Virus record (IMG/VR): IMGVR_UViG_3300025141_000020
Location: 62,001-126,000 of that record
DNA from: a virus
Length of the DNA stretch: 64,000 bases
Direction: 5' to 3' (one strand)
Shown: piece by piece, positions 1 to 64,000 of the stretch
Position numbering within the stretch: position 1 is the first letter of the stretch
How the letters are laid out: each line of letters begins with the position of its first letter
Position numbers and translations under genes: made by a program
Notes under the pieces: model-generated
What the model was told of the DNA's origin: nothing
The model's input: only the letters and a program-made list of their open reading frames with translations
Databases searched by the model: none

Positions 1-1107
1 GTTTGTATATGTTTGAAAATTACCCAAAATACTATCTGTTATTCCTGACACCGTAAAACATGGTTTACCAGATATAGCTCCAGGGCCAAAAGTCATACCA
101 CTGTATTGATTTATGTGGGTTGCTGAATCCAGAGGTAAATCTGGGTAGTCATTAAAATAACCTGTAGATGAACCTTGAAAACCACTTGGGTTACCAAATA
201 TATCATAGGTTGGTGGTCCCGTTAGGGGACTTGATTGGTCCATTTGAAATGGTGGAGTTGCTAATGGACCGGCCATAAATGGATAAGTCTCTAATGGTAG
301 TGATAATATTTTTTCAGTACTTAGTGGTCCCCATGGTGAATCTTGTGTAATGGTCACCTTATATTTTGCTGGTGTTGTCGGATAAATCTTTATATCTTGT
401 GTAGTTAAATTTGGAAAATACATGTGTTGCACTGATGTTCCGTCACCCCAGTCGATAGTATATGGTGACTTTTGTAATTGTTCGTAATATCCAAAATCAG
501 TAGTATTACTTACTAACACACCATAACCACTGTTGGATACACCAGAATAAACAAAGTTAGCGAAAACTTCTTGTTGTGATATATTTCCATCCCAAACAGA
601 ATAATGTCCAATATCATTAAAATCTTGACTTAAAAAAATTGGTACTTTACTAACATCTGGACCTAGTTGGTCTAGACATTCACAACCAAAAGTGTTTGGT
701 GTTATGTTAATAGGGTTATTATTACTTTGGCCAACATTTATAACACTCCTTGTTTGATTAAAACTATCACTGTATGTGGTTCCTAATAAGGTAACATGTA
801 GCCCTTTAAAAAGTATGTATAAAAAACTATCTACACTGGTACAGTGGTTAGGGCTATTATTAGGCCCTGTATTCCACAAAATAACACAAGGGTCACTTGG
901 GGAACAATGTTTTAGTTCTTCTGGGAATGTATTAAGTATGTCTCCATTAATTGCAGACATAACATCAACTCCAGTAGTATTGTACATAGTAATGCCAGAA
1001 CAATTTGTACTAGTGTTTATAGGCCAAAAATTTGTACCACCACTACAAGGTATTTCCCAATATATATCTGGGTTTATTCTCTTTATTCTAAATTTTTGTA
1101 CTTCCAT
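1..1107 (-). CDS. Virion protein with PKD-like domain, partial (C-terminus beyond window edge)
   Basis: The frame is open from an ATG at 1107 to the window edge (369 codons), so the C-terminus is missing. The product is rich in Asn, Thr, Gly and Pro with scattered cysteines, as in tail-fibre or baseplate proteins. Around residues 210-260 it reads IDWGDGTS and later YKVTIT, the hallmark of a PKD-type Ig-like fold used in surface adhesion. It starts 3 nt after the stop of the next virion gene and is the last visible member of a run downstream of baseplate gp6. A receptor-binding or fibre role is inference; I recognise no specific family. Confidence 0.6.
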   Translation of the reverse strand, partial: MEVQKFRIKRINPDIYWEIPCSGGTNFWPINTSTNCSGITMYNTTGVDVMSAINGDILNTFPEELKHCSPSDPCVILWNTGPNNSPNHCTSVDSFLYILFKGLHVTLLGTTYSDSFNQTRSVINVGQSNNNPINITPNTFGCECLDQLGPDVSKVPIFLSQDFNDIGHYSVWDGNISQQEVFANFVYSGVSNSGYGVLVSNTTDFGYYEQLQKSPYTIDWGDGTSVQHMYFPNLTTQDIKIYPTTPAKYKVTITQDSPWGPLSTEKILSLPLETYPFMAGPLATPPFQMDQSSPLTGPPTYDIFGNPSGFQGSSTGYFNDYPDLPLDSATHINQYSGMTFGPGAISGKPCFTVSGITDSILGNFQTYTN

Positions 1108-1110
1108 TAA

Positions 1111-1989
1111 TTATATTATATATTCATACCATGTTATAGGTTGTATAGATGTCATACCTTTTTCACCTAGAAAGACAGGGTTAAAAGGAAATCCTAATAA
1201 GTAAGCGTTATTATCAAACACCCTCACCTTATAACTATATTTTGGTGTTGTTAGTTCATTAACACTTATATTGACCTGGTAATAAAACCAGTTTGATGGT
1301 TCCATAGGTCCTACATTCCCACTTGGGTTTGCATTTACAAATCTATTTGATTTACCTGTTTTTGCATTAAAGAACTTGCATGACATGTAAAATGTTTCTA
1401 TCTCAAAAAGGTCTCTATTTTTTAACCAATGTATATAGTAACTCTCATCTTTTCCTGTGTATGGACCTAATTGTACTTCTGGTAACCAAACATCGTACTG
1501 GGTAGGTAGTGCTTGTGATGCTAGTTGGTAGTAAGCTACTGGGTCTTCGTCTTTGTCTATATTTACGGGATACTTACCACAGTTAGTGGTTGGTAGTATG
1601 ATAGTAAACATTAATTTTTGTTTTTCTCTTTCTGGACTGTCGTAGTAGTCGAACTTCCAAAAACTATTTGTAAAGGATTTTTTATTTCTATATAATTCAG
1701 CGTCAGTAAAGTCAGCATTATTAAAATTAACAGCGTTAGCTCCCCAGTTTTGATTAACTTCATCAAAAAATCTAAACTGATAAAATATATTATAATCCCC
1801 TGTGTCGTTACCATAATAATATCTTGTGGTTTCGTAGTCTTGGATTACATTTACGGCATCCTCCAACTCAACTTGTTCATAATCTGTAATAAGTTGTTCT
1901 CTACCAACTTCATCAAATATTTGACCTAGGGGTACGGTGATATTTTTTTCACCTGGGTTTACTCTTATTTGTATTCTATTCACAGACAT
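1111..1989 (-). CDS. Virion structural protein, baseplate region
   Basis: A 292-residue acidic, aromatic-rich protein with no recognised enzyme motif. I chose the ATG at 1989 over the in-frame ATG at 2007: it gives a 14-nt overlap with the preceding gene and an N-terminus (MSVNRIQIRV) that looks like a folded domain start. It lies between two large virion genes in the baseplate run. In T4 the genes after gp6 and gp7 include gp8 (334 residues), so a gp8-like wedge role is possible from size and order only. The exact family is unknown. Confidence 0.6.
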   Translation of the reverse strand: MSVNRIQIRVNPGEKNITVPLGQIFDEVGREQLITDYEQVELEDAVNVIQDYETTRYYYGNDTGDYNIFYQFRFFDEVNQNWGANAVNFNNADFTDAELYRNKKSFTNSFWKFDYYDSPEREKQKLMFTIILPTTNCGKYPVNIDKDEDPVAYYQLASQALPTQYDVWLPEVQLGPYTGKDESYYIHWLKNRDLFEIETFYMSCKFFNAKTGKSNRFVNANPSGNVGPMEPSNWFYYQVNISVNELTTPKYSYKVRVFDNNAYLLGFPFNPVFLGEKGMTSIQPITWYEYII

Positions 1990-3751
1990 CTCCAAATTCT
2001 TGTACAAAGTTTAGGGTATCTGCGCTATAACCATGTAATAGTGGTTCTACCATAAATTTAATCCCTAAATAAGGGTAATGTGCATCGTTTAAGTATGGAT
2101 AACTAACACCAATTTTCTTAAAACCACCAATTTCTTCATAAAAACCTATAGGTAGTATTGGTCTCCATCTATGCGTTGCCTCTGATTGTAAATATCTAGA
2201 GTATTGTGGTGAAGTAGTAAAATCGTCATTTGATTGTATGGTGTCCGAAAATTTTCTTATCGGTATTCTATAATGTGGTTGATACTTTTGTTTAGATAGT
2301 ACGGTAGTTGAAGCTCCTACCTCTACCATAGCATCGGTGTTAAACTTTAACGCGTGCCCTATTTCGGAGATAACATATTCTTTTAGTTCGTGTGGGTTAT
2401 ACTCTACAAAAGCTCCTCTAAAGATATCCCCTTTAACTGGTAAATTTATTCCGGATATACCATTTTGTGTTAATCGTGTAGGGTTAATTGCGTTATCTAT
2501 AGATGGGTCTACATGACCCGTATGTCTAAAATTCCAATCCCAACCATACCCAGCTGGAGAAAAATTAGGTGCGGATACAAAGTCCCAAACTAAATTACGA
2601 TTTGTGGTGAATATAGTTAAGTAAAAGTCGCTTACAGGTCTATTTAGATTATCGTAATATACTTCACGGTCTATATCTACATTACAATTCCATAAATATG
2701 ATTTGAAATCTTCTCTAATAACTGTTTTAGTTGTATTATCTGGTGTCTTAGCAGCATGAAAAACCCTCCCTTCTTTTCTATATATACCTTCCTCAAAACC
2801 AGCATTATCTAAAGTATAATCATTACTGTTTGTAATTAATTTATGTTCATGTACATAGTATTGTGACATTGTTTCAGCACTATTTCTTATATTACTTATT
2901 CTTTTAATGGTACCAACGTCATTTTGTCCTATAATATTTACCGGATATCCTACCATGTTTATATTTAAAACATATTTTTTACTATTTGTTAGTGTGCTAC
3001 CTAAAAAATCAACCTTAAATATATTTTCCTGTTTACTAAGTGGTACACCACCATAGGTGTATTCTACATCCAACGAACTAATTATGTTAGCTGCCCCTAT
3101 TGGTGTTGGGGTTGATTGTAATTGTATATATTCACCAGGTTTAATATTATGTGGTACTGGACAGGTTAGTCTAGCTACTAGTTGGCCATCTGGTGTGTTA
3201 CCACTAATAATTTCTGCCTCAAATGGTATCCCGTCAGCTGCTATAAAATTCATACCTGCTGAACCAACATAATCGCTATAATATGTCATTGATTGTCCTG
3301 TATTAGCTGAATATACATAAGATATGTATGTTACCCAATTATCTTGATAGGCGTCCATTGCTGTATATGTATTAGCTATTATAGATAACCCATATCTTTT
3401 TGGTGGTATAAAATCAAATGTCATTGCTGGTGGGGTGCCTATACATGGAGTTGCGGAACATCCAATCCAATCTGGTATAAAATACATATTTTCAAGATAG
3501 TTAACATCAGTTGATTCTCCACTTATAACATTATTGTAAACCACATCTATTTTACCATATAATCTATACGTACTAGAATATTCTCTTTCCGCTTCAAATT
3601 GGTCTACTAGATTTAATGAACGATTTCTATCACCTTGTATTAAAGTTCTTCTATCTGAAGTAATTAGTGGTGTTAAAGATACGTCTTTGTTTTGTGAACC
3701 AGCGTACCGTGAAGCTCCTCTAACTATTCTTATGTTCTTTTCGTTACTCAT
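1976..3751 (-). CDS. Large virion structural protein, baseplate/tail-fibre region
   Basis: A 591-residue protein rich in Tyr, Asn, Pro and Gly, typical of a beta-rich virion component, with no catalytic motif recognised. The start codon overlaps the stop of the upstream 1172-residue gene by one base, so translation is coupled. Position (third gene after gp6) and length recall T4 gp10 (602 residues), but I cannot see sequence similarity and treat this as a size/order analogy. Residues near 425-445 contain a loop rich in Trp, Phe and Gly. Confidence 0.6.
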   Translation of the reverse strand: MSNEKNIRIVRGASRYAGSQNKDVSLTPLITSDRRTLIQGDRNRSLNLVDQFEAEREYSSTYRLYGKIDVVYNNVISGESTDVNYLENMYFIPDWIGCSATPCIGTPPAMTFDFIPPKRYGLSIIANTYTAMDAYQDNWVTYISYVYSANTGQSMTYYSDYVGSAGMNFIAADGIPFEAEIISGNTPDGQLVARLTCPVPHNIKPGEYIQLQSTPTPIGAANIISSLDVEYTYGGVPLSKQENIFKVDFLGSTLTNSKKYVLNINMVGYPVNIIGQNDVGTIKRISNIRNSAETMSQYYVHEHKLITNSNDYTLDNAGFEEGIYRKEGRVFHAAKTPDNTTKTVIREDFKSYLWNCNVDIDREVYYDNLNRPVSDFYLTIFTTNRNLVWDFVSAPNFSPAGYGWDWNFRHTGHVDPSIDNAINPTRLTQNGISGINLPVKGDIFRGAFVEYNPHELKEYVISEIGHALKFNTDAMVEVGASTTVLSKQKYQPHYRIPIRKFSDTIQSNDDFTTSPQYSRYLQSEATHRWRPILPIGFYEEIGGFKKIGVSYPYLNDAHYPYLGIKFMVEPLLHGYSADTLNFVQEFGDVCE

Positions 3752-6700
3752 TACAATACGGTATTTGATAGTTCTTCATCAACATATTTACGTACGAATA
3801 CGTTGAATGCGGTTTGCCCTGGTCTTAGACCAAAGTAATAAAATACTGGTTGTGAAAAATTTATATGTGTTGGTGATGTTGGGGTTAGTATTGGTCTCGC
3901 CATAGATGAAAACATGTCATCTTGGTAGTCTCCCACAATAAGTGGGTCTGTACCCCAAGGAGACATGTAAGGACCAAACGTACCTCCATTACCCCAAGTA
4001 TCATAGTAATACTCACCCAATGTTCCATCCCAATCATTTTTCCAAGTACCAAACATATTACCTGGTGCACCTTCCATATGCCAAGGATAAAATGGCACTT
4101 CTTGTGAGGATGATGCTAAATCTAAGGTTAAACAGTCTATTAAGTCTTGTCCCGACATAATAACTTGTGTGGACGCGGTATACATAATTGGTTCCCACTT
4201 AATATCATACATTGGGTTTGTAACATTAATTGCGTTAGGTACGTAAGGACCACCTGTACCTCCTTGTGCCGGAGTGTTGCCGTTATGTGGTACCGGATAT
4301 TCTAATTGAGCGTTATCTGCAGGTGTTGTTGTTGGTCCTGTTGGGCAATCACATTCTGTACCACTCGTATTACTTTCATATCCATATACGCCTACCATAC
4401 AATTTTGCATTAATGCCTGTGCTACATCACCACCAATTTCTTTTTCAGGTCTTGGGAAAAATGTTCGTAGGACCATGTTGGGATTATCCATTTTAATGTT
4501 ATATGAATCTGAAACTAAATCTGTTATGTCTTGGAATGAGGTGCTACCTAGTTGGTCTGTTACTGAGCATTCTGTGGCAAATCTTTCGTCTAAACATATT
4601 TGTTGTATACATTGATTTCTAGAGCCCATATCTACAATTGTTGTTGGAAATAGAATATGTCTATCCATATCTCCAGTTGAATGGTTGTAGGAACTATTGT
4701 TTCCTGCTTGCCACCAAGGACTATATACACCATCATCATCACCCATAAAAGCACCTGGGGTTGCTAGATTTGTATTCTGTGCTGGGCAAGACCTATAATA
4801 AAATACGTGGTCTATTGGGTGTACATATACCACTTTTCTACAGTAACTGGAATTTTCGTAAGTATCGTGAACATCACCTTTCTTATCAGTAAATCCATTT
4901 ACAGCAAATTGTAGTTTTGCTTTAAACTGGTATTGGTATAAAAACCCGTTAACCCAATTATTTTCCCAGAAATAATTCATAATACCATTACATAATGCTA
5001 CTGCTACTTTCTCTCTACGTATGTATTCCCTTATTACCTTCATGTTGAAGTTTTGTGGTAGACATGCCATGTTAATACATATTATTTTGACATAACATCC
5101 TCCACCAGCATATTCATTCCATCCGTCTACACCAGCAGAAGAACCAGTTCCATCAAAAGTAGAGTCATAACCATAGTTATCCGGACAACATATTTCATCA
5201 TCTTCTTGATAATCTGGACAACAAATATCATCGCCCCAGATAAGAATATTAAATATGCTTGGACAATTTGTACAATCACCTACCGGACAGGGTTGATTAT
5301 TAATCCCTGGTGAAGCTCCACCACAATTAGTATCCAATAATGAACAACACGTACTTAGGGAAAGGTCCATCATATCTGAATTCGCTCCCGCTCTACATTT
5401 ACATCTCTCGCATTCTGGGTATTTCTGTTGGTGTAGAGAATAAAGGACTATCCCAAATCTAAATCCGAAATAACTACATCCGTCAGGTTCTCCTTGACAA
5501 CTACTTTGTAGGAATTGTATCCTTCCACACCCTAAATCTTGTGCAAAATCATATAAGTCTGAGAAGGGGTACCAACTAAAACCCCAAATAGAAAAACCAA
5601 TCGGTATTAGGAAACATATTAGATAACAGAGTACAGTTATAATTAAAAAAACGAAAAAGAATACTATACTTACTATTAGTGCTATAATAGCGGCTAGAGC
5701 TTGTAAAAAGAAAAATAGTCCTTGTAGTATTGTTAATAAAAACATGTACAACATTATTATGAATTTATTTCTCCTTACAGCACTATTTATAGGGAAAAAC
5801 ATTGCGCTTGTTGCACATTGTTGTGCCGCCTCCGGCATTATTTCTTTAACACCAATAAATTGCCTTCTACCAGAATGTTTTACGTGGTCATGAAATTGGG
5901 CTGGAGTATATACCCTATTAAAGGTCATATCATAAAAATAATCTTTAGCGGCCGGCATTAACTCCTGTTGTGCATGTGGTGGATAGTCAGAATATTTTAC
6001 ACTAAAAGCATAGGACCTATAATCGATACCAGGCCAATCACCTGCTAATTCTCTATTATATTCTCTTAGATTGGGTAATAAGTAGGAGGCTCTTCTAGCA
6101 AACCTTGCACTTCCACTTGCTTGTTCTGGTCTAACTCTAAACCTTACTCTAGCTCGAGTTGCAACACCAACTTCTGGGTCATAAGATAATACTAAATCAC
6201 CAAATTCGTCTGTTGTTATATGGTCTAAATTCATTGGTATGTGCTCCAACCAAGCTCCGGTGGAGTCTATAACTCTACCACCATTCGCTAAATAATACCT
6301 TTCTAAAAGTGGTACTGTCCCTCCTGTAGATGCAGACCCATATCCATATGCCCACTCGTCAAAAGTTGTGAATGGGGTATATCGAATGCAATCTATTATT
6401 CCTGGTTGGGTTACCAAACTACACAGTTCTCCCATGTGTTTTTTAGGTCTGCAGTTTTTGTTTACGAAATCTTTATCTGTATCTGTTCCTGTACTGCCCA
6501 TAAAAACAGCTGTCGGGTCTATTCTAATCCCTGAAACCCCCAAATCAAAGTCTACTCTAGTTATCGCGGCTTGGCATTCGTCTTCGTCACCCCAAAAAGG
6601 ATTTACCTCAATCACTTTAGTTTGGTTAACTATCTGAGGTAGAGTGTCTATTTCATTATCACCCCTAAACCTTGGTCCGTCAAAATCTGACTCTGGAGCC

Positions 6701-7269
6701 CCTTTAATTTTAAAGTCTTCTGGTAACATAGAAAAACACCCAATATCACTTAAGTCTACATCCATTACAATTGACTGTGAACCAGTAGGTACACCATAAA
6801 TCATAAAATCTCCAGCTTCATTTGTTTTTGCTGTGAATTTATAATATTTTTTAAATACGTACTCAACCTCTTGTTGGGTAAGTACGTCATTTAGTCTTGG
6901 GAAGGTTCCTACTGGTATGTGACAAACGAAATTTGGGTCTTTACTTAATAGGTTGTACCTTATACCTTCATCATTTTTATCAAATGGTTGTTTGTATGGG
7001 TATATTTGTTTAATTACCTCATTCTCTTCGTCCACACCGTCTAATGGTATGAATATAGAAACTTTTGCGTTAGGGATACCAAAACCACCGTTAACAATGA
7101 CTCTACCACAAACAACACCAAAATCAGCACACATTCTAGTGTATACCTCTCTTTGGGTTAACGATAGACTTAAGATTTCTAATAAATCAAAATCTTGTTT
7201 TAGTTCAAATGTTAAATTTTGGTCTTTACCGACCTCGGTTCTTACCCTAAATGATTTGCTTTCTGACAT
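3751..7269 (-). CDS. Giant baseplate-region protein with internal transmembrane segments and cysteine-rich half
   Basis: A 1172-residue protein following baseplate gp6, where T4 has gp7 (1032 residues). Residues about 35-190 contain a carboxypeptidase-regulatory-like Ig segment (GRVIVNGGFGIPNAKVSIF, then TNEAGDFMIYGVPTGSQ). Residues about 503-565 form a long hydrophobic stretch (LYMFLLTILQGLFFFLQALA, then IALIVSIVFFFVFLIITVLC) long enough for two or three membrane spans. Next comes a cysteine-rich zone, about 590-720, with CC and CxxC pairs (CERCKCR, DDICCPDY, DEICCPDN). Membrane segments are unusual in a baseplate component. A wedge role is inferred from position, and a membrane-penetrating role is speculation. 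An AT element and an AAGG near the start support the chosen ATG. Confidence 0.7.
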   Translation of the reverse strand: MSESKSFRVRTEVGKDQNLTFELKQDFDLLEILSLSLTQREVYTRMCADFGVVCGRVIVNGGFGIPNAKVSIFIPLDGVDEENEVIKQIYPYKQPFDKNDEGIRYNLLSKDPNFVCHIPVGTFPRLNDVLTQQEVEYVFKKYYKFTAKTNEAGDFMIYGVPTGSQSIVMDVDLSDIGCFSMLPEDFKIKGAPESDFDGPRFRGDNEIDTLPQIVNQTKVIEVNPFWGDEDECQAAITRVDFDLGVSGIRIDPTAVFMGSTGTDTDKDFVNKNCRPKKHMGELCSLVTQPGIIDCIRYTPFTTFDEWAYGYGSASTGGTVPLLERYYLANGGRVIDSTGAWLEHIPMNLDHITTDEFGDLVLSYDPEVGVATRARVRFRVRPEQASGSARFARRASYLLPNLREYNRELAGDWPGIDYRSYAFSVKYSDYPPHAQQELMPAAKDYFYDMTFNRVYTPAQFHDHVKHSGRRQFIGVKEIMPEAAQQCATSAMFFPINSAVRRNKFIIMLYMFLLTILQGLFFFLQALAAIIALIVSIVFFFVFLIITVLCYLICFLIPIGFSIWGFSWYPFSDLYDFAQDLGCGRIQFLQSSCQGEPDGCSYFGFRFGIVLYSLHQQKYPECERCKCRAGANSDMMDLSLSTCCSLLDTNCGGASPGINNQPCPVGDCTNCPSIFNILIWGDDICCPDYQEDDEICCPDNYGYDSTFDGTGSSAGVDGWNEYAGGGCYVKIICINMACLPQNFNMKVIREYIRREKVAVALCNGIMNYFWENNWVNGFLYQYQFKAKLQFAVNGFTDKKGDVHDTYENSSYCRKVVYVHPIDHVFYYRSCPAQNTNLATPGAFMGDDDGVYSPWWQAGNNSSYNHSTGDMDRHILFPTTIVDMGSRNQCIQQICLDERFATECSVTDQLGSTSFQDITDLVSDSYNIKMDNPNMVLRTFFPRPEKEIGGDVAQALMQNCMVGVYGYESNTSGTECDCPTGPTTTPADNAQLEYPVPHNGNTPAQGGTGGPYVPNAINVTNPMYDIKWEPIMYTASTQVIMSGQDLIDCLTLDLASSSQEVPFYPWHMEGAPGNMFGTWKNDWDGTLGEYYYDTWGNGGTFGPYMSPWGTDPLIVGDYQDDMFSSMARPILTPTSPTHINFSQPVFYYFGLRPGQTAFNVFVRKYVDEELSNTVL

Positions 7270-7275
7270 ACCTTA

Positions 7276-7292
7276 CTTTAATAGATAAATAG
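7276..7292 (-). promoter_or_regulatory. AT-rich late-type element, variant
   Basis: Sense strand reads CTATTTATCTATTAAAG, a variant of the recurrent TATTTATAATAAA element, ending 6 nt before the ATG of the 1172-residue protein. An AAGG lies between the element and the start. Confidence 0.4.
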
Positions 7293-7299
7293 TTATTCT

Positions 7300-7334
7300 A
7301 CTAAAACTAATAATAAGTTGTGCTTATTTTTAGT
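7300..7334 (-). other. Imperfect stem-loop between gp6-like gene and next gene
   Basis: The RNA from the minus strand can pair ACTAAAA with TTTTAGT and, inside, ATAAG with CTTAT around a CACAA loop, with a bulge on the 3' side. It sits between the gp6-like stop and the next start. It has no U-tract, so it may be a processing or stability element rather than a terminator; it may also be chance in AT-rich DNA. Confidence 0.25.
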
Positions 7335-7339
7335 AAAGA

Positions 7340-9181
7340 TTATGAGAAAGTTGGTTTCTCTGGTTTTTTGATTCGGATAGCTATATCTTTATTAGGGATT
7401 CTAATTTGTAGTATCTCATTTGGTTGTGCGTAAATAGTGTCGTCAATTAGTTGTATTTCTCTATTTGTCTGTGGTATATAAGGCTGTGTAGATATGGATT
7501 GTGAATACTCCCCACCAACTTTATTAAATACTTTAATATCAACAATATTTATAACACCTGACTGTTCCATAATTAACGCTCTTAAAGAACCTAAGGATAC
7601 ATCAACACCCATTTCAGACCTATCAACATCAAAATAATCACCAACTTTAGTAATAACATTAGTAACTACTTCTCCTTGATTTGTTGATTGTTCTATTATT
7701 AAATCTATGGTAAATCCTATGTCAATAACTTTTGCTGAGCCCACACTAATGTAATCATTTAACATTCTATAATTAGATAAGTAGGTGGCTATATTATTTA
7801 TAAGTGCTTGTGGTACCATAGATGTTAATGCCCCACTTGGTGTGTATGATAATACGTTTAACATCACTTTGTTTTCTATCTCAGTTACTCCAACCTTTGC
7901 TGCTGCACCAAATACTCCTGGCATTGTCCTTACTTTTGATACATAGTCATTTATGGTTACCGCTCTATTTTGAGCTGAAAAATTATATGTTATGTAATTT
8001 CTTATTTCTTCCATAGACATTTGGTCTGCACCACCAATTGCTGCTGTTATATTGGTTACCGATAAACTTTGGTCTACGGATTGATTTATTGCTTGACTTG
8101 GTCCTGCTACCACAAAATCGTAAGTATTTAGTGTGGTTATTGCTCCTGCACCAACATTCGAAGCTTTTCCACCACCAACTCTATATTGTACAAATATGGT
8201 ACTATTAGCTTTAACCATATCACCTAATGCCATATTATTCAAGAATTTAGACATATCTATCTTAACCCCATTTTTACTAAAACTATCTAACAGATTTTGT
8301 GGTGTTTCATTTCCACCCCCAAAAGTTAAATGAAAGAATCCTTCTGGTGTGTATTCTGTTATAAACCTTTGGGTTGCTTTAAGGTATTTACCCACTTTAA
8401 TTCCAACATCATCTTGTGGTGATGATGGGTCAATAACAAACACTTCTTCTTGTGCTAACGCGTCCACTTCATACCATCTGTTAGCGGTATTATCCATAAA
8501 TTCAATATTGGTTGGTAAGCTCTGGTAGCCTGTTCCGTCTTTTTGTATCACAGCTGTAACACCCACTACATTATTTTCTGGTAAAAATAGTTTATAAAAA
8601 GGTTTAGTTAAGACGTCTGTTATTTCTTTTTTGAATACTTTTGTAACCCCGTTTACCGCTAGTACTTTTTTAGTTATAGTATAATTTCTTATAATCCCTG
8701 TAGGGCCTAAGTTAGGTATTTTAGTTCTATTTACAATACCTTCGTTATTGTATTGTGTTGAGAAGTCACAGTCTTCCATTAGTTCGAATATATTCCCACC
8801 ACCTTTAAATTGAGAGCCTCTTCTTAGTAATCCTAGGTATCTAAAGTCTTCTTTGTCCCCCAAGGCTGGAACTATTATCGAGACTTCACAAACAGTCAAA
8901 GATGGTCTATTGCCTGGTATTTTTAACCCATAAGTCCTTGCTAAATTATATAAAGAACTCCTTTCTTGTGCATATTGCAAGACTGTCTCTTGGAAGGTTC
9001 TGTCTATCTGGAAATTTAGGTTGTCGGCTACTGCAGCATTTAAATCTAAAAATACCGAGTACATGGACGCGTCATTTGCGTTTTTAATTAAATCGGGATA
9101 GTATCTGTTAGTTAATCTAACCAGTTCGTTTCTTATCCCTAAGAAATCTCTTTCCGTGTATGCTATTTTTTTATCACTCAT
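7340..9181 (-). CDS. gp6: Baseplate wedge protein, gp6 / baseplate J-like
   Basis: A 613-residue protein (T4 gp6 has 660) matching the wedge component that forms the baseplate inner ring and takes part in the conformational change before sheath contraction. The N-terminus (YTERDFLGIRNELVRLTNRY) and the following helix-rich part with a bound-partner pattern (DNLNFQIDRTFQE) are typical of baseplate J/gp6 proteins. The middle (residues 380-480) has the VTINDYVSKVRTMPGVFGAA segment typical of the J family. It lies 1 nt after gp25 in the same orientation, the T4 pairing. I am sure of the family, less sure of detailed function. Confidence 0.85.
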   Translation of the reverse strand: MSDKKIAYTERDFLGIRNELVRLTNRYYPDLIKNANDASMYSVFLDLNAAVADNLNFQIDRTFQETVLQYAQERSSLYNLARTYGLKIPGNRPSLTVCEVSIIVPALGDKEDFRYLGLLRRGSQFKGGGNIFELMEDCDFSTQYNNEGIVNRTKIPNLGPTGIIRNYTITKKVLAVNGVTKVFKKEITDVLTKPFYKLFLPENNVVGVTAVIQKDGTGYQSLPTNIEFMDNTANRWYEVDALAQEEVFVIDPSSPQDDVGIKVGKYLKATQRFITEYTPEGFFHLTFGGGNETPQNLLDSFSKNGVKIDMSKFLNNMALGDMVKANSTIFVQYRVGGGKASNVGAGAITTLNTYDFVVAGPSQAINQSVDQSLSVTNITAAIGGADQMSMEEIRNYITYNFSAQNRAVTINDYVSKVRTMPGVFGAAAKVGVTEIENKVMLNVLSYTPSGALTSMVPQALINNIATYLSNYRMLNDYISVGSAKVIDIGFTIDLIIEQSTNQGEVVTNVITKVGDYFDVDRSEMGVDVSLGSLRALIMEQSGVINIVDIKVFNKVGGEYSQSISTQPYIPQTNREIQLIDDTIYAQPNEILQIRIPNKDIAIRIKKPEKPTFS

Positions 9182-9182
9182 A

Positions 9183-9647
9183 TTACAAATTTATAATTAC
9201 AAAATCTCTAGCTTCAAAAACACCACTACCAATACTGTAATCAATACGTACCCGTAAAGTGTATTCATTGACTCCGTGTTTTTTATCAGAAAAACTAAAT
9301 GTCTTTTGGTCTCTCGTTGGGTCTTCTTCTTGAATATCTTCTTCTCTTAGGTCTTCAGCAGATTTAATCTCTACATCGGTAATATTTAAATTAGGTATGA
9401 ATTGTTTTACCGCATCTCTAATTTCTAAATCTATAGAAGTTCTGGTTCCTGTATCCAAAGGTTCAAATATATGTTTCATTAAATTTGTTCCGAATTCGGG
9501 TAAAAAATATCTAGAACCTTTTACTGATAAAACTAAATGAACTAAATTAGACCTTACTTCATCTTCTGGCAATTCGTTCATATGTAAAAATAGCCCTTCT
9601 TGACTATCTTTAAATGGGAATGATATACCGTATTTTGGATTGGGCAT
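9183..9647 (-). CDS. gp25: Baseplate wedge protein gp25 (GPW/gp25 family)
   Basis: A 154-residue protein of the gp25/GPW family, which joins the baseplate to the first sheath ring and nucleates sheath polymerisation. Diagnostic is the central stretch GTNLMKHIFEPLDTGTR, containing the family EPL core, followed by helix and strand ending in RVRIDYSIGSGVFEARDFVI. Length is close to T4 gp25 (132). The gene is followed after 1 nt by gp6. An AT-rich late-type element lies 5 nt upstream of the ATG. Confidence 0.88.
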   Translation of the reverse strand: MPNPKYGISFPFKDSQEGLFLHMNELPEDEVRSNLVHLVLSVKGSRYFLPEFGTNLMKHIFEPLDTGTRTSIDLEIRDAVKQFIPNLNITDVEIKSAEDLREEDIQEEDPTRDQKTFSFSDKKHGVNEYTLRVRIDYSIGSGVFEARDFVIINL

Positions 9648-9652
9648 TGTTT

Positions 9653-9665
9653 TTTATAATAAATA
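9653..9665 (-). promoter_or_regulatory. AT-rich late-type element upstream of gp25
   Basis: Sense strand reads TATTTATTATAAA, one of about sixteen related sites, ending 5 nt before the gp25 ATG. Confidence 0.5.
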
Positions 9666-9691
9666 CTTCTAATCTAGGTTTGTTTTCTAGT

Positions 9692-9886
9692 TTAGTTATG
9701 TTTAACTTCCTTTCCTTCTTCTTTATGTCCACAATGTGGACATATAATTAAATTAGGTACTATTTGTTCACTTTTTGGTACGTTATTAGAAAACAAATGG
9801 TAGTCAGCAATTGACCACCATTTATTACATTTACCACAATTAAAGTGGTATAAAGTTTCTTTACTATATTTGTGTTTCACTGACAC
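9692..9886 (-). CDS. Small zinc-ribbon protein
   Basis: A 64-residue protein with two CxxC knuckles: C17/C20 (CGKC) and C49/C52 (CPHC), enough to bind one zinc in a ribbon fold. It begins with GTG and overlaps the end of the ribonucleotide reductase gene by 23 nt, so it is translationally coupled to it and is the last gene of the replication operon. No partner can be read from sequence. A nucleic-acid or protein interaction role is possible, and a reductase accessory function is only suggested by the coupling. Confidence 0.7.
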   Translation of the reverse strand: MSVKHKYSKETLYHFNCGKCNKWWSIADYHLFSNNVPKSEQIVPNLIICPHCGHKEEGKEVKHN

Positions 9887-11795
9887 CCACCTCTTTAGTT
9901 TCCCCGTTAATATCTGATTTTATTGTTTTTAAATCAACGTCTATTTCACAATTTCCTCCCGAACAAGCTAATTCACCTGATAGGTTTGTGTTGTCATCTA
10001 ATTCAACCACCTTAGTTAAATCCACATCTTTAAGTGATTTCATCATTTCGTAATACTCTTCCTCTGTAATATCTTCAAATGGTGCTTGTATATATGTTCC
10101 TCCGTTATATGGTAATACAGACAAACCATTATAAGATTTTCTATTTTTCCACATCCATTCTCCGGCAGCATCCCATTCATGGTCTCTTAATGATATTGTT
10201 GCTGAAACATTGTGTGAGTTTGAGCCTTTTCTATGTCCTGATTTTACCCATTCTGTTGCAACCTTTTTAACTCTTTCTAAAAGTTGGAAAGGAGATTCGG
10301 TTCTCATAATAGACCCTTTAGGTGCTTTTTGAGGGATACTGATTACGGCGGTGTCATGTGGTCTAAAATATTCATCTTCAACTAATTCAGGATGATTAAT
10401 AATTAAATAACCATAAATTGCCTCATTTTTTCCTACTCTAATTCTTCTAATATAATAATCGTTATGCCATGCATGAATACCTGATGAAGTTCCTAGTGTT
10501 AAAGAAGTGGTTCCTGCAGGTTTAACTGTAGTACATCTTGCTGATTGATTTATATCGATTAGTTTGGATACCCTGGTGTTTTCTCTTTTAACTAAACTGG
10601 CCGCTTTAGCCATATCATAAGTAAGAACTTTACCTGACCCAATTCCTGTCATTGAGACCCCTATTAAGGCATCTTTCTCAGTTGTTTCTTGCCATATTTC
10701 TCTTAAATAATGAAAAGAAGTGTATCCTGCTTGGAGTGTTCCTATAAATGCGGCTGTTTTTACTCTTTCATTTAAATCTTCTTGTGATTCTATATTTGAA
10801 ACATTTACTTCACATAAATTACAAAATTGATTTGGTCTTAAAGCTATTTCACAACAAGGGTTTGTTCCCCAATCTTTATCGTTGTTTAGATAAATACCTG
10901 GCTCTCCTGCTCCTGATAATTCAACTCTTTTCCACAAATCCATAAAAAATTCTTTAGTTATTTTATGTCTCATTAAACATGCTGAATTATTTGCTCTACC
11001 TCTCTGTGAATTTAACTCCCACCAATTACCAGTCTTACAACTAATCATTTCATCGTCATCTGCACTAAATAAACTAATAAGAGCAGCTCTACGAATACCA
11101 CCAGCCAATACTGCATCAGCAATATAGCATATAATATCATGTGTTTCTAATGTTGTTAATTGTTCTCCATTTTCTTTTTGATTTAATAACCCTTCTATCT
11201 TAACTAAACATTCTTTAAGTGGTTGTGGTCCAGGAGCTTTACCACCTGAAGTAATTAGTCTTGCACCTTTTGCTCTAATATCTGTATAATCAAAGTCTAC
11301 TCTAGACCCACCCCCATTCATATATGATTTCATAAGAACTTTAATCGAATCTGCCCAACCTTCAATTGAATCTCCAATTAAAAATCTTCGTTTTCTTTTT
11401 GGGTATGGTTTGCTAATGACGGGTAGTTTTTCTACGTGATGTTTTTGTACTGAGTAACCAACTCCCGTTCCTCCTAGTAATAAAAACATTGTTTCACTAA
11501 AAGCGTCTATGTGGTCTAATGGTACGTAAGCACAGTTATATATTCTATTTGGGCTAATCTCAATTGGTTTTCCTCCGAACTGCATTGACCTCATGGAAGG
11601 TAAAACTTTTTTAGTGTACACTAATTTATATTTTTCTTCTATCTCCTCTTTTAGTTCAGGATATTTTTTAATATGCATATTTTTATTACGTGTTACTAAC
11701 TCTTCCCATGTTTCTCTTCTGTTTAATTGGGGAAGGTACTTAGCGTATTTCATATATACAGTAATGTCCGATAGAATCTTGTTTGATGCTTCCAT
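9864..11795 (-). CDS. nrdJ: Adenosylcobalamin-dependent (class II, monomeric) ribonucleotide reductase
   Basis: A 643-residue reductase converting ribonucleotides to deoxyribonucleotides for phage DNA synthesis. The thiyl-radical motif NxCxE is present as NPCCE at 312-316. The redox pair is C88 (YNCAYVPLD) with C325 or C328 (FCNLCEV), and the C-terminal swinging-arm pair is C611/C616 (CSGGNC, a C-x4-C spacing as in the Lactobacillus leichmannii enzyme). It is shorter than that enzyme (739 residues). There is no ATP cone and no nearby small subunit, as expected for class II. It therefore depends on host or salvaged B12. It is expressed with replication genes and overlaps the downstream zinc-ribbon gene. 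Confidence 0.92.
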   Translation of the reverse strand: MEASNKILSDITVYMKYAKYLPQLNRRETWEELVTRNKNMHIKKYPELKEEIEEKYKLVYTKKVLPSMRSMQFGGKPIEISPNRIYNCAYVPLDHIDAFSETMFLLLGGTGVGYSVQKHHVEKLPVISKPYPKRKRRFLIGDSIEGWADSIKVLMKSYMNGGGSRVDFDYTDIRAKGARLITSGGKAPGPQPLKECLVKIEGLLNQKENGEQLTTLETHDIICYIADAVLAGGIRRAALISLFSADDDEMISCKTGNWWELNSQRGRANNSACLMRHKITKEFFMDLWKRVELSGAGEPGIYLNNDKDWGTNPCCEIALRPNQFCNLCEVNVSNIESQEDLNERVKTAAFIGTLQAGYTSFHYLREIWQETTEKDALIGVSMTGIGSGKVLTYDMAKAASLVKRENTRVSKLIDINQSARCTTVKPAGTTSLTLGTSSGIHAWHNDYYIRRIRVGKNEAIYGYLIINHPELVEDEYFRPHDTAVISIPQKAPKGSIMRTESPFQLLERVKKVATEWVKSGHRKGSNSHNVSATISLRDHEWDAAGEWMWKNRKSYNGLSVLPYNGGTYIQAPFEDITEEEYYEMMKSLKDVDLTKVVELDDNTNLSGELACSGGNCEIDVDLKTIKSDINGETKEVGVSETQI

Positions 11796-11808
11796 ATTTT
11801 ATTTTTTA

Positions 11809-13188
11809 TTAGTTATTTTTATTTATTACTTGTTCTCTTCTTTGTAGAGCTCTGGTGACTCTTTCACGATTTCTATTTGTTTTTTCTTCCTCAAAACCTA
11901 GGAATGTCGAAGTTGCGTCCGTATCTATATCTAGGGTGGCATTATCAAATTTACAATTTTCAAAAACTACACCGTCTTTACCTAGTCTAGATTTAACAAT
12001 CGCGATTGTTGCTAGTCCCATTTCTTTTTGTTGTAATGTTTTAGCTACAGATATGATAACATGACCTACTTGAGCTTTCTTAATTGACCCACCCATTTGG
12101 TCTGTTGTTACAACGTCTGAGGATATAGATGACCTATTACCTTGTGTAGCGGTCCATCCAGCTAAATTTAGTTCGTGACACATACCTTCAAATTTTCTCA
12201 TAACAGACCCTTCACCTTTCCACTCATCATTAAAGCTTCTGTCTGGTATAACACAATCAATATAATCTATAAGAACCATATCTAGTTTTACACCTTCAGA
12301 TATTATTTTACGTACTTGGTTTTTTATTTGTAGCATATTTAATTCGTCAGAAGGTAGTTTTTTTAATATCAGTCTACCACCTGTTTTTTTCATTTCATCC
12401 GCTTTATCCAATACAGTGTCTTTATGTTCACCTAAATCTTGTGAAGGAATCCCGGTCCAACAAGTAAAATGTTTTCTTTGGATTATCTTAGGGTTATCTT
12501 CAAAAAATATTTGTAGTACGTTACACCCCATATTATAAGCTGTATTGGCAAATCTGGTCAATAGTGTAGTTTTTCCTACCCCTGTAGGAGCTAAAATAAC
12601 ACCTATCTCACCTTTAGCTAAACCACCATTTAAAATATTATCTATCCCGTCTATACCAGTAGCTAATGGATGTCTATAATCTTCTTCTAATAATGCTTCT
12701 AGTTCACTGAATATTTCAAAATCTTCATTGCTTAATTCACCTGCACTAATAGCATCCCTAATATATTCTTCACACATATCATAACTCTCAAAGTCACCTT
12801 TTTCCATTATACCTTCCACTTTTCTTATAGCTTTTTTAAGTTCTTGTTGTTTACAAAATTTAATAGCTTTTTCTTTTATAAATAAATGGTCCTCAAATGA
12901 AGCGTCTTTAACTTCTTTTAACATATCAAAAACATATTTTTTTGCCATTTCTGAAGATATCTCAATCCTGGTAAGTTGGTCTAAAGCGTCAAATGATGGT
13001 GAGATTTGATAATTTTGGTAATATTCTTTTACCAACTGCATTATTAATTTAAAATACTGATTATCAAAATATTTTGGTAAAATTACGTCTATTATTGACG
13101 TAAAGAAGGTCTTATCCGTTATTATTAAATTTATTAGTTTTAGTTGGAAGCTGTGTCCCAGGTATCCGAAGTTTTTATTCTCATTCAT
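11809..13188 (-). CDS. Replicative DNA helicase, DnaB / gp41-like
   Basis: A 459-residue helicase of the DnaB/RecA-fold family that unwinds DNA at the fork. The N-terminal third is helical. The RecA core begins near residue 175 (GIDGIDNILNGGLAKGE), with Walker A APTGVGKTT at 200-208 and Walker B LDMVLIDYID near 300, followed by the TQGNRSS and GGSIKKAQ segments of motifs H3/H4. Its length matches T4 gp41 (475). It lies between a FEN nuclease/unknown gene and the reductase. No primase gene is evident in this window, so priming must be encoded elsewhere. Confidence 0.9.
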   Translation of the reverse strand: MNENKNFGYLGHSFQLKLINLIITDKTFFTSIIDVILPKYFDNQYFKLIMQLVKEYYQNYQISPSFDALDQLTRIEISSEMAKKYVFDMLKEVKDASFEDHLFIKEKAIKFCKQQELKKAIRKVEGIMEKGDFESYDMCEEYIRDAISAGELSNEDFEIFSELEALLEEDYRHPLATGIDGIDNILNGGLAKGEIGVILAPTGVGKTTLLTRFANTAYNMGCNVLQIFFEDNPKIIQRKHFTCWTGIPSQDLGEHKDTVLDKADEMKKTGGRLILKKLPSDELNMLQIKNQVRKIISEGVKLDMVLIDYIDCVIPDRSFNDEWKGEGSVMRKFEGMCHELNLAGWTATQGNRSSISSDVVTTDQMGGSIKKAQVGHVIISVAKTLQQKEMGLATIAIVKSRLGKDGVVFENCKFDNATLDIDTDATSTFLGFEEEKTNRNRERVTRALQRREQVINKNN

Positions 13189-13200
13189 TGATTATTTCCT

Positions 13201-13214
13201 TTTAAAATAAATAC
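13201..13214 (-). promoter_or_regulatory. AT-rich late-type element upstream of helicase
   Basis: Sense strand reads GTATTTATTTTAAA, a variant of the recurrent element, 12 nt before the ATG of the helicase; AAGGA lies between. This is the only clear case in front of a replication gene. Confidence 0.4.
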
Positions 13215-13221
13215 TGTATCG

Positions 13222-13671
13222 CTACACATTAAGTGGGTAATCTTGGTAGTTACATGTAACTTTTTGTTGTGATAAAACTTGTGTTAGTTCTCTTAGCATT
13301 CTGGACATCTTTGGTCTTACGTCTACACTAAATCTTACCTTTGGGGGATAAATATCTGCACACGTTACTCTAGTGTAAACTTCTTTCGTTCCACATTTTA
13401 TGGTTATGGTAAAATAGTCCATACATTTATTGAGATTTAGGTAGTCTATATTTTTATCATTAAATGTACTATCTAACAATATTAAGGTTTTATATTTTAA
13501 ATCTTCTTTTAGTTCATTCATTATATCGGTAACCAAGTAATGTAGGTCTATTGATTGTGATGCGTATTTGTTAAAGTCTTTAACTGTGAAATATCTTTGG
13601 CAAACTATGTTATTACCTAATTTTAATAAAAACTCACATTTTTGTACTTCACCATAATTCTTATTTTTCAT
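13222..13671 (-). CDS. Hypothetical protein between FEN nuclease and helicase
   Basis: A 149-residue protein I do not recognise. It is mixed alpha/beta with several cysteines (C12, C24 and others) but no CxxC metal pattern. The C-terminal third (YPPKVRFSVDVRPKMSRMLR) is basic and could contact nucleic acid. It starts 6 nt after the nuclease stop and is co-transcribed with the helicase. Replication-accessory proteins such as helicase loaders occupy comparable places in T4-like phages, but no sequence feature identifies it as one. Confidence 0.6.
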   Translation of the reverse strand: MKNKNYGEVQKCEFLLKLGNNIVCQRYFTVKDFNKYASQSIDLHYLVTDIMNELKEDLKYKTLILLDSTFNDKNIDYLNLNKCMDYFTITIKCGTKEVYTRVTCADIYPPKVRFSVDVRPKMSRMLRELTQVLSQQKVTCNYQDYPLNV

Positions 13672-13677
13672 CTTATT

Positions 13678-14694
13678 TTATTTTATTTTTTGTTTATAAA
13701 AGTCTTTTTCTATTCTAGATAATCTTAAAAATGGTTTTACAAAATCAACCCAAGAATCATCATACTTAGGTAAAATATTAAGAATTCCATCTGACATCAT
13801 CAAGCCTAAAGCGTTTTTCCAGTGTCTCCCTTCGGGGTCTATAGCTTCTTTTACTAAATCTTTTACACCAACTAAGGCTGTTTCTGTTAGAAATTGTTCC
13901 CCTATTCCAATTATTTTATAATTTGTTTCTAGAATGCCTACTTTATTTTTTTCTTTGGTTTGGTGTCTTTGCGTAACTTCTTCTAGTATGTTTTTTTCTT
14001 TCTTGGTCGGTTTATCTTTACTCTTTATAGTATCTATTATGTCTTTTAGAGTAACTTTATGTTCTAGTATTTCGGGTTTTATTTTTACTAGGGACTTTAT
14101 GCCTACCATTTTTATGCCATGTATGTTATCTGAAGAATCTCCACATATAGTCTTAACTACCCTAACATTTGTTGGTGGGATGTAAACTCCGTTTAGTGGT
14201 ACTTTATCACCAAATTTAAATAGTTTGTTTAATGATATTACGTGTAGTGATACTTTTTCTGAAATTAGTTGTAGAAGGTCCCTATCTGAAGTTAAAATTA
14301 TAATTTCTTCCTTTTGTGATTTTTCACAATAATGTCCTATACAATCGTCTGCTTCACAAAAATTAAAGGAAGATTGCCTTACATATAACTCTTCTAGATA
14401 TTGTTGTATTCGTAATTTTTGACGTGAATATGATTCTATTTCGTCTGTTGACTTTGTTTTCTGCCTCCTATTTAATTTATATTCGGGGTATATTTTGGTT
14501 CTAGGTTTTATGTTGTCCTTACCATCCCAGAACACAACAACCTTAGTTATTAGATAAGTGTCTAGATGCTTTCTTAAAGTGTTTAAGAAGTGATATAAAC
14601 CACCTATGTGGTCATCACCATTATACATATTTTTAATCCCATGAAAGCCAGTATTCAATAAAGAGTTTCCGTCAACTAATAAAGTTCTTGTCAC
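13678..14694 (-). CDS. 5'-3' exonuclease / RNase H (FEN family)
   Basis: A 338-residue nuclease of the T4 RNase H/Pol I 5'-nuclease family, which removes RNA primers and flaps. Acidic metal ligands are visible in order: VDGNSLL (D8), VFWDGKDNIKPR, EADDCIGHYC, TSDRDLLQLI and CGDSSDN. The last is followed by the helix-3-turn-helix segment GIKMVGIKSL that binds DNA. T4 RNase H has 305 residues. The start is GTG in ATTGTGACAAG; no upstream in-frame ATG was preferred. It lies between FKBP and the unknown 149-residue gene in the replication operon. Confidence 0.88.
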   Translation of the reverse strand: MTRTLLVDGNSLLNTGFHGIKNMYNGDDHIGGLYHFLNTLRKHLDTYLITKVVVFWDGKDNIKPRTKIYPEYKLNRRQKTKSTDEIESYSRQKLRIQQYLEELYVRQSSFNFCEADDCIGHYCEKSQKEEIIILTSDRDLLQLISEKVSLHVISLNKLFKFGDKVPLNGVYIPPTNVRVVKTICGDSSDNIHGIKMVGIKSLVKIKPEILEHKVTLKDIIDTIKSKDKPTKKEKNILEEVTQRHQTKEKNKVGILETNYKIIGIGEQFLTETALVGVKDLVKEAIDPEGRHWKNALGLMMSDGILNILPKYDDSWVDFVKPFLRLSRIEKDFYKQKIK

Positions 14695-14724
14695 AATACA
14701 TTTATAAAAGGTTAAACAATTTTT

Positions 14725-15159
14725 TTACTTTACAACTTCTACTAACTCTATTTCAAAGTTTAAATCTTCACCAGCTAAAGGATGGTTCATATCAAGATTT
14801 ATACTCTCTTCTTCTATTTTTACAACTTGTCCTTGTACTGGTCTCCCTTCGTTATCCTGGCCTTGTATAAACCCGTTAAGTTCATATTTCATGCCTTCTG
14901 GGAATTCTGATTTAGGCACTGTTATGACAGCTTTATCTATATATTTACCATATGCTTCTTCTGAAGTTAGTGAAATAGTTTTTTTATCACCAACTTCCAG
15001 TTCTTTAACCGCGTCATTAAAACCTTTAAGTAATTTACCGTCATCTATTGAAAACTCTAACGGTTGGTTTTTGTCTCTAGAGCTGTCGAATACTTGCCCT
15101 TCTTTAATTGTACCTACATAATGTACTTTAACTTTGTCTCCTGTTTTTAATTTAGTCAT
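14725..15159 (-). CDS. FKBP-type peptidyl-prolyl isomerase, SlyD-like
   Basis: A 144-residue FKBP with the SlyD/FkpB layout: an FKBP half-domain (KVHYVGTIKEGQVFDSS, then GFNDAVKELEVGDKKTI), an inserted flap (residues about 70-118) and the family-closing stretch DMNHPLAGEDLNFEIELVEV. It would catalyse proline isomerisation and act as a folding chaperone. The His-rich tail of E. coli SlyD is absent. Its start overlaps the end of uvsX by 8 nt. A cellular-type foldase embedded among replication genes is unusual for a phage; its client is unknown. Confidence 0.88.
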   Translation of the reverse strand: MTKLKTGDKVKVHYVGTIKEGQVFDSSRDKNQPLEFSIDDGKLLKGFNDAVKELEVGDKKTISLTSEEAYGKYIDKAVITVPKSEFPEGMKYELNGFIQGQDNEGRPVQGQVVKIEEESINLDMNHPLAGEDLNFEIELVEVVK

Positions 15160-16156
15160 TTTCTTTTTCTATTTTTAAGTCGAACTCACCACCCGACCCT
15201 AATTGTTCGGACCAAAAGATAGCGTGTTCTTGTTTATAATTATCTATTGATTTCTTTTCCTCACTAGCTTCTCTACCGGATATAAAACCATGTGGTGTTA
15301 TAAGGATTTTTCCGTCCTCATATCCCAAACCATTTACGTGGTTTTTCATGATTGTTATTTTTGTTCTAGTAGCAAACTTTACTTTCCTCTTTTCTTTAAC
15401 TGCTGAAATATTTGTTGTTCCAGCATTTTTTTGGTTACCGAATCTAAAAACTAGGGTTGAGTTTAGCCATAAGGATTCTCCTCCTTTGGCCTTAATCTTA
15501 GGTTGGCCGAATGGGTTGTCTGGTAATTCTACCCATGGTTGGTTTACCACAACTAGAGTATTAGTATATTTAGAGTCCTGTCTTCTGGACTTTCCTATTC
15601 TTTGGTTAAGGCCCATTCCAATCTTATCGGCTAAAGTAGCTGCGTTATGCATTTTACCACCCTTACCATCAAAAGTCATTTTACATGGTACTGACCCTAC
15701 TGAATCCCATAAAAATAATAAATCGTATTCTAACTCACCATTAAGTTGTGCGTCCAATAAAGTGTTGATATAGTCGGTGATTTCTTCTATGTATTGGAAA
15801 TCGTTATTAAATAAGAAGAATCCATCCCAATCTACCTCACCAGTAGATTTGTCTACCACCTCCTCACAATCAAACCCTAAAAGTTTAGCGTGTTCAAATC
15901 CCCATTTTTGTTCAGTAATAATTAGTACAGGTAAAATTCCTTTATTTTGTGCATCAACCGCTGCCTTTATTAAAGCGGTAGTTTTTCCAGTATCTGAGTG
16001 CCCTAAAAACATCTGTAGATGCCCCATAGCTGGACCAGGTAAACCTGTAGCATTAAGGAAAGCTTCCCCTAAATCAAAAAATCTTTCTGGTTTAAAGTTA
16101 GCTTTCTTTGAGAATTTGTTTTTCAAGTCAGCGAATGTCCTTTTTTTCAATGCCAT
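15152..16156 (-). CDS. uvsX: RecA/UvsX-like recombinase
   Basis: A 334-residue strand-exchange ATPase for recombination-dependent replication and repair. Walker A is GHSDTGKT at 52-59 and Walker B LLFLWDSVGS near residues 145-155. The DNA-binding L2 region and an allosteric Gln segment (VVVNQPWVELPD) follow. It is shorter than T4 UvsX (391), with a short N-terminal domain. Its position directly after the SSB gene mirrors their cooperation on single-stranded DNA. It ends with an acidic/basic tail, LKIEKEND. Confidence 0.9.
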   Translation of the reverse strand: MALKKRTFADLKNKFSKKANFKPERFFDLGEAFLNATGLPGPAMGHLQMFLGHSDTGKTTALIKAAVDAQNKGILPVLIITEQKWGFEHAKLLGFDCEEVVDKSTGEVDWDGFFLFNNDFQYIEEITDYINTLLDAQLNGELEYDLLFLWDSVGSVPCKMTFDGKGGKMHNAATLADKIGMGLNQRIGKSRRQDSKYTNTLVVVNQPWVELPDNPFGQPKIKAKGGESLWLNSTLVFRFGNQKNAGTTNISAVKEKRKVKFATRTKITIMKNHVNGLGYEDGKILITPHGFISGREASEEKKSIDNYKQEHAIFWSEQLGSGGEFDLKIEKEND

Positions 16157-16166
16157 ATTTCTATAA

Positions 16167-17030
16167 TTAGAATGGTAAGTCTTCGTCTACTTTCTCGTTT
16201 GCTTGTGGGTCGGTACTACCTAAAACTGTAGTGTCTGTGGTGTTTTTTACCGCGTTTGGGTCATCATAAACATATTTCTTAAGTTCTGAATCCCATATTG
16301 GGTCTAATCCTTTAGCGATAGCTTCAAGATACTCTACTGGTTTTTGTGAATATACATCTTTCCAAGTTCTTTCATCTTCAGTCCAATCTTTTATTTTTTG
16401 TGCGTCATCCGAAAGTGGTGTTGGGTCTTCGTACATAACTGTTGATACTGTTGTATATTCTCCTCTACCTCCTGGTAATGGTACCGCTTGTAACATTAAT
16501 GTTAAGTCTCTACCTTCATTGGCGTCTGCCACATCACCTTTCTTTTGCCAAATAGGAATGATTTTATCGATAGGACCATCACCTTTCCAATTATGTTTAA
16601 ATCTCCAAAATTTAACACCGTCTTCTTCATTGTCTCTATCAATAACTTTTACAATATAAAATTTTTGTGAACGATAAGAACGCGCTAATTCTTTTGATTG
16701 TGCGTCTCCAGCTAATCTTAACGCTTCCTCAACTTCATTTAGTGGGCTTCTATCACCAGAAGGTTTTCCTTCTTCATTTTTACCTGGGTCATATAATTTT
16801 GTCCACCTTCCTTGTACTTGTATATTATGGAAATATACTTCTTTGAATGGGGACGTTCCGTCTTGTGTTGGTAGTATCCTTATTGTTTTTTCTCCTGATT
16901 TTGTTCCTTTAGGTAACATGATAGAAAGGTATTGTTTAAGTCTATCTTCTTGTGACATCATAGGTTTCGATGAACCTGATGTTTGTTTGTTTTTTTCGTA
17001 CTGGGATAGTACAGCGTCTAAACTACTCAT
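16167..17030 (-). CDS. gp32: Single-stranded DNA-binding protein, gp32-like
   Basis: A 287-residue SSB close in size to T4 gp32 (301). The first 30 residues form a basic, Ser/Lys-rich head (LSQYEKNKQ...MSQEDRLKQYLSIM) like the gp32 cooperativity region. The core has FHNIQVQGRW and FYIVKVIDRD, followed by KFWRFKHNW, aromatic stretches suited to stacking on bases. The C-terminus ends VDEDLPF, the acidic tip through which SSBs recruit replication partners. It is the first gene of the replication operon and has its own Bacteroidota-like promoter with a leader of about 37 nt. Confidence 0.88.
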   Translation of the reverse strand: MSSLDAVLSQYEKNKQTSGSSKPMMSQEDRLKQYLSIMLPKGTKSGEKTIRILPTQDGTSPFKEVYFHNIQVQGRWTKLYDPGKNEEGKPSGDRSPLNEVEEALRLAGDAQSKELARSYRSQKFYIVKVIDRDNEEDGVKFWRFKHNWKGDGPIDKIIPIWQKKGDVADANEGRDLTLMLQAVPLPGGRGEYTTVSTVMYEDPTPLSDDAQKIKDWTEDERTWKDVYSQKPVEYLEAIAKGLDPIWDSELKKYVYDDPNAVKNTTDTTVLGSTDPQANEKVDEDLPF

Positions 17031-17073
17031 AAATTTTCAATTTTAATGTGTTAATAATATATCTTCTTTGTTA

Positions 17074-17102
17074 AATATAATAACATATTAATTAATAGTC
17101 AA
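17074..17102 (-). promoter_or_regulatory. Bacteroidota-type promoter for SSB/replication operon
   Basis: Sense strand has TTTGACT, 17 nt, then TATATTTA. This equals TTG-N20-TAnnTTT, the Bacteroidota primary-sigma pattern, and also a good sigma-70 match. Predicted start near 17067. The same arrangement occurs upstream of four other genes in the window. Confidence 0.7.
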
Positions 17103-17122
17103 ACGTTATAATAAAAGGATTT

Positions 17123-17851
17123 TTAGTCTTCGCCGAAGCTTTGTTTGATTTCAGAATCATTATAATTTTCCACTTCTTCTGGTGTTAAAATATACTCTTG
17201 TTTACCCGTTTTGTCAAAAATTTCTTTTTTATCAACGAAAAAATCTGTTAAGGTGTTGTTAAATGGACCACTATCGTATTTTCTTAAGTCCAGCTTTTCT
17301 TTTGCAGTTCTTGGCCTGTACTTTTCTATCTTATCTTCAAGGTCGGAAATTTTATCTACCATGGTGTCCATAGAACTTAAGTGTTGTTCTAGGTCGTTTA
17401 ATTTATCCATTAGGTCCCCTAACCCCTCAGTGTTCTTTGATAGAATATCTTTTTGTGCTGTAAGTTCATCACTTATCTCATCATCTTTACTAACTAAGTC
17501 AGTAACATCTAATTCGGTTGTATTGTCTGTTGGTTCTTCCATGTCCATCAAATCTTCTTCTCCTTGTTCTTCGTCACCAACAACCACTTCTTCCTCTTCT
17601 GCAGGAAGTTCTCCCATCTCAGCTTCAGGGTCTGCAGATATTTCTACTTCATCTGTTGTTTCGTCTTCTACTGGTTCCTCTACATCTTCTTGTTCACCCA
17701 AATTAATATTAAACTTATTAGCCAATCTTTCTACATGACTTCCCATGCCTAAATTTTCCATCCCCATTGATTCATTTAAATTATCAGCGTTGTGTCTTAA
17801 AGTATTAAATCTAATTAATTCTTCTAATATTTTTCTATCCATCTTAGCCAT
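17123..17851 (-). CDS. Acidic coiled-coil protein, unknown
   Basis: A 242-residue, strongly acidic protein. Residues 54-120 are almost all Glu/Asp, Val and Pro (EEPVEDETTDEVE-type sequence). They are followed by a predicted coiled coil at about 125-175 (DKLNDLEQHLSSMDTMVDKI) and a short basic PRTAKEKLDLRKY. Such composition is seen in scaffold, core and chaperone proteins of phages; a specific role is not readable. Its start overlaps the stop of the preceding 80-residue gene by 8 nt. It lies upstream of the SSB promoter and downstream of an AT-rich late element, so it belongs to the tail module. Confidence 0.6.
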   Translation of the reverse strand: MAKMDRKILEELIRFNTLRHNADNLNESMGMENLGMGSHVERLANKFNINLGEQEDVEEPVEDETTDEVEISADPEAEMGELPAEEEEVVVGDEEQGEEDLMDMEEPTDNTTELDVTDLVSKDDEISDELTAQKDILSKNTEGLGDLMDKLNDLEQHLSSMDTMVDKISDLEDKIEKYRPRTAKEKLDLRKYDSGPFNNTLTDFFVDKKEIFDKTGKQEYILTPEEVENYNDSEIKQSFGED

Positions 17852-18086
17852 TTAATAATTGTTTTACTTTTCCTGAAGGTGATTCAACATTAACCCGTCT
17901 ATTCACTCTGATACTGTTATCAACCCGTTCTATTAAACCATCTCTAGAACGAATGGTATAACATACACCGGTATCTAAGTCACAGACTTCTTTTCCGTCT
18001 TCATTTTGTCCGTGTTCAACTATATTATCCGTCTTTTTACCCATAAAATTTCCTAGTTTTTCTAAAAGTTTGTTGTCTGTAATCAT
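17844..18086 (-). CDS. Small hypothetical protein, tail module
   Basis: An 80-residue protein with two nearby cysteines (VCDLDTGVCYTI) and a basic C-terminal half (RVDNSIRVNRRVN). I recognise no family. It is transcribed just before the acidic coiled-coil gene and overlaps it, suggesting the two products act together. A late-type AT element lies 18 nt upstream of the ATG. Confidence 0.55.
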   Translation of the reverse strand: MITDNKLLEKLGNFMGKKTDNIVEHGQNEDGKEVCDLDTGVCYTIRSRDGLIERVDNSIRVNRRVNVESPSGKVKQLLNG

Positions 18087-18104
18087 AGTATTGTAGTTTT
18101 TCTC

Positions 18105-18118
18105 ATTATATAAATATC
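18105..18118 (-). promoter_or_regulatory. AT-rich late-type element
   Basis: Sense strand reads GATATTTATATAAT, upstream of the 80-residue gene, containing the TATTTATA core. Confidence 0.45.
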
Positions 18119-18141
18119 TGATAAAGTAATAATAGTCACCA

Positions 18142-21100
18142 TTAAGAATAATATTTTGGGAACAGAAGTACTGGGTCTAAATAATGTTCTACTATTCTAC
18201 CTTTACTATTTACAACGCCTCTTATAACTTCAACATGTAAGTGAGGCCCTTTAGACATTCCACTATTCCCTAACTTACCTATTTTAGTTTGTTGTAAAAG
18301 AACTGCGGTTGTGTCAAAATTAGCTATGGCATCACCCATAGGTACAATCCCATCTTTCCTTAAGAAACCATATATTACTTTGTAGTAAGCTGTCTCACCT
18401 TCACTAGGGAATTCTAATATATCTTTTTTGGTTATAACATAATTACCGTATTTTCCACAGCCATTATCTTTTTCTTGTGGGTCGCAATCACCTTTTCTAT
18501 CAATAACTATACCAGCCATAATTGGGTGTACTGCTATTCCTTCTGGACTACTTACTTCGTCTGTCTGAGCTGGTATTGGTGTTATATCAATTCCTAAATG
18601 TTTAGTTTTTTCATTTGTGATTTGTTGTGGGTTTACCAAACTTTCGTGGATTGGCGGTTTAAATTCTATTGTATCTGCCGACCAAGGTGTGTTACCTAAA
18701 TCTAAATAACCATTATCTTCTGGTGTTAATTTTAATTGTTTTGGTGTTGCGTTATTATCATCGTAGAACACATTTTCAATCTTTTCTTGTAATTTAGTTT
18801 CTGCTGCAGCATACAGTTTTTCATTAACCCTTTGTACTAAATCTGTTATATTTGGTAATTTAGGTATTGGTACTCTTACCCCTTCAAAACTTGTTTCTAT
18901 GCTATTAGGTGTTATATTATGTTCTACATTTATGATTAGGTAAGGCCCATTAAACATTGGTAGGTATCTTAATTGAAAATATTGTGTTGGTTGTATGGTC
19001 ACGTTACCCACACAACTAACTTTCGCTGTGTAAGACCTACTTGCGTACACATTATAGAGTGATGATGATGCCATACTTGTAGAGCCAGCACCACCAGAAT
19101 CGGCCATTTGTTGTAATATTTTATAACTCTCAGAAGTATTTTGGAATTGTTCTTGGTCAAGAGTTATGGATTCGAACATATTTTGGTTTGGTATACCAAA
19201 GTCCACTGTAAAGCCCATAACTTTATTAGATAGTTTTTTATCTCCACAGTCTGGTCCAGCTAGTGGGTTGTTACTTACTAAGTTTAACGCAAATCCATCA
19301 TTTGCATAACCATTATTAGGAGCTTTATTGTTTAACTGAGATGATGGTTTACCTACATACTGACATAAGAATACCGGTGAAGAATCTAGGTAATCTACTG
19401 TTTTGAATGTGCCAAACATAGCGTTACCTTGTTTCTGTGAATTATCGTTACCAACACTATAAAAGTTTATGTAAGATGGTAAGGGTATATAGTTAAAATA
19501 ATTATTTGCTAAAATTGTACTTATATAACTAGAAATACTCTGTGTTAATGTTTTATCGTTACCAGCATCAAACGGTGTATCAAGTTTTATTATGTCCCAT
19601 ATATTAATAATTGCTTGGTCCCCAATATCTTTATTTGCTCTATCAAAAAATAAGAATCTTTGGAATAGTGTTTGGCTTTGTAATTCCAGACCTGAAATCC
19701 ATCTGTCATTAAGTGTTTTAAACTGATTATATAGGTCTAATTTTAAATCGTCCCCTTCTATGCTGGTTCTGCTATCAGCCATATCTTCATTTGTAGTTTC
19801 TTTGTCGTCACTAATATTATCATTATTTGTTTTTACTAGTTGGTCTATATATAGGACTTCTTTTGACCTTAGGTTATCCAAATTAGTCATAAATGTTTGT
19901 AAGTAAGTGCTAGCTGGTATCATACCGTTAAGTGAACAGTGGGTCGCGTACAACCTTATAAATGGAGCAAATCCTTGTATGTTTTCGGAATTAAATGCAA
20001 TTCCATTATTTTTAATTGTGTTAAAAAAGTTTAATATTGGGTTTGCTAATGTATTTGATGTTAACATCATAAATTGAGTGTCGAACTGCGAGTAGTATTC
20101 TCCTACAAATAGTGCTACATCATTATATTCTTGAGACCCAACTACCGGTGGTATAGTTGTGGCGTCTAACGCCCCAAAATTGTATTCGTCATTTCCCGAT
20201 TCAATATCTTTTAATTTCTGTATTAATGTTGAGTTATTTACTACCTCACCTAAATTTGTTGTGGTCTTGTGGATATAACTCATTTTCATATTTAAGAATT
20301 TACCCATCACTTTTCCAAATTTCTTAAGTTGTGCTTTGGCAAGTAACCCTTCTAATCTAGTTACTGATTCTGGGTTTTCTACCCATTTTTTCTCAATAAC
20401 AGTAATATCTTGAATAATTTGTTTCATGCTACCTCCTAAGTTTGCGTCCCCGTCTACACTTGAGAACTTTAAGAATAGAGATTCGAAGAAATCTAATTGT
20501 TCTTTATTAAACACTCCCCTCAATTCGTCTATTGTGGAATAATCTGTAGATGGGCTTAACTCCCAAGAAATTTGTTTATTTTGTGTACTATCTATCCGTT
20601 TAAAGTAATTGTTTGGTAGTGGTCTGTAACTTGCGTTATGAGCAAAATAACCGTAGTTTGACATGCCCCACAACATCCTACACCCACCGTTATTTAAAGC
20701 GGTTACTTGTGGTGAAGAATAACTATCAATATCAGTATCTATTAAAGCACCTGAAGATGGGTATAAAATATAATATTCACGACCTCCACCTGCTGCACCT
20801 AATAGTGGGTTGGTTATGTTGCCAGAGTCTAGAGAAACGTCAAAAAACTTAAAGTTACTATTACTTGTTGTTATATTTGTATTTTGACTTATTGTAAGTG
20901 GTGCTCCCACTCCAATTATATCATTTAAATTTGTTACAATATTTGACATTATTTGTCCGGAAGCAATGTAGTGTACAGAAGTTATTATCTCTTGGTACAC
21001 CCCAAAATTAGTGGTAGAACCATTATAGTTTAGAGATGGCCCACCCGTACTATCTGTATAAGTAAATGACGCGTTTATGTTACCACCAAGTGGGTCGTAG

Positions 21101-24100
21101 GCCCACCCCACACCTACAGGACCACCTAAGTCGTTAAAATCAAAACCAATTAGGTCGGTACCGTTCTCTATATTATCTTTGTATCTATGCCATATAGAAC
21201 CTATTCTAAGTAGTACTGAAACTGGGACATCGTGAATAGCAGGAACCTGGTTAAACATCTGAGAAACATATGAACCAAATTCGGTTTCATTTTCAGTCTC
21301 ACCTTTTAACAACACTTTTTCTCTAAATGTCGGTAATGGTAATGAGTTTAAGAAAAGATACGCTGCGGATGTATATGGGTTAGGTACATCAACCATGTCA
21401 CCTGCTGCCCCTACATTAATTGCATTAATAAAATAAGGTGTGTTTAACATGGATGTATATAAGCTATAGTTTGATGTTGATGTTATGTTTCCATTGCTTG
21501 GGTTTGTCACTGTGGTATCATCTCTCCTTATAGCTCCTTCTGTAATCCCTAAAGGACTAGAAAAAGTATTTAGTTCTGTATAAAACTCTTCTGTTTGTGT
21601 ACTTAGTTTTTTTGGTACGTTATTAAACCTTGCCAAAGTATCTATTTCAAAACTAAAACAATATTTTTTGTCGGTTAAGTACATAACATTCCATTTATCC
21701 CTTACATTAAATGTGGAACCCAAATTATAATCCAACCCCTCACCTATATCGTAGAACTCCCCTATTTGGGTGTTGAGTCCATTGGCATAATTGACTTTGG
21801 CCCATGGACCAAATATTGTTGGGGCTAAATCATATACTCCAGTAGCGTCTTTTAATTTTTTTAACCCTTTTATATTTTCTGTAAACTCTTCCGGATTTAC
21901 AGTATACCCTAGTTCTGTATAACTATAGTTATAGGTTTTGGTGTTGGCTTGCGGTGTTATGGTGTCACTGTCTACGTATAGATTATACTTTTCTGGTTCA
22001 TTTGTCTCTAAAAAATTATTTACGTCTGAAAAATTTTTAACGTTTTTAAAAAATGTATTTAATGAAAATGAGTCACTAACTCTTTTGTAAAGATTTGTTC
22101 CGTCATATGTTCCTAATTCTAGTATGGTGTTGTCTATTTCTTGCCCTACTGTGGTTCCCATCATAAATCTTGTACTTAAACCACCATACCTTATTGTTTC
22201 TTGACTTCTTAATTTTATTTCCCACAATAAATTTACAAAATAACCATCATTATATGGTTCGTTTATGGTATTCCAGTCGTATAGGTTTATTGGGGTGAAA
22301 TCTTTAACGAATGCATTATTTGGTGTTTGTAGGTTGAAGTCAGAAGATTTATAAACACTTGTTTTAGTGTATTCTTCAACAAAATCTACTTCTGGCCACA
22401 CTTTTTTGTTATCTGCTCCAGTACTTTCTATAACATCTTTAGCTCCGGGATATTTTAAAACTGAAGATGTTGTACATTCATCCTCTTCCTCAACTACATA
22501 GTATTGTGGCCACGGAAATACGGTATCACTACTTTTACTATCCTTAGATATTTTTAATCTTTGTGGGTTACTTTTCTCTCCCATAGCATTAGTATGAACT
22601 ATATCCATTAACCTTAGGAACGTATCCGCTCCAGCAAGTATAATAGCAAATATGTTTCTTATAGTTGGTTTGAATCCGAGTTCATCCTGTAACCTTTCAT
22701 TTAATATATTGCTTACTTCTTTGGACATTAATGCAGCTTTTTTTTCGAATTCTGTTTCGTGAGTTGAGTATAGTTTGCCGTATGTCTTTTCTGGTCCATC
22801 TATAATAAACCAAGGTTCTAAGTCTGTAGATAACATTGATGCGTCGGGTATTCCTAGATTTTCTACTTTTTGGTCCTCTAGTAGACTTGGTGTTGGTCCA
22901 CCTCCTTCCAATGCATACCTCTTATTTAGTCTGGTTGATACTAAATATTTTCCACCACTACCGAATGTTTTATTTGTTTCCGCTTCTTCTATAAATGTAT
23001 TTATAATTCCTTGTAGAGACTCATTTGCTTTCTTAACTACACCTTGTTTATATTCTACAGGGTCTTCTGTTGCTGGAATTGTATCAATACCCTTTAATGG
23101 GTATGCGGTAACATTAATTGTTTTACCGGTTTGGGAGTCTACTGATGGGATTATTGCTTGTACAGTCACTGATTTTTTATTATCCAAATATCTATCTTTC
23201 CAACCATCTTTCTCTTTAAAAGATTTATTTAAATCTTTAAGTAATGCCTCGTAATCTAACCTATCGGTTGTCATCTGTAAACTACTTTCACCAAATAATT
23301 TACCTAAATTGTTATCTAATAATTTTAACTTTTCAATAAGGTCCACTAAAGTAATTTCAGATGTTATAGGAAAACTTTCACCAATCAAACCTTGTTGTCT
23401 ATATTTTTTATACACTTCTTTCAATACTTGTTTACCTCTTGTTTCACTAACACAACCACTTGCGTCACATTTAGTTGGGTACATGTATGGTGCGGTTAAA
23501 ACTTGATGCATATTTATATCTCTTAACAGAGCCACATGATTACCAATAAAATTACAAGTGACTAGGTAATCACCACTTGCTGGGTCAAACCTAGACGAAA
23601 ACTTCTGCATTGTTAGTTGGTATTTTACAGCTTTTCCGTAATACCCTTTAAGGGTTAGGAAGAATGTTGGGTATGGTAAATGAAAAAAAGCTGTGTAGGG
23701 TGTATTTCCTCTAGCTTGTTCAAATAAAGTTTTTCCTCTTACATCGGTAAAATTAATACTTACTTGGGGTATGTATGAGGCGTTTAATTTAACATTTATG
23801 GATGTTATTCCAAATCCTTGGAAGTCTAAAGTGTTTTGTGTTGTAACACCTATTGTGGTGCCTCTACTGTCTACCGTTTTAACTTTTTTATTTACGTCTG
23901 GATTAGTGAAGGTTTCGGTCCAATCTGAATTTAAGAAATCTGAGTTTTTTGGTTTTAAAAAGTTTAGTTCACCATTAAATATGTCTACCAATATTCTATC
24001 TCCTTGGTTTTGTGAACCAGAAATAACTTTGCTCCTAGGATAAATTGTGGCGGTAAGATTGGCGTACATCACCATATCTTCATGGTCTACTAACCTATCT

Positions 24101-24201
24101 TTTATAGTACCATCAACAACAATCTTATTTGGGTCTACGACAACAAGATTATTACCAACAGCGTTTGTATATATGTTACCAGTATTTAATTTATCTGCCA
24201 T
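18142..24201 (-). CDS. Giant tail protein with C-terminal M23-type peptidase domain
   Basis: At 2019 residues this is the largest product in the window, probably a tail-hub or spike-associated lysin. The C-terminal 152 residues form an M23 (lysostaphin/LytM-like) metallopeptidase domain. H1868 and D1872 (HLGID) and H1987/H1989 (HLHVEV, after GKLGNSGMSKGP) supply zinc ligands. The usual YAHL histidine is replaced: the site reads YGFL (F1946). The domain would cut peptidoglycan cross-links during DNA entry. The long N-terminal part (NITSINVKLNASYIPQVSIN and many Asn/Tyr-rich stretches) is structural with no family I recognise. The start overlaps the gp53-like gene by 11 nt, tying it to the baseplate module. 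Confidence 0.78.
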   Translation of the reverse strand: MADKLNTGNIYTNAVGNNLVVVDPNKIVVDGTIKDRLVDHEDMVMYANLTATIYPRSKVISGSQNQGDRILVDIFNGELNFLKPKNSDFLNSDWTETFTNPDVNKKVKTVDSRGTTIGVTTQNTLDFQGFGITSINVKLNASYIPQVSINFTDVRGKTLFEQARGNTPYTAFFHLPYPTFFLTLKGYYGKAVKYQLTMQKFSSRFDPASGDYLVTCNFIGNHVALLRDINMHQVLTAPYMYPTKCDASGCVSETRGKQVLKEVYKKYRQQGLIGESFPITSEITLVDLIEKLKLLDNNLGKLFGESSLQMTTDRLDYEALLKDLNKSFKEKDGWKDRYLDNKKSVTVQAIIPSVDSQTGKTINVTAYPLKGIDTIPATEDPVEYKQGVVKKANESLQGIINTFIEEAETNKTFGSGGKYLVSTRLNKRYALEGGGPTPSLLEDQKVENLGIPDASMLSTDLEPWFIIDGPEKTYGKLYSTHETEFEKKAALMSKEVSNILNERLQDELGFKPTIRNIFAIILAGADTFLRLMDIVHTNAMGEKSNPQRLKISKDSKSSDTVFPWPQYYVVEEEDECTTSSVLKYPGAKDVIESTGADNKKVWPEVDFVEEYTKTSVYKSSDFNLQTPNNAFVKDFTPINLYDWNTINEPYNDGYFVNLLWEIKLRSQETIRYGGLSTRFMMGTTVGQEIDNTILELGTYDGTNLYKRVSDSFSLNTFFKNVKNFSDVNNFLETNEPEKYNLYVDSDTITPQANTKTYNYSYTELGYTVNPEEFTENIKGLKKLKDATGVYDLAPTIFGPWAKVNYANGLNTQIGEFYDIGEGLDYNLGSTFNVRDKWNVMYLTDKKYCFSFEIDTLARFNNVPKKLSTQTEEFYTELNTFSSPLGITEGAIRRDDTTVTNPSNGNITSTSNYSLYTSMLNTPYFINAINVGAAGDMVDVPNPYTSAAYLFLNSLPLPTFREKVLLKGETENETEFGSYVSQMFNQVPAIHDVPVSVLLRIGSIWHRYKDNIENGTDLIGFDFNDLGGPVGVGWAYDPLGGNINASFTYTDSTGGPSLNYNGSTTNFGVYQEIITSVHYIASGQIMSNIVTNLNDIIGVGAPLTISQNTNITTSNSNFKFFDVSLDSGNITNPLLGAAGGGREYYILYPSSGALIDTDIDSYSSPQVTALNNGGCRMLWGMSNYGYFAHNASYRPLPNNYFKRIDSTQNKQISWELSPSTDYSTIDELRGVFNKEQLDFFESLFLKFSSVDGDANLGGSMKQIIQDITVIEKKWVENPESVTRLEGLLAKAQLKKFGKVMGKFLNMKMSYIHKTTTNLGEVVNNSTLIQKLKDIESGNDEYNFGALDATTIPPVVGSQEYNDVALFVGEYYSQFDTQFMMLTSNTLANPILNFFNTIKNNGIAFNSENIQGFAPFIRLYATHCSLNGMIPASTYLQTFMTNLDNLRSKEVLYIDQLVKTNNDNISDDKETTNEDMADSRTSIEGDDLKLDLYNQFKTLNDRWISGLELQSQTLFQRFLFFDRANKDIGDQAIINIWDIIKLDTPFDAGNDKTLTQSISSYISTILANNYFNYIPLPSYINFYSVGNDNSQKQGNAMFGTFKTVDYLDSSPVFLCQYVGKPSSQLNNKAPNNGYANDGFALNLVSNNPLAGPDCGDKKLSNKVMGFTVDFGIPNQNMFESITLDQEQFQNTSESYKILQQMADSGGAGSTSMASSSLYNVYASRSYTAKVSCVGNVTIQPTQYFQLRYLPMFNGPYLIINVEHNITPNSIETSFEGVRVPIPKLPNITDLVQRVNEKLYAAAETKLQEKIENVFYDDNNATPKQLKLTPEDNGYLDLGNTPWSADTIEFKPPIHESLVNPQQITNEKTKHLGIDITPIPAQTDEVSSPEGIAVHPIMAGIVIDRKGDCDPQEKDNGCGKYGNYVITKKDILEFPSEGETAYYKVIYGFLRKDGIVPMGDAIANFDTTAVLLQQTKIGKLGNSGMSKGPHLHVEVIRGVVNSKGRIVEHYLDPVLLFPKYYS

Positions 24202-24508
24202 AATAGAGGAAGTGTGTATCTACTTTTGATTTATATTCCTCAAGTGATGTCATTAATGGACTTGGTATTCTTATGAGTGTTCCATCTGGAATATTCCATT
24301 CTTGACCACCGTATTGTGGGTTGGCCTGCATAATTAACCATCCATAATATGGAGTGTCGTAGTATTGTTGGGACAGTTTGTCCATCCTTGTCTTACCCAC
24401 TTTATACACAGTTTCTCTGTCACTAGATTTTATATCCAAAATAATGCTAGGAACCATTATATAATCTCCATTTACAACAAATTCGCTATATCTATCATAA
24501 TAACTCAT
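24191..24508 (-). CDS. LysM-like baseplate protein, gp53-like
   Basis: A 105-residue protein whose central part (VYKVGKTRMDKLSQQYYDTP, then YGWLIMQANP and IPDGTLIRIPSP) matches the LysM-like pattern of small baseplate proteins such as T4 gp53 and the Mu/P2 gpX group. These bind the tube or hub and may touch peptidoglycan. It is shorter than T4 gp53 (196). It is sandwiched between the giant M23 protein and tail structural genes, with overlap to the former, supporting a hub/wedge role. The choice between gp53-like and gpX-like cannot be made by eye. Confidence 0.7.
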   Translation of the reverse strand: MSYYDRYSEFVVNGDYIMVPSIILDIKSSDRETVYKVGKTRMDKLSQQYYDTPYYGWLIMQANPQYGGQEWNIPDGTLIRIPSPLMTSLEEYKSKVDTHFLYYGR

Positions 24509-24510
24509 AA

Positions 24511-25599
24511 TTAACTAATATATAATTGTCTTATCATCTTATGGTTAAATGTTGTGGTTTGTGAACCAACATTCCTACTTTTTAACTCGTTTCTAACTAA
24601 ATTTTGTGCGGTAGCTCCTGTATTTACCCCGTAACCCACATCATATGTGGAATTAAAAGTTTTCAAACCGTTTTCCAAAGTTTCATACCCAACATCAAGT
24701 GTGTTGTCAAACCTACTTTTTGTAAGACTTAAGTCATATGTCAACCAAGTAGTTATTATAGTTTGTAACAAACCTTTAAATCTCCTTTCTGTTTGGTGTC
24801 TTATTCCACTCACACAATTTTCATCTATTTTAAGTAATTTATCATACAATTCCCCATTTCTATATTTTAAAATATCTACAAGTTGGGTTTTATAACCACC
24901 TATAAAATTAAAAGCCATTGTCTTGTTTGTACATAACCTATTAATGAAAAATAGATATTCTTCTCCTCCAGGATAATTTTTACTAAACGTTGGTGTCACA
25001 TCTTTACTAATATAGTTATCTAATACTAGTGCTGTATCATTATAGTCTGTAGTTAAACTAGTTAATTCTGTTGCTCCAGTTAGTTGGTAGGCTTTAACTT
25101 GTCCACCAACGGTGGTTAAAAATTCGCCGTCGTAGTTATTTATCGTAACTAAATTTAATTTATCTACAGTGTTAACCAAATTAACTTGTTGTTGTCTAAA
25201 ACTATTTGTTGTAGACATAACTATATTTGTTATATTAGTTAATTCTTCTTCTAAAATATTTAATAATGTCAACTTAACATATAGTCTCTCTTTGCTGTTA
25301 GTGTTTAGTGTATTGAATTGTGTCTGTATAGTTGTTGTCTCTGAATTAATGCTGTCTTTTAAAGTGGTGTACTTGACCACGATATCATCTATTATGAATT
25401 GGGGTATCCCAACTAATTGACCATTTACATTACCTATGATTCCGTTTGTAAAAATTCTGTCAAACATGAATTCTTCCGTAAGTCCCATACTTTGTGTGAG
25501 AAACATCTTACTTAAACTATTTTTAACATCCAAAGCGTAAGCATTTGTGAGGTCCACAAAAGAATTTAATAAGTTTTTATATTTTATTTCGTTCGCCAT
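24511..25599 (-). CDS. Tail/baseplate structural protein, unknown family
   Basis: A 362-residue protein with a long, mostly helical, Leu/Asn/Thr-rich middle (LYVKLTLLNILEEELTNITN and neighbouring heptad-like stretches) and a Tyr-rich C-terminus. No motif was recognised. It lies 2 nt from both neighbours, the gp53-like gene and the 953-residue protein, so it is expressed with the tail hub. A coiled-coil spacer or hub component is plausible; no stronger claim is possible. Confidence 0.6.
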   Translation of the reverse strand: MANEIKYKNLLNSFVDLTNAYALDVKNSLSKMFLTQSMGLTEEFMFDRIFTNGIIGNVNGQLVGIPQFIIDDIVVKYTTLKDSINSETTTIQTQFNTLNTNSKERLYVKLTLLNILEEELTNITNIVMSTTNSFRQQQVNLVNTVDKLNLVTINNYDGEFLTTVGGQVKAYQLTGATELTSLTTDYNDTALVLDNYISKDVTPTFSKNYPGGEEYLFFINRLCTNKTMAFNFIGGYKTQLVDILKYRNGELYDKLLKIDENCVSGIRHQTERRFKGLLQTIITTWLTYDLSLTKSRFDNTLDVGYETLENGLKTFNSTYDVGYGVNTGATAQNLVRNELKSRNVGSQTTTFNHKMIRQLYIS

Positions 25600-25601
25600 A
25601 A

Positions 25602-28463
25602 TTATTTTAGTGCTCCACCTGTTAATCCGTCTACAGTGTTCTTTAAGCTATCATACTCATCTATAAACTGACTGTTTGCTTGAGTCATTCCGTCTAGGAT
25701 TGCCCCTTGGGCATTTTCAGTTTCTAAGATTAATTTAGTGTCTGTGACACTGTTTTCGTTATACACTTCCGTATTTGCAAAGAAATTATTAGATAAAGCG
25801 TTTTGTAATTCTGAAACTGGTTTTTCAAGACCTTGACCTCCAATATATTTAAAGTTCATCGATACGTTAGCTATCATCGGTTGTACACCTATTCCTTCTG
25901 GGTTTAAATCAAAAATAAGTGGGTCGTAACTAAAACTTACAGAATCTATAGCTATTTTGGTGTGGTAGAAATCACCAATTCTCATCACACATATTGGTGG
26001 TGCTCCAAAAGCTGTGTTTTCTGCATCAATGTTCTGTGCCCCTCCTTCAGTTTCTGTTGGTATTGTTCTTCCAGGTCTAGTACATTGTAATAAAAATGAT
26101 AGTCTATTATTTAATCCTTCTGGTGTCATAGCATGGAATGACGGGTGGAAGTATTTTAATTGTCTTTTTAGTGAGTTATAAACAAATTCTTCGTTTTCTT
26201 CTAAATGTTTAAAATAATTTTCTTCTCTCATTAAATTACTTAAAAGTCTTTTAGCGTTAACGTGTCCCCCAACAGCTTTCTTATAGAAATCGTTTGATGT
26301 TGATGATGGGGGCGGTGAAGTTTCAGTTCCTTTATCCAAATCTAACTCAGTAGACTCACCCGAAAAGTCACCACTAATATCTGTTGATTCCTTATCACCT
26401 TCATTAACCATCGTGTTTACTGTCTTATTATCTGGTACTTCTATGGTGTTCTGTATTATTTCTAAGTCTACTGCAGATAGTAAATCACCATATTTATCCG
26501 CTAATTCATATATATCAAATTTTTGACATCCAGCTATAAATGATTCTAGTATTGCGTCCGCTGTAGTATCAGGAGCCTTTGTTAGTTCTTTTGACGCAAT
26601 TACATCCATTATAGAAGAATGGTCAACCACTACTTTAAAACTTAATGTACCAATTCTTTCAGTATAATTGTAAGTATAGATAGGTTCTGGTCTGCCTAGG
26701 AAAGATACTGAATTCCATTGAGCTGAGTTTGTGTCGCCGACATTTATATCATAAGGTGGGAACCACATTATCCTCCCTCCGTTTGGTCCTTTCTCGGATG
26801 CTGGTAAAAAATCTAATTCTGGGGCACCTCTCCAAGCTAAATTTTCAAGAGAGAACATATATTTTTTAACCCCTTTCGCGTCCACATTATGCCCCATATT
26901 TGGAGCTATGTTTAAATCGTAAGTCTTTGATAGTACAGAATCTGGAGTGCCTCGTAGTAACCCATCACTTTTTTGTAAATTACTAAACGTGTAATATGGA
27001 TTATCTTTAGTCCAAGTTCTACAAAACTCTGTTGGGCCAACACCACCAAATATACCCTTATCAATAAATCTTGCTCCACTACCTTTGGATATATTTTTAT
27101 ATCCATCATTAAATATTTTTGATGTTTGGTCTATAGCGTGGCCGGCATGTTTTCTTTTTGCTCCACCCATTAAAGGAGCAGAATCTATTAATTTTTGTGT
27201 TTGGTCTAGTATCCCTCCAACCCTTTTTGGTTTTATAAATGACCTACTAAATAACATCCCTGGAGGTGCATTAAGTGACGCGATAGAAGTGCTACCGAAC
27301 CAAGTAAATCCTGCCGCTAAACCACCACCATCTGTATATGCCTTACCTTCTAAACCAAAATTATATTTTTTCCATAATGCAACACCGTTAACTGTTTCCA
27401 ATTCTTTAGCGACAGCACCTGGACCGTAAACTAATGATTTAGTTTTTATACCAAATTTGTTTGTTGGTGTCGCGTTATTTGGACTCTCGATATTAGATGG
27501 TTCTGTGCTTTTGGAACCTACATAGTAATATGGTGTTACATTGGTTACTTCTGGGTCTAGTTGTACTCTACTGTAGTCTGGCCTGTATTGGTTGTATACT
27601 AGATTGTCTTGGAATAAACTTTTTTGTTGTTGAGCACCCATATGTGATATAAAATTATCGCTTGGGTTGGGTACTGATAAGTCGTTTTGTGGTATATTAT
27701 TACCGTTATTATAATATTCTCCTATCGCGTCTGCGGTAGCTGATATATTATCTGTTACACCAGCATAATTAACACCGTTTAATTGTAGTTGATTTATGTC
27801 TGGAATAAATTGTAGATTTTGGTATTGTCCTGTTATTTCAGAGGTTCCGTCATAGTTACCGGATAACCTATTTAAATAATCTTCACCTTTAAGATATGTT
27901 AACCCTGGTGTTATACTTATATTATTACCATTTTCATTATCGTATATATTAAATGTTTGATTTTGTGAAAGATTTAATTGGAATAGGGGGAGTGCCGCTA
28001 TCATTAGTGGACTGTCAGACCCTATAGTTGTATTTTCACCAGTATATAATTCATATGTCCCATAACATGAAAGTGTAAACCCGATTGGTTGTAGTGTGTT
28101 TGGTGTTACATATTCTAAATGTGTTTCTGTAAATAACTTATTGGTGTTAATACTGAGTATGTCCTTGTATCCACCTGCGGGACCATACCTATTATCTAGA
28201 AAACTAACCCCTTTCCAGTATTCACCGGAATCCTCAACTGTTGTTTGGTCTATTACTGATTGTTCAACCGTTTGACTTATTACTTCACCTCCGGGTCGTT
28301 GTACACCAAATGGTGGTGATATAGGGTTGCCATCAGACAAATAAGAACTTTGTAAGTTCTTGCCTAATAAAAAAGTTCTTAGGGCTTCTGTGGAACCTGG
28401 TGTTGGTTTCCAAGGTCCTAAAGTTCCTGCACTTTTAATTCCTGTATTGGTGCCTATAGCCAT
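25602..28463 (-). CDS. Large baseplate hub / tube-initiator-like protein
   Basis: A 953-residue virion protein located between the tape measure and hub genes. Two segments look like tail-tube-fold elements. The first, at residues about 565-620, reads WFPPYDINVGD then GRPEPIYTYNYTERIGTLSF. The second, at about 830-910, reads FYHTKIAIDSVSFSYDPLIF then VSMNFKYIGGQGLEKPV. T4 gp48 and gp54, which start tube polymerisation, use the same fold at a comparable position, so a tube-initiation role is inferred. The first 500 residues are Asn/Pro/Gly-rich and unassigned. The much larger size than gp48/gp54 suggests added domains. Confidence 0.6.
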   Translation of the reverse strand: MAIGTNTGIKSAGTLGPWKPTPGSTEALRTFLLGKNLQSSYLSDGNPISPPFGVQRPGGEVISQTVEQSVIDQTTVEDSGEYWKGVSFLDNRYGPAGGYKDILSINTNKLFTETHLEYVTPNTLQPIGFTLSCYGTYELYTGENTTIGSDSPLMIAALPLFQLNLSQNQTFNIYDNENGNNISITPGLTYLKGEDYLNRLSGNYDGTSEITGQYQNLQFIPDINQLQLNGVNYAGVTDNISATADAIGEYYNNGNNIPQNDLSVPNPSDNFISHMGAQQQKSLFQDNLVYNQYRPDYSRVQLDPEVTNVTPYYYVGSKSTEPSNIESPNNATPTNKFGIKTKSLVYGPGAVAKELETVNGVALWKKYNFGLEGKAYTDGGGLAAGFTWFGSTSIASLNAPPGMLFSRSFIKPKRVGGILDQTQKLIDSAPLMGGAKRKHAGHAIDQTSKIFNDGYKNISKGSGARFIDKGIFGGVGPTEFCRTWTKDNPYYTFSNLQKSDGLLRGTPDSVLSKTYDLNIAPNMGHNVDAKGVKKYMFSLENLAWRGAPELDFLPASEKGPNGGRIMWFPPYDINVGDTNSAQWNSVSFLGRPEPIYTYNYTERIGTLSFKVVVDHSSIMDVIASKELTKAPDTTADAILESFIAGCQKFDIYELADKYGDLLSAVDLEIIQNTIEVPDNKTVNTMVNEGDKESTDISGDFSGESTELDLDKGTETSPPPSSTSNDFYKKAVGGHVNAKRLLSNLMREENYFKHLEENEEFVYNSLKRQLKYFHPSFHAMTPEGLNNRLSFLLQCTRPGRTIPTETEGGAQNIDAENTAFGAPPICVMRIGDFYHTKIAIDSVSFSYDPLIFDLNPEGIGVQPMIANVSMNFKYIGGQGLEKPVSELQNALSNNFFANTEVYNENSVTDTKLILETENAQGAILDGMTQANSQFIDEYDSLKNTVDGLTGGALK

Positions 28464-28474
28464 ATTATTTTATT

Positions 28475-30661
28475 TTAAACACTATTTAGTTGTGAATACA
28501 TATCTTGTTTATTACCTGAAGGTAGTTTACTAAACGCATCCATAAAGGCTCTAGCATTAATTTTAGCGGATTCACCTTCACCTTGTACTGTTATTGTACC
28601 ACCAACTTGTAGTGTTCCACCACCTCCGCCACCTTGTGAACCCATTAATGCTGATTCTAAAGCATTTATACCTTGACCACCATCCATTTGTGTCCCAGTA
28701 ACAATAAAATCACCAGCTTTAGTTTTTCTAATCTCACCATCGGGGGAAATAATTGCGTCATTTAATTGGACTGCGTCTTTGAACATGTTAGTCACACTAT
28801 TTAGGAATTCTCCACTGAAGGAGTCCAATATTTCCTTTTTTTGCTTTTTCTGTTCTGCAAGTAATTTGTCTAAGGCATCTTGGTCGGTGGTACTTAATGT
28901 TCCTCCTCCCTGCTTTTTCTTTTCTTCTAAAATATCAATCTCCGCTTTCCTACCTTCAAGTTCTTTCTGTTGTGCTGGTGTTATTTTGTTGTCTGTTGGT
29001 AATGTATCGGCTAGCATTTGCGAAGCTGTCATCGCGTCCACATCAGTTGACTTGCCCCCCAGCACCCTTATCTGTACCCGAGCTGCCGCTTCAATACGGG
29101 CTAAAGCTTGTTCACTTTTTTCTGCGACCGTAAGTTGTTGTTTATATATATCAGTATCTGACATGCCCTCCTTTCTTAATAGCTCCATTTGTTCGTCAGT
29201 AACATTAGCGACATCAACCATTTCTTCAATACCAGGTATTTTAACTTGTGCGGTACCACCTTTCCCTATTTGAGCCATTGATGCTATTAACTCTTTGTCT
29301 GTTTCAGACATATCCCCAACAAATTCTAATTCTGAGAATACTGCTGCTCTTCTAGCAGATTTTACAGCTGTATCCGCTAATTCTTGATAACTCATCCCCA
29401 TAGCTTCCGCTTGGTCCCTTAATTGTCTTCTTGATTCTGGTGATATTGTAAATTTACCTTTTTCTTTATCGAAGGTAACAGCTGCAGCAGCGGTCTCCAC
29501 AATAGCGTCTTGTAATCCTTCTAGGTCGTTAGTAGCCATATACATTAACTTAAATGGGTCGGCTAGGTCTCCTACCGCACCACCAATTACCTGCATTCTA
29601 GCTGCAAAGTCTATCGCTCCTTCCGGGTCTAAGAATTTTTCTGCCATACCGGTTACAGTAGACATTTCTAAACCAAGAGCTTGTGAACGAACAACCATTC
29701 TCGCTAACCCTTCTACACCATTTTCAAATCCGTATGTATTAATTAATTTTATATTACCACTAACATCCGTTAAAAATTGTTCCATAGTAGCCCCTAACTC
29801 TTGTCCTGTTTGTATTACCTCTGTAAGGGCTCCATCAGCATCATTAATTCCACCAATAGCATCATCTAATGCATAACCCGCGGTATCAAAAGCGTCAGCA
29901 AATTTAGCAGCATCAAAACCATCTAAAGTTTTAGTTAATAATGCGGTTCTATCCATAACCTCAGGTGAAATATAGAGATTTCTCCCAATTTCTTGAGTCA
30001 TGGCTTTAAACACCGCTAATAACTCGTTTGCTTTTAGTCCATAGTTGGCTCCTTCTGTCGCAGCTTCATTAATTAACTCTATTTGGTCTATTAGTTGAGC
30101 GTTGGATAGTCCTATGGATTTAGATAGGTCTAGTCTTAGGGTATCTTCATAAGCTAATAAATCTAGTACTTTCCCCATATTATCTGCTGTCACTAGAGTA
30201 CCACGACTTATATCAGTTATAATCTTACTTATCTCTTGTATGTCACCAACAGACATATCAGCCATAGGTGTACGTTGTTTGTTAAGTTCGTCTAAGGTCT
30301 TCCATAACTCAGCATGTAAACCTGAACCAGTAACACTAGTTCTCTTAGCGTCATTACCTATATACCGTTGTAATTGTGCAACTTCTTTTTCTAATCTTGC
30401 AATTTTATCTGAGTCAGACTCTATAGGTGAAAAATAAGAAGGGATTGGGGTTTCTATACCTAATAATAAGGCTAGTTTATATGATATTGGATTACCTTTC
30501 TTTCCGTAACGTTTTATGGAATTTACTCGGTCTTTGTAAGTTGGTTCGTCTTTAGTGTTAAAAATACCTATTGGCACTCCTAATTCAGGGTGCGAAGCTA
30601 AATAAGACTTAGCTCCAGATAAAATACGTTCAATGGATAATTGTTTTAACAAACTAATCAT
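28475..30661 (-). CDS. Tail tape measure protein
   Basis: A 728-residue, helix-dominated protein that would set tail length and leave with the DNA. It has coiled-coil runs (DSDKIARLEKEVAQLQRYI), then long Ala/Gly-rich helices between 150 and 450 with repeated hydrophobic stretches, and a second Lys/Glu coiled coil near 570-625. The end is Gly-rich (GSQGGGGGGTLQVGGT). The gene follows the two overlapping chaperone ORFs and the tail tube gene, the standard tape-measure place. A late-type AT element precedes it. Family assignment rests on architecture and order, not on a signature motif. Confidence 0.72.
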   Translation of the reverse strand: MISLLKQLSIERILSGAKSYLASHPELGVPIGIFNTKDEPTYKDRVNSIKRYGKKGNPISYKLALLLGIETPIPSYFSPIESDSDKIARLEKEVAQLQRYIGNDAKRTSVTGSGLHAELWKTLDELNKQRTPMADMSVGDIQEISKIITDISRGTLVTADNMGKVLDLLAYEDTLRLDLSKSIGLSNAQLIDQIELINEAATEGANYGLKANELLAVFKAMTQEIGRNLYISPEVMDRTALLTKTLDGFDAAKFADAFDTAGYALDDAIGGINDADGALTEVIQTGQELGATMEQFLTDVSGNIKLINTYGFENGVEGLARMVVRSQALGLEMSTVTGMAEKFLDPEGAIDFAARMQVIGGAVGDLADPFKLMYMATNDLEGLQDAIVETAAAAVTFDKEKGKFTISPESRRQLRDQAEAMGMSYQELADTAVKSARRAAVFSELEFVGDMSETDKELIASMAQIGKGGTAQVKIPGIEEMVDVANVTDEQMELLRKEGMSDTDIYKQQLTVAEKSEQALARIEAAARVQIRVLGGKSTDVDAMTASQMLADTLPTDNKITPAQQKELEGRKAEIDILEEKKKQGGGTLSTTDQDALDKLLAEQKKQKKEILDSFSGEFLNSVTNMFKDAVQLNDAIISPDGEIRKTKAGDFIVTGTQMDGGQGINALESALMGSQGGGGGGTLQVGGTITVQGEGESAKINARAFMDAFSKLPSGNKQDMYSQLNSV

Positions 30662-30671
30662 AATAATTCTG

Positions 30672-30684
30672 TTTATTATAAATA
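30672..30684 (-). promoter_or_regulatory. AT-rich late-type element upstream of tape measure
   Basis: Sense strand reads exactly TATTTATAATAAA, 10 nt before the ATG, immediately after the preceding stop codon. Confidence 0.55.
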
Positions 30685-30685
30685 G

Positions 30686-30901
30686 TTAGGATGAGGATTT
30701 CCTTTTGTTATTTGCTTGTTCTATTGCTTCATTTTTCTTATTAAACTCATCCGTCAAGAAATTAACATAAAATCTCCTCTCAAATGTAGGCATAACCAGT
30801 ATATCACTCCAAGGGATATGTAAGTGCCTCATAAGGTAGTAAAATTCTTGTAATAGGGCGTTCCTATATGCCGTAGAAAGGACGAAAAAACTCAATTCCA
30901 A
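30686..30901 (-). CDS. Tail assembly chaperone C-terminal extension (probable frameshift partner)
   Basis: This 71-codon frame has no ATG near its start. It opens at TTG inside the end of the gp26-like gene, and its first ATG is codon 24. It overlaps that gene by 38 nt in the +1 (equivalently -2) frame. The overlap holds the homopolymer TTTTTTC (T6 at 30885-30890), where either slip would join the frames and give a fusion of about 310 residues. The product is helical with a basic Lys/Ser-rich tail. Overlapping chaperone ORFs immediately before a tape measure gene are typical of frameshifted tail chaperones. Independent initiation at TTG or the internal ATG is the alternative. Confidence 0.65.
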   Translation of the reverse strand: MELSFFVLSTAYRNALLQEFYYLMRHLHIPWSDILVMPTFERRFYVNFLTDEFNKKNEAIEQANNKRKSSS

Positions 30902-31616
30902 AGGCTATTCTAGCGCCAATCTCCTGGTTGGATGGGGTCTTAACTTTAATGTTAAGGTCTAGTTCTGGGGCATTTTCTCTAACCACTTTTCTAATGGTTT
31001 GGGAATCTTTTATAGGCATAATCTGAATAGTCTGTGATAGTGTCATTGGGTCTCTAACACCGTCTATCTCTTTCACCACCATCTCTAACTGTTTTGTTAT
31101 ATAAGGGTTAATAGGGTGGTCTTTATAGGTCTCGTTAATTTTTTGTAAGGCTTTTTCTATTTTAGGTGAAATTAGTGTTAGCTTACATTTCTTTTTTGAT
31201 ATCTCTAAGTAATGGTCAAACTCACCTTTTTCATCTAATTCAACACCAACCTCTTTTGTTTTTAATACAGATAGGTCAATAGTTGTGTCGAACTCTTTAT
31301 CAGTTTTTGGGTCTTTAATTGTCACCTTATAGTCGGAACCAAAAGCTGTGTTACGTAAGAAAATTAATATGGCTTCTTTATCACAGTCAGCTAATTCATC
31401 TACACGTATATCTTTATCTAATATTTTTCTTTCTAATAAGCTATTAACTAAATTAATACTACCGACCATAGATGGTGTAGATAATAGATTCTCGTCAGAA
31501 GCATTTAGGTAAGTTACTTTAACACTCTTTTTATTTGTTGTATAAAAAACCCCTTGTGATGGTAAAGCTACCATATCATAAGGTAATATTGACTCTTGTG
31601 GTTGTTCTGTTTGCAT
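30864..31616 (-). CDS. gp26: Tail/baseplate assembly chaperone, gp26-like
   Basis: A 250-residue protein resembling the T4 gp26 baseplate-hub assembly family. The N-terminus reads DMVALPSQGVFYTTNKKSVK and is followed by YLNASDENLLSTPS, a pattern of LPS-G-x-Y then A-DE-LL that this family shares. The rest is alpha/beta with a charged helix near 160-200. It stands between tail tube and tape measure. The last 12 codons overlap the downstream frame and include the T6 run at codons 243-244, making it the likely zero-frame product of a programmed frameshift. Confidence 0.72.
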   Translation of the reverse strand: MQTEQPQESILPYDMVALPSQGVFYTTNKKSVKVTYLNASDENLLSTPSMVGSINLVNSLLERKILDKDIRVDELADCDKEAILIFLRNTAFGSDYKVTIKDPKTDKEFDTTIDLSVLKTKEVGVELDEKGEFDHYLEISKKKCKLTLISPKIEKALQKINETYKDHPINPYITKQLEMVVKEIDGVRDPMTLSQTIQIMPIKDSQTIRKVVRENAPELDLNIKVKTPSNQEIGARIAFGIEFFRPFYGI

Positions 31617-31637
31617 ATTATTAATATATTTTAATTG

Positions 31638-31653
31638 CTTTAATTGTAAATAC
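31638..31653 (-). promoter_or_regulatory. AT-rich late-type element, variant, upstream of gp26-like gene
   Basis: Sense strand reads GTATTTACAATTAAAG, a diverged copy of the recurrent element, 21 nt before the ATG. Confidence 0.35.
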
Positions 31654-31732
31654 TTAGATTTATGTTTTATAAGCTATTGCAATGATATTATTACAAATAC
31701 TAAAGTCAAGACATAAGATAAATTAATAGCAT

Positions 31733-31754
31733 AAAAAAAGTCTCTTACGAGACC
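31733..31754 (-). terminator. Rho-independent terminator after tail tube gene
   Basis: On the minus strand GTCTC and GAGAC pair around a GTAA loop, followed directly by seven T residues. It lies 25 nt after the tail tube stop and before the gp26-like gene, so the abundant tube protein can have its own short transcript. Confidence 0.8.
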
Positions 31755-31778
31755 TTAATTATTTTTATGTAAAATATA

Positions 31779-32267
31779 TTAGTAAACCAAGATACATCTA
31801 TCTGGTCTTAAGGTAGCTGATATATTGGCTAAACCATCATCGCTATAACTTAAATCGTTAAAGTTAACGTCAGTTAAGAAAGCTCCTTGTAATATCCATT
31901 TTTCTACTACCACCCCTGTTGGGTCTAACAACTCTAAATCTATATTTTTCTTATATCCTGCGGCATAACCCATTCTACCTGTAACTGACTCTGAATGCAT
32001 TCTTACCCACTCCATAAGTGCTTGTGCTGCTGAAGGACCGATAGGGTCTCTAAAGGTTACGTTGATTGTTCCCCAAACAAATCTACCAGCAACATATGTT
32101 GATGTGTTTAGAAAAGGTACCTCTACGGAGTTTATAGTAATTTGTGGTCTAGATGTACTTTCCACATACCATTCATTGATGCCTAAAGAAGAGTCAAATC
32201 TTAGGATAAACCTATTTTTCTTTTTAGGTTCGTAAGGTACGGGCATTTTCATTAACAAGTCAGCCAT
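31779..32267 (-). CDS. gp19: Tail tube protein, gp19-like
   Basis: A 162-residue protein equal in length to T4 gp19 (163), which polymerises into the inner tube. The N-terminus (MPVPYEPKKKNRFILRFDSS) and WYVESTSRPQITINSVEVPFL, followed by WGTINVTFRDP, are family hallmarks, as is the central helix ALMEWVRMHSES and a C-terminal strand pair. It is a single-gene unit with an AT element about 54 nt upstream and a terminator downstream, which suits high-level late production. Confidence 0.92.
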   Translation of the reverse strand: MADLLMKMPVPYEPKKKNRFILRFDSSLGINEWYVESTSRPQITINSVEVPFLNTSTYVAGRFVWGTINVTFRDPIGPSAAQALMEWVRMHSESVTGRMGYAAGYKKNIDLELLDPTGVVVEKWILQGAFLTDVNFNDLSYSDDGLANISATLRPDRCILVY

Positions 32268-32320
32268 TGTATTTTATTTTTTTTTAATTGTTATTTTTTT
32301 ACTAATAGGAATAAAATCCT

Positions 32321-32333
32321 TTTATTATAAATA
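32321..32333 (-). promoter_or_regulatory. AT-rich late-type element upstream of tail tube
   Basis: Sense strand reads TATTTATAATAAA exactly, followed by AGG, leaving a leader of about 50 nt before the gp19 ATG. Confidence 0.6.
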
Positions 32334-32358
32334 TACGGTTATGGGAAAAAATGTGTGT

Positions 32359-33219
32359 TTAACCTTTCTTAATTATAATTTTTCCATATCCACCTTCAGA
32401 TGTGTCATAAACAATAAATGACATTTCTGGAAACTCGTATTGTAATTCATCTTTAATATAGTTAACCATAGCATTTACATTACCTAAATCATCATCACTA
32501 AACCCTATAGATAATTTATTATATTTGGAATTAACCATTTTATTTGCCCCGTTCATAACTTTCCTAACGTAACTTCTAAAAGCTAATTTTTTATTTTCTT
32601 CTGGGTTTATAGCTGAACTATGTTCTATACCAAATTTATCAGCAAACTCAATAGATGATACTGGGTGGTATTCTATATTATCTAAATATACCTCTAAAGT
32701 CTTGTCTGGTGTTAAATACTTAGTTTCTGGATAGGCTTGTTGTATGTTGGTTAACATATCAGACAATTCATCTTCATTAAAAGTTCTAGCTATAATTAAG
32801 TCCATACCCTTTCTCAATGTTATTGGTTGGTGTCCTCTGGCTGTTATAATAGATATTGGGTTTGCATATATTAAAGCTTCTTTAAACTTATCGAAGGACG
32901 GTGCAAAAGATTCCTTTTCTATTGCTTTTTTTAAATCTTTAATGAATTCCTTTTCTTCTCTAAAATTATAAAATGCGTCATCATCTAATTTATAATTTTT
33001 ATCATTTCTTACTTTTGAGAATTCTTCTGTGGATACTTGTGTTGCCTTCCATTTACCATTTTCGTATTTAACCATTCTAATTAGTGTGGGCATATTAACT
33101 ATGTTGTCGTCCCAATCAAAAGAATAGGCTCTAAGTGTATTATCCACCTCATTGTTTTGTTCTAATAGTTTAGATAACCATTTAACTTGTCTTTCACTAA
33201 TTATTATTTTTTGTTTCAT
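32359..33219 (-). CDS. HAD-like hydrolase domain protein
   Basis: A 286-residue protein with HAD-superfamily landmarks: motif I FDWDDNIVNMPT (D35 and D37) and a motif II-like SIITARGH near residue 120. A later acidic YLDNIEYH near 180 could serve as motif IV. HAD enzymes are mostly phosphatases; the substrate is unknown. The N-terminus MKQKIIISERQVKWLSKLLE resembles a short segment found in other proteins of this window. The C-terminal 70 residues (KYNKLSIGFSDDDLGNVNAM onward) are a separate domain. It lies among virion genes with a late-type AT element touching the ATG. Confidence 0.68.
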   Translation of the reverse strand: MKQKIIISERQVKWLSKLLEQNNEVDNTLRAYSFDWDDNIVNMPTLIRMVKYENGKWKATQVSTEEFSKVRNDKNYKLDDDAFYNFREEKEFIKDLKKAIEKESFAPSFDKFKEALIYANPISIITARGHQPITLRKGMDLIIARTFNEDELSDMLTNIQQAYPETKYLTPDKTLEVYLDNIEYHPVSSIEFADKFGIEHSSAINPEENKKLAFRSYVRKVMNGANKMVNSKYNKLSIGFSDDDLGNVNAMVNYIKDELQYEFPEMSFIVYDTSEGGYGKIIIKKG

Positions 33220-33232
33220 ATAATATAAATAC
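33220..33232 (-). promoter_or_regulatory. AT-rich late-type element abutting HAD-like gene
   Basis: Sense strand reads GTATTTATATTAT directly before the ATG. The zero spacing argues that in this case it may act in translation initiation rather than as a -10 box. Confidence 0.35.
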
Positions 33233-33239
33233 TATTTTA

Positions 33240-33271
33240 TTTGGTTAATCTATATTTTTTATTTATCTTTG
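33240..33271 (+). promoter_or_regulatory. Bacteroidota-type promoter for small membrane protein
   Basis: TTTG is followed after 20 nt by TATCTTTG, a perfect fit to the Bacteroidota TTG-N20-TAnnTTTG consensus. Predicted start near 33278, giving a leader of about 85 nt before the only plus-strand gene nearby. Confidence 0.75.
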
Positions 33272-33362
33272 TAGTAGAATTAATAATAGTAATGATGTAA
33301 CCTAAACCCGAATTAGTTCGTATATATATGTAAGAAAGTATTAACCACCTAAAAAAATAATT

Positions 33363-33614
33363 ATGACACTTGTAGAAACCTTAACCACTTATTTGGTTTG
33401 TTCCGAAATATTAATGATGTTTTTCTTAATGATTAACTCAGAAGAAATTAAAAAGTCTTATATCTCGTTTGAGGATAAGAGAAATGAGGTTCCTTCTGGT
33501 AACTGGTATACTTTTTATATTCTAACCCACATTTTAAAAGCTCCTTTATTGGCCCCGTACATCGTAATTCTAATATTGCTTAATGGTGGTAAATTACTTC
33601 CTGACGAAAATTAA
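33363..33614 (+). CDS. Small two-span membrane protein
   Basis: An 83-residue protein with two hydrophobic segments, about residues 8-25 (TYLVCSEILMMFFLMI) and 50-72 (FYILTHILKAPLLAPYIVIL), separated by a charged loop (EEIKKSYISFEDKRNE). No family recognised. It is the lone plus-strand gene in a minus-strand structural region. It has its own Bacteroidota-like promoter and a downstream terminator, so it is probably a separately acquired accessory gene expressed early. Roles such as superinfection exclusion or lysis control are possible but unsupported. Confidence 0.7.
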   Translation: MTLVETLTTYLVCSEILMMFFLMINSEEIKKSYISFEDKRNEVPSGNWYTFYILTHILKAPLLAPYIVILILLNGGKLLPDEN

Positions 33615-33620
33615 ACCATA

Positions 33621-33645
33621 AAAAAAGGTCCTAGTGGACCTTTTT
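33621..33645. terminator. Bidirectional rho-independent terminator
   Basis: A-tract, GGTCC, TAGT loop, GGACC, then five T residues. The symmetric layout ends the small membrane gene on the plus strand and the Ca-loop protein gene on the minus strand, whose stop codons lie on either side. Confidence 0.88.
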
Positions 33646-33648
33646 AAT

Positions 33649-34476
33649 TTAAATTCTTGATATTGGTTTAATAACCTGTTTCATTTTTTTGATGTCTTCC
33701 TGAATCAGTCTTTCCCTTTTATCTTCTTTGGTTTCTTCTATATTCTCAGAATCATGAATATGGTCATAATGCATGTCATCTTCTAAATCGTCTATATGAT
33801 ATTCACTGCCCCCATCATGTTTTAAGTCATAAAGTTCTTTGTCGTCATGACCTTCGTCTCTACCGTAATTCATCGCTTCATCATGACCAGAATCTTCTTT
33901 AACTTCTTTAGAAGCTTTTTTCATTGACTCTTTCTTGTCTCCATCACCATCAAGGTCTAAAAAATCCGGTTTTACACCTTCTTCTAATTCTGGATAAGGT
34001 AAATCGTCAGAAACATCTTCATAACTTCTAGGGGTTCTTTGTGATGAACCTGACCCTATTAATTCTGCTGTATAAGTCATAAAGTTTCCTAATTTAGTGA
34101 TTGAGTTTGCTAACTTTCTTCTAGTATCACTATCCTTAATCATGTCATAAGCTTTCTTGATACCATTAATAACGTTTTCTATACCTTCACCTGCGGCAAC
34201 CCCAGGATTTCTATTGTACATTCCTTGTTCCATGATAGTATCAGTATAGTCCTTAATGTTTAAATCTAGATTTTCTTTAACGATAGCTTTACGAATCAGT
34301 CTAAATGCATCACTAATTACAGATTCTACCATAACAGGATTATTAACTTTACCCAACAACCTTTCTAGTTGTTCCTCACTAATAATCACATTCTGTTTTT
34401 TTCCTTCAGTAAAAGTTTTTTTACCACTTAATTGTGACTGGATTGTTTCACTTAACGTTTTTTTATTAAATTTCAT
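33649..34476 (-). CDS. Acidic virion-associated-type protein with EF-hand-like loop
   Basis: A 275-residue protein, basic in its first 45 residues and very acidic, His/Asp-rich in the last 110. Near residue 172 it carries DFLDLDGDGDKKES, a 12-residue Asp-rich loop of the EF-hand/dockerin type able to bind calcium. The segment NVIISEEQLERLLGK near residues 28-43 resembles segments in three other proteins here. I do not recognise the whole protein. It is placed between tail sheath and HAD gene, has a late-type AT element and ends at a strong terminator. A role in the virion or its assembly is inferred. Confidence 0.6.
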   Translation of the reverse strand: MKFNKKTLSETIQSQLSGKKTFTEGKKQNVIISEEQLERLLGKVNNPVMVESVISDAFRLIRKAIVKENLDLNIKDYTDTIMEQGMYNRNPGVAAGEGIENVINGIKKAYDMIKDSDTRRKLANSITKLGNFMTYTAELIGSGSSQRTPRSYEDVSDDLPYPELEEGVKPDFLDLDGDGDKKESMKKASKEVKEDSGHDEAMNYGRDEGHDDKELYDLKHDGGSEYHIDDLEDDMHYDHIHDSENIEETKEDKRERLIQEDIKKMKQVIKPISRI

Positions 34477-34487
34477 GTTCTCTTTTG

Positions 34488-34497
34488 TTTATAAATA
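34488..34497 (-). promoter_or_regulatory. AT-rich late-type element
   Basis: Sense strand reads TATTTATAAA, 11 nt before the ATG of the Ca-loop protein gene. Confidence 0.4.
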
Positions 34498-34509
34498 TAC
34501 TTTAAATAC

Positions 34510-34531
34510 GAATGGGGACATTTCCCCACTC
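34510..34531 (-). other. Strong GC-rich hairpin after tail sheath gene
   Basis: Minus-strand RNA pairs GAGTGGGGA with TCCCCATTC around an AATG loop (nine pairs, one G-U). It is one of the few GC-rich spots in the intergenic DNA. No T-run follows, so it is either an imperfect terminator or a 3'-end stabiliser for the abundant sheath mRNA. Confidence 0.6.
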
Positions 34532-34546
34532 ATATTATTAATTATT

Positions 34547-37500
34547 CTAAATGTCCTCAAATGATGCCCCTGTAGGTGTTACTAAGAACTCAACAAAAAT
34601 GTATTCTAATGCTCTGGTAGGTTTAATGTATATTTTACCACTCATTTCATTTCTATCTATTTCTTCTGGGTCACTCGAAAGTACTACTCTAAAGTCAGTT
34701 AACCCTCTATCTCTTCTAATAGAATCTAATATTGGATTTACTAAATCTAGGAATTGTTGTCTTACTATGTCGTCATTTTGTTCAAATATTAACCTTACTG
34801 AAACAGCTGATATTAATTTTCTGGTTTGTAATAACAATCTTCTAACATTAATTCTATCTAAAGCAGATTCTTTAAGTTGTAGTGTTTTATTACCCCAAAT
34901 AATTGGTCCTACATCACTAAAGGTTGCGATAGGATTAAGTCTACCAACATATAACGTATCTCTTTCATCTAAAGTTAACTTCTTTCTAGCTTTAACAGCG
35001 TTTACAACACCTCTAGTATAACCAGCCGAAGCAAACCACGGGAATGATACATTATCAGTTAATGCTATATTTCTCATAACTTCTGCCGTTGGTGGTATAA
35101 AGATTTGTTTGTTATTTGCTGCGTCTCTTATTTGTATCCATGGGTAATAAGTGGCTGTATAATTTGAGTCTAGTAATGAGTCTTCCATTCCGTCTACAGC
35201 TTCCTCTGGACTTATCATATTAGTAGCGTCAGTAGTGTTTGCAACAAACATATTATAATCTGGTGTTGTTGTTACATATAATGAATCAGCTCTTTCGTCC
35301 TCAATCATATCAATAGTTTCGTTGACTAGCCCTAAATTATCCACATAATTAATCCCTGGTGTTGCGAAAACATTAATGTCTACAGCTTCTGGATTACTAA
35401 ACGTGTTAATACCTCTTAAGTATGCGTAATAATCTGTGTTAGCTTCAGTACTACTTAGTTTCTTAAATGACCCGTCTCCTACACCAGCAAATTCTGATGT
35501 CGGGCAAGTTCCGTTTAAGAACCCGGTTAATCCCATTCTGTAATCGTCAGTGTTAGACCTTGTTTTTCTATATATATCCCATCCATCGAACCCACCATGT
35601 GGTAATACTGTCCATTTACGAGCTCTTAATTTTTTATATGGGTCCGTACTTAGGGTTGGTTCTGTTCGGAATGTCGCAACCCCACACTGGAATACAGATT
35701 TATTATTTAGTGTTGTTGATGACCAAGATATATATGTCCCTATACCACCTCTAATAACTGTTGCTCCAGAGTCCATATGGAATCCTTGTGTTATTGTATC
35801 CCAGTCTGTACCTTCTGTTCCAGTACATATAGTAGGTGGTTGTAATGATTTATAATCAAAGAAATCGGTGTCGTATCCCACTCCCGCTGAATTACTTATA
35901 CCTAGATAAACTTTTGATAGTTTGTCTCCACCACTTAGAACTTTATTATTCCCTGTACCTGAACCGAATGGTGGGTCATAAATCGCTTCACCCGGAGTAA
36001 AATACTTAGTTTTATAATTTATCCAAGGGTTGAGTGAACAATTATAGGTTCTAAATCTATATCCTTCAAAACCACAAGGTAATGAGCCTACGTAAGTACC
36101 GTCTAGTACACCGTCTCCTAAAAATAACATAATATATTTAGACTTTAACTCAAACTCACCAGTAGAAGTACCTACTTTTCTACCCACAAAAGAAACTTTC
36201 GTTGGGTCCATACTACATCTAGTAAATTTCTCTAACACATTAGGTGCTGCATCACTATCATAGAAGTCTCTAACTAAAATATCAAACTCTCCTCGTTCAA
36301 AAGATAGGTTAGCAAATGATATTTTTACTTCTCTGTTTGCTGAAGTTCCGTCGGATATTGAAACGCATTTAAATAGTCTGAACACGTCAGTACCTTGTAA
36401 TTCAGATACAATCCATGGTGTCTCTGGTGTTCTCCATTCATTCATCTTCCAAGCGATTGTATGTGTGTTTGTCGTTGCTCTTGCTGATGGCAAATATTGT
36501 AAACAACATTGTAACCCTCTAACCTTACCTTTATTCCATAAGTCTTTTAATAATACCGGATAAGTTTCTTCAATAAACAATGGAACATCCTCTTTCTTTT
36601 TATCAAAAGGACTAACCCCAAATACCTTAGACACATAATCTTTAGATGTGTTAGTCATGGAAGTTTTAAATGTATATATGTTTCCAGCCGCTGTTTGTGC
36701 ACTAATTCCAAATGGCTTAAATGGGTCTTCTAATACATCCGCATAAGTTCCTGAACAATCAAAAGTAGTTGTGTCAGCAGTAAGTTCATAAACTGGACCT
36801 CCTGATGATGTAGTACTTATACCCCTGGACCTAAGTGTTGCTACGACAACTCCATCATATTCAGTGTAAGCTGGAACATCACTATATAGTTCTACATTCA
36901 CAGTACATGTTGCTGAATAAACTACTGTTCCTGATAACGCTCCTGCTGTAGAGTCTGTAGTTCCAGTCCCTCCAGAGTAAACAGTTCCTCCGGAATAATT
37001 CCCATGAGTGTCCGCTGATAGTCCCCCGTGATATAATTGATATGACATACCACTATAGGTTCCTCCACTACAACAATCGCTATTTGAGTATGTAAATAAC
37101 CCATAGTACCAAGGGTCATTTTTATATGATGTGTAATCTGTGCAGTCAGTACTTAATCTGTCTGTTATTACTTGTGTTGTGTAACCACTAGTATTTCCAG
37201 TCGCTATTGTGGTTGCTGACGATGTCATACAACCATATTGGTATATTCCTCCATTGTATGCCCAACAACTGCCTGTTGTTGCGGAACAAGTTGCGTTATA
37301 TGCATGATTGGTATTCGTTACAGTGGCTGTTATCCAGGTTATTAAATCTGCGTTAAGTGTTGGTAATGTGGAACCGTTATTTAATGTAATTGTAGATGTA
37401 GCGAAACTAGTGTCTACTATAGGTAAAGTTTGTATTGTTGATAATGTACCGTCAGTGTAAACATCTGACCCTAAAGCTGTACCACTACTACCAGTAATTG

Positions 37501-37942
37501 GTACAAATATATTAAAGAAAGCCGAATAAGCAGTGTCCGTACCTCCAGTATTCCCAACCGTACCACCAGTAGCTACACTAAACTGAGAAGAATCTAAACT
37601 CCCTAAAGTTTTTATAGACCATGATGGTCCTGCGTCAAAACCACTAAGACCTAACACTCTTGTTACAAATAGTTGATTTGATTGACTTAGGTATGATTTT
37701 GATATGTACCCTAATTCGTATTTAGGTATTTGTGAACCTACATATTTTGTTGGCGATGTACCACCAAAACGTGTTATGAAATCATCGTATGATTGTATGA
37801 AAATTGGTTCGAAGGCTGGCCCTTTTAATGCCTCACCTACTAACCCTAATGTTGTAACACCAACACTTTGTGCTACAAATGTTAAATCTTTCTCTGACGT
37901 ATATACACCAGGAGAAACAAATACTTTATTACCGTCTGCCAT
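34547..37942 (-). CDS. gp18: Tail sheath protein, gp18-like, enlarged
   Basis: The 1131-residue contractile sheath subunit. The N-terminus VSPGVYTSEKDLT, followed by VAQSVGVTTLGLVGEALKGP and FGGTSP, is diagnostic for phage sheaths. The C-terminus holds the polymerising domain (INVRRLLLQTRKLISAVSVR, then RQQFLDLVNPILDSIRRDRG and RALEYIFVEF). T4 gp18 has 659 residues. The extra length is mainly a Ser/Thr/Gly/Cys/Tyr-rich stretch at about 120-410 with many CC and CxxC-like pairs, probably an outward-facing insertion. Late-type AT element upstream and hairpin downstream. Confidence 0.9.
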   Translation of the reverse strand: MADGNKVFVSPGVYTSEKDLTFVAQSVGVTTLGLVGEALKGPAFEPIFIQSYDDFITRFGGTSPTKYVGSQIPKYELGYISKSYLSQSNQLFVTRVLGLSGFDAGPSWSIKTLGSLDSSQFSVATGGTVGNTGGTDTAYSAFFNIFVPITGSSGTALGSDVYTDGTLSTIQTLPIVDTSFATSTITLNNGSTLPTLNADLITWITATVTNTNHAYNATCSATTGSCWAYNGGIYQYGCMTSSATTIATGNTSGYTTQVITDRLSTDCTDYTSYKNDPWYYGLFTYSNSDCCSGGTYSGMSYQLYHGGLSADTHGNYSGGTVYSGGTGTTDSTAGALSGTVVYSATCTVNVELYSDVPAYTEYDGVVVATLRSRGISTTSSGGPVYELTADTTTFDCSGTYADVLEDPFKPFGISAQTAAGNIYTFKTSMTNTSKDYVSKVFGVSPFDKKKEDVPLFIEETYPVLLKDLWNKGKVRGLQCCLQYLPSARATTNTHTIAWKMNEWRTPETPWIVSELQGTDVFRLFKCVSISDGTSANREVKISFANLSFERGEFDILVRDFYDSDAAPNVLEKFTRCSMDPTKVSFVGRKVGTSTGEFELKSKYIMLFLGDGVLDGTYVGSLPCGFEGYRFRTYNCSLNPWINYKTKYFTPGEAIYDPPFGSGTGNNKVLSGGDKLSKVYLGISNSAGVGYDTDFFDYKSLQPPTICTGTEGTDWDTITQGFHMDSGATVIRGGIGTYISWSSTTLNNKSVFQCGVATFRTEPTLSTDPYKKLRARKWTVLPHGGFDGWDIYRKTRSNTDDYRMGLTGFLNGTCPTSEFAGVGDGSFKKLSSTEANTDYYAYLRGINTFSNPEAVDINVFATPGINYVDNLGLVNETIDMIEDERADSLYVTTTPDYNMFVANTTDATNMISPEEAVDGMEDSLLDSNYTATYYPWIQIRDAANNKQIFIPPTAEVMRNIALTDNVSFPWFASAGYTRGVVNAVKARKKLTLDERDTLYVGRLNPIATFSDVGPIIWGNKTLQLKESALDRINVRRLLLQTRKLISAVSVRLIFEQNDDIVRQQFLDLVNPILDSIRRDRGLTDFRVVLSSDPEEIDRNEMSGKIYIKPTRALEYIFVEFLVTPTGASFEDI

Positions 37943-37977
37943 GTCTATTATTTTTTAAAGTTATTATTATTCTGTAT

Positions 37978-37992
37978 TTTATTAATAAATAC
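37978..37992 (-). promoter_or_regulatory. AT-rich late-type element upstream of tail sheath
   Basis: Sense strand reads GTATTTATTAATAAA, 35 nt before the sheath ATG. Confidence 0.45.
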
Positions 37993-38022
37993 CTAATCTA
38001 AACCCAAAAGTTTTTTGAAATG

Positions 38023-38038
38023 GATGTATAAATACATC
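38023..38038. promoter_or_regulatory. Perfect palindrome, possible operator
   Basis: GATGTATAAATACATC is a 7+2+7 inverted repeat, 63 nt upstream of the small RHH-like regulator gene and between it and the divergent sheath promoter region. Dyad sites of this size are typical for dimeric ribbon-helix-helix repressors; binding is inferred. Confidence 0.45.
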
Positions 38039-38100
38039 AGGTAGGAAAAAATTCATACTATTTTCATATTTTCTAATAATTATAGTAAAATACCCTCTAT

Positions 38101-38271
38101 ATGAAGGCAAACAATAAAAAAGAAAAAGAGATAAAAAATATTAAGATTAGTGTTGAGTCTCATCACTTACTTAAAAAGTACTGTAAAAAACACGGACTTA
38201 AAATGTTTGCTTTTGTAGAGCTTTTAATAAAAGATAAATGTAAGTCTGTTAAAGAAATCTATTTTGAGTAG
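38101..38271 (+). CDS. Small ribbon-helix-helix-like protein
   Basis: A 56-residue basic protein. After a Lys/Asn-rich leader, residues 13-50 read IKISVESHHLLKKYCKKHGL and then MFAFVELLIKDKC. A short beta strand with alternating residues followed by two helices matches the MetJ/Arc/CopG ribbon-helix-helix DNA-binding fold. It is a lone plus-strand gene between the tail sheath and the next minus-strand gene, whose stop it nearly touches. Lysine-rich AT-coded sequence and gene position support a real gene. It may act on the nearby palindrome. Confidence 0.65.
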   Translation: MKANNKKEKEIKNIKISVESHHLLKKYCKKHGLKMFAFVELLIKDKCKSVKEIYFE

Positions 38272-38272
38272 T

Positions 38273-39340
38273 CTATCTTACTAGTGTTTCTGTTATTATA
38301 ATGTAGGAAGAGGTGGTCGTGGTATTTTTAACTATAGTAATATTTAATGTGTCTCCAGGATTAACCATTACGGGTTCAGTTAATACAATATTATTAATAC
38401 TAAACTGTACCCCATTAGTATTATATGCAAATGCGTCGACATTTTCTGTCCTAGCTAAAGTAATGTTAGTTTTATAGTTATATGTTCTTGTTGTTGCAGT
38501 AGTAACCGAGTCAAATTTAATTTTATGGTTAACTTTATTATCGTCTTTTTTTCGATTATGTGTTTTTTCACCACCCATTAAAACTATCGTTCTACTAACA
38601 GCTGGAGTTACCTCAAATTCATCCTCATCAATTAAAAATCCTTGTAGTTGGAATTGATAATTTTGTTGGTAGTATCTTCTTTCTTCTGTGTCTATCACCG
38701 ACTCATCACCTATGGTCTCCATAACAATTGGGATGTAGTGTCCTTTAACGTATGTGTATGCTTGTCTAGATGTGAATTTTTGTAACACTACTTTATTAAA
38801 TTGATTTAGTTCTCTCATTCTATTACAAACTATTTTGACGTCATAGGTGACATCCACTGGGACTGGTTGGGGAATAGTGTATATGTCATACCCCTTCCTA
38901 TTACCGTCCCACGTTGGTACTTTTGCGTAATGTACTTGTTTTCTATTAGGTATGGTGTATTGTAACGATGGGTTAGTTCCGTATTGTACATCTGGTTTTC
39001 TAACTACAACTATAAATGGTAATGACACATTTTTATCTTTGGTGGAGAATGACCATGTTTGTGCGAATTCCCCCCATCTTTGTAATGTTAGGATTCTGTC
39101 TATCACCGGTATTTTTTTACCACTAACTGTTGCTGGGATGTCATCTATAACAAAATCTAACATACCTCTATCTAAATCTGCGTGTAAAACAGATTTTGGT
39201 AAAAAAGTTCCGTCTTCAGTAATTAAATCAGCTAGTTCTTTTCTTCTTATTGGTGTACTTACGCCGTCATATCCATAAGGGTAATGTCCTTGTACTTGAC
39301 CTGGTGTTATATTTATATTTTTTTTAATTGGTAGTGCCAT
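38273..39340 (-). CDS. Tail terminator / sheath stabiliser-like protein (gp15-like?)
   Basis: A 355-residue protein, using the ATG at 39340 (MALPIKKNINITPGQVQG), which follows the upstream stop by 1 nt; a longer in-frame start at 39373 would overlap that gene. The region YDIYTIPQPVPVDVTYDVKI followed by LNQFNKVVLQKFTSRQAY resembles the neck-type fold of T4 gp15, which caps the tail before head joining. The C-terminal 100 residues are Thr/Asn-rich. Gene order (neck protein, this, sheath) supports it. Assignment is moderate. Confidence 0.55.
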   Translation of the reverse strand: MALPIKKNINITPGQVQGHYPYGYDGVSTPIRRKELADLITEDGTFLPKSVLHADLDRGMLDFVIDDIPATVSGKKIPVIDRILTLQRWGEFAQTWSFSTKDKNVSLPFIVVVRKPDVQYGTNPSLQYTIPNRKQVHYAKVPTWDGNRKGYDIYTIPQPVPVDVTYDVKIVCNRMRELNQFNKVVLQKFTSRQAYTYVKGHYIPIVMETIGDESVIDTEERRYYQQNYQFQLQGFLIDEDEFEVTPAVSRTIVLMGGEKTHNRKKDDNKVNHKIKFDSVTTATTRTYNYKTNITLARTENVDAFAYNTNGVQFSINNIVLTEPVMVNPGDTLNITIVKNTTTTSSYIIITETLVR

Positions 39341-39341
39341 T

Positions 39342-39857
39342 TTATATTCCGTCAAATTCATTCTCACTAACAAATGAACATTTTATTGTTCTGTAGAAAG
39401 CTTTATACCCACCTATTGTGTGCACATTATCAGATGTAACCCTACCATCATCTGTGACGACATAATATCTCATTCTTTCTTCTGTTTCATTATACCCAAT
39501 ATAATCTCCATAATTTATATCTATGTCTAATTCCTCTAAATGTTTCATGTACACGCTAAAAGTTAAATTCCCTGGTTCCATTTGATTTACAAGTCCCGAA
39601 GCATAACTTTTATTTTGTGCTTCTGATATATCAACATAACCTTTAATTTCCACCGGAGCTTTATATCTAATTTCCTCTTTGCCAGCTTCACCATAAACAT
39701 CGTCAACATCACTAAGTTTTTTATCCACTCTAAATAAAACCAAAGTAAAATGCATGTCGCCATGCAACCACTCCATTCCAATATTTTGTTCTAAAGCAAA
39801 ATCTTCTGAACCAAAAAATTTAGATATTCTTGTTATAGGTACTTTTTTATTACTCAT
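39342..39857 (-). CDS. Neck / head-tail connector-like protein
   Basis: A 171-residue protein with a recognisable phage-neck style: LVLFRVDKKLSDVDDVYGEA, then PVEIKGYVDISE and LTFSVYMKHLEELDIDINYG followed by DYIGYNETEERMRYYVV. I recall similar proteins next to tail completion genes in marine T4-like phages but cannot name a T4 homologue with certainty (gp14 or an adaptor are candidates). It is first in its minus-strand unit with the gp15-like gene and is preceded by a consensus late-type AT element. Confidence 0.5.
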   Translation of the reverse strand: MSNKKVPITRISKFFGSEDFALEQNIGMEWLHGDMHFTLVLFRVDKKLSDVDDVYGEAGKEEIRYKAPVEIKGYVDISEAQNKSYASGLVNQMEPGNLTFSVYMKHLEELDIDINYGDYIGYNETEERMRYYVVTDDGRVTSDNVHTIGGYKAFYRTIKCSFVSENEFDGI

Positions 39858-39869
39858 ATTGTATAACTC

Positions 39870-39882
39870 TTTATTATAAATA
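39870..39882 (-). promoter_or_regulatory. AT-rich late-type element upstream of neck gene
   Basis: Sense strand reads exactly TATTTATAATAAA, 12 nt before the ATG. It lies back to back with the host-type promoter of the SNF2 helicase. Confidence 0.55.
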
Positions 39883-39885
39883 CAT

Positions 39886-39917
39886 TTTGACTTCCTTTTC
39901 TCTTTTTATTATATTTT
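39886..39917 (+). promoter_or_regulatory. Bacteroidota-type promoter for SNF2 helicase
   Basis: TTTGACT, 17 nt, TATATTTT (TTG-N20-TAnnTTT). The -10/-7 box ends about 8 nt from the ATG, so the transcript would be nearly leaderless. Confidence 0.7.
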
Positions 39918-39922
39918 AGATT

Positions 39923-41656
39923 ATGGATATAAAATTACCAGAAATTATAGCTAAAGATAAATTACTGTCTTATAGTGGGGCTAATAACTATATTATTGGT
40001 TTAAGGGATTCAGTTAAATCTGGTAAAATGTCTATCCTTACCCTAGAACAATCTGAGTATATTATAGATAATTTTACTTCCGTACCAAAAATTGTGCGTA
40101 GGTGGGTTGATATCGATGAACCCTATTCTAACGAATTACTGGCCACAAAATTTTTATCAAAAGCTCCCTCTAGTATCTGGATTGAAAAGTTATTGTTATT
40201 AGGTGATGAAAAGTACCATGTTTGGGGTAAGATTCTGGAGGATAGTGCTTTAACGTCATTTTGGGTTCCTAGGACACAATTAATTTCACAAGTTAAAAAA
40301 GATGTTGTTGTGGATTTTAGGGAATTTTCACACCGACCCCCTTTTGAACACCAAAAAGAAGCTGTAACTAAACTAGTGTCTAATAAAAAATATATTTTGG
40401 CGGATGATATGGGTCTTGGTAAAACTAGTTCCGCAATTATGGCAACAATTAACTTAAAATTAAAAAAAGTTTTAATTATATGTCCCGCGTCTTTAAAAGT
40501 TAACTGGAAACGGGAAATAGAAAATTATAGTGACGACCAGGTAGGTATTGTGGAGGGTAAAAAATGGGAAGACGGTAAATATGTTATTATAAATTATGAT
40601 ATTTTAAAAAATTTTCATTCATTACCTAGGGATTCGGACAAAAAAACTAAGCTCCTGGATTCCAAATTTGATTTGGTTATAATAGATGAAGCTCATTATG
40701 TTTCTAATGGTAAAGCACAAAGAACTAAATTAGTTAACAATCTCACTAATAAAATAAGTAGGTTGTGGTTATTGTCTGGTACACCTATGACCTCTAGGCC
40801 CATGAATTATTATAACTTATTAAAACTGGTTGGTTCTAGGGTTGCTAATAACTGGATTAGTTATGTTAGGCGATATTGTGATGGTAAACAAATTTTTAGA
40901 GGCTATAGAAAAATTTGGTTGACTTTTGGCGCTACTAATCTTGAAGAATTGCGTGACAAGACTAACGATAAAGTTTTGCGTAGATTAAAAGAAGATGTTT
41001 TAGATTTGCCTGATAAAATCATAACCCCTATATATATGGAGTTAAAATCAAAAGAATATGAAGATGAGGTTGGTGAGTATAAGGATTGGAGACGGGAGAA
41101 TAAAAATAAGGGTTTGTCTATACAGTTATCTAAATTAATGAAGGTTAGACAAATAATAGCTTTGGCTAAGGTTGGGGAGACTTCGCAACTCATAGAACAG
41201 TGTTTACAACAGGACAAAAAAGTTATTGTATTCACAAACTTTACCGAACCGTTAATGCAGTTACATGAAAAATATAAAAAGGAATCAGTAATACTTAACG
41301 GTACTATGAAAAAAGAAGCTAGACAAGAAAGTGTGGACAGATTTCAAAACGACGAAAAAATAAAAATATTTATAGGTAATGTAAAAGCTGCTGGGGTTGG
41401 TATTACGTTGACCTCAGCGGAGGTGGTAATATTTAATGATTTGTCATTTGTGCCTTCAGATATGTCACAATGTGAAGACCGGGCATTTAGAATAGGGCAA
41501 GATAAAAAAGTATCTTGTTTATACCCTATATATCAAAATACTCTAGAATATAAAATATACAACATTGTTAATAATAAAAAATCTGTTATAGACACGGTAA
41601 TGGGTGATAATATAGGTGACGAAGATATTATGTCAGAAATTGTAAGTATATTGTAG
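39923..41656 (+). CDS. SNF2-family DNA helicase/translocase
   Basis: A 577-residue superfamily 2 ATPase. Motif I is ADDMGLGKTSSA (160-171), Ia LIICPASLKVNWKRE, II VIIDEAHYV, III LWLLSGTPM, V NVKAAGVGITLTSA and VI QCEDRAFRIGQ, with IFTNFTE for motif IV. The order and wording match SNF2/HARP-type translocases rather than T4 UvsW. N-terminal 130 residues are unassigned. It would translocate on double-stranded DNA to remodel forks or recombination intermediates, or strip bound proteins. A host-type promoter directly upstream suggests early or middle expression, unlike adjacent virion genes. Confidence 0.9.
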   Translation: MDIKLPEIIAKDKLLSYSGANNYIIGLRDSVKSGKMSILTLEQSEYIIDNFTSVPKIVRRWVDIDEPYSNELLATKFLSKAPSSIWIEKLLLLGDEKYHVWGKILEDSALTSFWVPRTQLISQVKKDVVVDFREFSHRPPFEHQKEAVTKLVSNKKYILADDMGLGKTSSAIMATINLKLKKVLIICPASLKVNWKREIENYSDDQVGIVEGKKWEDGKYVIINYDILKNFHSLPRDSDKKTKLLDSKFDLVIIDEAHYVSNGKAQRTKLVNNLTNKISRLWLLSGTPMTSRPMNYYNLLKLVGSRVANNWISYVRRYCDGKQIFRGYRKIWLTFGATNLEELRDKTNDKVLRRLKEDVLDLPDKIITPIYMELKSKEYEDEVGEYKDWRRENKNKGLSIQLSKLMKVRQIIALAKVGETSQLIEQCLQQDKKVIVFTNFTEPLMQLHEKYKKESVILNGTMKKEARQESVDRFQNDEKIKIFIGNVKAAGVGITLTSAEVVIFNDLSFVPSDMSQCEDRAFRIGQDKKVSCLYPIYQNTLEYKIYNIVNNKKSVIDTVMGDNIGDEDIMSEIVSIL

Positions 41657-41673
41657 AAATGAGTTATTCGGTA

Positions 41674-41687
41674 TATTTATAATAAAA
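41674..41687 (+). promoter_or_regulatory. AT-rich late-type element
   Basis: Reads TATTTATAATAAAA, 9 nt before the ATG of the next gene. Confidence 0.55.
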
Positions 41688-41696
41688 ACAAATATC

Positions 41697-42311
41697 ATGG
41701 GCAAAAAAGAACTAACAAAAAAACAACTTAAAAAAAGTCTTAAAAATATAACCGAGGGTTCTGTTCAAATGAAGGGCCATTTAAAAACGGCATATAACGC
41801 AATAAAAAAGTTAGATAAAATATCGGTAGGCCAAAAAATTAAAAATAATAAAGGTGATAATGTAACTGTAACACCAAAAGATAATGATAAAATTCTTGCA
41901 GCAATGAGAAAAGTAGAGGATATATATAGAGATATTATTGGTGGTGAGATAAAAGATAAGGAGGATAAGGATGAAAAAGAAAAAGCTACAGAGGTAACAG
42001 CTAAAAATGAAAAATCTGAAGGTCACGGAAAAATGCCGAGTGAGGTTGTTGGTGAAAATACCGTTAAACTATCGCAAAAGAAATTAAATTCTATCATAAA
42101 AAGAGTAATTATAGAAAGAAAGAAACAACTTAATGAGCAAGCAGAAAAAGCGTCCCCAGTATCGAGATTGATATACGATGCACAACAAATGGCTAAATGG
42201 GCAGATGAGGCTGGTGGAGCAGTATCATTTGATGAGTCGTTATTACAAGATGGTGAATTTAATAAACTTGTGGTGAGGATTAAAGATGCAATTAATGATG
42301 TTAAACTATAA
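41697..42311 (+). CDS. Lysine-rich hypothetical protein, late expressed
   Basis: A 204-residue protein, very Lys/Glu-rich with helical stretches (TKKQLKKSLKNITEG, then KDKEDKDEKEKATEVTAKNE). Near residue 123 it contains VKLSQKKLNSIIKRVIIERK, similar to the SExQxxxL segments in other proteins of this window. No family recognised. It forms a single-gene unit with its own late-type AT element and terminator, like the tail tube gene. That suggests an abundant late product, perhaps a virion-internal or scaffold protein, but this is inference. Confidence 0.6.
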   Translation: MGKKELTKKQLKKSLKNITEGSVQMKGHLKTAYNAIKKLDKISVGQKIKNNKGDNVTVTPKDNDKILAAMRKVEDIYRDIIGGEIKDKEDKDEKEKATEVTAKNEKSEGHGKMPSEVVGENTVKLSQKKLNSIIKRVIIERKKQLNEQAEKASPVSRLIYDAQQMAKWADEAGGAVSFDESLLQDGEFNKLVVRIKDAINDVKL

Positions 42312-42339
42312 AAACTAATATATTATAACATATTTTATT

Positions 42340-42366
42340 AAAGGTCCTAAATAAGGGCCTTTTTTA
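42340..42366 (+). terminator. Rho-independent terminator
   Basis: AAAGGTCC, a TAAATAA loop, GGGCCTTT and a T-run (one G-U pair in the stem), downstream of the lysine-rich protein gene. Confidence 0.85.
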
Positions 42367-42380
42367 ATGCCAACTTCCAA

Positions 42381-42395
42381 GTATTTATATAAAAA
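42381..42395 (+). promoter_or_regulatory. AT-rich late-type element upstream of neck protein
   Basis: Reads GTATTTATATAAAAA followed by GGA, 9 nt before the ATG; between the terminator and the neck gene. Confidence 0.5.
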
Positions 42396-42404
42396 GGATA
42401 TATT

Positions 42405-43529
42405 ATGCCAGTAACAATTGACCCAATAAAAAGAGAAAAATTATTTACTCAAGTAAAGCATTTATTAGGTGCTCCCTTAAGAGGGGTTGAGCTTGAGGAT
42501 GAAATGTTAGATACGGCTATAGAATTAGCTGTTCTTGATTATGGCCAATATGTTCAGGATTGGTTGATAGAAAACCAATGGTCTGCTCTATATGGTCAAG
42601 ACCTAGATGTTATTTCTTTAACTAACGCTTTTTTAACTAGGGACTTAAGTTTTGAAACGTCCTTTACTTATGCCTATTCCAAGATAGTGGGGTTACAAGC
42701 TGGTGGAGGTTATGAGTTAAAACGAGACTTTGTAGATTTAGTTACAAACCAACAAATATATACAATACCAGCTGGAAGAGAAATAAATGAGGTTTTATGG
42801 TACACAAGAGCTGAACTAAATGAAGCCTTTATAGACCCATTTTTAGGTGGTTTCGGTGGTCTAGGTGGTAACTTGGGTATGGGTGGTGCTCAAATGGGAA
42901 TGCAAGGTTCTTACTTTATGATGCCAGCTTTTGACATATTACTAAGAATGCAGGATAGAAATTTAAAAAATAGGATGATTGGTGGTGACATGACTTATCG
43001 GATTACTGCTGGAGCTGGTGGTATTCATGGAGAAAAATTCTTACACCTTTACAATGTTCCTGGTGGAAGATTTGATTTTGGTAATATTATGACCAACCAA
43101 CACAGAGTTTGGTATTGGTATTATGATTCCGGCCCTGAGACTAGGAACGAATGTTTGTTAGCTAATAAAGATATTGTTCTTTTACCCAGTGATGTGACAT
43201 TAGATGAAATGTCTTATGGTGACCTTAATGCCCCAGCACAATCGTGGGTTAGAAAATACTTTTTTGCTAAAGCTAAGGAGATGTTGGGTCGTGTTCGTGG
43301 TAAATTTTCCGGAGCTTTAAAGACCCCGGGAGCTGAATTAACTCTTGAGTATGATGCTTTATTGTCAGAGTCAAAAGATGAGGTAGCTAAACTAGTAGAA
43401 GAACTTACCCTAAGACTAGAGAGATTAAGAAATGATAAAATGTTAGAAAGAAAAGCTCTTGAAGCTGAAAACTTAAATAAGTCACTTGGGTTTAGACCAA
43501 TGAACCCAGGAACAATATTCACAATATAA
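42405..43529 (+). CDS. Neck protein, gp13-like
   Basis: A 374-residue protein resembling head-completion/neck proteins of T4-like phages (T4 gp13 has 309). Features are an N-terminal helical region (DEMLDTAIELAVLDYGQYVQ), a beta region around FVDLVTNQQIYTIPAGREIN, a Gly/Met-rich flexible loop at about 145-170 (GGFGGLGGNLGMGGAQMGMQ), and a C-terminal helix pair (VRKYFFAKAKEMLGRVRGKF) ending in a coiled coil with many Leu/Glu/Arg. The GG/M-rich loop is unusual. It is paired with a fibre-like protein 1 nt downstream. The gp13 call rests on memory of family style and is moderate. Confidence 0.58.
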   Translation: MPVTIDPIKREKLFTQVKHLLGAPLRGVELEDEMLDTAIELAVLDYGQYVQDWLIENQWSALYGQDLDVISLTNAFLTRDLSFETSFTYAYSKIVGLQAGGGYELKRDFVDLVTNQQIYTIPAGREINEVLWYTRAELNEAFIDPFLGGFGGLGGNLGMGGAQMGMQGSYFMMPAFDILLRMQDRNLKNRMIGGDMTYRITAGAGGIHGEKFLHLYNVPGGRFDFGNIMTNQHRVWYWYYDSGPETRNECLLANKDIVLLPSDVTLDEMSYGDLNAPAQSWVRKYFFAKAKEMLGRVRGKFSGALKTPGAELTLEYDALLSESKDEVAKLVEELTLRLERLRNDKMLERKALEAENLNKSLGFRPMNPGTIFTI

Positions 43530-43530
43530 T

Positions 43531-44535
43531 ATGGGGTTTTTTACTAAGATTGATTATAATAGACAGTTAAGACAAAGTGGTGGTACAGCTACTTTTTCTG
43601 GTAGTACACATATGACAAATGATTTGTCTTTCGTGGGTCACTTATCAGGTTATGTAGCTGATTGGCAAAGTACTTTAGTTGCTGGTTCTGGATTTCCATG
43701 TTCTACTGGGAATACTTTTATTGTTGGTCCTCATGATGCTACATCTGCTTCATGTAATGTAAATATAACTTCTTTTTCTGGGGTAAGTGGTACAACCGCG
43801 GTACTATCAATAGGTCAGGTACCGATTGACCCTATAAGTGGTGGTTCCGTAAATCCAGGTATTAGTGCTAGTACTTTACAAATTAAAAACACTGGCCTTA
43901 TGGATGCTGTTGGTAGTTATAGTGATTTGTCTATTGATACGTCTGGTAATGTTGTTAAGGGTGGTAGTTCATCACTAAGATACAAAACTAATTTGGTACC
44001 TGTAGAGTCAGGTAGATATATGGGATTACTTAAGTTGAGTTCATATAGCTTTAACTACAAATCAAGTGGCATACCTAGTTTTGGTCTTATAGCTGAAGAA
44101 TTACACTCTCTTGGTTATGATGAATTAGTAATGTATGACGAAAATAGGAGGCCAGATAACATACATTATAAATTGTTGTCGGTAGCTCTTTTACAACTCA
44201 TAAAAGATATAAGAAAAGATATGTATAGTGGTGATATTGGCGTCAATATACCAGAAAAAAATACATTAACTAAGGTGGTTACAGAAGATTATACAACTAA
44301 TGGTGAATACCTACTAGTGAGTACGTCTGACTCAACTATAACTCTAAATTCTGCTGTTGGTACTAAAGTAAGGATAAAATCCTTATCTAATACTAGTGTG
44401 GTTCCTGATATAGGTCTTATTGATAGTAGGTGGGAAAATGTAGAATTAGATAATAATAGTTCTGTAGAATTTGTGTTTGTGTCGGAGTTAAACTACTGGG
44501 TAATTGTTAGTTCAGACGGAATTAAGGATTCCTAA
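43531..44535 (+). CDS. Fibre-like protein with intramolecular chaperone (S74) domain
   Basis: A 334-residue protein. Residues 1-145 are Ser/Gly/Thr-rich beta sequence as in tail or neck fibres. Residues about 146-230 match the S74 endosialidase chaperone: SSSLRYKTNLVPV, then SFGLIAEELHSLGYDELV and IHYKLLSVALLQLIKDI. Such domains trimerise fibres and usually cleave themselves off at the Ser before LRYK. Here about 100 further residues follow it (GDIGVNIPEKNTLTKVVTED onward), so release would also remove that domain. It is adjacent to the neck gene, suggesting a collar or whisker-like fibre. Its end overlaps the convergent polymerase gene by 24 nt. Confidence 0.78.
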   Translation: MGFFTKIDYNRQLRQSGGTATFSGSTHMTNDLSFVGHLSGYVADWQSTLVAGSGFPCSTGNTFIVGPHDATSASCNVNITSFSGVSGTTAVLSIGQVPIDPISGGSVNPGISASTLQIKNTGLMDAVGSYSDLSIDTSGNVVKGGSSSLRYKTNLVPVESGRYMGLLKLSSYSFNYKSSGIPSFGLIAEELHSLGYDELVMYDENRRPDNIHYKLLSVALLQLIKDIRKDMYSGDIGVNIPEKNTLTKVVTEDYTTNGEYLLVSTSDSTITLNSAVGTKVRIKSLSNTSVVPDIGLIDSRWENVELDNNSSVEFVFVSELNYWVIVSSDGIKDS

Positions 44536-47229
44536 TTCTTCCATAAAATAATTTTCACTTAATTTTAGTTTTTCCCAAAAAACTTTTTCTTCTACAGATA
44601 ACTCAAGAATGTTTTCTAAAGTATCTTGGTCTGCTTCTTTTCTAGGTATGCCGTTTATTAGTGTGCATTGTGATTTTGTAAAATACTCCCTATCTTCTGG
44701 TTTAGCTTTTAGTAAGCTTTCCCTAACTTCTGGTTTAAAACAAACTAACAATGGTTCTACACGCTTGTTATATATAGAAATATACCTAGGGACATTATAT
44801 TCACCCTTTTTATCTGAAGTTAAATCAACTTCCTCAATCTGATAACAGTTAAGTTGTATGATATCTTCTTGTCCAGCCTTCTTTTTTCTTTGTACGTCAC
44901 CATGTGACTTAGCTTTACCATTATTAACATAGTGTATTGTATCACCTAAAGATACTGGTATGTTATTATTAATAACTAACTCCATATGTGCTTGTCTAGC
45001 CATTAACGCTCCAGACTTGCTTCGTTGGCCGCATCTTTTTTTGTAAGACTCTACGGTTTGTTTTACCCTTGCTTTATTAGCTATTTGACTTAAAGGAATT
45101 TCTTTATTGTATATTATGTTTAAATATTCGTAGTAATACTCAACAAACTCATCGCCCTTACCGTTTAGTAATAACTTTAAACCTTTATCAATAAAAATCT
45201 CCATATAACCTTGTATTTTTTTAGATTTGATTGAGTTTCCTGTTAATTTTACCTCGTAGTCTGAAGTTAATAAAGCATAATTTTTTCTTGCAACGTTAAT
45301 ACATGATGGCCATTGCCCATCAGTATCTAGACCCATTTCTCCTCTCATAAACAAATCGTTATACTCTGCGACATCAGCTTCACTCCCAATATACAGTTTA
45401 TCTTTAATTACCAGGCCATTATTGCCCAAACCAATATATTCTCTATCTTCAACATTACTAGGGCAAGAAAAGTTTACCCCGTCGGTATCCATAACTAATG
45501 GGTCATAACCTTTCCCCATAAAAAATCTAACCATTTGTCTAAGATATTGTCTTGCGGTACAAGTAACTTTTTCACCCATATCCATGTCACCCCAAGGAAA
45601 TACGTGTGGTGCGGATAATGAACCAAACATAGAATTTATAAAAATCTTAATTGGTAGTTGTTTCCTACCAAAGGATTCTGATTTCTTTTTATCTATAGAA
45701 TAGTATTCTGACGCTAAGTTTTTGTATTTAATCCTTGCATCTCTAAAATATTTCAACATACCTTTCATCGCTTCACTTATATCACATTCCGGAAATACGT
45801 CATGGACCAATTGTATTGATGGGTATAGTGAACTAAAGTCTAGTTTTAGTACATTTGTTGAATATCCGGTTTTAACTAGTCTAGATAATCCACCAACAAA
45901 AGGTCTTTTAGATTCCTTTGCTGGTATTGCTAGTCCAGTGTGGTAAGACCACGCCAACATCAACATTTTCCATAAAGTTGCTGTTCCCATTGTTGATACT
46001 CTTTCGTATGTGGTAGGTACCATTCCGGCTAACAGAAATGAAGCTTGGTTGAATTGTTCATCTACCACCATAGTTTCCCAAAGGTCGTCTATTAAATACT
46101 GTTCTACAATATACTCACCGGAAACTTTTTTATATACTTCTGGAAATTTTATATCTAGGTCTTTTAGTTTATTGTCATCTATTGATTTATATACCCCATT
46201 ATCAACATTTAGATAAAATTCTTTATTCTCTTTGTATGTAGAAGCAATTTTATTTCCGGGAACATATACACGGTTAGGTTTTTCAGCTTTTGCAAACTGA
46301 GTTATATACTTTAACCCCCAACTTTTTATTTCTGAATTAATGGTTTGTGTTCTTCTAACAGAATGGGCTATATCAATAGAATTGGTTCCCCATATTTGTA
46401 CCTGACTATACTTTTCCATTTCTGCACCTAATTTAAGTACCCCTTCTTTTATCTTATAACCTTCGTTTGGGTTTAGTGTTTTAAATCTTGTTTTGTCCAT
46501 CCCAAGTATGTCAGCTCTGGTAAATAGCCAGTTCCAGTCAAAGTTAGAGGAATTGTATCCTCCCACCATGGTTGGTTGTATCTTGCTTACTTCATCAAAA
46601 AATTCGTATATTGCCTCTCTTTCAGATTCATCATTATCTGATATTTCTATAACTCGTTCATAACCCCTATTGTCTTTCATACCAATCATAAAAATTCTAC
46701 CTTCCTCTGGAGCTAAAGAAGTTGTCTCCAGGTCAAAAACAAACCTATGCACTTCATCATAATCTTCGAACCCTTTAAATAACCTCTTTTTTTTCTGAAC
46801 TAAATATTGTTCTACCGGTGATAATATTTGTATGGACTCTCTACTGTTCTCACCCCAAGGATTTAAACCGCCTTGTGTAAAAAAACTAACTAAGTCTCTA
46901 TATGTTTTTGTTGTTTTAACTAAATAACATAAACCGTTTTTTAGTCTTTCGTTATCACCATCAAATAACCTTTCAATCATAATCCCGTATTTGGATATGG
47001 CTTCTTTCTGTAAAGCTTTGCTTCCTTTATAAAAATTTTTATCTTTAAGGTCCCCAACCCAACAAAAAGGAATAAAAGTATCACTTTTAATTGACTTTCC
47101 TTTTACTGGGTCTTCTATGATTTTATAGATTTTACTTGTTCTCCATCCATATTCTATGGATACAATATATTTTTCTGGGTCATTTCCTTGTAGGAATTGT
47201 TCTATTTCTTCTGAAGTTGGTTTATTCAT
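44512..47229 (-). CDS. gp43: Family B DNA polymerase, gp43-like
   Basis: A 905-residue replicative polymerase with proofreading exonuclease (T4 gp43 has 898). Exo I is FVFDLETTSL (D166/E168). Motif A is LKLDFSSLYPSI (D464), motif B KIFINSMFG (528-536, Phe where Tyr is usual) and motif C VMDTDGVNF (D581/D583). I start at the ATG at 47229 (MNKPTSEEIEQF); an in-frame ATG 39 nt upstream would add MCMKIMLQTKKYK. A Bacteroidota-type promoter lies about 60-70 nt upstream. It is isolated from the other replication genes and flanked by virion genes. Confidence 0.95.
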   Translation of the reverse strand: MNKPTSEEIEQFLQGNDPEKYIVSIEYGWRTSKIYKIIEDPVKGKSIKSDTFIPFCWVGDLKDKNFYKGSKALQKEAISKYGIMIERLFDGDNERLKNGLCYLVKTTKTYRDLVSFFTQGGLNPWGENSRESIQILSPVEQYLVQKKKRLFKGFEDYDEVHRFVFDLETTSLAPEEGRIFMIGMKDNRGYERVIEISDNDESEREAIYEFFDEVSKIQPTMVGGYNSSNFDWNWLFTRADILGMDKTRFKTLNPNEGYKIKEGVLKLGAEMEKYSQVQIWGTNSIDIAHSVRRTQTINSEIKSWGLKYITQFAKAEKPNRVYVPGNKIASTYKENKEFYLNVDNGVYKSIDDNKLKDLDIKFPEVYKKVSGEYIVEQYLIDDLWETMVVDEQFNQASFLLAGMVPTTYERVSTMGTATLWKMLMLAWSYHTGLAIPAKESKRPFVGGLSRLVKTGYSTNVLKLDFSSLYPSIQLVHDVFPECDISEAMKGMLKYFRDARIKYKNLASEYYSIDKKKSESFGRKQLPIKIFINSMFGSLSAPHVFPWGDMDMGEKVTCTARQYLRQMVRFFMGKGYDPLVMDTDGVNFSCPSNVEDREYIGLGNNGLVIKDKLYIGSEADVAEYNDLFMRGEMGLDTDGQWPSCINVARKNYALLTSDYEVKLTGNSIKSKKIQGYMEIFIDKGLKLLLNGKGDEFVEYYYEYLNIIYNKEIPLSQIANKARVKQTVESYKKRCGQRSKSGALMARQAHMELVINNNIPVSLGDTIHYVNNGKAKSHGDVQRKKKAGQEDIIQLNCYQIEEVDLTSDKKGEYNVPRYISIYNKRVEPLLVCFKPEVRESLLKAKPEDREYFTKSQCTLINGIPRKEADQDTLENILELSVEEKVFWEKLKLSENYFMEELGILNSV

Positions 47230-47295
47230 CTTATATTTTTTCGTTTGTAACATTATCTTCATACACACATATGAATTTTACTTAACATTCAAAAA

Positions 47296-47325
47296 AATAT
47301 AACAAAATTTTGTTTAGTAATCAAC
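47296..47325 (-). promoter_or_regulatory. Bacteroidota-type promoter for DNA polymerase
   Basis: Sense strand has TTGATT, 17 nt, TATATTTT (TTG-N20-TAnnTTT). Predicted start near 47289. Confidence 0.6.
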
Positions 47326-47330
47326 CTATA

Positions 47331-47711
47331 TTAACAAGGAGATTTTACAAATGAGTCGGAAACAGTTATAAATAGGTCTTCTCTTATTGGGACTATCAAT
47401 TCTGTATTATCTGAATGAAAATATATTATAAATTGCCCTTCGTATCTACCTACTTTATTGACATTGTTTTTAGTCCATTTATAATATATGTAATATTCAG
47501 TAGGGGCGTTTGGTGTTGTTGGTACTTTAGATACTATATAAGCCTGTTTATTGGCAACCTTCAGTATGCCGGTATCAACACTTTTCATTGAGAAGTATAT
47601 TGTGGAATTAGCTAACTTATTATGAAAGTTATTAAAGTCATTTCTTCCGTCTAATACTAATTGCATCTTTAGTATCGGGTCTGTTGAGTCTTTTCTTATA
47701 AAAAATTCCAT
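47331..47711 (-). CDS. Small virion protein, BppU-N-like fold
   Basis: A 126-residue protein of beta-strand pattern: IRKDSTDPILKMQLVLDGRN, then STIYFSMKSVDTGI, EYYIYYKWTKNN and GRYEGQFIIYF. The style recalls the N-terminal domain of baseplate upper (BppU) proteins that hold receptor-binding proteins, though I would not insist on it. It lies directly downstream of the 1002-residue cysteine-rich virion protein and has its own consensus late-type AT element. Confidence 0.55.
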   Translation of the reverse strand: MEFFIRKDSTDPILKMQLVLDGRNDFNNFHNKLANSTIYFSMKSVDTGILKVANKQAYIVSKVPTTPNAPTEYYIYYKWTKNNVNKVGRYEGQFIIYFHSDNTELIVPIREDLFITVSDSFVKSPC

Positions 47712-47721
47712 TATTTAATTG

Positions 47722-47734
47722 TTTATTATAAATA
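47722..47734 (-). promoter_or_regulatory. AT-rich late-type element
   Basis: Sense strand reads exactly TATTTATAATAAA, 10 nt before the ATG of the 126-residue virion protein. Confidence 0.55.
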
Positions 47735-47740
47735 TCTTGT

Positions 47741-50700
47741 TTAACAAGAACTGTCACATGCGTTTGGACAACACGATAACCAAGCTGGGTTTGTATCTGG
47801 TGCACCATATTGTGCGAAGTCAGAACATTGGAAATACCCACCAACATTCATTGTACCACATAAGTAACAACAACCATTATAGATTACGTTATCATTTTCT
47901 TGGTAGTTTATGAACGCGCTGTTGTACTCACCTCCTGACCAACCATATGAACTAGTGTTTAGTTGAGCTGGGTTTATCAGGCCGTTTATGTTGTTAGTTG
48001 CACATACATCACAACTACTTAAACAACAACTATAATCTGTACCCCCCCAAATGTTAGAACAGTCTGATGTTGCTATTGGGTTATATCCAAAAGAACTGGC
48101 GTCTGTACATCCTGATATGGATGTAAGTGGTGTGTAGGTACAACAACTATAATTTGTACCACCAATAGTACTAATACAATCGCAAGTCGCTTCATTATTA
48201 TAATTAAGTGCCGTTATATCCGTACATCCAGAAATACATACACCTGCTCCACCATATTCACAACAGTGTGTACTACTTCCACCCCCAACACCCCAACAAT
48301 CACATGTTGCGGCACCATTATAGTTAGATGCTGTTACATCCATACAACCAGGTACACAAGGTGGGTCAAAAATACAACAACTAATATCATAACCACCATT
48401 GTTATAGTTTACACCATTACAATCACAATATGGGTCAATATTAGCGTTACCACCCACACCATAATTAACAGCGGTATAAGCCATACAACCACTAGGACAA
48501 ATGGTGTCACATCCTGGACCCAAATACTCAGTACATAAACAACAATTTTCAAAAGCTGTACCCACTGAAAGTTCATCCCATTCACCAACCCAAGCAAAGT
48601 CACCTGAATTATTCCATGGTAATGTTCCTCCTGGACTATTTGAATAGTATCCCCCACTACTTGACGTCATATTTACAATATTAGTAGACGTTGTTGCGGT
48701 TAACCCCAAATAAGTAAAACACGCCCAACTACCATATAGGTCTGGGTCAGAAATTTTAGTTAGATAAGCCCCACCTAAACTAGTCCCTACTGTTGGTTGT
48801 CCTACTGAGTCCCAGAATAAGTTACTGTTATTAGTGTTACAAGGCTCAAACTCATTGTACCCTGGTAAAGTATCGTCAAGAAATACAATTTCGGTGACAC
48901 CTGAAAATATTTGCTCTAATGTTCCTCCAGAGTTTTGGCCTTCAGTCTCATTCCACTGCACAGAGCTACAGTAACTCCACATATGTAAATAACAGTTTTG
49001 TGGTTCTGGTGGTGGTTCTCCTGTTGGTACTGGTAATTCACAATCTCGACAACCTCCTGGACAATTCTTACATTCCTCACAATCAATTAGCGAATACCTT
49101 TCTTTATTTATTAAAAAATTATGATATACCTCATCAGCTGTTAGAGGTTTAATATAATACATCATTTGTGATATTCCCCCTATAAATGAACCAGCAAAGA
49201 ATTGTGATATTAGGTCGTTATCCTGTAGTACTGGTTTTTTGTTCTCTCTATATCCCCACGCTCCACCACCCCAAGACATATTATACGACACGCCAAATTG
49301 GCTTTCTGGTGTTTGATTTGTATGCCTAGGTATTATTTCTTCGTAGTCATTAACTGTGTGTACAATTCTACCATTTACATAGAATTTAAGTGTACCCATT
49401 CTCAAGTCTTTATCTGTAAACCAATGATATATGGTATTTGCGGAACAATATAGATTAAGTTTTCCTGGAATAAAGGTGTCACATATATTATTAGCGGAAT
49501 AAGGGTAGGTTCCAGTTATTAAGTCGTTAATACCACCCTTATTTAATAAATCACAATCTTCTAAATATATATTTCGGTCAAATACAACATCTACTTGTAT
49601 CCACGTATCAGCACAATTACCACTTAGTTCTGTAATAAAGGGGCAAATTGGTTCGGAATAAGATTCTTCTAACCCCCAACCGCAAGTCCATTGGGAGTTG
49701 GGGTTACATTCCCCACTCGTATCAATACAATCACCAGTATACCTTAGAGTCCTATAACCAATCCTCATATCGTCAGTTATTCTAAACCCTAAAACATTAC
49801 TATAGACATCTGTGGTTTGACCTTCTCTCAATCCTTTAAAAAAGAAAAATCCTGAATTATTTGTTACACCAGTGATTATACTACTTGAGTTCTTCCAGCT
49901 ATAATTCGTTAAGTTGTGAGGCATGGTGTCGCTCATACTATTAGGTGGGGTGTTACTGCATAATGTTGTTGAGCTTATCCCATTATATCCACTAGCGTTA
50001 TAACAGTTCTGTAATTGGTATCCTATGGTATTCAGTTTTAAATAACTGCTAAATGACCATCCTTTATTTGGTCTGGTAGGTAATACCTCATAATCATATC
50101 CGTGTAGTTTATAGAATCCTTGGTAAAACCCTCCTTTTAACTCTTGGTAATATCCTGAACTATCGTAAGCATTCATTATTGACGTGTCGGTAAAATAAGA
50201 GATTCCTGTTAATGGTAGGCCATATCCTTTAACCTGACTCATTTTAAACCTTTTATCAAAATGTAATTTGTTAAATGTGGATGCTATAGGTATTTGTTTG
50301 TAAATCTCTACACAATCAGATGGGGGGAGAAGTTGCACATTGGCTATATTAATATCATTATATAGTCCATTACTTCTAGCTGTCTCTGCTATTATTAAAT
50401 CACATTTTTTATCCACAGTTATACCACTACAATCACATACTGTTTTTGCACTTAACCAGGTAAATTTACTTAATATTGTAAAAGGTTCTGATGTTTGTGG
50501 TGATGCTGAAAGTACTGGATATTGGGTGAAACATGTTGTTATTGGTTGAGATGAACTGTCTGAGTCATTTAAGTCTATTAGTACTGGTAATACTGTAGTA
50601 TCACCTAACCCTATGATGTTGTTTGACCAAACCACTTCTGTATTAAAATCCTTTTCATCGGACACTAAAAAGAAGTCATAGTAGGAGCTATAGTTTAATT

Positions 50701-50749
50701 TAGCGTCAATCCTATTAAAATTATAATTGTTTAAATTTTGTGTTCCCAT
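47741..50749 (-). CDS. Large virion surface protein with LamG-like region and cysteine repeats
   Basis: A 1002-residue protein, probably a fibre or adhesin. Residues about 330-560 resemble a concanavalin/laminin-G sandwich (TWIQVDVVFDRNIY, LKFYVNGRIVH, FAGSFIGGISQMMYYIKPLT). A Cys-Pro stretch (CEECKNCPGGCRDC) follows. Residues about 750-911 hold four tandem modules of about 35-45 residues with the core GC(T/M)D-x-A-x-NYN-x-A and a closing CC, for example GCTDITALNYNNEATC and GCMDVTASNYNGAATC. Modules of this type occur in secreted Bacteroidota proteins. The C-terminal 90 residues are also cysteine-rich. No signal peptide is present. A receptor-binding role is inferred. Confidence 0.72.
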   Translation of the reverse strand: MGTQNLNNYNFNRIDAKLNYSSYYDFFLVSDEKDFNTEVVWSNNIIGLGDTTVLPVLIDLNDSDSSSQPITTCFTQYPVLSASPQTSEPFTILSKFTWLSAKTVCDCSGITVDKKCDLIIAETARSNGLYNDINIANVQLLPPSDCVEIYKQIPIASTFNKLHFDKRFKMSQVKGYGLPLTGISYFTDTSIMNAYDSSGYYQELKGGFYQGFYKLHGYDYEVLPTRPNKGWSFSSYLKLNTIGYQLQNCYNASGYNGISSTTLCSNTPPNSMSDTMPHNLTNYSWKNSSSIITGVTNNSGFFFFKGLREGQTTDVYSNVLGFRITDDMRIGYRTLRYTGDCIDTSGECNPNSQWTCGWGLEESYSEPICPFITELSGNCADTWIQVDVVFDRNIYLEDCDLLNKGGINDLITGTYPYSANNICDTFIPGKLNLYCSANTIYHWFTDKDLRMGTLKFYVNGRIVHTVNDYEEIIPRHTNQTPESQFGVSYNMSWGGGAWGYRENKKPVLQDNDLISQFFAGSFIGGISQMMYYIKPLTADEVYHNFLINKERYSLIDCEECKNCPGGCRDCELPVPTGEPPPEPQNCYLHMWSYCSSVQWNETEGQNSGGTLEQIFSGVTEIVFLDDTLPGYNEFEPCNTNNSNLFWDSVGQPTVGTSLGGAYLTKISDPDLYGSWACFTYLGLTATTSTNIVNMTSSSGGYYSNSPGGTLPWNNSGDFAWVGEWDELSVGTAFENCCLCTEYLGPGCDTICPSGCMAYTAVNYGVGGNANIDPYCDCNGVNYNNGGYDISCCIFDPPCVPGCMDVTASNYNGAATCDCWGVGGGSSTHCCEYGGAGVCISGCTDITALNYNNEATCDCISTIGGTNYSCCTYTPLTSISGCTDASSFGYNPIATSDCSNIWGGTDYSCCLSSCDVCATNNINGLINPAQLNTSSYGWSGGEYNSAFINYQENDNVIYNGCCYLCGTMNVGGYFQCSDFAQYGAPDTNPAWLSCCPNACDSSC
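48015..48500 (-). repeat. Four tandem coding repeats, GCTD/CC modules
   Basis: Four protein repeats at roughly 120-nt spacing within the 1002-residue virion protein. Each has GC-(T/M)-(D/A), NY(N/G) or GYN, a D-C or C-D-C and a terminal CC. DNA copies are diverged, so the repeat is old or under protein-level selection rather than a fresh duplication. Confidence 0.75.
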
Positions 50750-50761
50750 TATTAATAAATA
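50750..50761 (-). promoter_or_regulatory. AT-rich late-type element, divergent pair member
   Basis: Sense strand reads TATTTATTAATA immediately before the ATG of the 1002-residue protein; a further overlapping TATATTT lies just upstream. The divergent gene has its own copy. Confidence 0.4.
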
Positions 50762-50790
50762 TAAATGTAATACTATTTAATTCTTATCGA

Positions 50791-50804
50791 TATTTATAAT
50801 AAAA
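50791..50804 (+). promoter_or_regulatory. AT-rich late-type element, divergent pair member
   Basis: Reads TATTTATAATAAAA, 5 nt before the ATG that opens the five-gene cluster. Confidence 0.55.
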
Positions 50805-50809
50805 GTGAA

Positions 50810-51706
50810 ATGAAAAGAATAGACGCTATATCATATGTAATTACTAAATTAAACCTTTTAAAAGAGGATTTAAAAGGGGGTGATTCTATATCACCCACAG
50901 AATTTATGAAATTGTCTGAAGTATTTAAATTTGGTATTATGCCTGTTAAGGATAGGTTTACAGCTACAATACTAGATGAGGCATCTAAAACTACAAGTGA
51001 TGCCGAACATTTAGATATGATAGATAGTATGGTAGGAGGTATAGTTGCTGGGGAAATAGATGAATATAACGAGGAAAATGAGGTTGCTGATGATGCTCCT
51101 GAAGAACAAGAAGGTGAGTTAGATGAATTGGTGGATTATGATGGGTCAATTATGAGTAGTAAAATCCCTATGGGTAGTGAGACAAATCAAACTATTGGTA
51201 CTACTAAGACTACCGACGATATTAGCAGAGCGACATCACAGTATGGTGTTTGGTCTAATGGTGGTAATTTTTTCAAAAGGTATTACGGTGAGTCTGTGGA
51301 AGAAGTTAGTGAAATAGATAAGACTGGTGTTTTAGGTGTTGAAGAAACAGACCAGTTGGATTTTGATGGTGCTGTGGAGTATTATGAGAATGAGTTATCG
51401 ATACCCAAAGATGAGGCTATAGAAAGGGTAGAAAAAGAACGTGGCCCTGAAAAGTTAGAAAAAAATAAATCTGACGGTTCTTTCACTAGACATAGGTTAA
51501 CCGAAAAGGAGCGTTTGACAAAAATTGCTGAGGATAAAGCTAAAGATATGTTAGAAGTGTTATTGTCAGATAAAGATGATTCAAAGGAACTATCTTCTTC
51601 CGATAATTTATTAAAAAGTAAAATTACCTCTTTAATTAAATTGGCTCAAGCTAACAATGTTAGTGTTGAGGACCTAAAGGATATGTTTCCTCATAGTTAT
51701 GAATAG
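50810..51706 (+). CDS. Acidic hypothetical protein, first of late five-gene cluster
   Basis: A 298-residue acidic protein. The N-terminal 55 residues are helical (ISYVITKLNLLKEDLKGG). Residues 85-115 are Glu/Asp-rich. A conserved-looking aromatic patch SQYGVWSNGGNFFKRYYGES sits near 155, and the C-terminal half is charged helix ending in KITSLIKLAQANNVSVEDLK, which resembles a small helical binding domain. I recognise no family. Its stop overlaps the next start by 8 nt. Size, charge and late element are compatible with a prohead-core or virion-internal protein, unproven. Confidence 0.6.
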   Translation: MKRIDAISYVITKLNLLKEDLKGGDSISPTEFMKLSEVFKFGIMPVKDRFTATILDEASKTTSDAEHLDMIDSMVGGIVAGEIDEYNEENEVADDAPEEQEGELDELVDYDGSIMSSKIPMGSETNQTIGTTKTTDDISRATSQYGVWSNGGNFFKRYYGESVEEVSEIDKTGVLGVEETDQLDFDGAVEYYENELSIPKDEAIERVEKERGPEKLEKNKSDGSFTRHRLTEKERLTKIAEDKAKDMLEVLLSDKDDSKELSSSDNLLKSKITSLIKLAQANNVSVEDLKDMFPHSYE

Positions 51707-52154
51707 TGATTTAAAACATGATAAGTATGTTTTACCTGATGAATTAGTAAGTACCCTTACAACCAATATAGGTAATATGGAGTCTAACGATAAGGGTTAT
51801 GGTAGAATTAAAAACCTATTAGATGATGGGCATTTAAAATATAGTCAAGCTAAGAAGTTTAAGCATGAACTAGAAAATGAATTAGAAGGTAATGACTATG
51901 AAAATGTTTGTGGGGATGATATGTTGTCATTCATAAATGATTGTTTAGATGCTAGGAGAGATGGTGTTAGGTCGGGTAAAAAATCCAGAATGGATGCTGG
52001 TATGGAGAATCAGTTTTTAAAGACACATAAAAAAGATAAAAGTAGTAGTCCTACAAAAGTAAGAAAAATAAAAGTCGCTACAAAAAGTGATGACATAAAC
52101 AAAAACAGAGCTATTTATGAAGAAATAAATAGAATAAAACAACTTTTAAAATAA
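51699..52154 (+). CDS. Hypothetical basic protein, late cluster
   Basis: A 151-residue, Lys/Asp-rich helical protein (GRIKNLLDDGHLKYSQAKKF and neighbours) with a very basic segment after residue 95 (RDGVRSGKKSRMDAG, KTHKKDKSSSPTKVRKIKVA). The closing INKNRAIYEEINRIKQLLK is amphipathic. No family recognised. Translationally coupled to the preceding gene by an 8-nt overlap. Confidence 0.58.
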   Translation: MNSDLKHDKYVLPDELVSTLTTNIGNMESNDKGYGRIKNLLDDGHLKYSQAKKFKHELENELEGNDYENVCGDDMLSFINDCLDARRDGVRSGKKSRMDAGMENQFLKTHKKDKSSSPTKVRKIKVATKSDDINKNRAIYEEINRIKQLLK

Positions 52155-52160
52155 AAAATT

Positions 52161-52502
52161 ATGGCAGATTTTAATCAAAAACAACCGGGTGAAGCATTAA
52201 CTAATTCTTCTGATAAATTTAGAAAACAAATGATAGTTAAAAATATTTACCCAACCTCCGATACGGAAGGTTACAGTCCTGGTCACCCAAATGCTTTATC
52301 AGATGGGGATGATAAGGGTAAGGGTAATGCTATATACCTTGGGGTATATGGTGAAGATATTGGGACTCGTACGGATATTATGGGTAATGGTGAAGCTAAT
52401 ACTGGTAGAATGAATAACTTAAAAACTAATTTATATGGCAAAGATAACGAGTACGGGTCTGGAAATATAGATTCTGGTGAAGGTTACGCTCCCCAACAAT
52501 AA
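52161..52502 (+). CDS. Hypothetical protein, late cluster
   Basis: A 113-residue Gly/Asn/Asp-rich protein with little predicted secondary structure, containing TSDTEGYSPGHPNALSDG and AIYLGVYGEDIGTRTD. I do not know the family. It lies 6 nt after its neighbour in an uninterrupted five-gene run and may be a small virion protein. Confidence 0.55.
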   Translation: MADFNQKQPGEALTNSSDKFRKQMIVKNIYPTSDTEGYSPGHPNALSDGDDKGKGNAIYLGVYGEDIGTRTDIMGNGEANTGRMNNLKTNLYGKDNEYGSGNIDSGEGYAPQQ

Positions 52503-52507
52503 ATTAC

Positions 52508-52909
52508 ATGAAATTATTCAAAACCTTAATAACTCTTTTAACTGAGGGTGTTAGTAATAGTGTGATAAAGGACGCTGTAATTAACAAACACACTTGTGAC
52601 TTAAGGTATTTGGATGATGAAAAACTACCTGGAGGTGGGCAACCTCGTATAATAGAACCGGTAGCGTACGGTTATTCGTTAAAAAATAACCCCGTAATAA
52701 GAGCATACCAAACATCAGGTCCTTCACTTAAGGTGAGTAAAGATGGTATTCCTTTACCAGCGTGGCGATTATTTAGGACAGATAGGATAAAAAGTATGAA
52801 ACCAATTAAAGGTGATGATAGTTTATTCTTGACTTTTGGTGAACCGCCGTTATATGATACTACAGGGGATAAATCTATGAATAGAATGATGTATAACTCA
52901 AAATTTTAA
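52508..52909 (+). CDS. Hypothetical protein, late cluster
   Basis: A 133-residue protein beginning with a short amphipathic helix (FKTLITLLTEG) and then a beta-rich region (GQPRIIEPVAYGYSLKNNPV, IRAYQTSGPSLKV, PAWRLFRTDRIKSMKP). The layout of strands with WRLFR and a trailing basic loop resembles a WYL/SH3-like barrel, but I would not name it. It has 5-6 nt gaps to both neighbours. Confidence 0.55.
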   Translation: MKLFKTLITLLTEGVSNSVIKDAVINKHTCDLRYLDDEKLPGGGQPRIIEPVAYGYSLKNNPVIRAYQTSGPSLKVSKDGIPLPAWRLFRTDRIKSMKPIKGDDSLFLTFGEPPLYDTTGDKSMNRMMYNSKF

Positions 52910-52915
52910 AATACT

Positions 52916-53545
52916 ATGGCAGACATTTCAACATTACAACAATCATTAATAAACGCTAAGAAAGTGATGCAGAAGGTAGACGGTGGAAATTTCACTAAAG
53001 GTAGTGGGTCAATGCCCAATGTACCAGCGGACCAATTAATGGAATCTTTACCACCAGTACAAGCACTACCAAATGTGCCTCAAGCAACCGCAGCTGACAG
53101 ACAAGATTTAACACCCAAAAAATATATAACTGAAGAAAGAATTAACAACTCAAAATTACCTGATGTTATTAAGCAAGCGATGATTAAAAGTCCTATACCA
53201 GAAATACCATTTAACGGTGGTGTTGGTTTAACTGAGGACTTTTTAAGTGGTGTTAAAGAACAGATGGTTAAGCAAGATATTCCTGTTTCATCTAGTTCTC
53301 TTGAGTCAACCATACTTAAATCTAGTAAGTCTGTTGGTCGTACCAACAAAAAATCAAATAAATTAACTTCATCTAACCTAAAATCCATTATAAAAGAGAG
53401 TGTTCGGGAATTAATAACTGAAGTTGTTGACGATAGAATAGATGAAGCCATAAACATGAAAACATCTTCTGATGAAAACTTTCAATTTAAGGTTGGTGAC
53501 CGTATTTTTTATGGTAAAATTACATCTAGTAAGTCTGTAAAATAA
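52916..53545 (+). CDS. Hypothetical protein, late cluster, with C-terminal beta motif
   Basis: A 209-residue protein: a Pro/Val/Gln-rich first half (NVPADQLMESLPPVQALPNV), a Ser/Lys-rich linker, then KLTSSNLKSIIKESVRELIT, similar to the SExQxxxL segments of other proteins here. It ends with FKVGDRIFYGKITSS, a short beta-hairpin-like end. Last gene of the cluster; no terminator is visible before the next promoter. Confidence 0.58.
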   Translation: MADISTLQQSLINAKKVMQKVDGGNFTKGSGSMPNVPADQLMESLPPVQALPNVPQATAADRQDLTPKKYITEERINNSKLPDVIKQAMIKSPIPEIPFNGGVGLTEDFLSGVKEQMVKQDIPVSSSSLESTILKSSKSVGRTNKKSNKLTSSNLKSIIKESVRELITEVVDDRIDEAINMKTSSDENFQFKVGDRIFYGKITSSKSVK

Positions 53546-53557
53546 TCTCCTTACCCC

Positions 53558-53589
53558 TTTGACTATTTAATTATTTCGTGTTATTATTT
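53558..53589 (+). promoter_or_regulatory. Host-type promoter for glycan locus
   Basis: TTTGACT, 17 nt, TATTATTT. The -35/-33 box and spacing equal those of the SSB and SNF2 promoters; the -10 box fits sigma-70 TATAAT in five of six positions. It ends 7 nt before the ATG, giving a nearly leaderless message. Confidence 0.65.
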
Positions 53590-53593
53590 TAAC

Positions 53594-54829
53594 ATGACAA
53601 ATAAAAAATATAAAATCTGTGTATTACCTTCGGATAGGACGGGAGTTTCTAAATTTCGTTCGGTAGACCCACACATATACTTACAAAAAATGTACCCAGA
53701 CGAATTCTGGGTGGATATAATATATGACCCACCATATCAAGATGATAGCTTTTGGAAACAGTTTGACTTAGTACATTATCATAGGAGTGTTGGACCTAAT
53801 CACGAATTAGCCAAAATGGTACAAAGAAAATTAACTAAGTGGGGAATTCCGCATATAATGGATTTGGATGATTATTGGTTGCCCACTTCTGACCATCCAG
53901 CTTATATGATGATTAAAGAAAGTAATTTACATAAGCATATAATGGACAACCTTAAGTTAGCTGGTCATGTAACTACCACCACTCCAGATTTTGTTACTGA
54001 GATTAAAAAGTTTAATAATAATGTATCCATATACCCCAATGGTATTGACCACAAAGAAAAGCAGTACGTTCCTAAACCCACTATTTCTGATAAAATTAGA
54101 GTTGGTTGGTTAGGTGGTTCTTCACATATAAGGGATTTGGAAATTTTAAATGGTGTTTTTGGTAGGCTTCATAGTGAACGAGCTGAGTCATTTCAAACAG
54201 TACTATGTGGTTATGATTTACGAGGGACTATGACTGAAATGGATAAAGTTACTGGAAAACAAAAACAAAGACCTATTTTACCAATTGAGTCTGTCTGGTA
54301 TAAATATGAACAGATATTCACCAACAACCACCAAAACCTATCTGAGGATTATAAGAAAGAACTAATGGAATTTAAAAAGAAATCTATAACTGGTGATTTG
54401 GATTCTGTTTATAGGAGGGTTTGGACTAAGCCTATAACGACCTACGCTTCCAACTATAACTACTTTGATGTTAGTTTGGCTCCCTTAAAAGAACATATTT
54501 TTAATAAGGTTAAGTCTCAGTTAAAGGTTATTGAGTCTGGATTTCATAAAAAAGCTTTAATCGCACAAGATTTTGGTCCTTACCAGATAGATTGTGTTAA
54601 CTTATTTGAGCGTGGTGGTAAATTAAACCCAAAAGGTAATTGTTTATTGGTTGATACAAATAAAAATCATAAGTTGTGGTATAAGTACATAAAGTACCTC
54701 ATAGATAATCCTAACGCGGTCACGGACTTAGGTGAAAAATTATACGAAACCGTGTATCCAAAATACTCACTAGAAAAAATTACAGAAACTAGAGCGGAGT
54801 TTTATAGGGAGTTAATAAAAAAATCATAA
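53594..54829 (+). CDS. Glycosyltransferase, GT-B fold (GT4-like)
   Basis: A 411-residue enzyme that would transfer a sugar from a nucleotide donor. The N-terminal Rossmann half includes VDIIYDPPYQDD, FDLVHYHRSVG and MDLDDYWLP; the linker SIYPNGID opens the C-terminal half with VGWLGGSSHIRDLEILN. The late segment LKVIESGFHKKALIAQDFGP is the GT4 donor-site helix, though the usual E-x7-E is degraded. It starts the plus-strand glycan locus under its own promoter. Acceptor unknown. Confidence 0.8.
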   Translation: MTNKKYKICVLPSDRTGVSKFRSVDPHIYLQKMYPDEFWVDIIYDPPYQDDSFWKQFDLVHYHRSVGPNHELAKMVQRKLTKWGIPHIMDLDDYWLPTSDHPAYMMIKESNLHKHIMDNLKLAGHVTTTTPDFVTEIKKFNNNVSIYPNGIDHKEKQYVPKPTISDKIRVGWLGGSSHIRDLEILNGVFGRLHSERAESFQTVLCGYDLRGTMTEMDKVTGKQKQRPILPIESVWYKYEQIFTNNHQNLSEDYKKELMEFKKKSITGDLDSVYRRVWTKPITTYASNYNYFDVSLAPLKEHIFNKVKSQLKVIESGFHKKALIAQDFGPYQIDCVNLFERGGKLNPKGNCLLVDTNKNHKLWYKYIKYLIDNPNAVTDLGEKLYETVYPKYSLEKITETRAEFYRELIKKS

Positions 54830-54845
54830 ATAAAAAAATCATAAA
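54816..54845 (+). repeat. Tandem 15-bp duplication at gene end
   Basis: TAAAAAAATCATAAA is present twice in tandem, with a partial third copy, spanning the stop codon of the first glycosyltransferase. A slippage-prone A-tract repeat; additional copies would not alter the protein because the stop lies in the first unit. Confidence 0.8.
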
Positions 54846-54854
54846 TAAAAAAAA

Positions 54855-55034
54855 ATGGCAGTAGAAATTAATATAATAGAGAATGGACCTATATTGGTCA
54901 AAGGAGAAACTACCGTAACAAAAGGTGGTGAAGAAGTAGTAGTTAGTGAAAATTATGCGTTGTGTAGATGTGGTCAATCCAAGAATCAACCAATGTGTGA
55001 TGGAGCACATAAATCATGTAATTTTAAAGGATAA
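54855..55034 (+). CDS. CDGSH-type iron-sulfur protein
   Basis: A 59-residue protein with a complete CDGSH signature, C37-R-C39-x2-S42-x3-P46-x-C48-D-G-A-H52, the mitoNEET-type site for a redox-active 2Fe-2S cluster held by three Cys and one His. The first 30 residues form the beta strands of the small barrel (INIIENGPILVKGETTVTKG). Bacterial single-CDGSH proteins of this size exist; their role in electron transfer or iron-sulfur handling is poorly known. It lies between the first glycosyltransferase and a DUF4494-like gene. CDGSH genes are rare in phages. Confidence 0.9.
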   Translation: MAVEINIIENGPILVKGETTVTKGGEEVVVSENYALCRCGQSKNQPMCDGAHKSCNFKG

Positions 55035-55038
55035 AAAT

Positions 55039-55272
55039 ATGTATTATCAAGCAATCGTTGCATTCGAAACCGGAGTTATGGATAACGAAGGAAATGCTAA
55101 AGTTAAAAAATTTAAATATATTGTAGAAGCAGAATCTCTTTTTGAGGTTAATAAAAGGTTGGCGTCATATCTATCGGAAGATACGAGAGATTCAGAAATT
55201 GTGTCAATTGTTAAAGCTCCTTTTGAGGATTTTTTACATCCTCAATTAACCCCTAAGTATTATAATCTTTAA
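55039..55272 (+). CDS. DUF4494-like small protein
   Basis: A 77-residue protein using the ATG at 55039 (MYYQAIVAFETG), 4 nt after the CDGSH stop; a longer frame starting within that gene is rejected. The pattern YQAIVAFETGVMDNEG, then KVKKFKYIVEAESLFEVNKR resembles DUF4494 proteins of Bacteroidota, small proteins of unknown function. The resemblance is by eye. Confidence 0.65.
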   Translation: MYYQAIVAFETGVMDNEGNAKVKKFKYIVEAESLFEVNKRLASYLSEDTRDSEIVSIVKAPFEDFLHPQLTPKYYNL

Positions 55273-55273
55273 T

Positions 55274-55855
55274 ATGAGTTTAAAAAAAGCGTCAACACCG
55301 TCTAATAAGTTTAATAATGAAGAAGCTATGTTTCGTCAATTAGGGATAGATGACGATATGATTAAAAAACTAGAAGAGGCGAGTTTAGATGCTGCCCGAG
55401 AAAAAGTTAAAATTAGTGTTAGGTATGTAAATACTAGCGATAATAGCGACCTTTCTTACAAGTATATTGATGATAGTGGGATGGACCTCCGAGCTAATTT
55501 AACAAATAGTTTAGTTATTAACCCAGGTGAAAGAATTTTAATTCCGACGGGGATTCATTTTGAACTACCTGAAAGTATGGAAATTCAAGTAAGACCTAGG
55601 TCTGGTTTAGCTATAAAAAATGGTATAACTGTCCTTAACACCCCAGGAACTGTAGATAGGGGTTATAATGGTGAAATTAAAGTTATTTTAATAAATTTAA
55701 GTAACGAAAAATTTACAGTAAATCATGGTGATAGAGTTGCTCAAGCTGTCATTTCTCCAGTCATATCTGGTAGGTGGTCAAAAATAATAAAAGTCGACTC
55801 GTTAAATGACTCTAGTAGAGGTGACGGTGGATTTGGTAGTACTGGAATAAATTAA
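55274..55855 (+). CDS. dut: dUTPase
   Basis: A 193-residue trimeric-type dUTP diphosphatase that keeps uracil out of DNA and supplies dUMP. All five motifs are present: DSGMDLRANL, RPRSGLA, NTPGTVDRGYNGEIKV, GDRVAQAVI and the C-terminal RGDGGFGSTG. A 45-residue helical N-terminal extension (EEAMFRQLGIDDDMIKKLEE) precedes the usual domain. It stands 1 nt after the DUF4494-like gene, as an island of nucleotide metabolism inside a glycan locus. Confidence 0.95.
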   Translation: MSLKKASTPSNKFNNEEAMFRQLGIDDDMIKKLEEASLDAAREKVKISVRYVNTSDNSDLSYKYIDDSGMDLRANLTNSLVINPGERILIPTGIHFELPESMEIQVRPRSGLAIKNGITVLNTPGTVDRGYNGEIKVILINLSNEKFTVNHGDRVAQAVISPVISGRWSKIIKVDSLNDSSRGDGGFGSTGIN

Positions 55856-55857
55856 TT

Positions 55858-57498
55858 ATGTCATTAACAGTTGTATTTAGTACAAAAAAAATAAACTTAG
55901 ATTTTGTAGAAATAATAAAGGCAACATCTGGTGTTCATAACATAGAGATACTTCCTTATGAAAACCCTGGAAAATACTCATTAACTGAAGTTTATAATAT
56001 GGGTATTAAAAAAGCTAAAAACGATATTATAATTTTTTGTCATGATGATATAAAGTTTGATACAAAAAACTGGGGTAGAAAAATATTAAAATTGTTTAAA
56101 AGGCATTCAGAATTTGGTATTATTGGTGTCGCTGGTAGTAGGTATATGCCTGAATCTGGTAAATGGTGGGAGGATTTCTCTAAAATGCATGGAGCGGTAT
56201 ACCATGAACACGAAGGAAAAAGATGGTTGTCCAGGTATTCCAACGATATAGGAAATTATTTAGATGAGGTTATTTTAGTAGACGGGTTATTTTTTGGTGT
56301 TCATAAAGATAGAATTTCACACCAATTTAATGAAGAGGTTGATGGATTTCATTTTTATGATGTTGACTTTTCTTTTTCTAATCATTTGTCTGGGACTAGA
56401 GTTGGTGTGTGTACAAATATAAAAATTACTCACTTGTCTATTGGGCAAACCAATTCTGAGTGGGAAGAAAATAGAATTATATTTGCGGAAAGATATAAGG
56501 ATTCTTTACCCTTAAAAATAAATCGTACCTTACGAAAGAACGAAAAACTAAACATACTCATTGGTTGCTTAAACTTTAATGATTATACTGGTTCTGAACT
56601 ACATGTATATGAGTTAGCTAAAGGTTTAAAAAAGTTGGGTCATAACATTACTATATGTTCTAATGTTGGTGGTGACATGAAAAATAAAGTTAACTCTTTA
56701 GGTATTCAGACTTTCCCTCTTAACGAACCACCAGGATTTAAATTAGGTGATGGGAAAACTAAGATTAATACTCCTGAAGGTGTTAAAATTCCTGCAGAGG
56801 GTCAACTATACCAAATAGAACCAATAAAATTTGACCTTATGCATCTACATCATAAGCCTATAACAGAACACTTATTAAAACTATACCCAACCACACCAAC
56901 TGTATGTACTATACATTCCGAAGTTATTGATTTAGAACACCCAGTAATAGATGGTAGGATTAAAAAATATATTTGTATACGACCAGAAATACAAAAATTT
57001 ATAACTGAGGACTTTGGTATTGCGGTAGATAAGACCAACGTAATTTATAATCCTTTTGATGTTGATAGATTTAAAACGTATCCTAAGCCAAAAACTGATA
57101 AAGAGAGGGTTTTGTTTATTGGTACGATAGATTACTTACGTCAAGAAGCTATAGAAGATTTAATAAATAAAACCAGGGAGGCTAATCAAGAACTATGGAT
57201 TGTAGGTAAAAAAAGGGAAGATTTTTTAGATGATTTAGATTTACCTCACCTTAAGTATTTTGACCCTACTTGGGATGTTGAGTCCTATATTAAACAGTGT
57301 CATTATACGGCAGGGATATTATTAGGTAGGACCACCATTGAGGGTTGGTTGTGTGGTAGAGAAGGGTGGATTTACGATGTTGATTCTAGTGGTAACATTA
57401 ATGGAGTTACTTTGAATGGGGTTCCTTCTGATATGGATAAATTTCACTCTAATAATGTTATGGATAAGATATTAACCACTTACGAAGAAATATTATAG
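55858..57498 (+). CDS. Bifunctional glycosyltransferase (GT2-like + GT-B domain)
   Basis: A 546-residue two-domain enzyme. Residues 1-215 are GT-A like: YNMGIKKAKNDIIIFCHDDI supplies the metal-binding HDDI. FGIIGVAGSRYMPESGKWWE and VDGLFFGVHKDRI follow the pattern of GT2 enzymes. Residues about 225-546 are GT-B like: LIGCLNFNDYTGSELHVYEL, then CTIHSEV, NVIYNPFDVDRFK and VLFIGTIDYLRQE. Fusion of two transferases suggests successive sugar additions to one glycan. The donor and acceptor cannot be read. Confidence 0.82.
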   Translation: MSLTVVFSTKKINLDFVEIIKATSGVHNIEILPYENPGKYSLTEVYNMGIKKAKNDIIIFCHDDIKFDTKNWGRKILKLFKRHSEFGIIGVAGSRYMPESGKWWEDFSKMHGAVYHEHEGKRWLSRYSNDIGNYLDEVILVDGLFFGVHKDRISHQFNEEVDGFHFYDVDFSFSNHLSGTRVGVCTNIKITHLSIGQTNSEWEENRIIFAERYKDSLPLKINRTLRKNEKLNILIGCLNFNDYTGSELHVYELAKGLKKLGHNITICSNVGGDMKNKVNSLGIQTFPLNEPPGFKLGDGKTKINTPEGVKIPAEGQLYQIEPIKFDLMHLHHKPITEHLLKLYPTTPTVCTIHSEVIDLEHPVIDGRIKKYICIRPEIQKFITEDFGIAVDKTNVIYNPFDVDRFKTYPKPKTDKERVLFIGTIDYLRQEAIEDLINKTREANQELWIVGKKREDFLDDLDLPHLKYFDPTWDVESYIKQCHYTAGILLGRTTIEGWLCGREGWIYDVDSSGNINGVTLNGVPSDMDKFHSNNVMDKILTTYEEIL

Positions 57499-57499
57499 T

Positions 57500-58159
57500 A
57501 TGAAATTATTAATTAAATTTCCAACTAGAGTAAGGTCTAGAAAATTTTTAAAGGTGTTAAGTAAGTATGTGCGATTACTGGACGACAAAACAACCCAAAT
57601 AATAGTATCTTGTGATGATGACGACATTTCTATGAAAGAAGAGTTTGTTACCGAGGTAATTAGTCAATACGATAATGTTGAGGTTCAGTTTAACAATAAT
57701 TCTAATAAAATAGAAGCTATAAATCATAATATGGAAAACTTGGATTTTGATGTGGTTTTACTAGCTTCTGATGATATGGTTCCTAGGGTTAAAGGGTTTG
57801 ATACAATTATAAGAGAAAAGATGTTATCTCATTATCCAGATACTGATGGTGTATTATGGTTTAATGATGGATATAAAGGAAACGAACTAAATACTTTGTG
57901 TATCTTAGGTAAAAAATATTATGAAAGGTTTGGTTACATATACAGTCCGGAATATAAGTCTGTCTGGTGTGATAATGAGTTTATGGATGTATCAAAGTTA
58001 TTGGATAAGGTAACTTATTTCGATGAGGTTATAATTAGGCATGAACATCCTGACTGGGGGTTTGGTTCTAACGATGCCATACATATGAATAATATTAAAC
58101 ATGAAAGTGCTGATAGACTTACCTACGAAAGAAGAAAACAAAAAAATTTTGGTCTATGA
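57500..58159 (+). CDS. Glycosyltransferase, GT-A fold (GT2-like)
   Basis: A 219-residue GT-A type protein: TTQIIVSCDDDDISM for the nucleotide loop, IEAINHNMENLDFDVVLLAS and DDMVPRVKGFDTIIRE carrying the DD metal site. FGYIYSPEYKSVWCDNEFMD and RHEHPDWGFGSND make up the acceptor side. The protein is compact. It follows the bifunctional enzyme by 1 nt and overlaps the next gene by 4 nt. Confidence 0.78.
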   Translation: MKLLIKFPTRVRSRKFLKVLSKYVRLLDDKTTQIIVSCDDDDISMKEEFVTEVISQYDNVEVQFNNNSNKIEAINHNMENLDFDVVLLASDDMVPRVKGFDTIIREKMLSHYPDTDGVLWFNDGYKGNELNTLCILGKKYYERFGYIYSPEYKSVWCDNEFMDVSKLLDKVTYFDEVIIRHEHPDWGFGSNDAIHMNNIKHESADRLTYERRKQKNFGL

Positions 58160-59016
58160 AACAAATATGTACAGTATCAGACATAAATTATCTCAATAAA
58201 GGATTAACATTATACGAGTCTCTTATTAAAAACACTAATGATTTTATTTTACATTACTTGTGCATAGATGAAGCTACACATAAAAAAATACTACCTTTTG
58301 CATGTTCTTCTTTAAAGGTTTATGACCTTAATGATTTGTTAAGTGGTGATAAGTTTCTAAATGACCTTAAAAGTTCAGAGTATAGTTATTTTTGTTGGTC
58401 CTTGGCTTCCTATTTTAGTAATTTCTTACTTTACGCGATAGATGAGGATATAACTTATATTGATAGTGACATTTATTTCCACAAAAGTTTAGATATTGTT
58501 TTAGATGAAATTGGGTCTAGGGATGTAGGCATTTTTAGACATCGTCAATTTCCTTTAAATTTATATAGACCTGAAGGGTTGTATAATGTTGGCGTTGTAC
58601 ATTTTAAATCAACTGAATTAGGCATTAAAACTTCTGATTGGTGGAAAGAATCGGTTTTGCATAAAAGACACCCAGAGTATGCTACTTGTGGTGACCAAAA
58701 ATATTTAGAGTATTTTCCTATATTATGTGATAAAGATTCAATATATATTGATGATAATGTGGGTCATGGTGCACCATGGCATTGGCAAACATTTGAGTTT
58801 TTAGGTGGTGGTAAAATAAAGTATGGTGGTCAGGAACAGGATTTGGTATTTACTCACTTCTCCCAATTTTCTGATGACGGTGAAACCTACATCCCATCAA
58901 AAATGCACCATATCTACACACCCCTTAAAGAATACTCAAATAACCCACAACTAAAGGCTATTTATGATGAATACCATTTAGAATTAAATAAAACAAAAAA
59001 TAAATATGGTGAATAA
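58156..59016 (+). CDS. Glycosyltransferase, GT8-like
   Basis: A 286-residue GT-A enzyme with the DxD metal motif in TYIDSDIYFHKSLD (about residues 96-109), an early CTVSDINYLNKGLTLYESL loop and the later GDQKYLEYFPILCDK, the pattern of GT8-type transferases (GDQ(D)-x-L/Y). A run NVGHGAPWHWQTFEFLGGGK supplies His residues in place of the usual metal-binding His. It overlaps its neighbours by 4 and 11 nt. Confidence 0.75.
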   Translation: MKQICTVSDINYLNKGLTLYESLIKNTNDFILHYLCIDEATHKKILPFACSSLKVYDLNDLLSGDKFLNDLKSSEYSYFCWSLASYFSNFLLYAIDEDITYIDSDIYFHKSLDIVLDEIGSRDVGIFRHRQFPLNLYRPEGLYNVGVVHFKSTELGIKTSDWWKESVLHKRHPEYATCGDQKYLEYFPILCDKDSIYIDDNVGHGAPWHWQTFEFLGGGKIKYGGQEQDLVFTHFSQFSDDGETYIPSKMHHIYTPLKEYSNNPQLKAIYDEYHLELNKTKNKYGE

Positions 59017-59743
59017 TAAAGTGGTAAAAATACCAGCTCATAAATTAAATCCTCTTCTTGATACCATACATGGTCACACATTTAGAAGTGATTTATTAAC
59101 TAAAGGTGGCTATGTTCTAGACCTAGGTTGTAATGATTTTGTATTTTCTAATTACATGCTTAGTATAGGGATGAAGGTAATCGCGTTAGACCCAATAAAA
59201 GATTTACGTATCCCTAGTAATTTTAAACATCTAGAAAATAACCCAAATTTTACATACCTACAAAGAGCTTGTGTTGGTGTTAAGAATGGCGATACCGCGA
59301 CATATTACGAATATCTCCATTGGGGGGCAAACTCTTTAGTAAATAAACCAGAGATGTTACATAGGAGTACTAATGGTGGTCATGCTAATAACCCCTATAA
59401 GGCATCATATGAAGTTCCCTTAACTACATTAACAGAATTAATGTCAGAATTTAATATACCAAAATTTGAATTTATTAAAATTGATGTTGAGGGCTCTGAA
59501 TATGGTATTCTCTCTACTTTTCCGCATGAATGCACAAAACAATTATCGGTAGAGTTCCACGCTTTTCTAGGTTTAAATCCGTCAGATGATGTTGAGGGTT
59601 ATCATGACGATTTAACTAATAATAAATTATCGTCCTATAGTCTTGAATTTGAGGACAAGGACCTGTTGGATTCTTCTGGTGGTGAGTACGGAGAGGTTTT
59701 TCAAAGAAATGATGTTTTGTATGTATTAAAAAAATATACCTAA
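59006..59743 (+). CDS. FkbM-family methyltransferase
   Basis: A 245-residue SAM-dependent enzyme. The binding loop is YVLDLGCNDFVFSNYMLSIG, the second acidic site VIALDPIKD, and the FkbM signature FEFIKIDVEGSEYGILSTFP is complete. FkbM-type enzymes O-methylate sugars and polyketides; in a glycosyltransferase operon, sugar methylation as a cap or modification is the likely role. It overlaps the previous gene by 11 nt and the next by 1 nt. Confidence 0.88.
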   Translation: MVNNKVVKIPAHKLNPLLDTIHGHTFRSDLLTKGGYVLDLGCNDFVFSNYMLSIGMKVIALDPIKDLRIPSNFKHLENNPNFTYLQRACVGVKNGDTATYYEYLHWGANSLVNKPEMLHRSTNGGHANNPYKASYEVPLTTLTELMSEFNIPKFEFIKIDVEGSEYGILSTFPHECTKQLSVEFHAFLGLNPSDDVEGYHDDLTNNKLSSYSLEFEDKDLLDSSGGEYGEVFQRNDVLYVLKKYT

Positions 59744-60627
59744 TGAAAATAGCGTTTGGAATGATAGTATTTGAAGGAGATTATGTTCTTAAACAATGTT
59801 TGGAACAGGTTTACCCGTTTGCTGAACAAATACTTATTTCTGAGGGACCTGTATCTTATTGGCAAAAGCAGGGTAGGACAACATCTTTAGATAATACTAA
59901 TAAGATTTTATCCGACTTCCCAGACCCAGATAATAAAATTAAAGTTGTGCATGGTCAATTTAATGAAAAAGATGACCAATGTAAGGCGTATATGCAATAT
60001 ATTAATGACGATATAGAGTATATATGGAATTTAGATTCTGATGAAATATATAAAACTGATGATTTAAAAAAAATAATAAGTTTTTTAGAGTCTGAGTCCC
60101 CAACTAGTGTTGGTGTTAGGAGTTGTTCTTTTTATGGTGGTTTTGATGATTATTTAACTGGTTTCGAATTAAATAGGGATAATTTTCTAAGAATATTTAG
60201 GTATGTTAAGGGTTCTACTTGGTTGACCCATAGACCACCCACAATTCAATACCCTGTAGGTTCAAATATTAGTAAACATCACATAGATAGTGAAACCCTT
60301 TATAATAAATTAGGGGTACAAATGTATCACTACTCATATACCTTCCCTGACCAAGTTTATAAAAAAGTTAATTACTATAAAGATAGTGTTAGTAAAGATA
60401 ATTGTATTGATGATTATTTTAATAGGGTTTATCTTCCGTGGGTTAATGGAGATAGAACTCGTATTGAAAAACAGTTTCTAGGGGTTCACGAATTTAAACC
60501 TCATTCAAGAGGAGAATGTTTTACATCTCCCTTTATTTTATCACACCCCGAATCTATAATTAATGATATGGAGGAATTAAAAAATAAATTTAAAAAACAA
60601 CTAAAAAAATATAAATATGTTAAGTAA
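59743..60627 (+). CDS. Glycosyltransferase, GT2-like
   Basis: A 294-residue GT-A enzyme: FGMIVFEGDYVLKQCLEQVY, then IEYIWNLDSDEIYKTDDLKK, with a DSDE metal site. The C-terminal half contains RVKGST-like RYVKGSTWLTHRPPTIQYPV and closes in a Lys-rich helix (ELKNKFKKQLKKYKYVK) that could touch acidic membrane lipid. Overlaps the next gene by 11 nt. Confidence 0.8.
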   Translation: MKIAFGMIVFEGDYVLKQCLEQVYPFAEQILISEGPVSYWQKQGRTTSLDNTNKILSDFPDPDNKIKVVHGQFNEKDDQCKAYMQYINDDIEYIWNLDSDEIYKTDDLKKIISFLESESPTSVGVRSCSFYGGFDDYLTGFELNRDNFLRIFRYVKGSTWLTHRPPTIQYPVGSNISKHHIDSETLYNKLGVQMYHYSYTFPDQVYKKVNYYKDSVSKDNCIDDYFNRVYLPWVNGDRTRIEKQFLGVHEFKPHSRGECFTSPFILSHPESIINDMEELKNKFKKQLKKYKYVK

Positions 60628-61429
60628 TGAAGAGGGTAATAATTTTATAAAGGAAAAGATTTTATCTGGTGAACCATTTATAGCTAGTAAGATGGGTGGT
60701 GTTGAGCAAAATGTAATTTTATGTAATATGAATGGTAACTATCATCATATACGTGAAATGGCTTCAACTAATGCAGGAATAACACCAGCTGACGATAACA
60801 CATTAAATTACTTCTGTGAACGATATATTGATGCGTTGGGTAAGGTTGACATATTAGGTCACATGCCATCACCACAAGAGAAACATATACTATCAACATA
60901 TGCCCCACAATCTAAATTTTCAGAGTTAAGGTTGTTAGAACCTTTTTATTTTGATAATCCTTGGAGTGAAACATTAAAAGGTAAAAAAGTGTTAGTGATA
61001 CATCCATTTGAAGACACCATATTAAAACAATTTGTTAATAGGGAAAAATTATTTGATAACGAGAAGGTGTTGCCAGATTTTACTTTACTAACCATTAAGT
61101 CTGAACAAACTAATGGTGGTGGTACCGGAAATAATAAACCATTCAAAGAATCTATGGAATTAATGGAAGATAAGATTCTTAAATCTGATTTTGATGTTGC
61201 TATTATTGGTTGTGGTGCTTATGGATTACCGTTAGCCTTAGTTTGTAAAGAGATGGGTAAACAAGCAATTCATATAGGTGGTGGGTTACAAATACTATTT
61301 GGTATTAAAGGTAAACGTTGGGATGTTCACCCGGAAATAAGTGCTATGTACAACGACTATTGGACAAGACCTATGGATAATGAAAAAACAATAAACTTCC
61401 AATCTATAGAGGGTGGTACTTATTGGTAA
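60617..61429 (+). CDS. GT-D-fold glycosyltransferase-like protein (DUF1792-like)
   Basis: A 270-residue protein resembling the GT-D (DUF1792) transferases: an early GEPFIASKMGGVEQNVI, where the family has its RFGDGE-type site, and a late FDVAIIGCGAYGLPLALVCK followed by GKQAIHIGGGLQILFGIKGK that fits the C-terminal core. DUF1792 enzymes extend glycans on bacterial adhesins. The acidic metal motif is weaker here (GG instead of DG), so activity is not certain. Confidence 0.65.
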   Translation: MLSNEEGNNFIKEKILSGEPFIASKMGGVEQNVILCNMNGNYHHIREMASTNAGITPADDNTLNYFCERYIDALGKVDILGHMPSPQEKHILSTYAPQSKFSELRLLEPFYFDNPWSETLKGKKVLVIHPFEDTILKQFVNREKLFDNEKVLPDFTLLTIKSEQTNGGGTGNNKPFKESMELMEDKILKSDFDVAIIGCGAYGLPLALVCKEMGKQAIHIGGGLQILFGIKGKRWDVHPEISAMYNDYWTRPMDNEKTINFQSIEGGTYW

Positions 61430-61441
61430 ATAAATTTTAAT

Positions 61442-62293
61442 ATGAGGAATGTCTTCTTAATAAATGTTAGTGAAAATCCGTTAGTGGTAAAAAATCAAAT
61501 AGATAATATTAAAAAATTTGTATCTAACGATGAGGTTATTGTGCTACACATATCTAATACAACTAAAGATAATTTTATTAACGACTCTAATACCCATAAT
61601 TTAGATTTCTATAATATGGAATCTGATGGTATATATGTAAACCCAACAAATATACCTACTCAACGAGGTCATTTATTGACTGATGCTTTCTTATCTAGTT
61701 TCGATTTTATAAAAGGTAGGGTGGACTTTGGTAAAGTGGTTTTAAACAGCAGTAATCAGTTATTTTTCAAACATGGGTTTAAAGAACATTTAGATAATTA
61801 TAGAGTTGGTTTATATAAAATAGAAACATTGGGTCCGTCTGGAATGTTCCCAAATGCTAAGCCGAAACCATTTATTACTAAAATATTTGGTGAGGAGAGA
61901 AAGAGTTATTGGTCATACCATGAGGGTAGTTTTTTTGATAAGGGTGATTTTGAGACTATTAGTGATTTAATCAAAGACAATAATTTTGACGGAACTAGTG
62001 AGGAACAAACAATACCCACTTTATTCCATAATCTATATAATGATAAAGACCTTAAAATCTCCCCAACATCAGTGTGGATGAATCTTTATTTGTCACTTGA
62101 TGAGATTTCAGCTATGAAACTTATATTAGATTCTGAATATGAGAAATTACGTGGATATGTACGTTACGGTTTAGCTGATAGTACTAACACCCCTCTTAGA
62201 GATGTTATGTTGTCTGGTGATTTTTTATTTGGGATTAAACGGGTTGGTAGGACTATGGATTGTCCAACCAGGTCATTCATTAACGGCTTATGA
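61442..62293 (+). CDS. Possible glycosyltransferase, unknown family
   Basis: A 283-residue protein in the glycan operon. An N-terminal sheet-like part (VFLINVSENPLVVKNQIDNI, then VIVLHISNTT) is followed by TQRGHLLTDAFLSSFDFIKG and FGKVVLNSSNQLFFKHGFKE. This is reminiscent of core-2/I-branching (GT14-type) enzymes, which have a similar N-S-S-N/D-based site, but I cannot confirm it. Stop and the next start are 1 nt apart. Confidence 0.5.
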   Translation: MRNVFLINVSENPLVVKNQIDNIKKFVSNDEVIVLHISNTTKDNFINDSNTHNLDFYNMESDGIYVNPTNIPTQRGHLLTDAFLSSFDFIKGRVDFGKVVLNSSNQLFFKHGFKEHLDNYRVGLYKIETLGPSGMFPNAKPKPFITKIFGEERKSYWSYHEGSFFDKGDFETISDLIKDNNFDGTSEEQTIPTLFHNLYNDKDLKISPTSVWMNLYLSLDEISAMKLILDSEYEKLRGYVRYGLADSTNTPLRDVMLSGDFLFGIKRVGRTMDCPTRSFINGL

Positions 62294-62294
62294 T

Positions 62295-63113
62295 ATGAAT
62301 AGTATATTAGGCTTAAAGGGAAATTCAGGTTGTGAGTTAGCTATTTTAGGAGATACGATTCGAAAGTCTTGCGAACGTAACTATAACGATAGGTTAAAAT
62401 TACAGTGTAAAAAACAAACTGATTTTAATAATGGTATATTTAGTACACCAAAAGTTTATGAATCTGGTATAGACAATCAAGGAAAATTCTTTTTTAATAT
62501 GGAATTCATGCCGTGTAAAACGTTTGATAGGGTATTTAATACTGCAACTAAGGCTTATTTAGATACTATTATAGGAAAACTCTTGGATTTCACAATAGCG
62601 AATACTAAAAAAACAACGGATTTTTCAAGTAAGATAATAACCACCAAATATGAATCAGTAAAAAATAACATAAGGGCACAGAAAAATATTGATGTTAGCT
62701 ATTTAGACGATATTTTTTATTCATTAGATGAAACTATAAACATACCTGAAGGTTATTGTCATGGAGATTTAACATTTTCTAATTTATTATTCGATGGAGA
62801 TAATATAGTTTTGTTAGATTTTTTAGATACCTATCTAGACTCACCAATGCAGGACATTGTAAAAATTAGACAAGATACAAAATATCATTGGTCTATAAGA
62901 ATGTTAGATTGTAAGTTTGATGGAGTAAAATTGACTCAGTGCCTAAATTATATTGATAAAAAAATAGATTATGAGTTCTCAAAAAATGAGTACTATGTAG
63001 AATACTATGCAGTTTTTCAGATTCTAAATTTACTTAGAATAGTACCATACTGTAAAGAAATAAAGAATGTTAATTATTTAATAAATGAAGTAGATAAGTT
63101 ATGTCAACACTAA
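62295..63113 (+). CDS. Choline-kinase/aminoglycoside-phosphotransferase-like kinase
   Basis: A 272-residue kinase-fold protein. I start at the ATG at 62295, 1 nt after the upstream stop; an in-frame start inside that gene is rejected. An APH-type catalytic loop CHGDLTFSNLL (H156, D158, N163) and a DFG-like IVLLDFLD (D175) are clear, and an early GNSGCELAIL with K24 may bind ATP. Substrates of this superfamily are choline, ethanolamine, sugars and small alcohols. Its coupling (13-nt overlap) to a nucleotidyltransferase suggests the kinase makes the phosphate that enzyme activates. Confidence 0.8.
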   Translation: MNSILGLKGNSGCELAILGDTIRKSCERNYNDRLKLQCKKQTDFNNGIFSTPKVYESGIDNQGKFFFNMEFMPCKTFDRVFNTATKAYLDTIIGKLLDFTIANTKKTTDFSSKIITTKYESVKNNIRAQKNIDVSYLDDIFYSLDETINIPEGYCHGDLTFSNLLFDGDNIVLLDFLDTYLDSPMQDIVKIRQDTKYHWSIRMLDCKFDGVKLTQCLNYIDKKIDYEFSKNEYYVEYYAVFQILNLLRIVPYCKEIKNVNYLINEVDKLCQH

Positions 63114-64000
63114 TAATACCATGTGCAGGTAGAAGCACAAGATTCCCTAACTCTAGGCCTAAATGGTCTCTTACCCATCCTTACGGAGACTTAATGTTTA
63201 TTCAGTCGATTAAGGGGTTAGATTTAAGCAAATACTCAGAAATAGTATCAGTTTTTCTAAAAGAAGACATCGAAAAGTTTAATTTATTAGATGGGCTTAA
63301 TCAGTCTCTTGGAGAAATAGACGTGAAAACATCAATAGTTTTACTTGAGGAACCAACATCTAGCCAAAGCGAAACTGTTTCAGAAGCTATAAAGGCATTA
63401 AACCTTAAGGGAGATATCCTAATAAAAGATTGTGACGCATATTTTACAGCTGAATATAGTACTGGAAATTTTGTTTATACTTCAAATCTTAGAGATGTTT
63501 CAAACATCAAAGCAAGTAGTAAGAGTTATGTTGATGTGGATAAGAATGGAATAATACAAACAGTAGTAGAAAAAGATGTAATTAGTAATGAATTTTGCTG
63601 CGGTGGATATGGATTTTCAGACGCAGAAAAGTTTGTACAGACCTATGATAAGCTAAAAGATTCTGCAGAAGGAGAAATTTATATTTCACATATAATTTTT
63701 CAACAACTACTAGATGGAGAACAGTTTATTACTTGTAGTACTTCAAACTTCAATGATTGGGGAACATTAAAGGATTGGAATGAGTATAAAAAACAATATA
63801 AAACTTTATTTTTAGACTTGGATGGTGTATTGGTGGAAAATTCGGGAGAATATATAGGAAAAAGATGGGGCACCACTGATGCTCTAGAATCAAATAAAGA
63901 CTACATAAACAATTTGTATGAAACAGGCAAGGTGAGAATAATATTCACAACTTCTAGAAAGAGTAAATTTAAAGGTGAAACTATTTCACAACTAGAAAAA
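63101..64000 (+). CDS. Sugar/polyol-phosphate nucleotidyltransferase fused to HAD domain, partial
   Basis: The frame is open for 300 codons to the window edge. Residues 1-220 form a nucleotidyltransferase: IIPCAGRSTRFPNSRPKWSL gives the Gly-Arg-Lys signature (with a Ser for the usual Gly) and ILIKDCDAYF the metal-binding D110/D112, followed by FNDWGT near 217. From about residue 234 a HAD phosphatase begins: TLFLDLDGVLVENSGEYIG (D239/D241) and VRIIFTTSRKSKF as motif II. The fusion would prepare and activate a phosphorylated metabolite for transfer. Downstream end unseen. Confidence 0.85.
   Translation, partial: MSTLIIPCAGRSTRFPNSRPKWSLTHPYGDLMFIQSIKGLDLSKYSEIVSVFLKEDIEKFNLLDGLNQSLGEIDVKTSIVLLEEPTSSQSETVSEAIKALNLKGDILIKDCDAYFTAEYSTGNFVYTSNLRDVSNIKASSKSYVDVDKNGIIQTVVEKDVISNEFCCGGYGFSDAEKFVQTYDKLKDSAEGEIYISHIIFQQLLDGEQFITCSTSNFNDWGTLKDWNEYKKQYKTLFLDLDGVLVENSGEYIGKRWGTTDALESNKDYINNLYETGKVRIIFTTSRKSKFKGETISQLEK

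Follow-up and report, generated by a model that had tools for sequence, protein, structure and literature searches.

The window, the whole stretch of 64,000 nucleotides analyzed here, comprises bases 62001-126000 of the 210,568-bp virus record IMGVR_UViG_3300025141_000020 and has a G+C content of 33.5%. It carries a T4-like contractile tail module with gp25-like and gp6-like wedge proteins, hub, tail tube and sheath, and also encodes a DnaB-like helicase, a ribonucleotide reductase and a family B DNA polymerase. Among named phages, the tail tube has its best matches, at 36-44% identity, in Microcystis phage Mel-JY01, Rhodothermus phage RM378 and Flavobacterium phage immuto, and at least 597 relatives of this protein were found in IMG/VR. 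The virus belongs to a large, uncharacterised group of marine phages, the hosts of which are probably Bacteroidetes. A 2019-aa protein encoded at 18142-24201 on the minus strand has a sole match, which is short, C-terminal and endolysin-like.

The original prediction placed a recurrent AT-rich element in front of genes at 16 sites of the window, and the motif was found at all 16 of them on the predicted strand (Table 1). The common core is TATTTAT at 15 sites, while site 31638 reads TATTTACAATTA and contains TATTTAC; since the latter recurs before many orthologues of the hub gene, it represents a genuine variant. A 17th sense TATTTAT, the second of the sheath gene, was absent from the earlier list. 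The 13-mer proposed as the shared element does have six exact copies in the window, as claimed, and 11 in the whole record compared with none for the reversed control, and TATTTATWWTAA was observed 8 times with 0.62 expected. However, only the 7-mer TATTTAT forms the conserved core; the AATAAA tail of the 13-mer consists of a looser A/T spacer followed by an A-rich, initiator-like stretch. Measured from the 7-mer, the closest ATG lies at 5 nt, and the zero spacing described for two sites was not recovered. Among genes with an assignable function, the statement that nearly all copies stand before structural genes largely holds, but the DnaB-like helicase (site 13207) and several genes without a named function carry the box as well. 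Outside the window, a pattern search and short loci yielded six further TATTTATAATAA matches in the record; an ATG reading frame follows five of these and lies 11-13 nt past the box in four cases.

Table 1. Copies of the box in the window, with the distance from the end of the box to the start codon of the downstream gene
Box	Position	Strand	nt to ATG	Downstream gene and remarks
TATTTAT	7285-7291	-	15	3751-7269 (1172 aa)
TATTTAT	9659-9665	-	11	9183-9647, baseplate wedge gp25-like (PF04965, E=2.5e-11)
TATTTAT	13207-13213	-	18	11809-13188, DnaB-like helicase (phrog_19, E=6e-58)
TATTTAT	18110-18116	-	23	17844-18086 (80 aa)
TATTTAT	30678-30684	-	16	28475-30661 (728 aa); kept in 39/39 orthologues
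TATTTAC (variant)	31646-31652	-		30864-31616, hub; common to many orthologues
TATTTAT	32327-32333	-	59	31779-32267, tail tube; kept in 50/50 orthologues
TATTTAT	33225-33231	-	exactly 5	32359-33219; predicted leaderless mRNA; spacing 5 in 20/21 boxed orthologues
TATTTAT	34491-34497	-	14	33649-34476 (275 aa)
TATTTAT	37985-37991	-	42	34547-37942, tail sheath
TATTTAT (second of sheath gene)	38028-38034	-	85	34547-37942, tail sheath
TATTTAT	39876-39882	-	18	39342-39857 (171 aa); 17-19 or 4-6 nt in orthologues
TATTTAT	41674-41680	+	16	41697-42311 (204 aa)
TATTTAT	42382-42388	+	16	42405-43529, head-tail adaptor-like
TATTTAT	47728-47734	-	16	47331-47711 (126 aa)
TATTTAT	50755-50761	-	exactly 5	47741-50749 (1002 aa); predicted leaderless mRNA
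TATTTAT	50791-50797	+	12	50810-51706, first gene of a rightward run to 63113

Sense TATTTAT was detected in 15 of the 25 upstream regions of the window and antisense TATTTAT in 4, and in 1000 dinucleotide shuffles the number of upstream regions with the motif had a mean of 2.24 and a maximum of 7. Its density upstream of genes is 9.25/kb in sense and 2.31/kb in antisense orientation, whereas the coding sequences of the window contain 0.13/kb and 0.25/kb, respectively. Densities, antisense counts and shuffles agree that the motif is clearly not as frequent inside genes or the wrong way round, an outcome that would have spoken against the original prediction.

To extend the analysis, 774 kb of DNA from 50 non-redundant loci, i.e., the window and 49 relatives, were compared, a sample built around the tail module. 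Upstream of genes in this set, TATTTAT ranks first among all 7-mers with 256 occurrences vs. 50.8 expected (~5-fold), and 243 of the 407 upstream regions contain it in sense as compared with 82 in antisense. It was present in 62/62 inspected upstream regions of tail-tube genes, the flanking DNA of which varies between groups. By orthologous family, the presence of the box is nearly all-or-none: 50/50, 39/39, 21/22, 19/23 and 28/38 members have it in some families, and 0/33, 0/23, 0/16 and 0/10 in others. The element is thus a conserved, oriented and gene-specific signal. The low G+C content of the window, together with 25.8 chance matches to the 13-mer expected at up to two mismatches, might have suggested a mere by-product of AT-rich intergenic DNA, but counts of the box surpass those in the shuffles and in the antisense control, it outranks all other 7-mers, and its presence is tied to particular orthologous genes. 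A composition artefact was therefore rejected, and we assign it next to no probability.

In an alignment of 221 deduplicated sites, no -35 signal was detected, all positions from -50 to -6 relative to the box carrying at most 0.27 bit; the base preceding the box is rarely T (4%), and a peak of A (84%) occurs 12 nt past the first T of the box. The distances from box to ATG fall mainly into three groups of 4-6, 11-21 and 31-43 nt, which largely reflect a small number of repeatedly sampled gene families, and range overall from 5 to 73 nt between families. Each gene family has its characteristic distance, which is 5, 12-20 or 31-43 nt. The lack of a -35 element and these family-specific distances are consistent with a -10-type promoter and not with a ribosome-binding signal, and the element is very likely a promoter of this type. 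No site has its ATG 0-3 nt past the box, while 22 sites have it at exactly 5 nt. The family of 32359-33219 keeps the arrangement TATTTAT-N5-ATG with spacer letters that vary somewhat, and that of 39342-39857 has two spacing states (Table 1). From the empty 0-3 nt zone, and because the A peak falls on the A of the ATG in the 5-nt class, we infer that transcription would start at this peak, and the TATTTAT-N5-ATG genes are probably leaderless.

Two functions had been proposed originally, a late promoter with almost leaderless mRNAs or a translation signal that replaces Shine-Dalgarno and acts on the mRNA near the start codon. The latter would fit the scarcity of Shine-Dalgarno-like sequences, which precede just 2-3% of the genes in the window and its relatives, the response of Bacteroidetes ribosomes to A-rich upstream bases (PMC6847099), and the location of many boxes 5-20 nt from the ATG. 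A low Shine-Dalgarno frequency is expected for Bacteroidetes (PMC6847099). However, the orthologous families have neither a fixed short distance to the start codon nor a box before most genes: the box is invariant while the distance runs from 5 to 73 nt between families, and it is never present in several of them. In Mel-JY01, TATTTAT stands ~30-45 nt upstream of several ATGs, with separate GGAG-type sites in between, and is therefore apparently distinct from ribosome binding. Moreover, the box would lie outside the mRNA if transcription starts 5-7 nt past it. We thus regard a translation signal as highly improbable; the variable spacing of an invariant box, the box-free families and the layout in Mel-JY01 instead support the late promoter with almost leaderless mRNAs.

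A candidate for the reader of this promoter is encoded outside the window, at 137007-137708 of the record. This gp55-like protein of 233 aa (phrog_234, E=4.4e-5) has homologues in immuto, RM378, Mel-JY01 and LR756508, and in a profile-profile alignment it matched T4-type gp55 over residues 1-120 with a probability of 94.7% (E=6e-8). The match is restricted to the sigma-2 region and the homology is remote. In Pfam the protein remained below the cut-off, Foldseek listed sigma factors first but none with a significant E-value, and a search with phrog_12791 gave T4 as the sole match. T4 gp55 inserts A-12, A-9 and A-8 into pockets, where Tyr97 stacks on A-12, Asn13 helps to hold A-9 and Thr99 contacts A-8 (PMC7892883). 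When the T4 box and TATTTATA are overlaid in an assumed register, A-12 is kept in TATTTATA, and Tyr97 corresponds to an invariant Tyr in the gp55-like family. Asn13 is not kept, and the A-9 position is T in the box; Thr99 is not kept either, although A-8 remains. A change of T4 His95 as the cause of the new box was considered and dropped, because Phe likewise occupies this position in cyanophage gp55, the box of which is normal.

The record encodes a second phage sigma factor, an RpoD-like protein of 266 aa (L119:1072-1872, ~26.0-26.8 kb of the record and outside the window; PF04542, E=2.6e-18; phrog_351, E=1e-55). As phage sigmas of this kind can redirect host RNA polymerase, the box might be a phage promoter read by the RpoD-like protein, or by the host's own sigma, and not by the gp55-like protein. 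However, both the box and the gp55-like gene are present in immuto and Mel-JY01, whereas a PF04542 search of their entire records found no match; this makes the gp55-like protein the more likely reader. The primary sigma of a Bacteroidetes host reads TTTG/TANNTTTG (PMC6847099), the box also occurs in a Microcystis phage, and a -35 signal is absent. Recognition by one of these other sigmas is accordingly rather unlikely.

Unlike the Bacteroidetes primary promoter, TANNTTTG with an upstream TTTG, TATTTAT has no TTTG ending and no -33 partner and is shared with a cyanobacterial phage. The same phages probably use this host-type promoter for other genes. Words within TATCTTTGTAGT are over-represented upstream of genes in the clade (774 kb, 50 loci), which suggests that genes outside the late set have host-type promoters and that the host belongs to the Bacteroidetes. 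In the window, a Bacteroidetes-type TAnnTTTG promoter word (TATCTTTG) is located at 33264-33271 on the plus strand, upstream of the small plus-strand ORF 33363-33614.

The T4 late promoter, TATAAATA, is read by RNA polymerase carrying gp55, with gp33 and the sliding clamp gp45 assisting. That the core of the element is the reverse complement of the T4 box is correct. Since the T4 box is nearly palindromic, however, taking its reverse complement amounts to changing just the two central bases, which are TT here and AA in T4, and TATTTATA placed on TATAAATA agrees at 6 of 8 positions. Given this near-palindrome and the encoded gp55-like sigma, the element is probably related to the T4 late promoter after all, contrary to the earlier view that it is not simply that promoter. 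A flipped T4 promoter firing in the opposite direction is not needed as an explanation, as the two central changes yield an identical string and the genes are oriented as expected for the sense reading. Both systems have a single -10-like AT box without a -35 element, mostly before virion genes, and a phage-encoded sigma of the gp55 kind. They differ in that some genes here look leaderless, in the length of the sigma (185 aa in T4 gp55 vs. 233 aa), and in its C-terminus, where the clamp-binding end of T4 gp55 is absent and a different conserved domain takes its place. Searches for a gp45-type clamp with PF02916 and phrog_223 identified only that of T4 among five phages, although a very divergent clamp could escape them. 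It is possible that the gp55-like sigma acts independently of a clamp.

Related late boxes of cyanophages and CBB/GAP32-type phages (NATAAATA, ATAAATA) are linked to gp55 and have been predicted upstream of structural genes on the basis of sequence (PMC2984593, PMC5259590). These have the T4 orientation, whereas the sense form here is TATTTAT, the Microcystis phage included. A sense TATAAATA/NATAAATA box was not supported in the 407 upstream regions, where TATAAAT occurs 61 times in sense vs. 178 times in antisense. Relative to T4, the element is a variant of the gp55/late-promoter kind that is newly seen here; in the literature searched, the coverage of which is incomplete, neither a description of this promoter for TATTTATA, RM378, immuto or Mel-JY01 nor any published promoter for this phage group was found.

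In immuto, 18 of 46 head and tail genes have the box upstream but only 1 of 46 in a region of small hypothetical genes (Fisher p=1.2e-5). This gene content suggests late use. The promoter is likely to act late and to depend on the gp55-like sigma; some replication genes are boxed too, which counts against this reading. The same box occurs in phages of both Flavobacterium and Microcystis and hence tracks the phage lineage rather than the host. In RM378 (L103), TATTTAA precedes 10 of 57 called genes in sense vs. 3 in antisense and is possibly the form of the same box in this phage; as RM378 also has a gp55-like homologue, this would be in keeping with a drift of the box. LR756508 has a homologue as well, yet none of the genes in the 40 kb examined had TATTTAT upstream.

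We consider it likely that the box is the -10-like element of late promoters in this phage and its clade, and that it is read by the host core RNA polymerase with the gp55-like sigma, some of the mRNAs being leaderless. The element would consist of TATTTAT, ~5 A/T bases and an A, lack a -35 element as in T4, and be recognized in sense orientation by the host polymerase core together with a strongly diverged phage relative of gp55. Transcription would most likely start on the A, ~5-7 nt past the box. An ATG located 4-6 nt past the box would then give a leaderless mRNA, the commonest class would have leaders of ~6-16 nt, and another class leaders of ~26-38 nt. More tentatively, a gp55-derived sigma lineage that is widespread in marine Bacteroidetes phages and extends to the Microcystis phage may have switched from TATAAATA to TATTTAT and swapped the clamp linkage for a C-terminal domain of its own; transcription would start close enough to the gene that late mRNAs either lack a leader or have one of ~6 nt or more, intermediate lengths being rare, and the family of 39342-39857 would switch between these states.

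Such a promoter would provide a transcription rule, with a candidate sigma, for an abundant marine phage group, and a natural experiment on how a sigma-2 domain alters -10 specificity. It would also make it possible to test for conserved leaderless late mRNAs in hosts without Shine-Dalgarno signals. With immuto, a cultured model carrying the box is at hand. Between 50 and 100 kb of the immuto genome (L108), another upstream word dominates, TATATTTAGGT with TAATTAAA, which is perhaps an early promoter of this phage. Directly after the gp55-like gene, this phage, immuto and Mel-JY01 encode a small helical protein of 116-134 aa (L115:2133-2516, L114:2221-2571, L292:2232-2636), which had no family match and could be a partner of the gp55-like sigma.

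What the first reader, a model, noticed from the sequence alone, without database searches (positions are those of the whole stretch)
53594..64000. Phage-encoded glycan assembly locus
At least six glycosyltransferases of four fold types, an FkbM methyltransferase, a kinase and a nucleotidyltransferase-HAD fusion are packed with 1-13 nt overlaps or gaps under a host-type promoter and extend beyond the window. This is enough to build and modify a multi-sugar chain. It could glycosylate virion proteins, mask or remodel the host surface, or modify DNA. No flippase or polymerase is visible, so attachment to virion proteins or an existing host glycan is favoured.
Basis: partly seen in the sequence, partly recalled or inferred. 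Interest (0 to 1): 0.78.

Follow-up and report, generated by a model that had tools for sequence, protein, structure and literature searches.

The report
Swappable phage sugar-chain gene island
A large, T4-related marine virus of bacteria carries about twenty genes for making and joining unusual sugars, and nearly the whole set is exchanged like a cassette between related viruses while the genes on both sides stay the same, so these viruses probably come in many different 'sugar types'.

Summary
The extension includes sugar-nucleotide genes: GMD, a DegT aminotransferase, an FdtA-type ketoisomerase, methyltransferases and an aldolase/CMP-sugar-synthetase fusion. The first genes listed (GT4, DUF4494, dUTPase, GT2-GT4) are core. 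From 57500 to PhoH lies a hypervariable island: apart from GMD, none of its 16 genes has a homologue in the 14 closest relatives spanning the site, although PhoH next door is ~90% identical. Nine of these genes recur, colinear and at 50-80% identity, at the same PhoH anchor in distant phages whose core genes are only 31-54% identical: cassette exchange between phage lineages. Island genes are under the same purifying selection as their flanks (dN/dS ~0.1), so this is not stuffer DNA. No polytopic membrane protein occurs among 304 island genes. No thymidylate-synthase/dCMP-hydroxymethylase relative was found, which argues against hydroxymethyl-base DNA glycosylation. Best mechanism: a phage-made, methylated, amino-deoxyhexose-containing oligosaccharide with conserved inner and swappable outer part, probably on a virion protein; modifying a host glycan is the close rival. 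Kind known (P-SSM2, pelagimyophages); architecture and exchange are a new variant.

The parts
53559..53587 (+). host-type promoter TTGACT-17-TATTAT of the core GT operon
   Evidence: -35 box and position conserved in the close relatives, also where the upstream gene differs
53594..54829 (+). core glycosyltransferase, GT-B/GT4 type; left anchor of the island
   Evidence: phrog_7162 1e-38; GT-B fold; in 15 of 18 close contigs at 59-71%; homologues in Phapecoctavirus
54946..55272 (+). DUF4494 protein (core gene, not a glycan gene; true start probably near 55039)
   Evidence: Pfam 1.3e-5; 14/14 relatives at 83%
55274..55855 (+). dUTPase (core gene, not a glycan gene)
   Evidence: Pfam 9e-25; 14/14 relatives
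55858..57498 (+). GT2-GT4 fusion, two-domain glycosyltransferase; semi-core
   Evidence: Pfam 2e-31 and 1.3e-11; 7/14 relatives full length, 12/14 genomes by cluster
57500..58159 (+). GT2-like; first gene of the variable island; part of the exchanged cassette
   Evidence: weak Pfam 0.003; 0/14 close relatives; 52-64% in distant phages
58156..59016 (+). GT8-like glycosyltransferase with DSD motif; cassette
   Evidence: Pfam 0.042; up to 63% in distant phages
59006..59743 (+). FkbM methyltransferase; cassette
   Evidence: Pfam 7e-12; 59% in L098
59743..60627 (+). GT2 glycosyltransferase; cassette
   Evidence: Pfam 3e-8; 76-82% in distant phages and in L013
60617..61429 (+). GT-D-like protein; start of the block that interrupts the cassette in this phage
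   Evidence: Pfam GT-D-like 5e-4, below cut-off; gene order
61442..62293 (+). protein of unknown family
   Evidence: no Pfam or PHROG match; no homologue in the fetched loci
62295..63113 (+). APH-type small-molecule kinase (ORF opens at 62202; start judged from homologues)
   Evidence: Pfam 2.7e-8; paired with the next gene in L012 and L014
63101..64000 (+). nucleotidyltransferase-HAD fusion, 5' part; ends at genome 126,159 outside the window
   Evidence: IspD 0.003, HAD 0.003; 47% in AG-345-E15, 41-42% in L014

Best explanation
A PhoH-anchored, cassette-swapped glycan island of a T4-like phage. SHOWN by sequence: conserved glycosyltransferases (53594, 55858, and two GT-like genes beyond PhoH) bracket a 14-24 kb stretch whose sugar-nucleotide, glycosyltransferase and methyltransferase genes are exchanged in blocks between phage lineages, are under purifying selection, and include no polytopic membrane protein. 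INFERRED: in the infected cell the phage draws on host sugar-nucleotide pools, makes rare sugars (GMD to a 6-deoxyhexose; DegT + FdtA to a 3-amino-3,6-dideoxyhexose; HMGL-CTP fusion to a CMP-activated unit; kinase + nucleotidyltransferase/HAD to a further activated unit), and soluble glycosyltransferases assemble them in the cytoplasm on an inner glycan laid down by the conserved enzymes, followed by methylation. The likeliest acceptor is a virion protein, as in chlorovirus PBCV-1; the outer structure changes whenever the cassette is replaced. I put about 0.9 on the exchanged, functional glycan island and about 0.5 on the virion acceptor; the figure given is for the whole statement.
For: Sharp boundaries: 13 consecutive genes from 119,500 and 3 after GMD in 0/14 relatives, between core genes in 14/14; gene sharing 0.27 in the island against 0.87 to the right. 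Exchange: nine-gene cassette colinear in L098 and mostly in L108, L115, L118, L119 at the same anchor, cassette 57-69% against core 40-49%. Selection: dN/dS 0.07-0.15, equal to flanks. No polytopic membrane protein in 304 genes. Empty site MCP-(1-2 genes)-PhoH in immuto and Mel-JY01; core GT directly behind MCP in G009/G012/G013. Sugar-nucleotide enzymes identified; DegT-FdtA pairing in 61/64 loci against 0/59. PBCV-1 precedent for GMD plus soluble GTs plus methyltransferase on a capsid protein (PMC4691112).
Against: No acceptor identified; the core GT has a host-type promoter and not the late-type motif of structural genes, which fits early, host-directed action at least as well. Authors of comparable islands prefer host O-chain modification (PMC7029224). 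Several GT assignments are weak. Bacterial LPS GTs are also cytosolic, so lack of membrane proteins does not exclude use of host lipid carriers.
Confidence: 0.48

Rival explanations
1. Host-surface remodelling: the phage enzymes extend or alter a lipid-linked host glycan on the cytoplasmic face and host flippase and ligase export it. The altered surface blocks superinfection or re-adsorption of progeny, and the island varies because host surface glycans vary.
For: Host-type promoter conserved at the first gene; GT8 and deoxy-sugar genes as in LPS loci; published view for pelagimyophages and P-SSM2.
Against: No initiating phosphoglycosyltransferase, flippase, polymerase or ligase in any of 14 islands; a 14-24 kb gene set is more than a side-branch modification needs (inference).
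Confidence: 0.34
2. DNA hypermodification: the glycosyltransferases decorate modified bases of the phage genome against restriction.
For: T4-related phages do glucosylate DNA (established knowledge); a dUTPase lies in the block.
Against: No thymidylate-synthase/dCMP-hydroxymethylase relative in G000 or seven relatives, controls rang; many different sugar pathways swapped per phage is unlike known DNA glycosylation (inference). TET/JBP not testable.
Confidence: 0.08
3. Non-functional cargo: LPS genes as stuffer DNA for headful packaging, a possibility raised for cyanophages in PMC3037559.
For: Large size and apparently unstructured variability.
Against: dN/dS equal to flanking core genes, intact tightly packed frames, conserved promoter, colinear cassettes.
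Confidence: 0.04
4. Assembly chimera or bacterial DNA rather than a phage locus.
For: Genes resemble O-antigen/capsule genes.
Against: Same anchors, orientation and promoter in 15 further contigs; cassette colinear in other phage contigs; gp55-like sigma factor, PhoH and MCP nearby.
Confidence: 0.02

Closest known systems
Pelagimyophage 'host recognition cluster' (PMC7029224)
   Same: Hypervariable island within the structural region of T4-like marine phages, with several glycosyltransferases and deoxy-sugar genes
   Different: There between VrlC and gp14 and mixed with tail fibres; here between a core GT and PhoH, with no tail fibre recognised, and with demonstrated cassette exchange
LPS gene clusters of cyanophages P-SSM2, S-SSM7, S-SM2 (PMC3037559, PMC2984593)
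   Same: Large LPS-type gene clusters, one of them near phoH in P-SSM2
   Different: Function versus stuffer DNA was left open there; here selection, boundaries and exchange were tested. Homology of the phoH-side cluster was not tested
Chlorovirus PBCV-1 autonomous glycosylation (PMC4691112)
   Same: Viral GMD, glycosyltransferases without predicted transmembrane domains, methyltransferase domain
   Different: Eukaryotic virus, genes not in one cassette; glycan on the capsid protein is proven there, not here
Bacterial O-antigen/capsule loci
   Same: Conserved anchors with exchangeable sugar-nucleotide and glycosyltransferase genes
   Different: No flippase, polymerase, initiating transferase or transporter
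Phapecoctavirus four-GT cluster (Mt1B1_P17 NC_052662, gp102-gp105)
   Same: Homologue of the core GT (25%) within a run of four annotated GTs
   Different: Small cluster near DNA polymerase I; no sugar-nucleotide synthesis genes annotated beside it

Membership tests
Hypervariable sugar islands of T4-like marine phages | T4-like structural genes in the same genome | tested here: met
   gp23-type MCP, gp20-type portal, tail sheath, gp55-like sigma factor
Hypervariable sugar islands of T4-like marine phages | Variable sugar genes between conserved syntenic genes | tested here: met
Hypervariable sugar islands of T4-like marine phages | Same genomic position as the pelagimyophage cluster (VrlC to gp14) | not tested
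   VrlC and gp14 were not located; here the right anchor is PhoH
Bacterial-type O-antigen/capsule locus | Flippase/polymerase, transporter or initiating membrane transferase | tested here: not met
   0 polytopic membrane proteins in 304 island genes of 14 phages
PBCV-1-type virion glycosylation | Virus-encoded sugar-nucleotide synthesis and soluble GTs | tested here: met
PBCV-1-type virion glycosylation | Glycan found on a virion protein | not testable with these tools
   needs virions; this is an analogy of working, not a membership claim
Phage DNA glycosylation | Hydroxymethylated-base synthesis (dCMP-hydroxymethylase family) | tested here: not met
   PF00303 absent from 8 records, 9 control genomes rang; records may be incomplete
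3-amino-3,6-dideoxyhexose pathway (FdtA/QdtA + C-3 aminotransferase) | FdtA-type cupin with its His pair, and an aminotransferase with the Schiff-base lysine | tested here: met
   FdtA 1e-32 with the RGNHSHHKTKQ motif; DegT FSFYPTK motif invariant in three phages; obligate pairing
3-amino-3,6-dideoxyhexose pathway (FdtA/QdtA + C-3 aminotransferase) | Substrate is a dTDP-sugar made by RmlA/RmlB | tested here: inconclusive
   No RmlA/RmlB recognised in the G000 locus, GMD adjacent instead; but most phage pairs lack both GMD and RmlAB motifs, so host supply is likely

The most novel reading that the evidence does not exclude
These phages carry exchangeable virion-glycan serotypes: a fixed promoter, inner-GT and PhoH anchor lets whole glycan cassettes be swapped between phage lineages, as bacteria swap O-antigen loci, with the sugar displayed on the virion. 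As a by-product, the adjacent DegT-FdtA-GMD genes of this phage (and of contig G001, where GMD is one gene further on) could make GDP-3-amino-3,6-dideoxymannose with a GDP-sugar 3,4-ketoisomerase, an enzyme reported as not yet identified (PMC8944477); this second part is less likely (about 0.1), because most phage DegT-FdtA pairs occur without GMD.
Probability: 0.4. Interest if true: 0.78.

Novelty: new variant of a known kind. Interest (0 to 1): 0.55.

Why it matters
It gives quantitative evidence that a large phage glycan island is selected for rather than stuffer DNA, that part of it travels as a colinear cassette between distant phages at a fixed anchor, and that it has no membrane step of its own. 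That makes the open question of what phage 'LPS genes' are for testable: take a cultured phage with the anchor genes and look for the glycan on virions, DNA or host surface.

Tried and rejected
(1) GDP-mycosamine-type pathway as the leading idea: suggested by DegT-FdtA-GMD adjacency and by PMC8944477; demoted because FdtA tracks DegT (61/64) and GMD does not (10/64), and GMD occurs in 11/14 close relatives that lack this pair. (2) Bacterial counterpart of the phage FdtA: only one distant hit, in an Opitutae O-antigen-like locus without a recognisable GMD. (3) TET/JBP search uninformative, control silent. (4) Core-GT structure model only half confident (pLDDT 56), so only its GT-B fold is used. 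(5) Host assignment: nearest cultured relatives are Flavobacterium phage immuto and Microcystis phage Mel-JY01, both distant; Bacteroidota-like signal peptides are a hint only. (6) The sigma-70 consensus scan by itself is at chance level. (7) DUF4494, the right-hand conserved GT-like gene and the cassette GT2 have no match in the phage collection.
Full report
WHAT IS THERE. The window is bases 62,001-126,000 of a 210,568-bp virus record, here G000; genome = window + 62,000. The genes at 53594-64000 are real, co-directional and tightly packed. Pfam supports GT2+GT4 (55858), FkbM (59006), GT2 (59743), APH kinase (62202) and weaker GT2, GT8, GT-D and NTP-transferase/HAD matches; PHROGs calls 53594 a glycosyltransferase at 1e-38. 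Two members of the block are not glycan genes: DUF4494 and a dUTPase. A CDGSH-like small ORF lies in the first gap.

BEYOND THE WINDOW. The operon continues to genome 133,486: end of NTP-HAD (126,159), GT8 (126,172), SAM methyltransferase (126,968), orf250 (127,573; a SAM-methyltransferase fold, CmcI among the matches, model pLDDT 90), DegT aminotransferase (128,322), FdtA-type 3,4-ketoisomerase (129,235), GMD (129,630, E 3e-118), Methyltransf_24 (130,615), orf226 (131,196) and an HMGL-like/CMP-sugar-synthetase fusion (131,879). PhoH follows at 133,510, then two more GT-like genes at 135,140 and 136,203, and a gp55-like late sigma factor at 137,007. The GT reading of 135,140 and 136,203 rests on inspection of the sequence; PHROGs gave no match.

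THE PHAGE. MCP and portal are T4-type; the nearest cultured relatives are Flavobacterium phage immuto and Microcystis phage Mel-JY01, at 37-44%. In both, MCP is followed by two genes and then PhoH, with no sugar island: an empty site. In three relatives (G009, G012, G013) MCP lies directly upstream of the core GT and the island ends at PhoH.

THE ISLAND IS HYPERVARIABLE. PhoH retrieved 62 loci. The core GT is present at 59-71% in 15 of 18 close contigs, in the same orientation as PhoH; the other three have only about 14-21 kb upstream of PhoH on the contig. The distance from core GT to PhoH is 14.0-24.0 kb with 15-28 genes. Gene by gene, GT4, DUF4494 and dUTPase are in 14/14 relatives and PhoH in 14/14 (90%), but 13 consecutive genes from 119,500 and the three genes after GMD have no homologue in any of the 14 at the cut-offs used. 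GMD itself is in 11/14 (79%). Pairwise gene sharing is 0.27 in the island against 0.87 to its right; 304 island genes form 130 clusters, 61 of them singletons. Of 30 pairs with core identity of 70% or more, 22 share under 25% of the island, while groups such as G006/G007/G008 share 90-100%.

CASSETTES MOVE BETWEEN LINEAGES. A scan with the DegT alignment gave 139 viral relatives; the best 80 became loci. Nine genes of this phage (GT2, GT8, FkbM, GT2, GT8, MT, orf250, DegT, FdtA) recur colinearly in L098; eight recur in L108, L115, L118 and L119, and fewer in L102, L107 and L109. In loci with at least four cassette genes and two core genes the cassette averages 57-69% identity and the core (PhoH, flanking GTs, dUTPase) 40-49%. 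The cassette sits upstream of PhoH in most of these too. In G000 it is interrupted by the block GT-D, orf283, APH, NTP-HAD (window 60617 to genome 126,159). The APH + NTP-HAD pair recurs as an overlapping pair in Marine virus AG-345-E15 and in L014. Four distant PhoH loci without the right-hand GT-like genes (L058, L064, L065, L066) also lack sugar-island-like genes.

IT IS UNDER SELECTION. In nine pairs, median dN/dS of shared island genes is 0.07-0.15, the same range as the flanks (0.06-0.16). This speaks against the 'stuffer DNA' possibility that PMC3037559 left open for cyanophage LPS clusters. Divergences are high in some pairs, so the ratios are approximate.

WHERE IT ACTS. A hydropathy scan finds no polytopic membrane protein among 304 island genes; the one bacterial FdtA locus fetched (L096) has genes that read as flippase- and polymerase-like. 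The chemistry is therefore cytosolic, or borrows host export. No thymidylate-synthase/dCMP-hydroxymethylase family member is present in G000 or seven relatives, which argues against hydroxymethyl-base glycosylation; TET/JBP could not be tested.

EXPRESSION. The motif TATTTATA lies upstream of 30 of 96 gap-preceded genes against about 2 expected, mostly 4-18 nt before the start and including structural genes: a candidate late promoter. The core GT lacks it and instead has TTGACT-17-TATTAT, whose -35 box and position are conserved in the relatives, also where the upstream gene is different. The operon just upstream (50810) has the late-type motif and could read through.

PATHWAY. DegT and FdtA form an all but obligate pair: FdtA in 61 of 64 non-redundant DegT loci and in 0 of 59 phage loci without DegT. 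GMD is in only 10 of 64, so the pair probably normally uses a host dTDP-4-keto sugar (inference). In G000 and in contig G001 (L013) the pair lies beside or near GMD, and G000 lacks the fucose-synthase-like gene that follows GMD in most relatives, so a GDP-3-amino sugar remains possible; no GDP-sugar 3,4-ketoisomerase has been identified, according to PMC8944477. The phage DegT is compact (307 aa), with roughly 36 residues fewer than WbpE between two aligned blocks.

EXPLANATION. Conserved GTs outside the island and swappable enzymes inside it fit a glycan with a fixed inner and a variable outer part. PBCV-1 is the closest working model: viral GMD/GMER, GTs without predicted transmembrane domains and a methyltransferase domain, with the glycan on the capsid protein (PMC4691112). 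I put the virion acceptor at about 0.5 and modification of a host glycan, the view in PMC7029224 and PMC2984593, at about a third. Shown: gene content, boundaries, exchange, selection, lack of membrane genes. Inferred: substrates, order of steps, acceptor.

NOVELTY. Sugar islands in T4-like marine phages are known. What I did not find described in the papers read is the anchored architecture in this lineage, the exchange of a colinear cassette, the selection test and the DegT-FdtA pairing. Hence 'new variant of a known kind'. The paper search was limited to open-licence texts.

LIMITS. All close relatives are metagenomic contigs, some of them fragments; the G000 record may be incomplete; several GT calls rest on weak profile matches; ORF calls were mechanical; identity cut-offs can miss remote homologues.

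Noticed in passing
window 54855-55010: Small ORF with a CDGSH-type motif (CRCGQSKNQPMCDGAH), probably a small iron-sulphur protein, between the core GT and DUF4494.
   Followed up: no
whole record, e.g. window 50791-50798: Motif TATTTATA(ATA), usually 4-18 nt before start codons of about 37 genes including structural ones; candidate phage late promoter, different from T4's TATAAATA.
   Followed up: partly
L003:13323-14634 (genome 128,322-129,633): DegT aminotransferase of only 307 aa paired with FdtA: 139 viral relatives, FdtA in 61 of 64 non-redundant loci. A phage family of compact sugar aminotransferases worth its own study.
   Followed up: partly
window 62202-64000; L012:19202-21059; L014:9163-11059: Overlapping kinase + nucleotidyltransferase-HAD gene pair shared by three otherwise different phages: a small portable sugar-activation module of unknown product.
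   Followed up: partly
L003:16880-18487 (genome 131,879-133,486): Fusion of an HMGL-type aldolase and a CMP-sugar synthetase with no full-length relative in the phage collection; product unknown.
   Followed up: no
genome 147,401-149,197 versus G009, G012, G013: MCP lies on the opposite strand and 14 kb beyond PhoH in G000, but directly upstream of the core GT in three relatives: a rearrangement of the structural module.
   Followed up: partly
L012 (Marine virus AG-345-E15, MH319741.1): Another marine virus with a long sugar locus (several SDR-like genes, GHMP-type kinase and nucleotidyltransferases by inspection); the record is unannotated.
   Followed up: no
window 43531-44535: Protein with a weak Peptidase_S74 (endosialidase chaperone) match, possibly a tail-spike-type protein, 9 kb upstream of the locus.
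   Followed up: no
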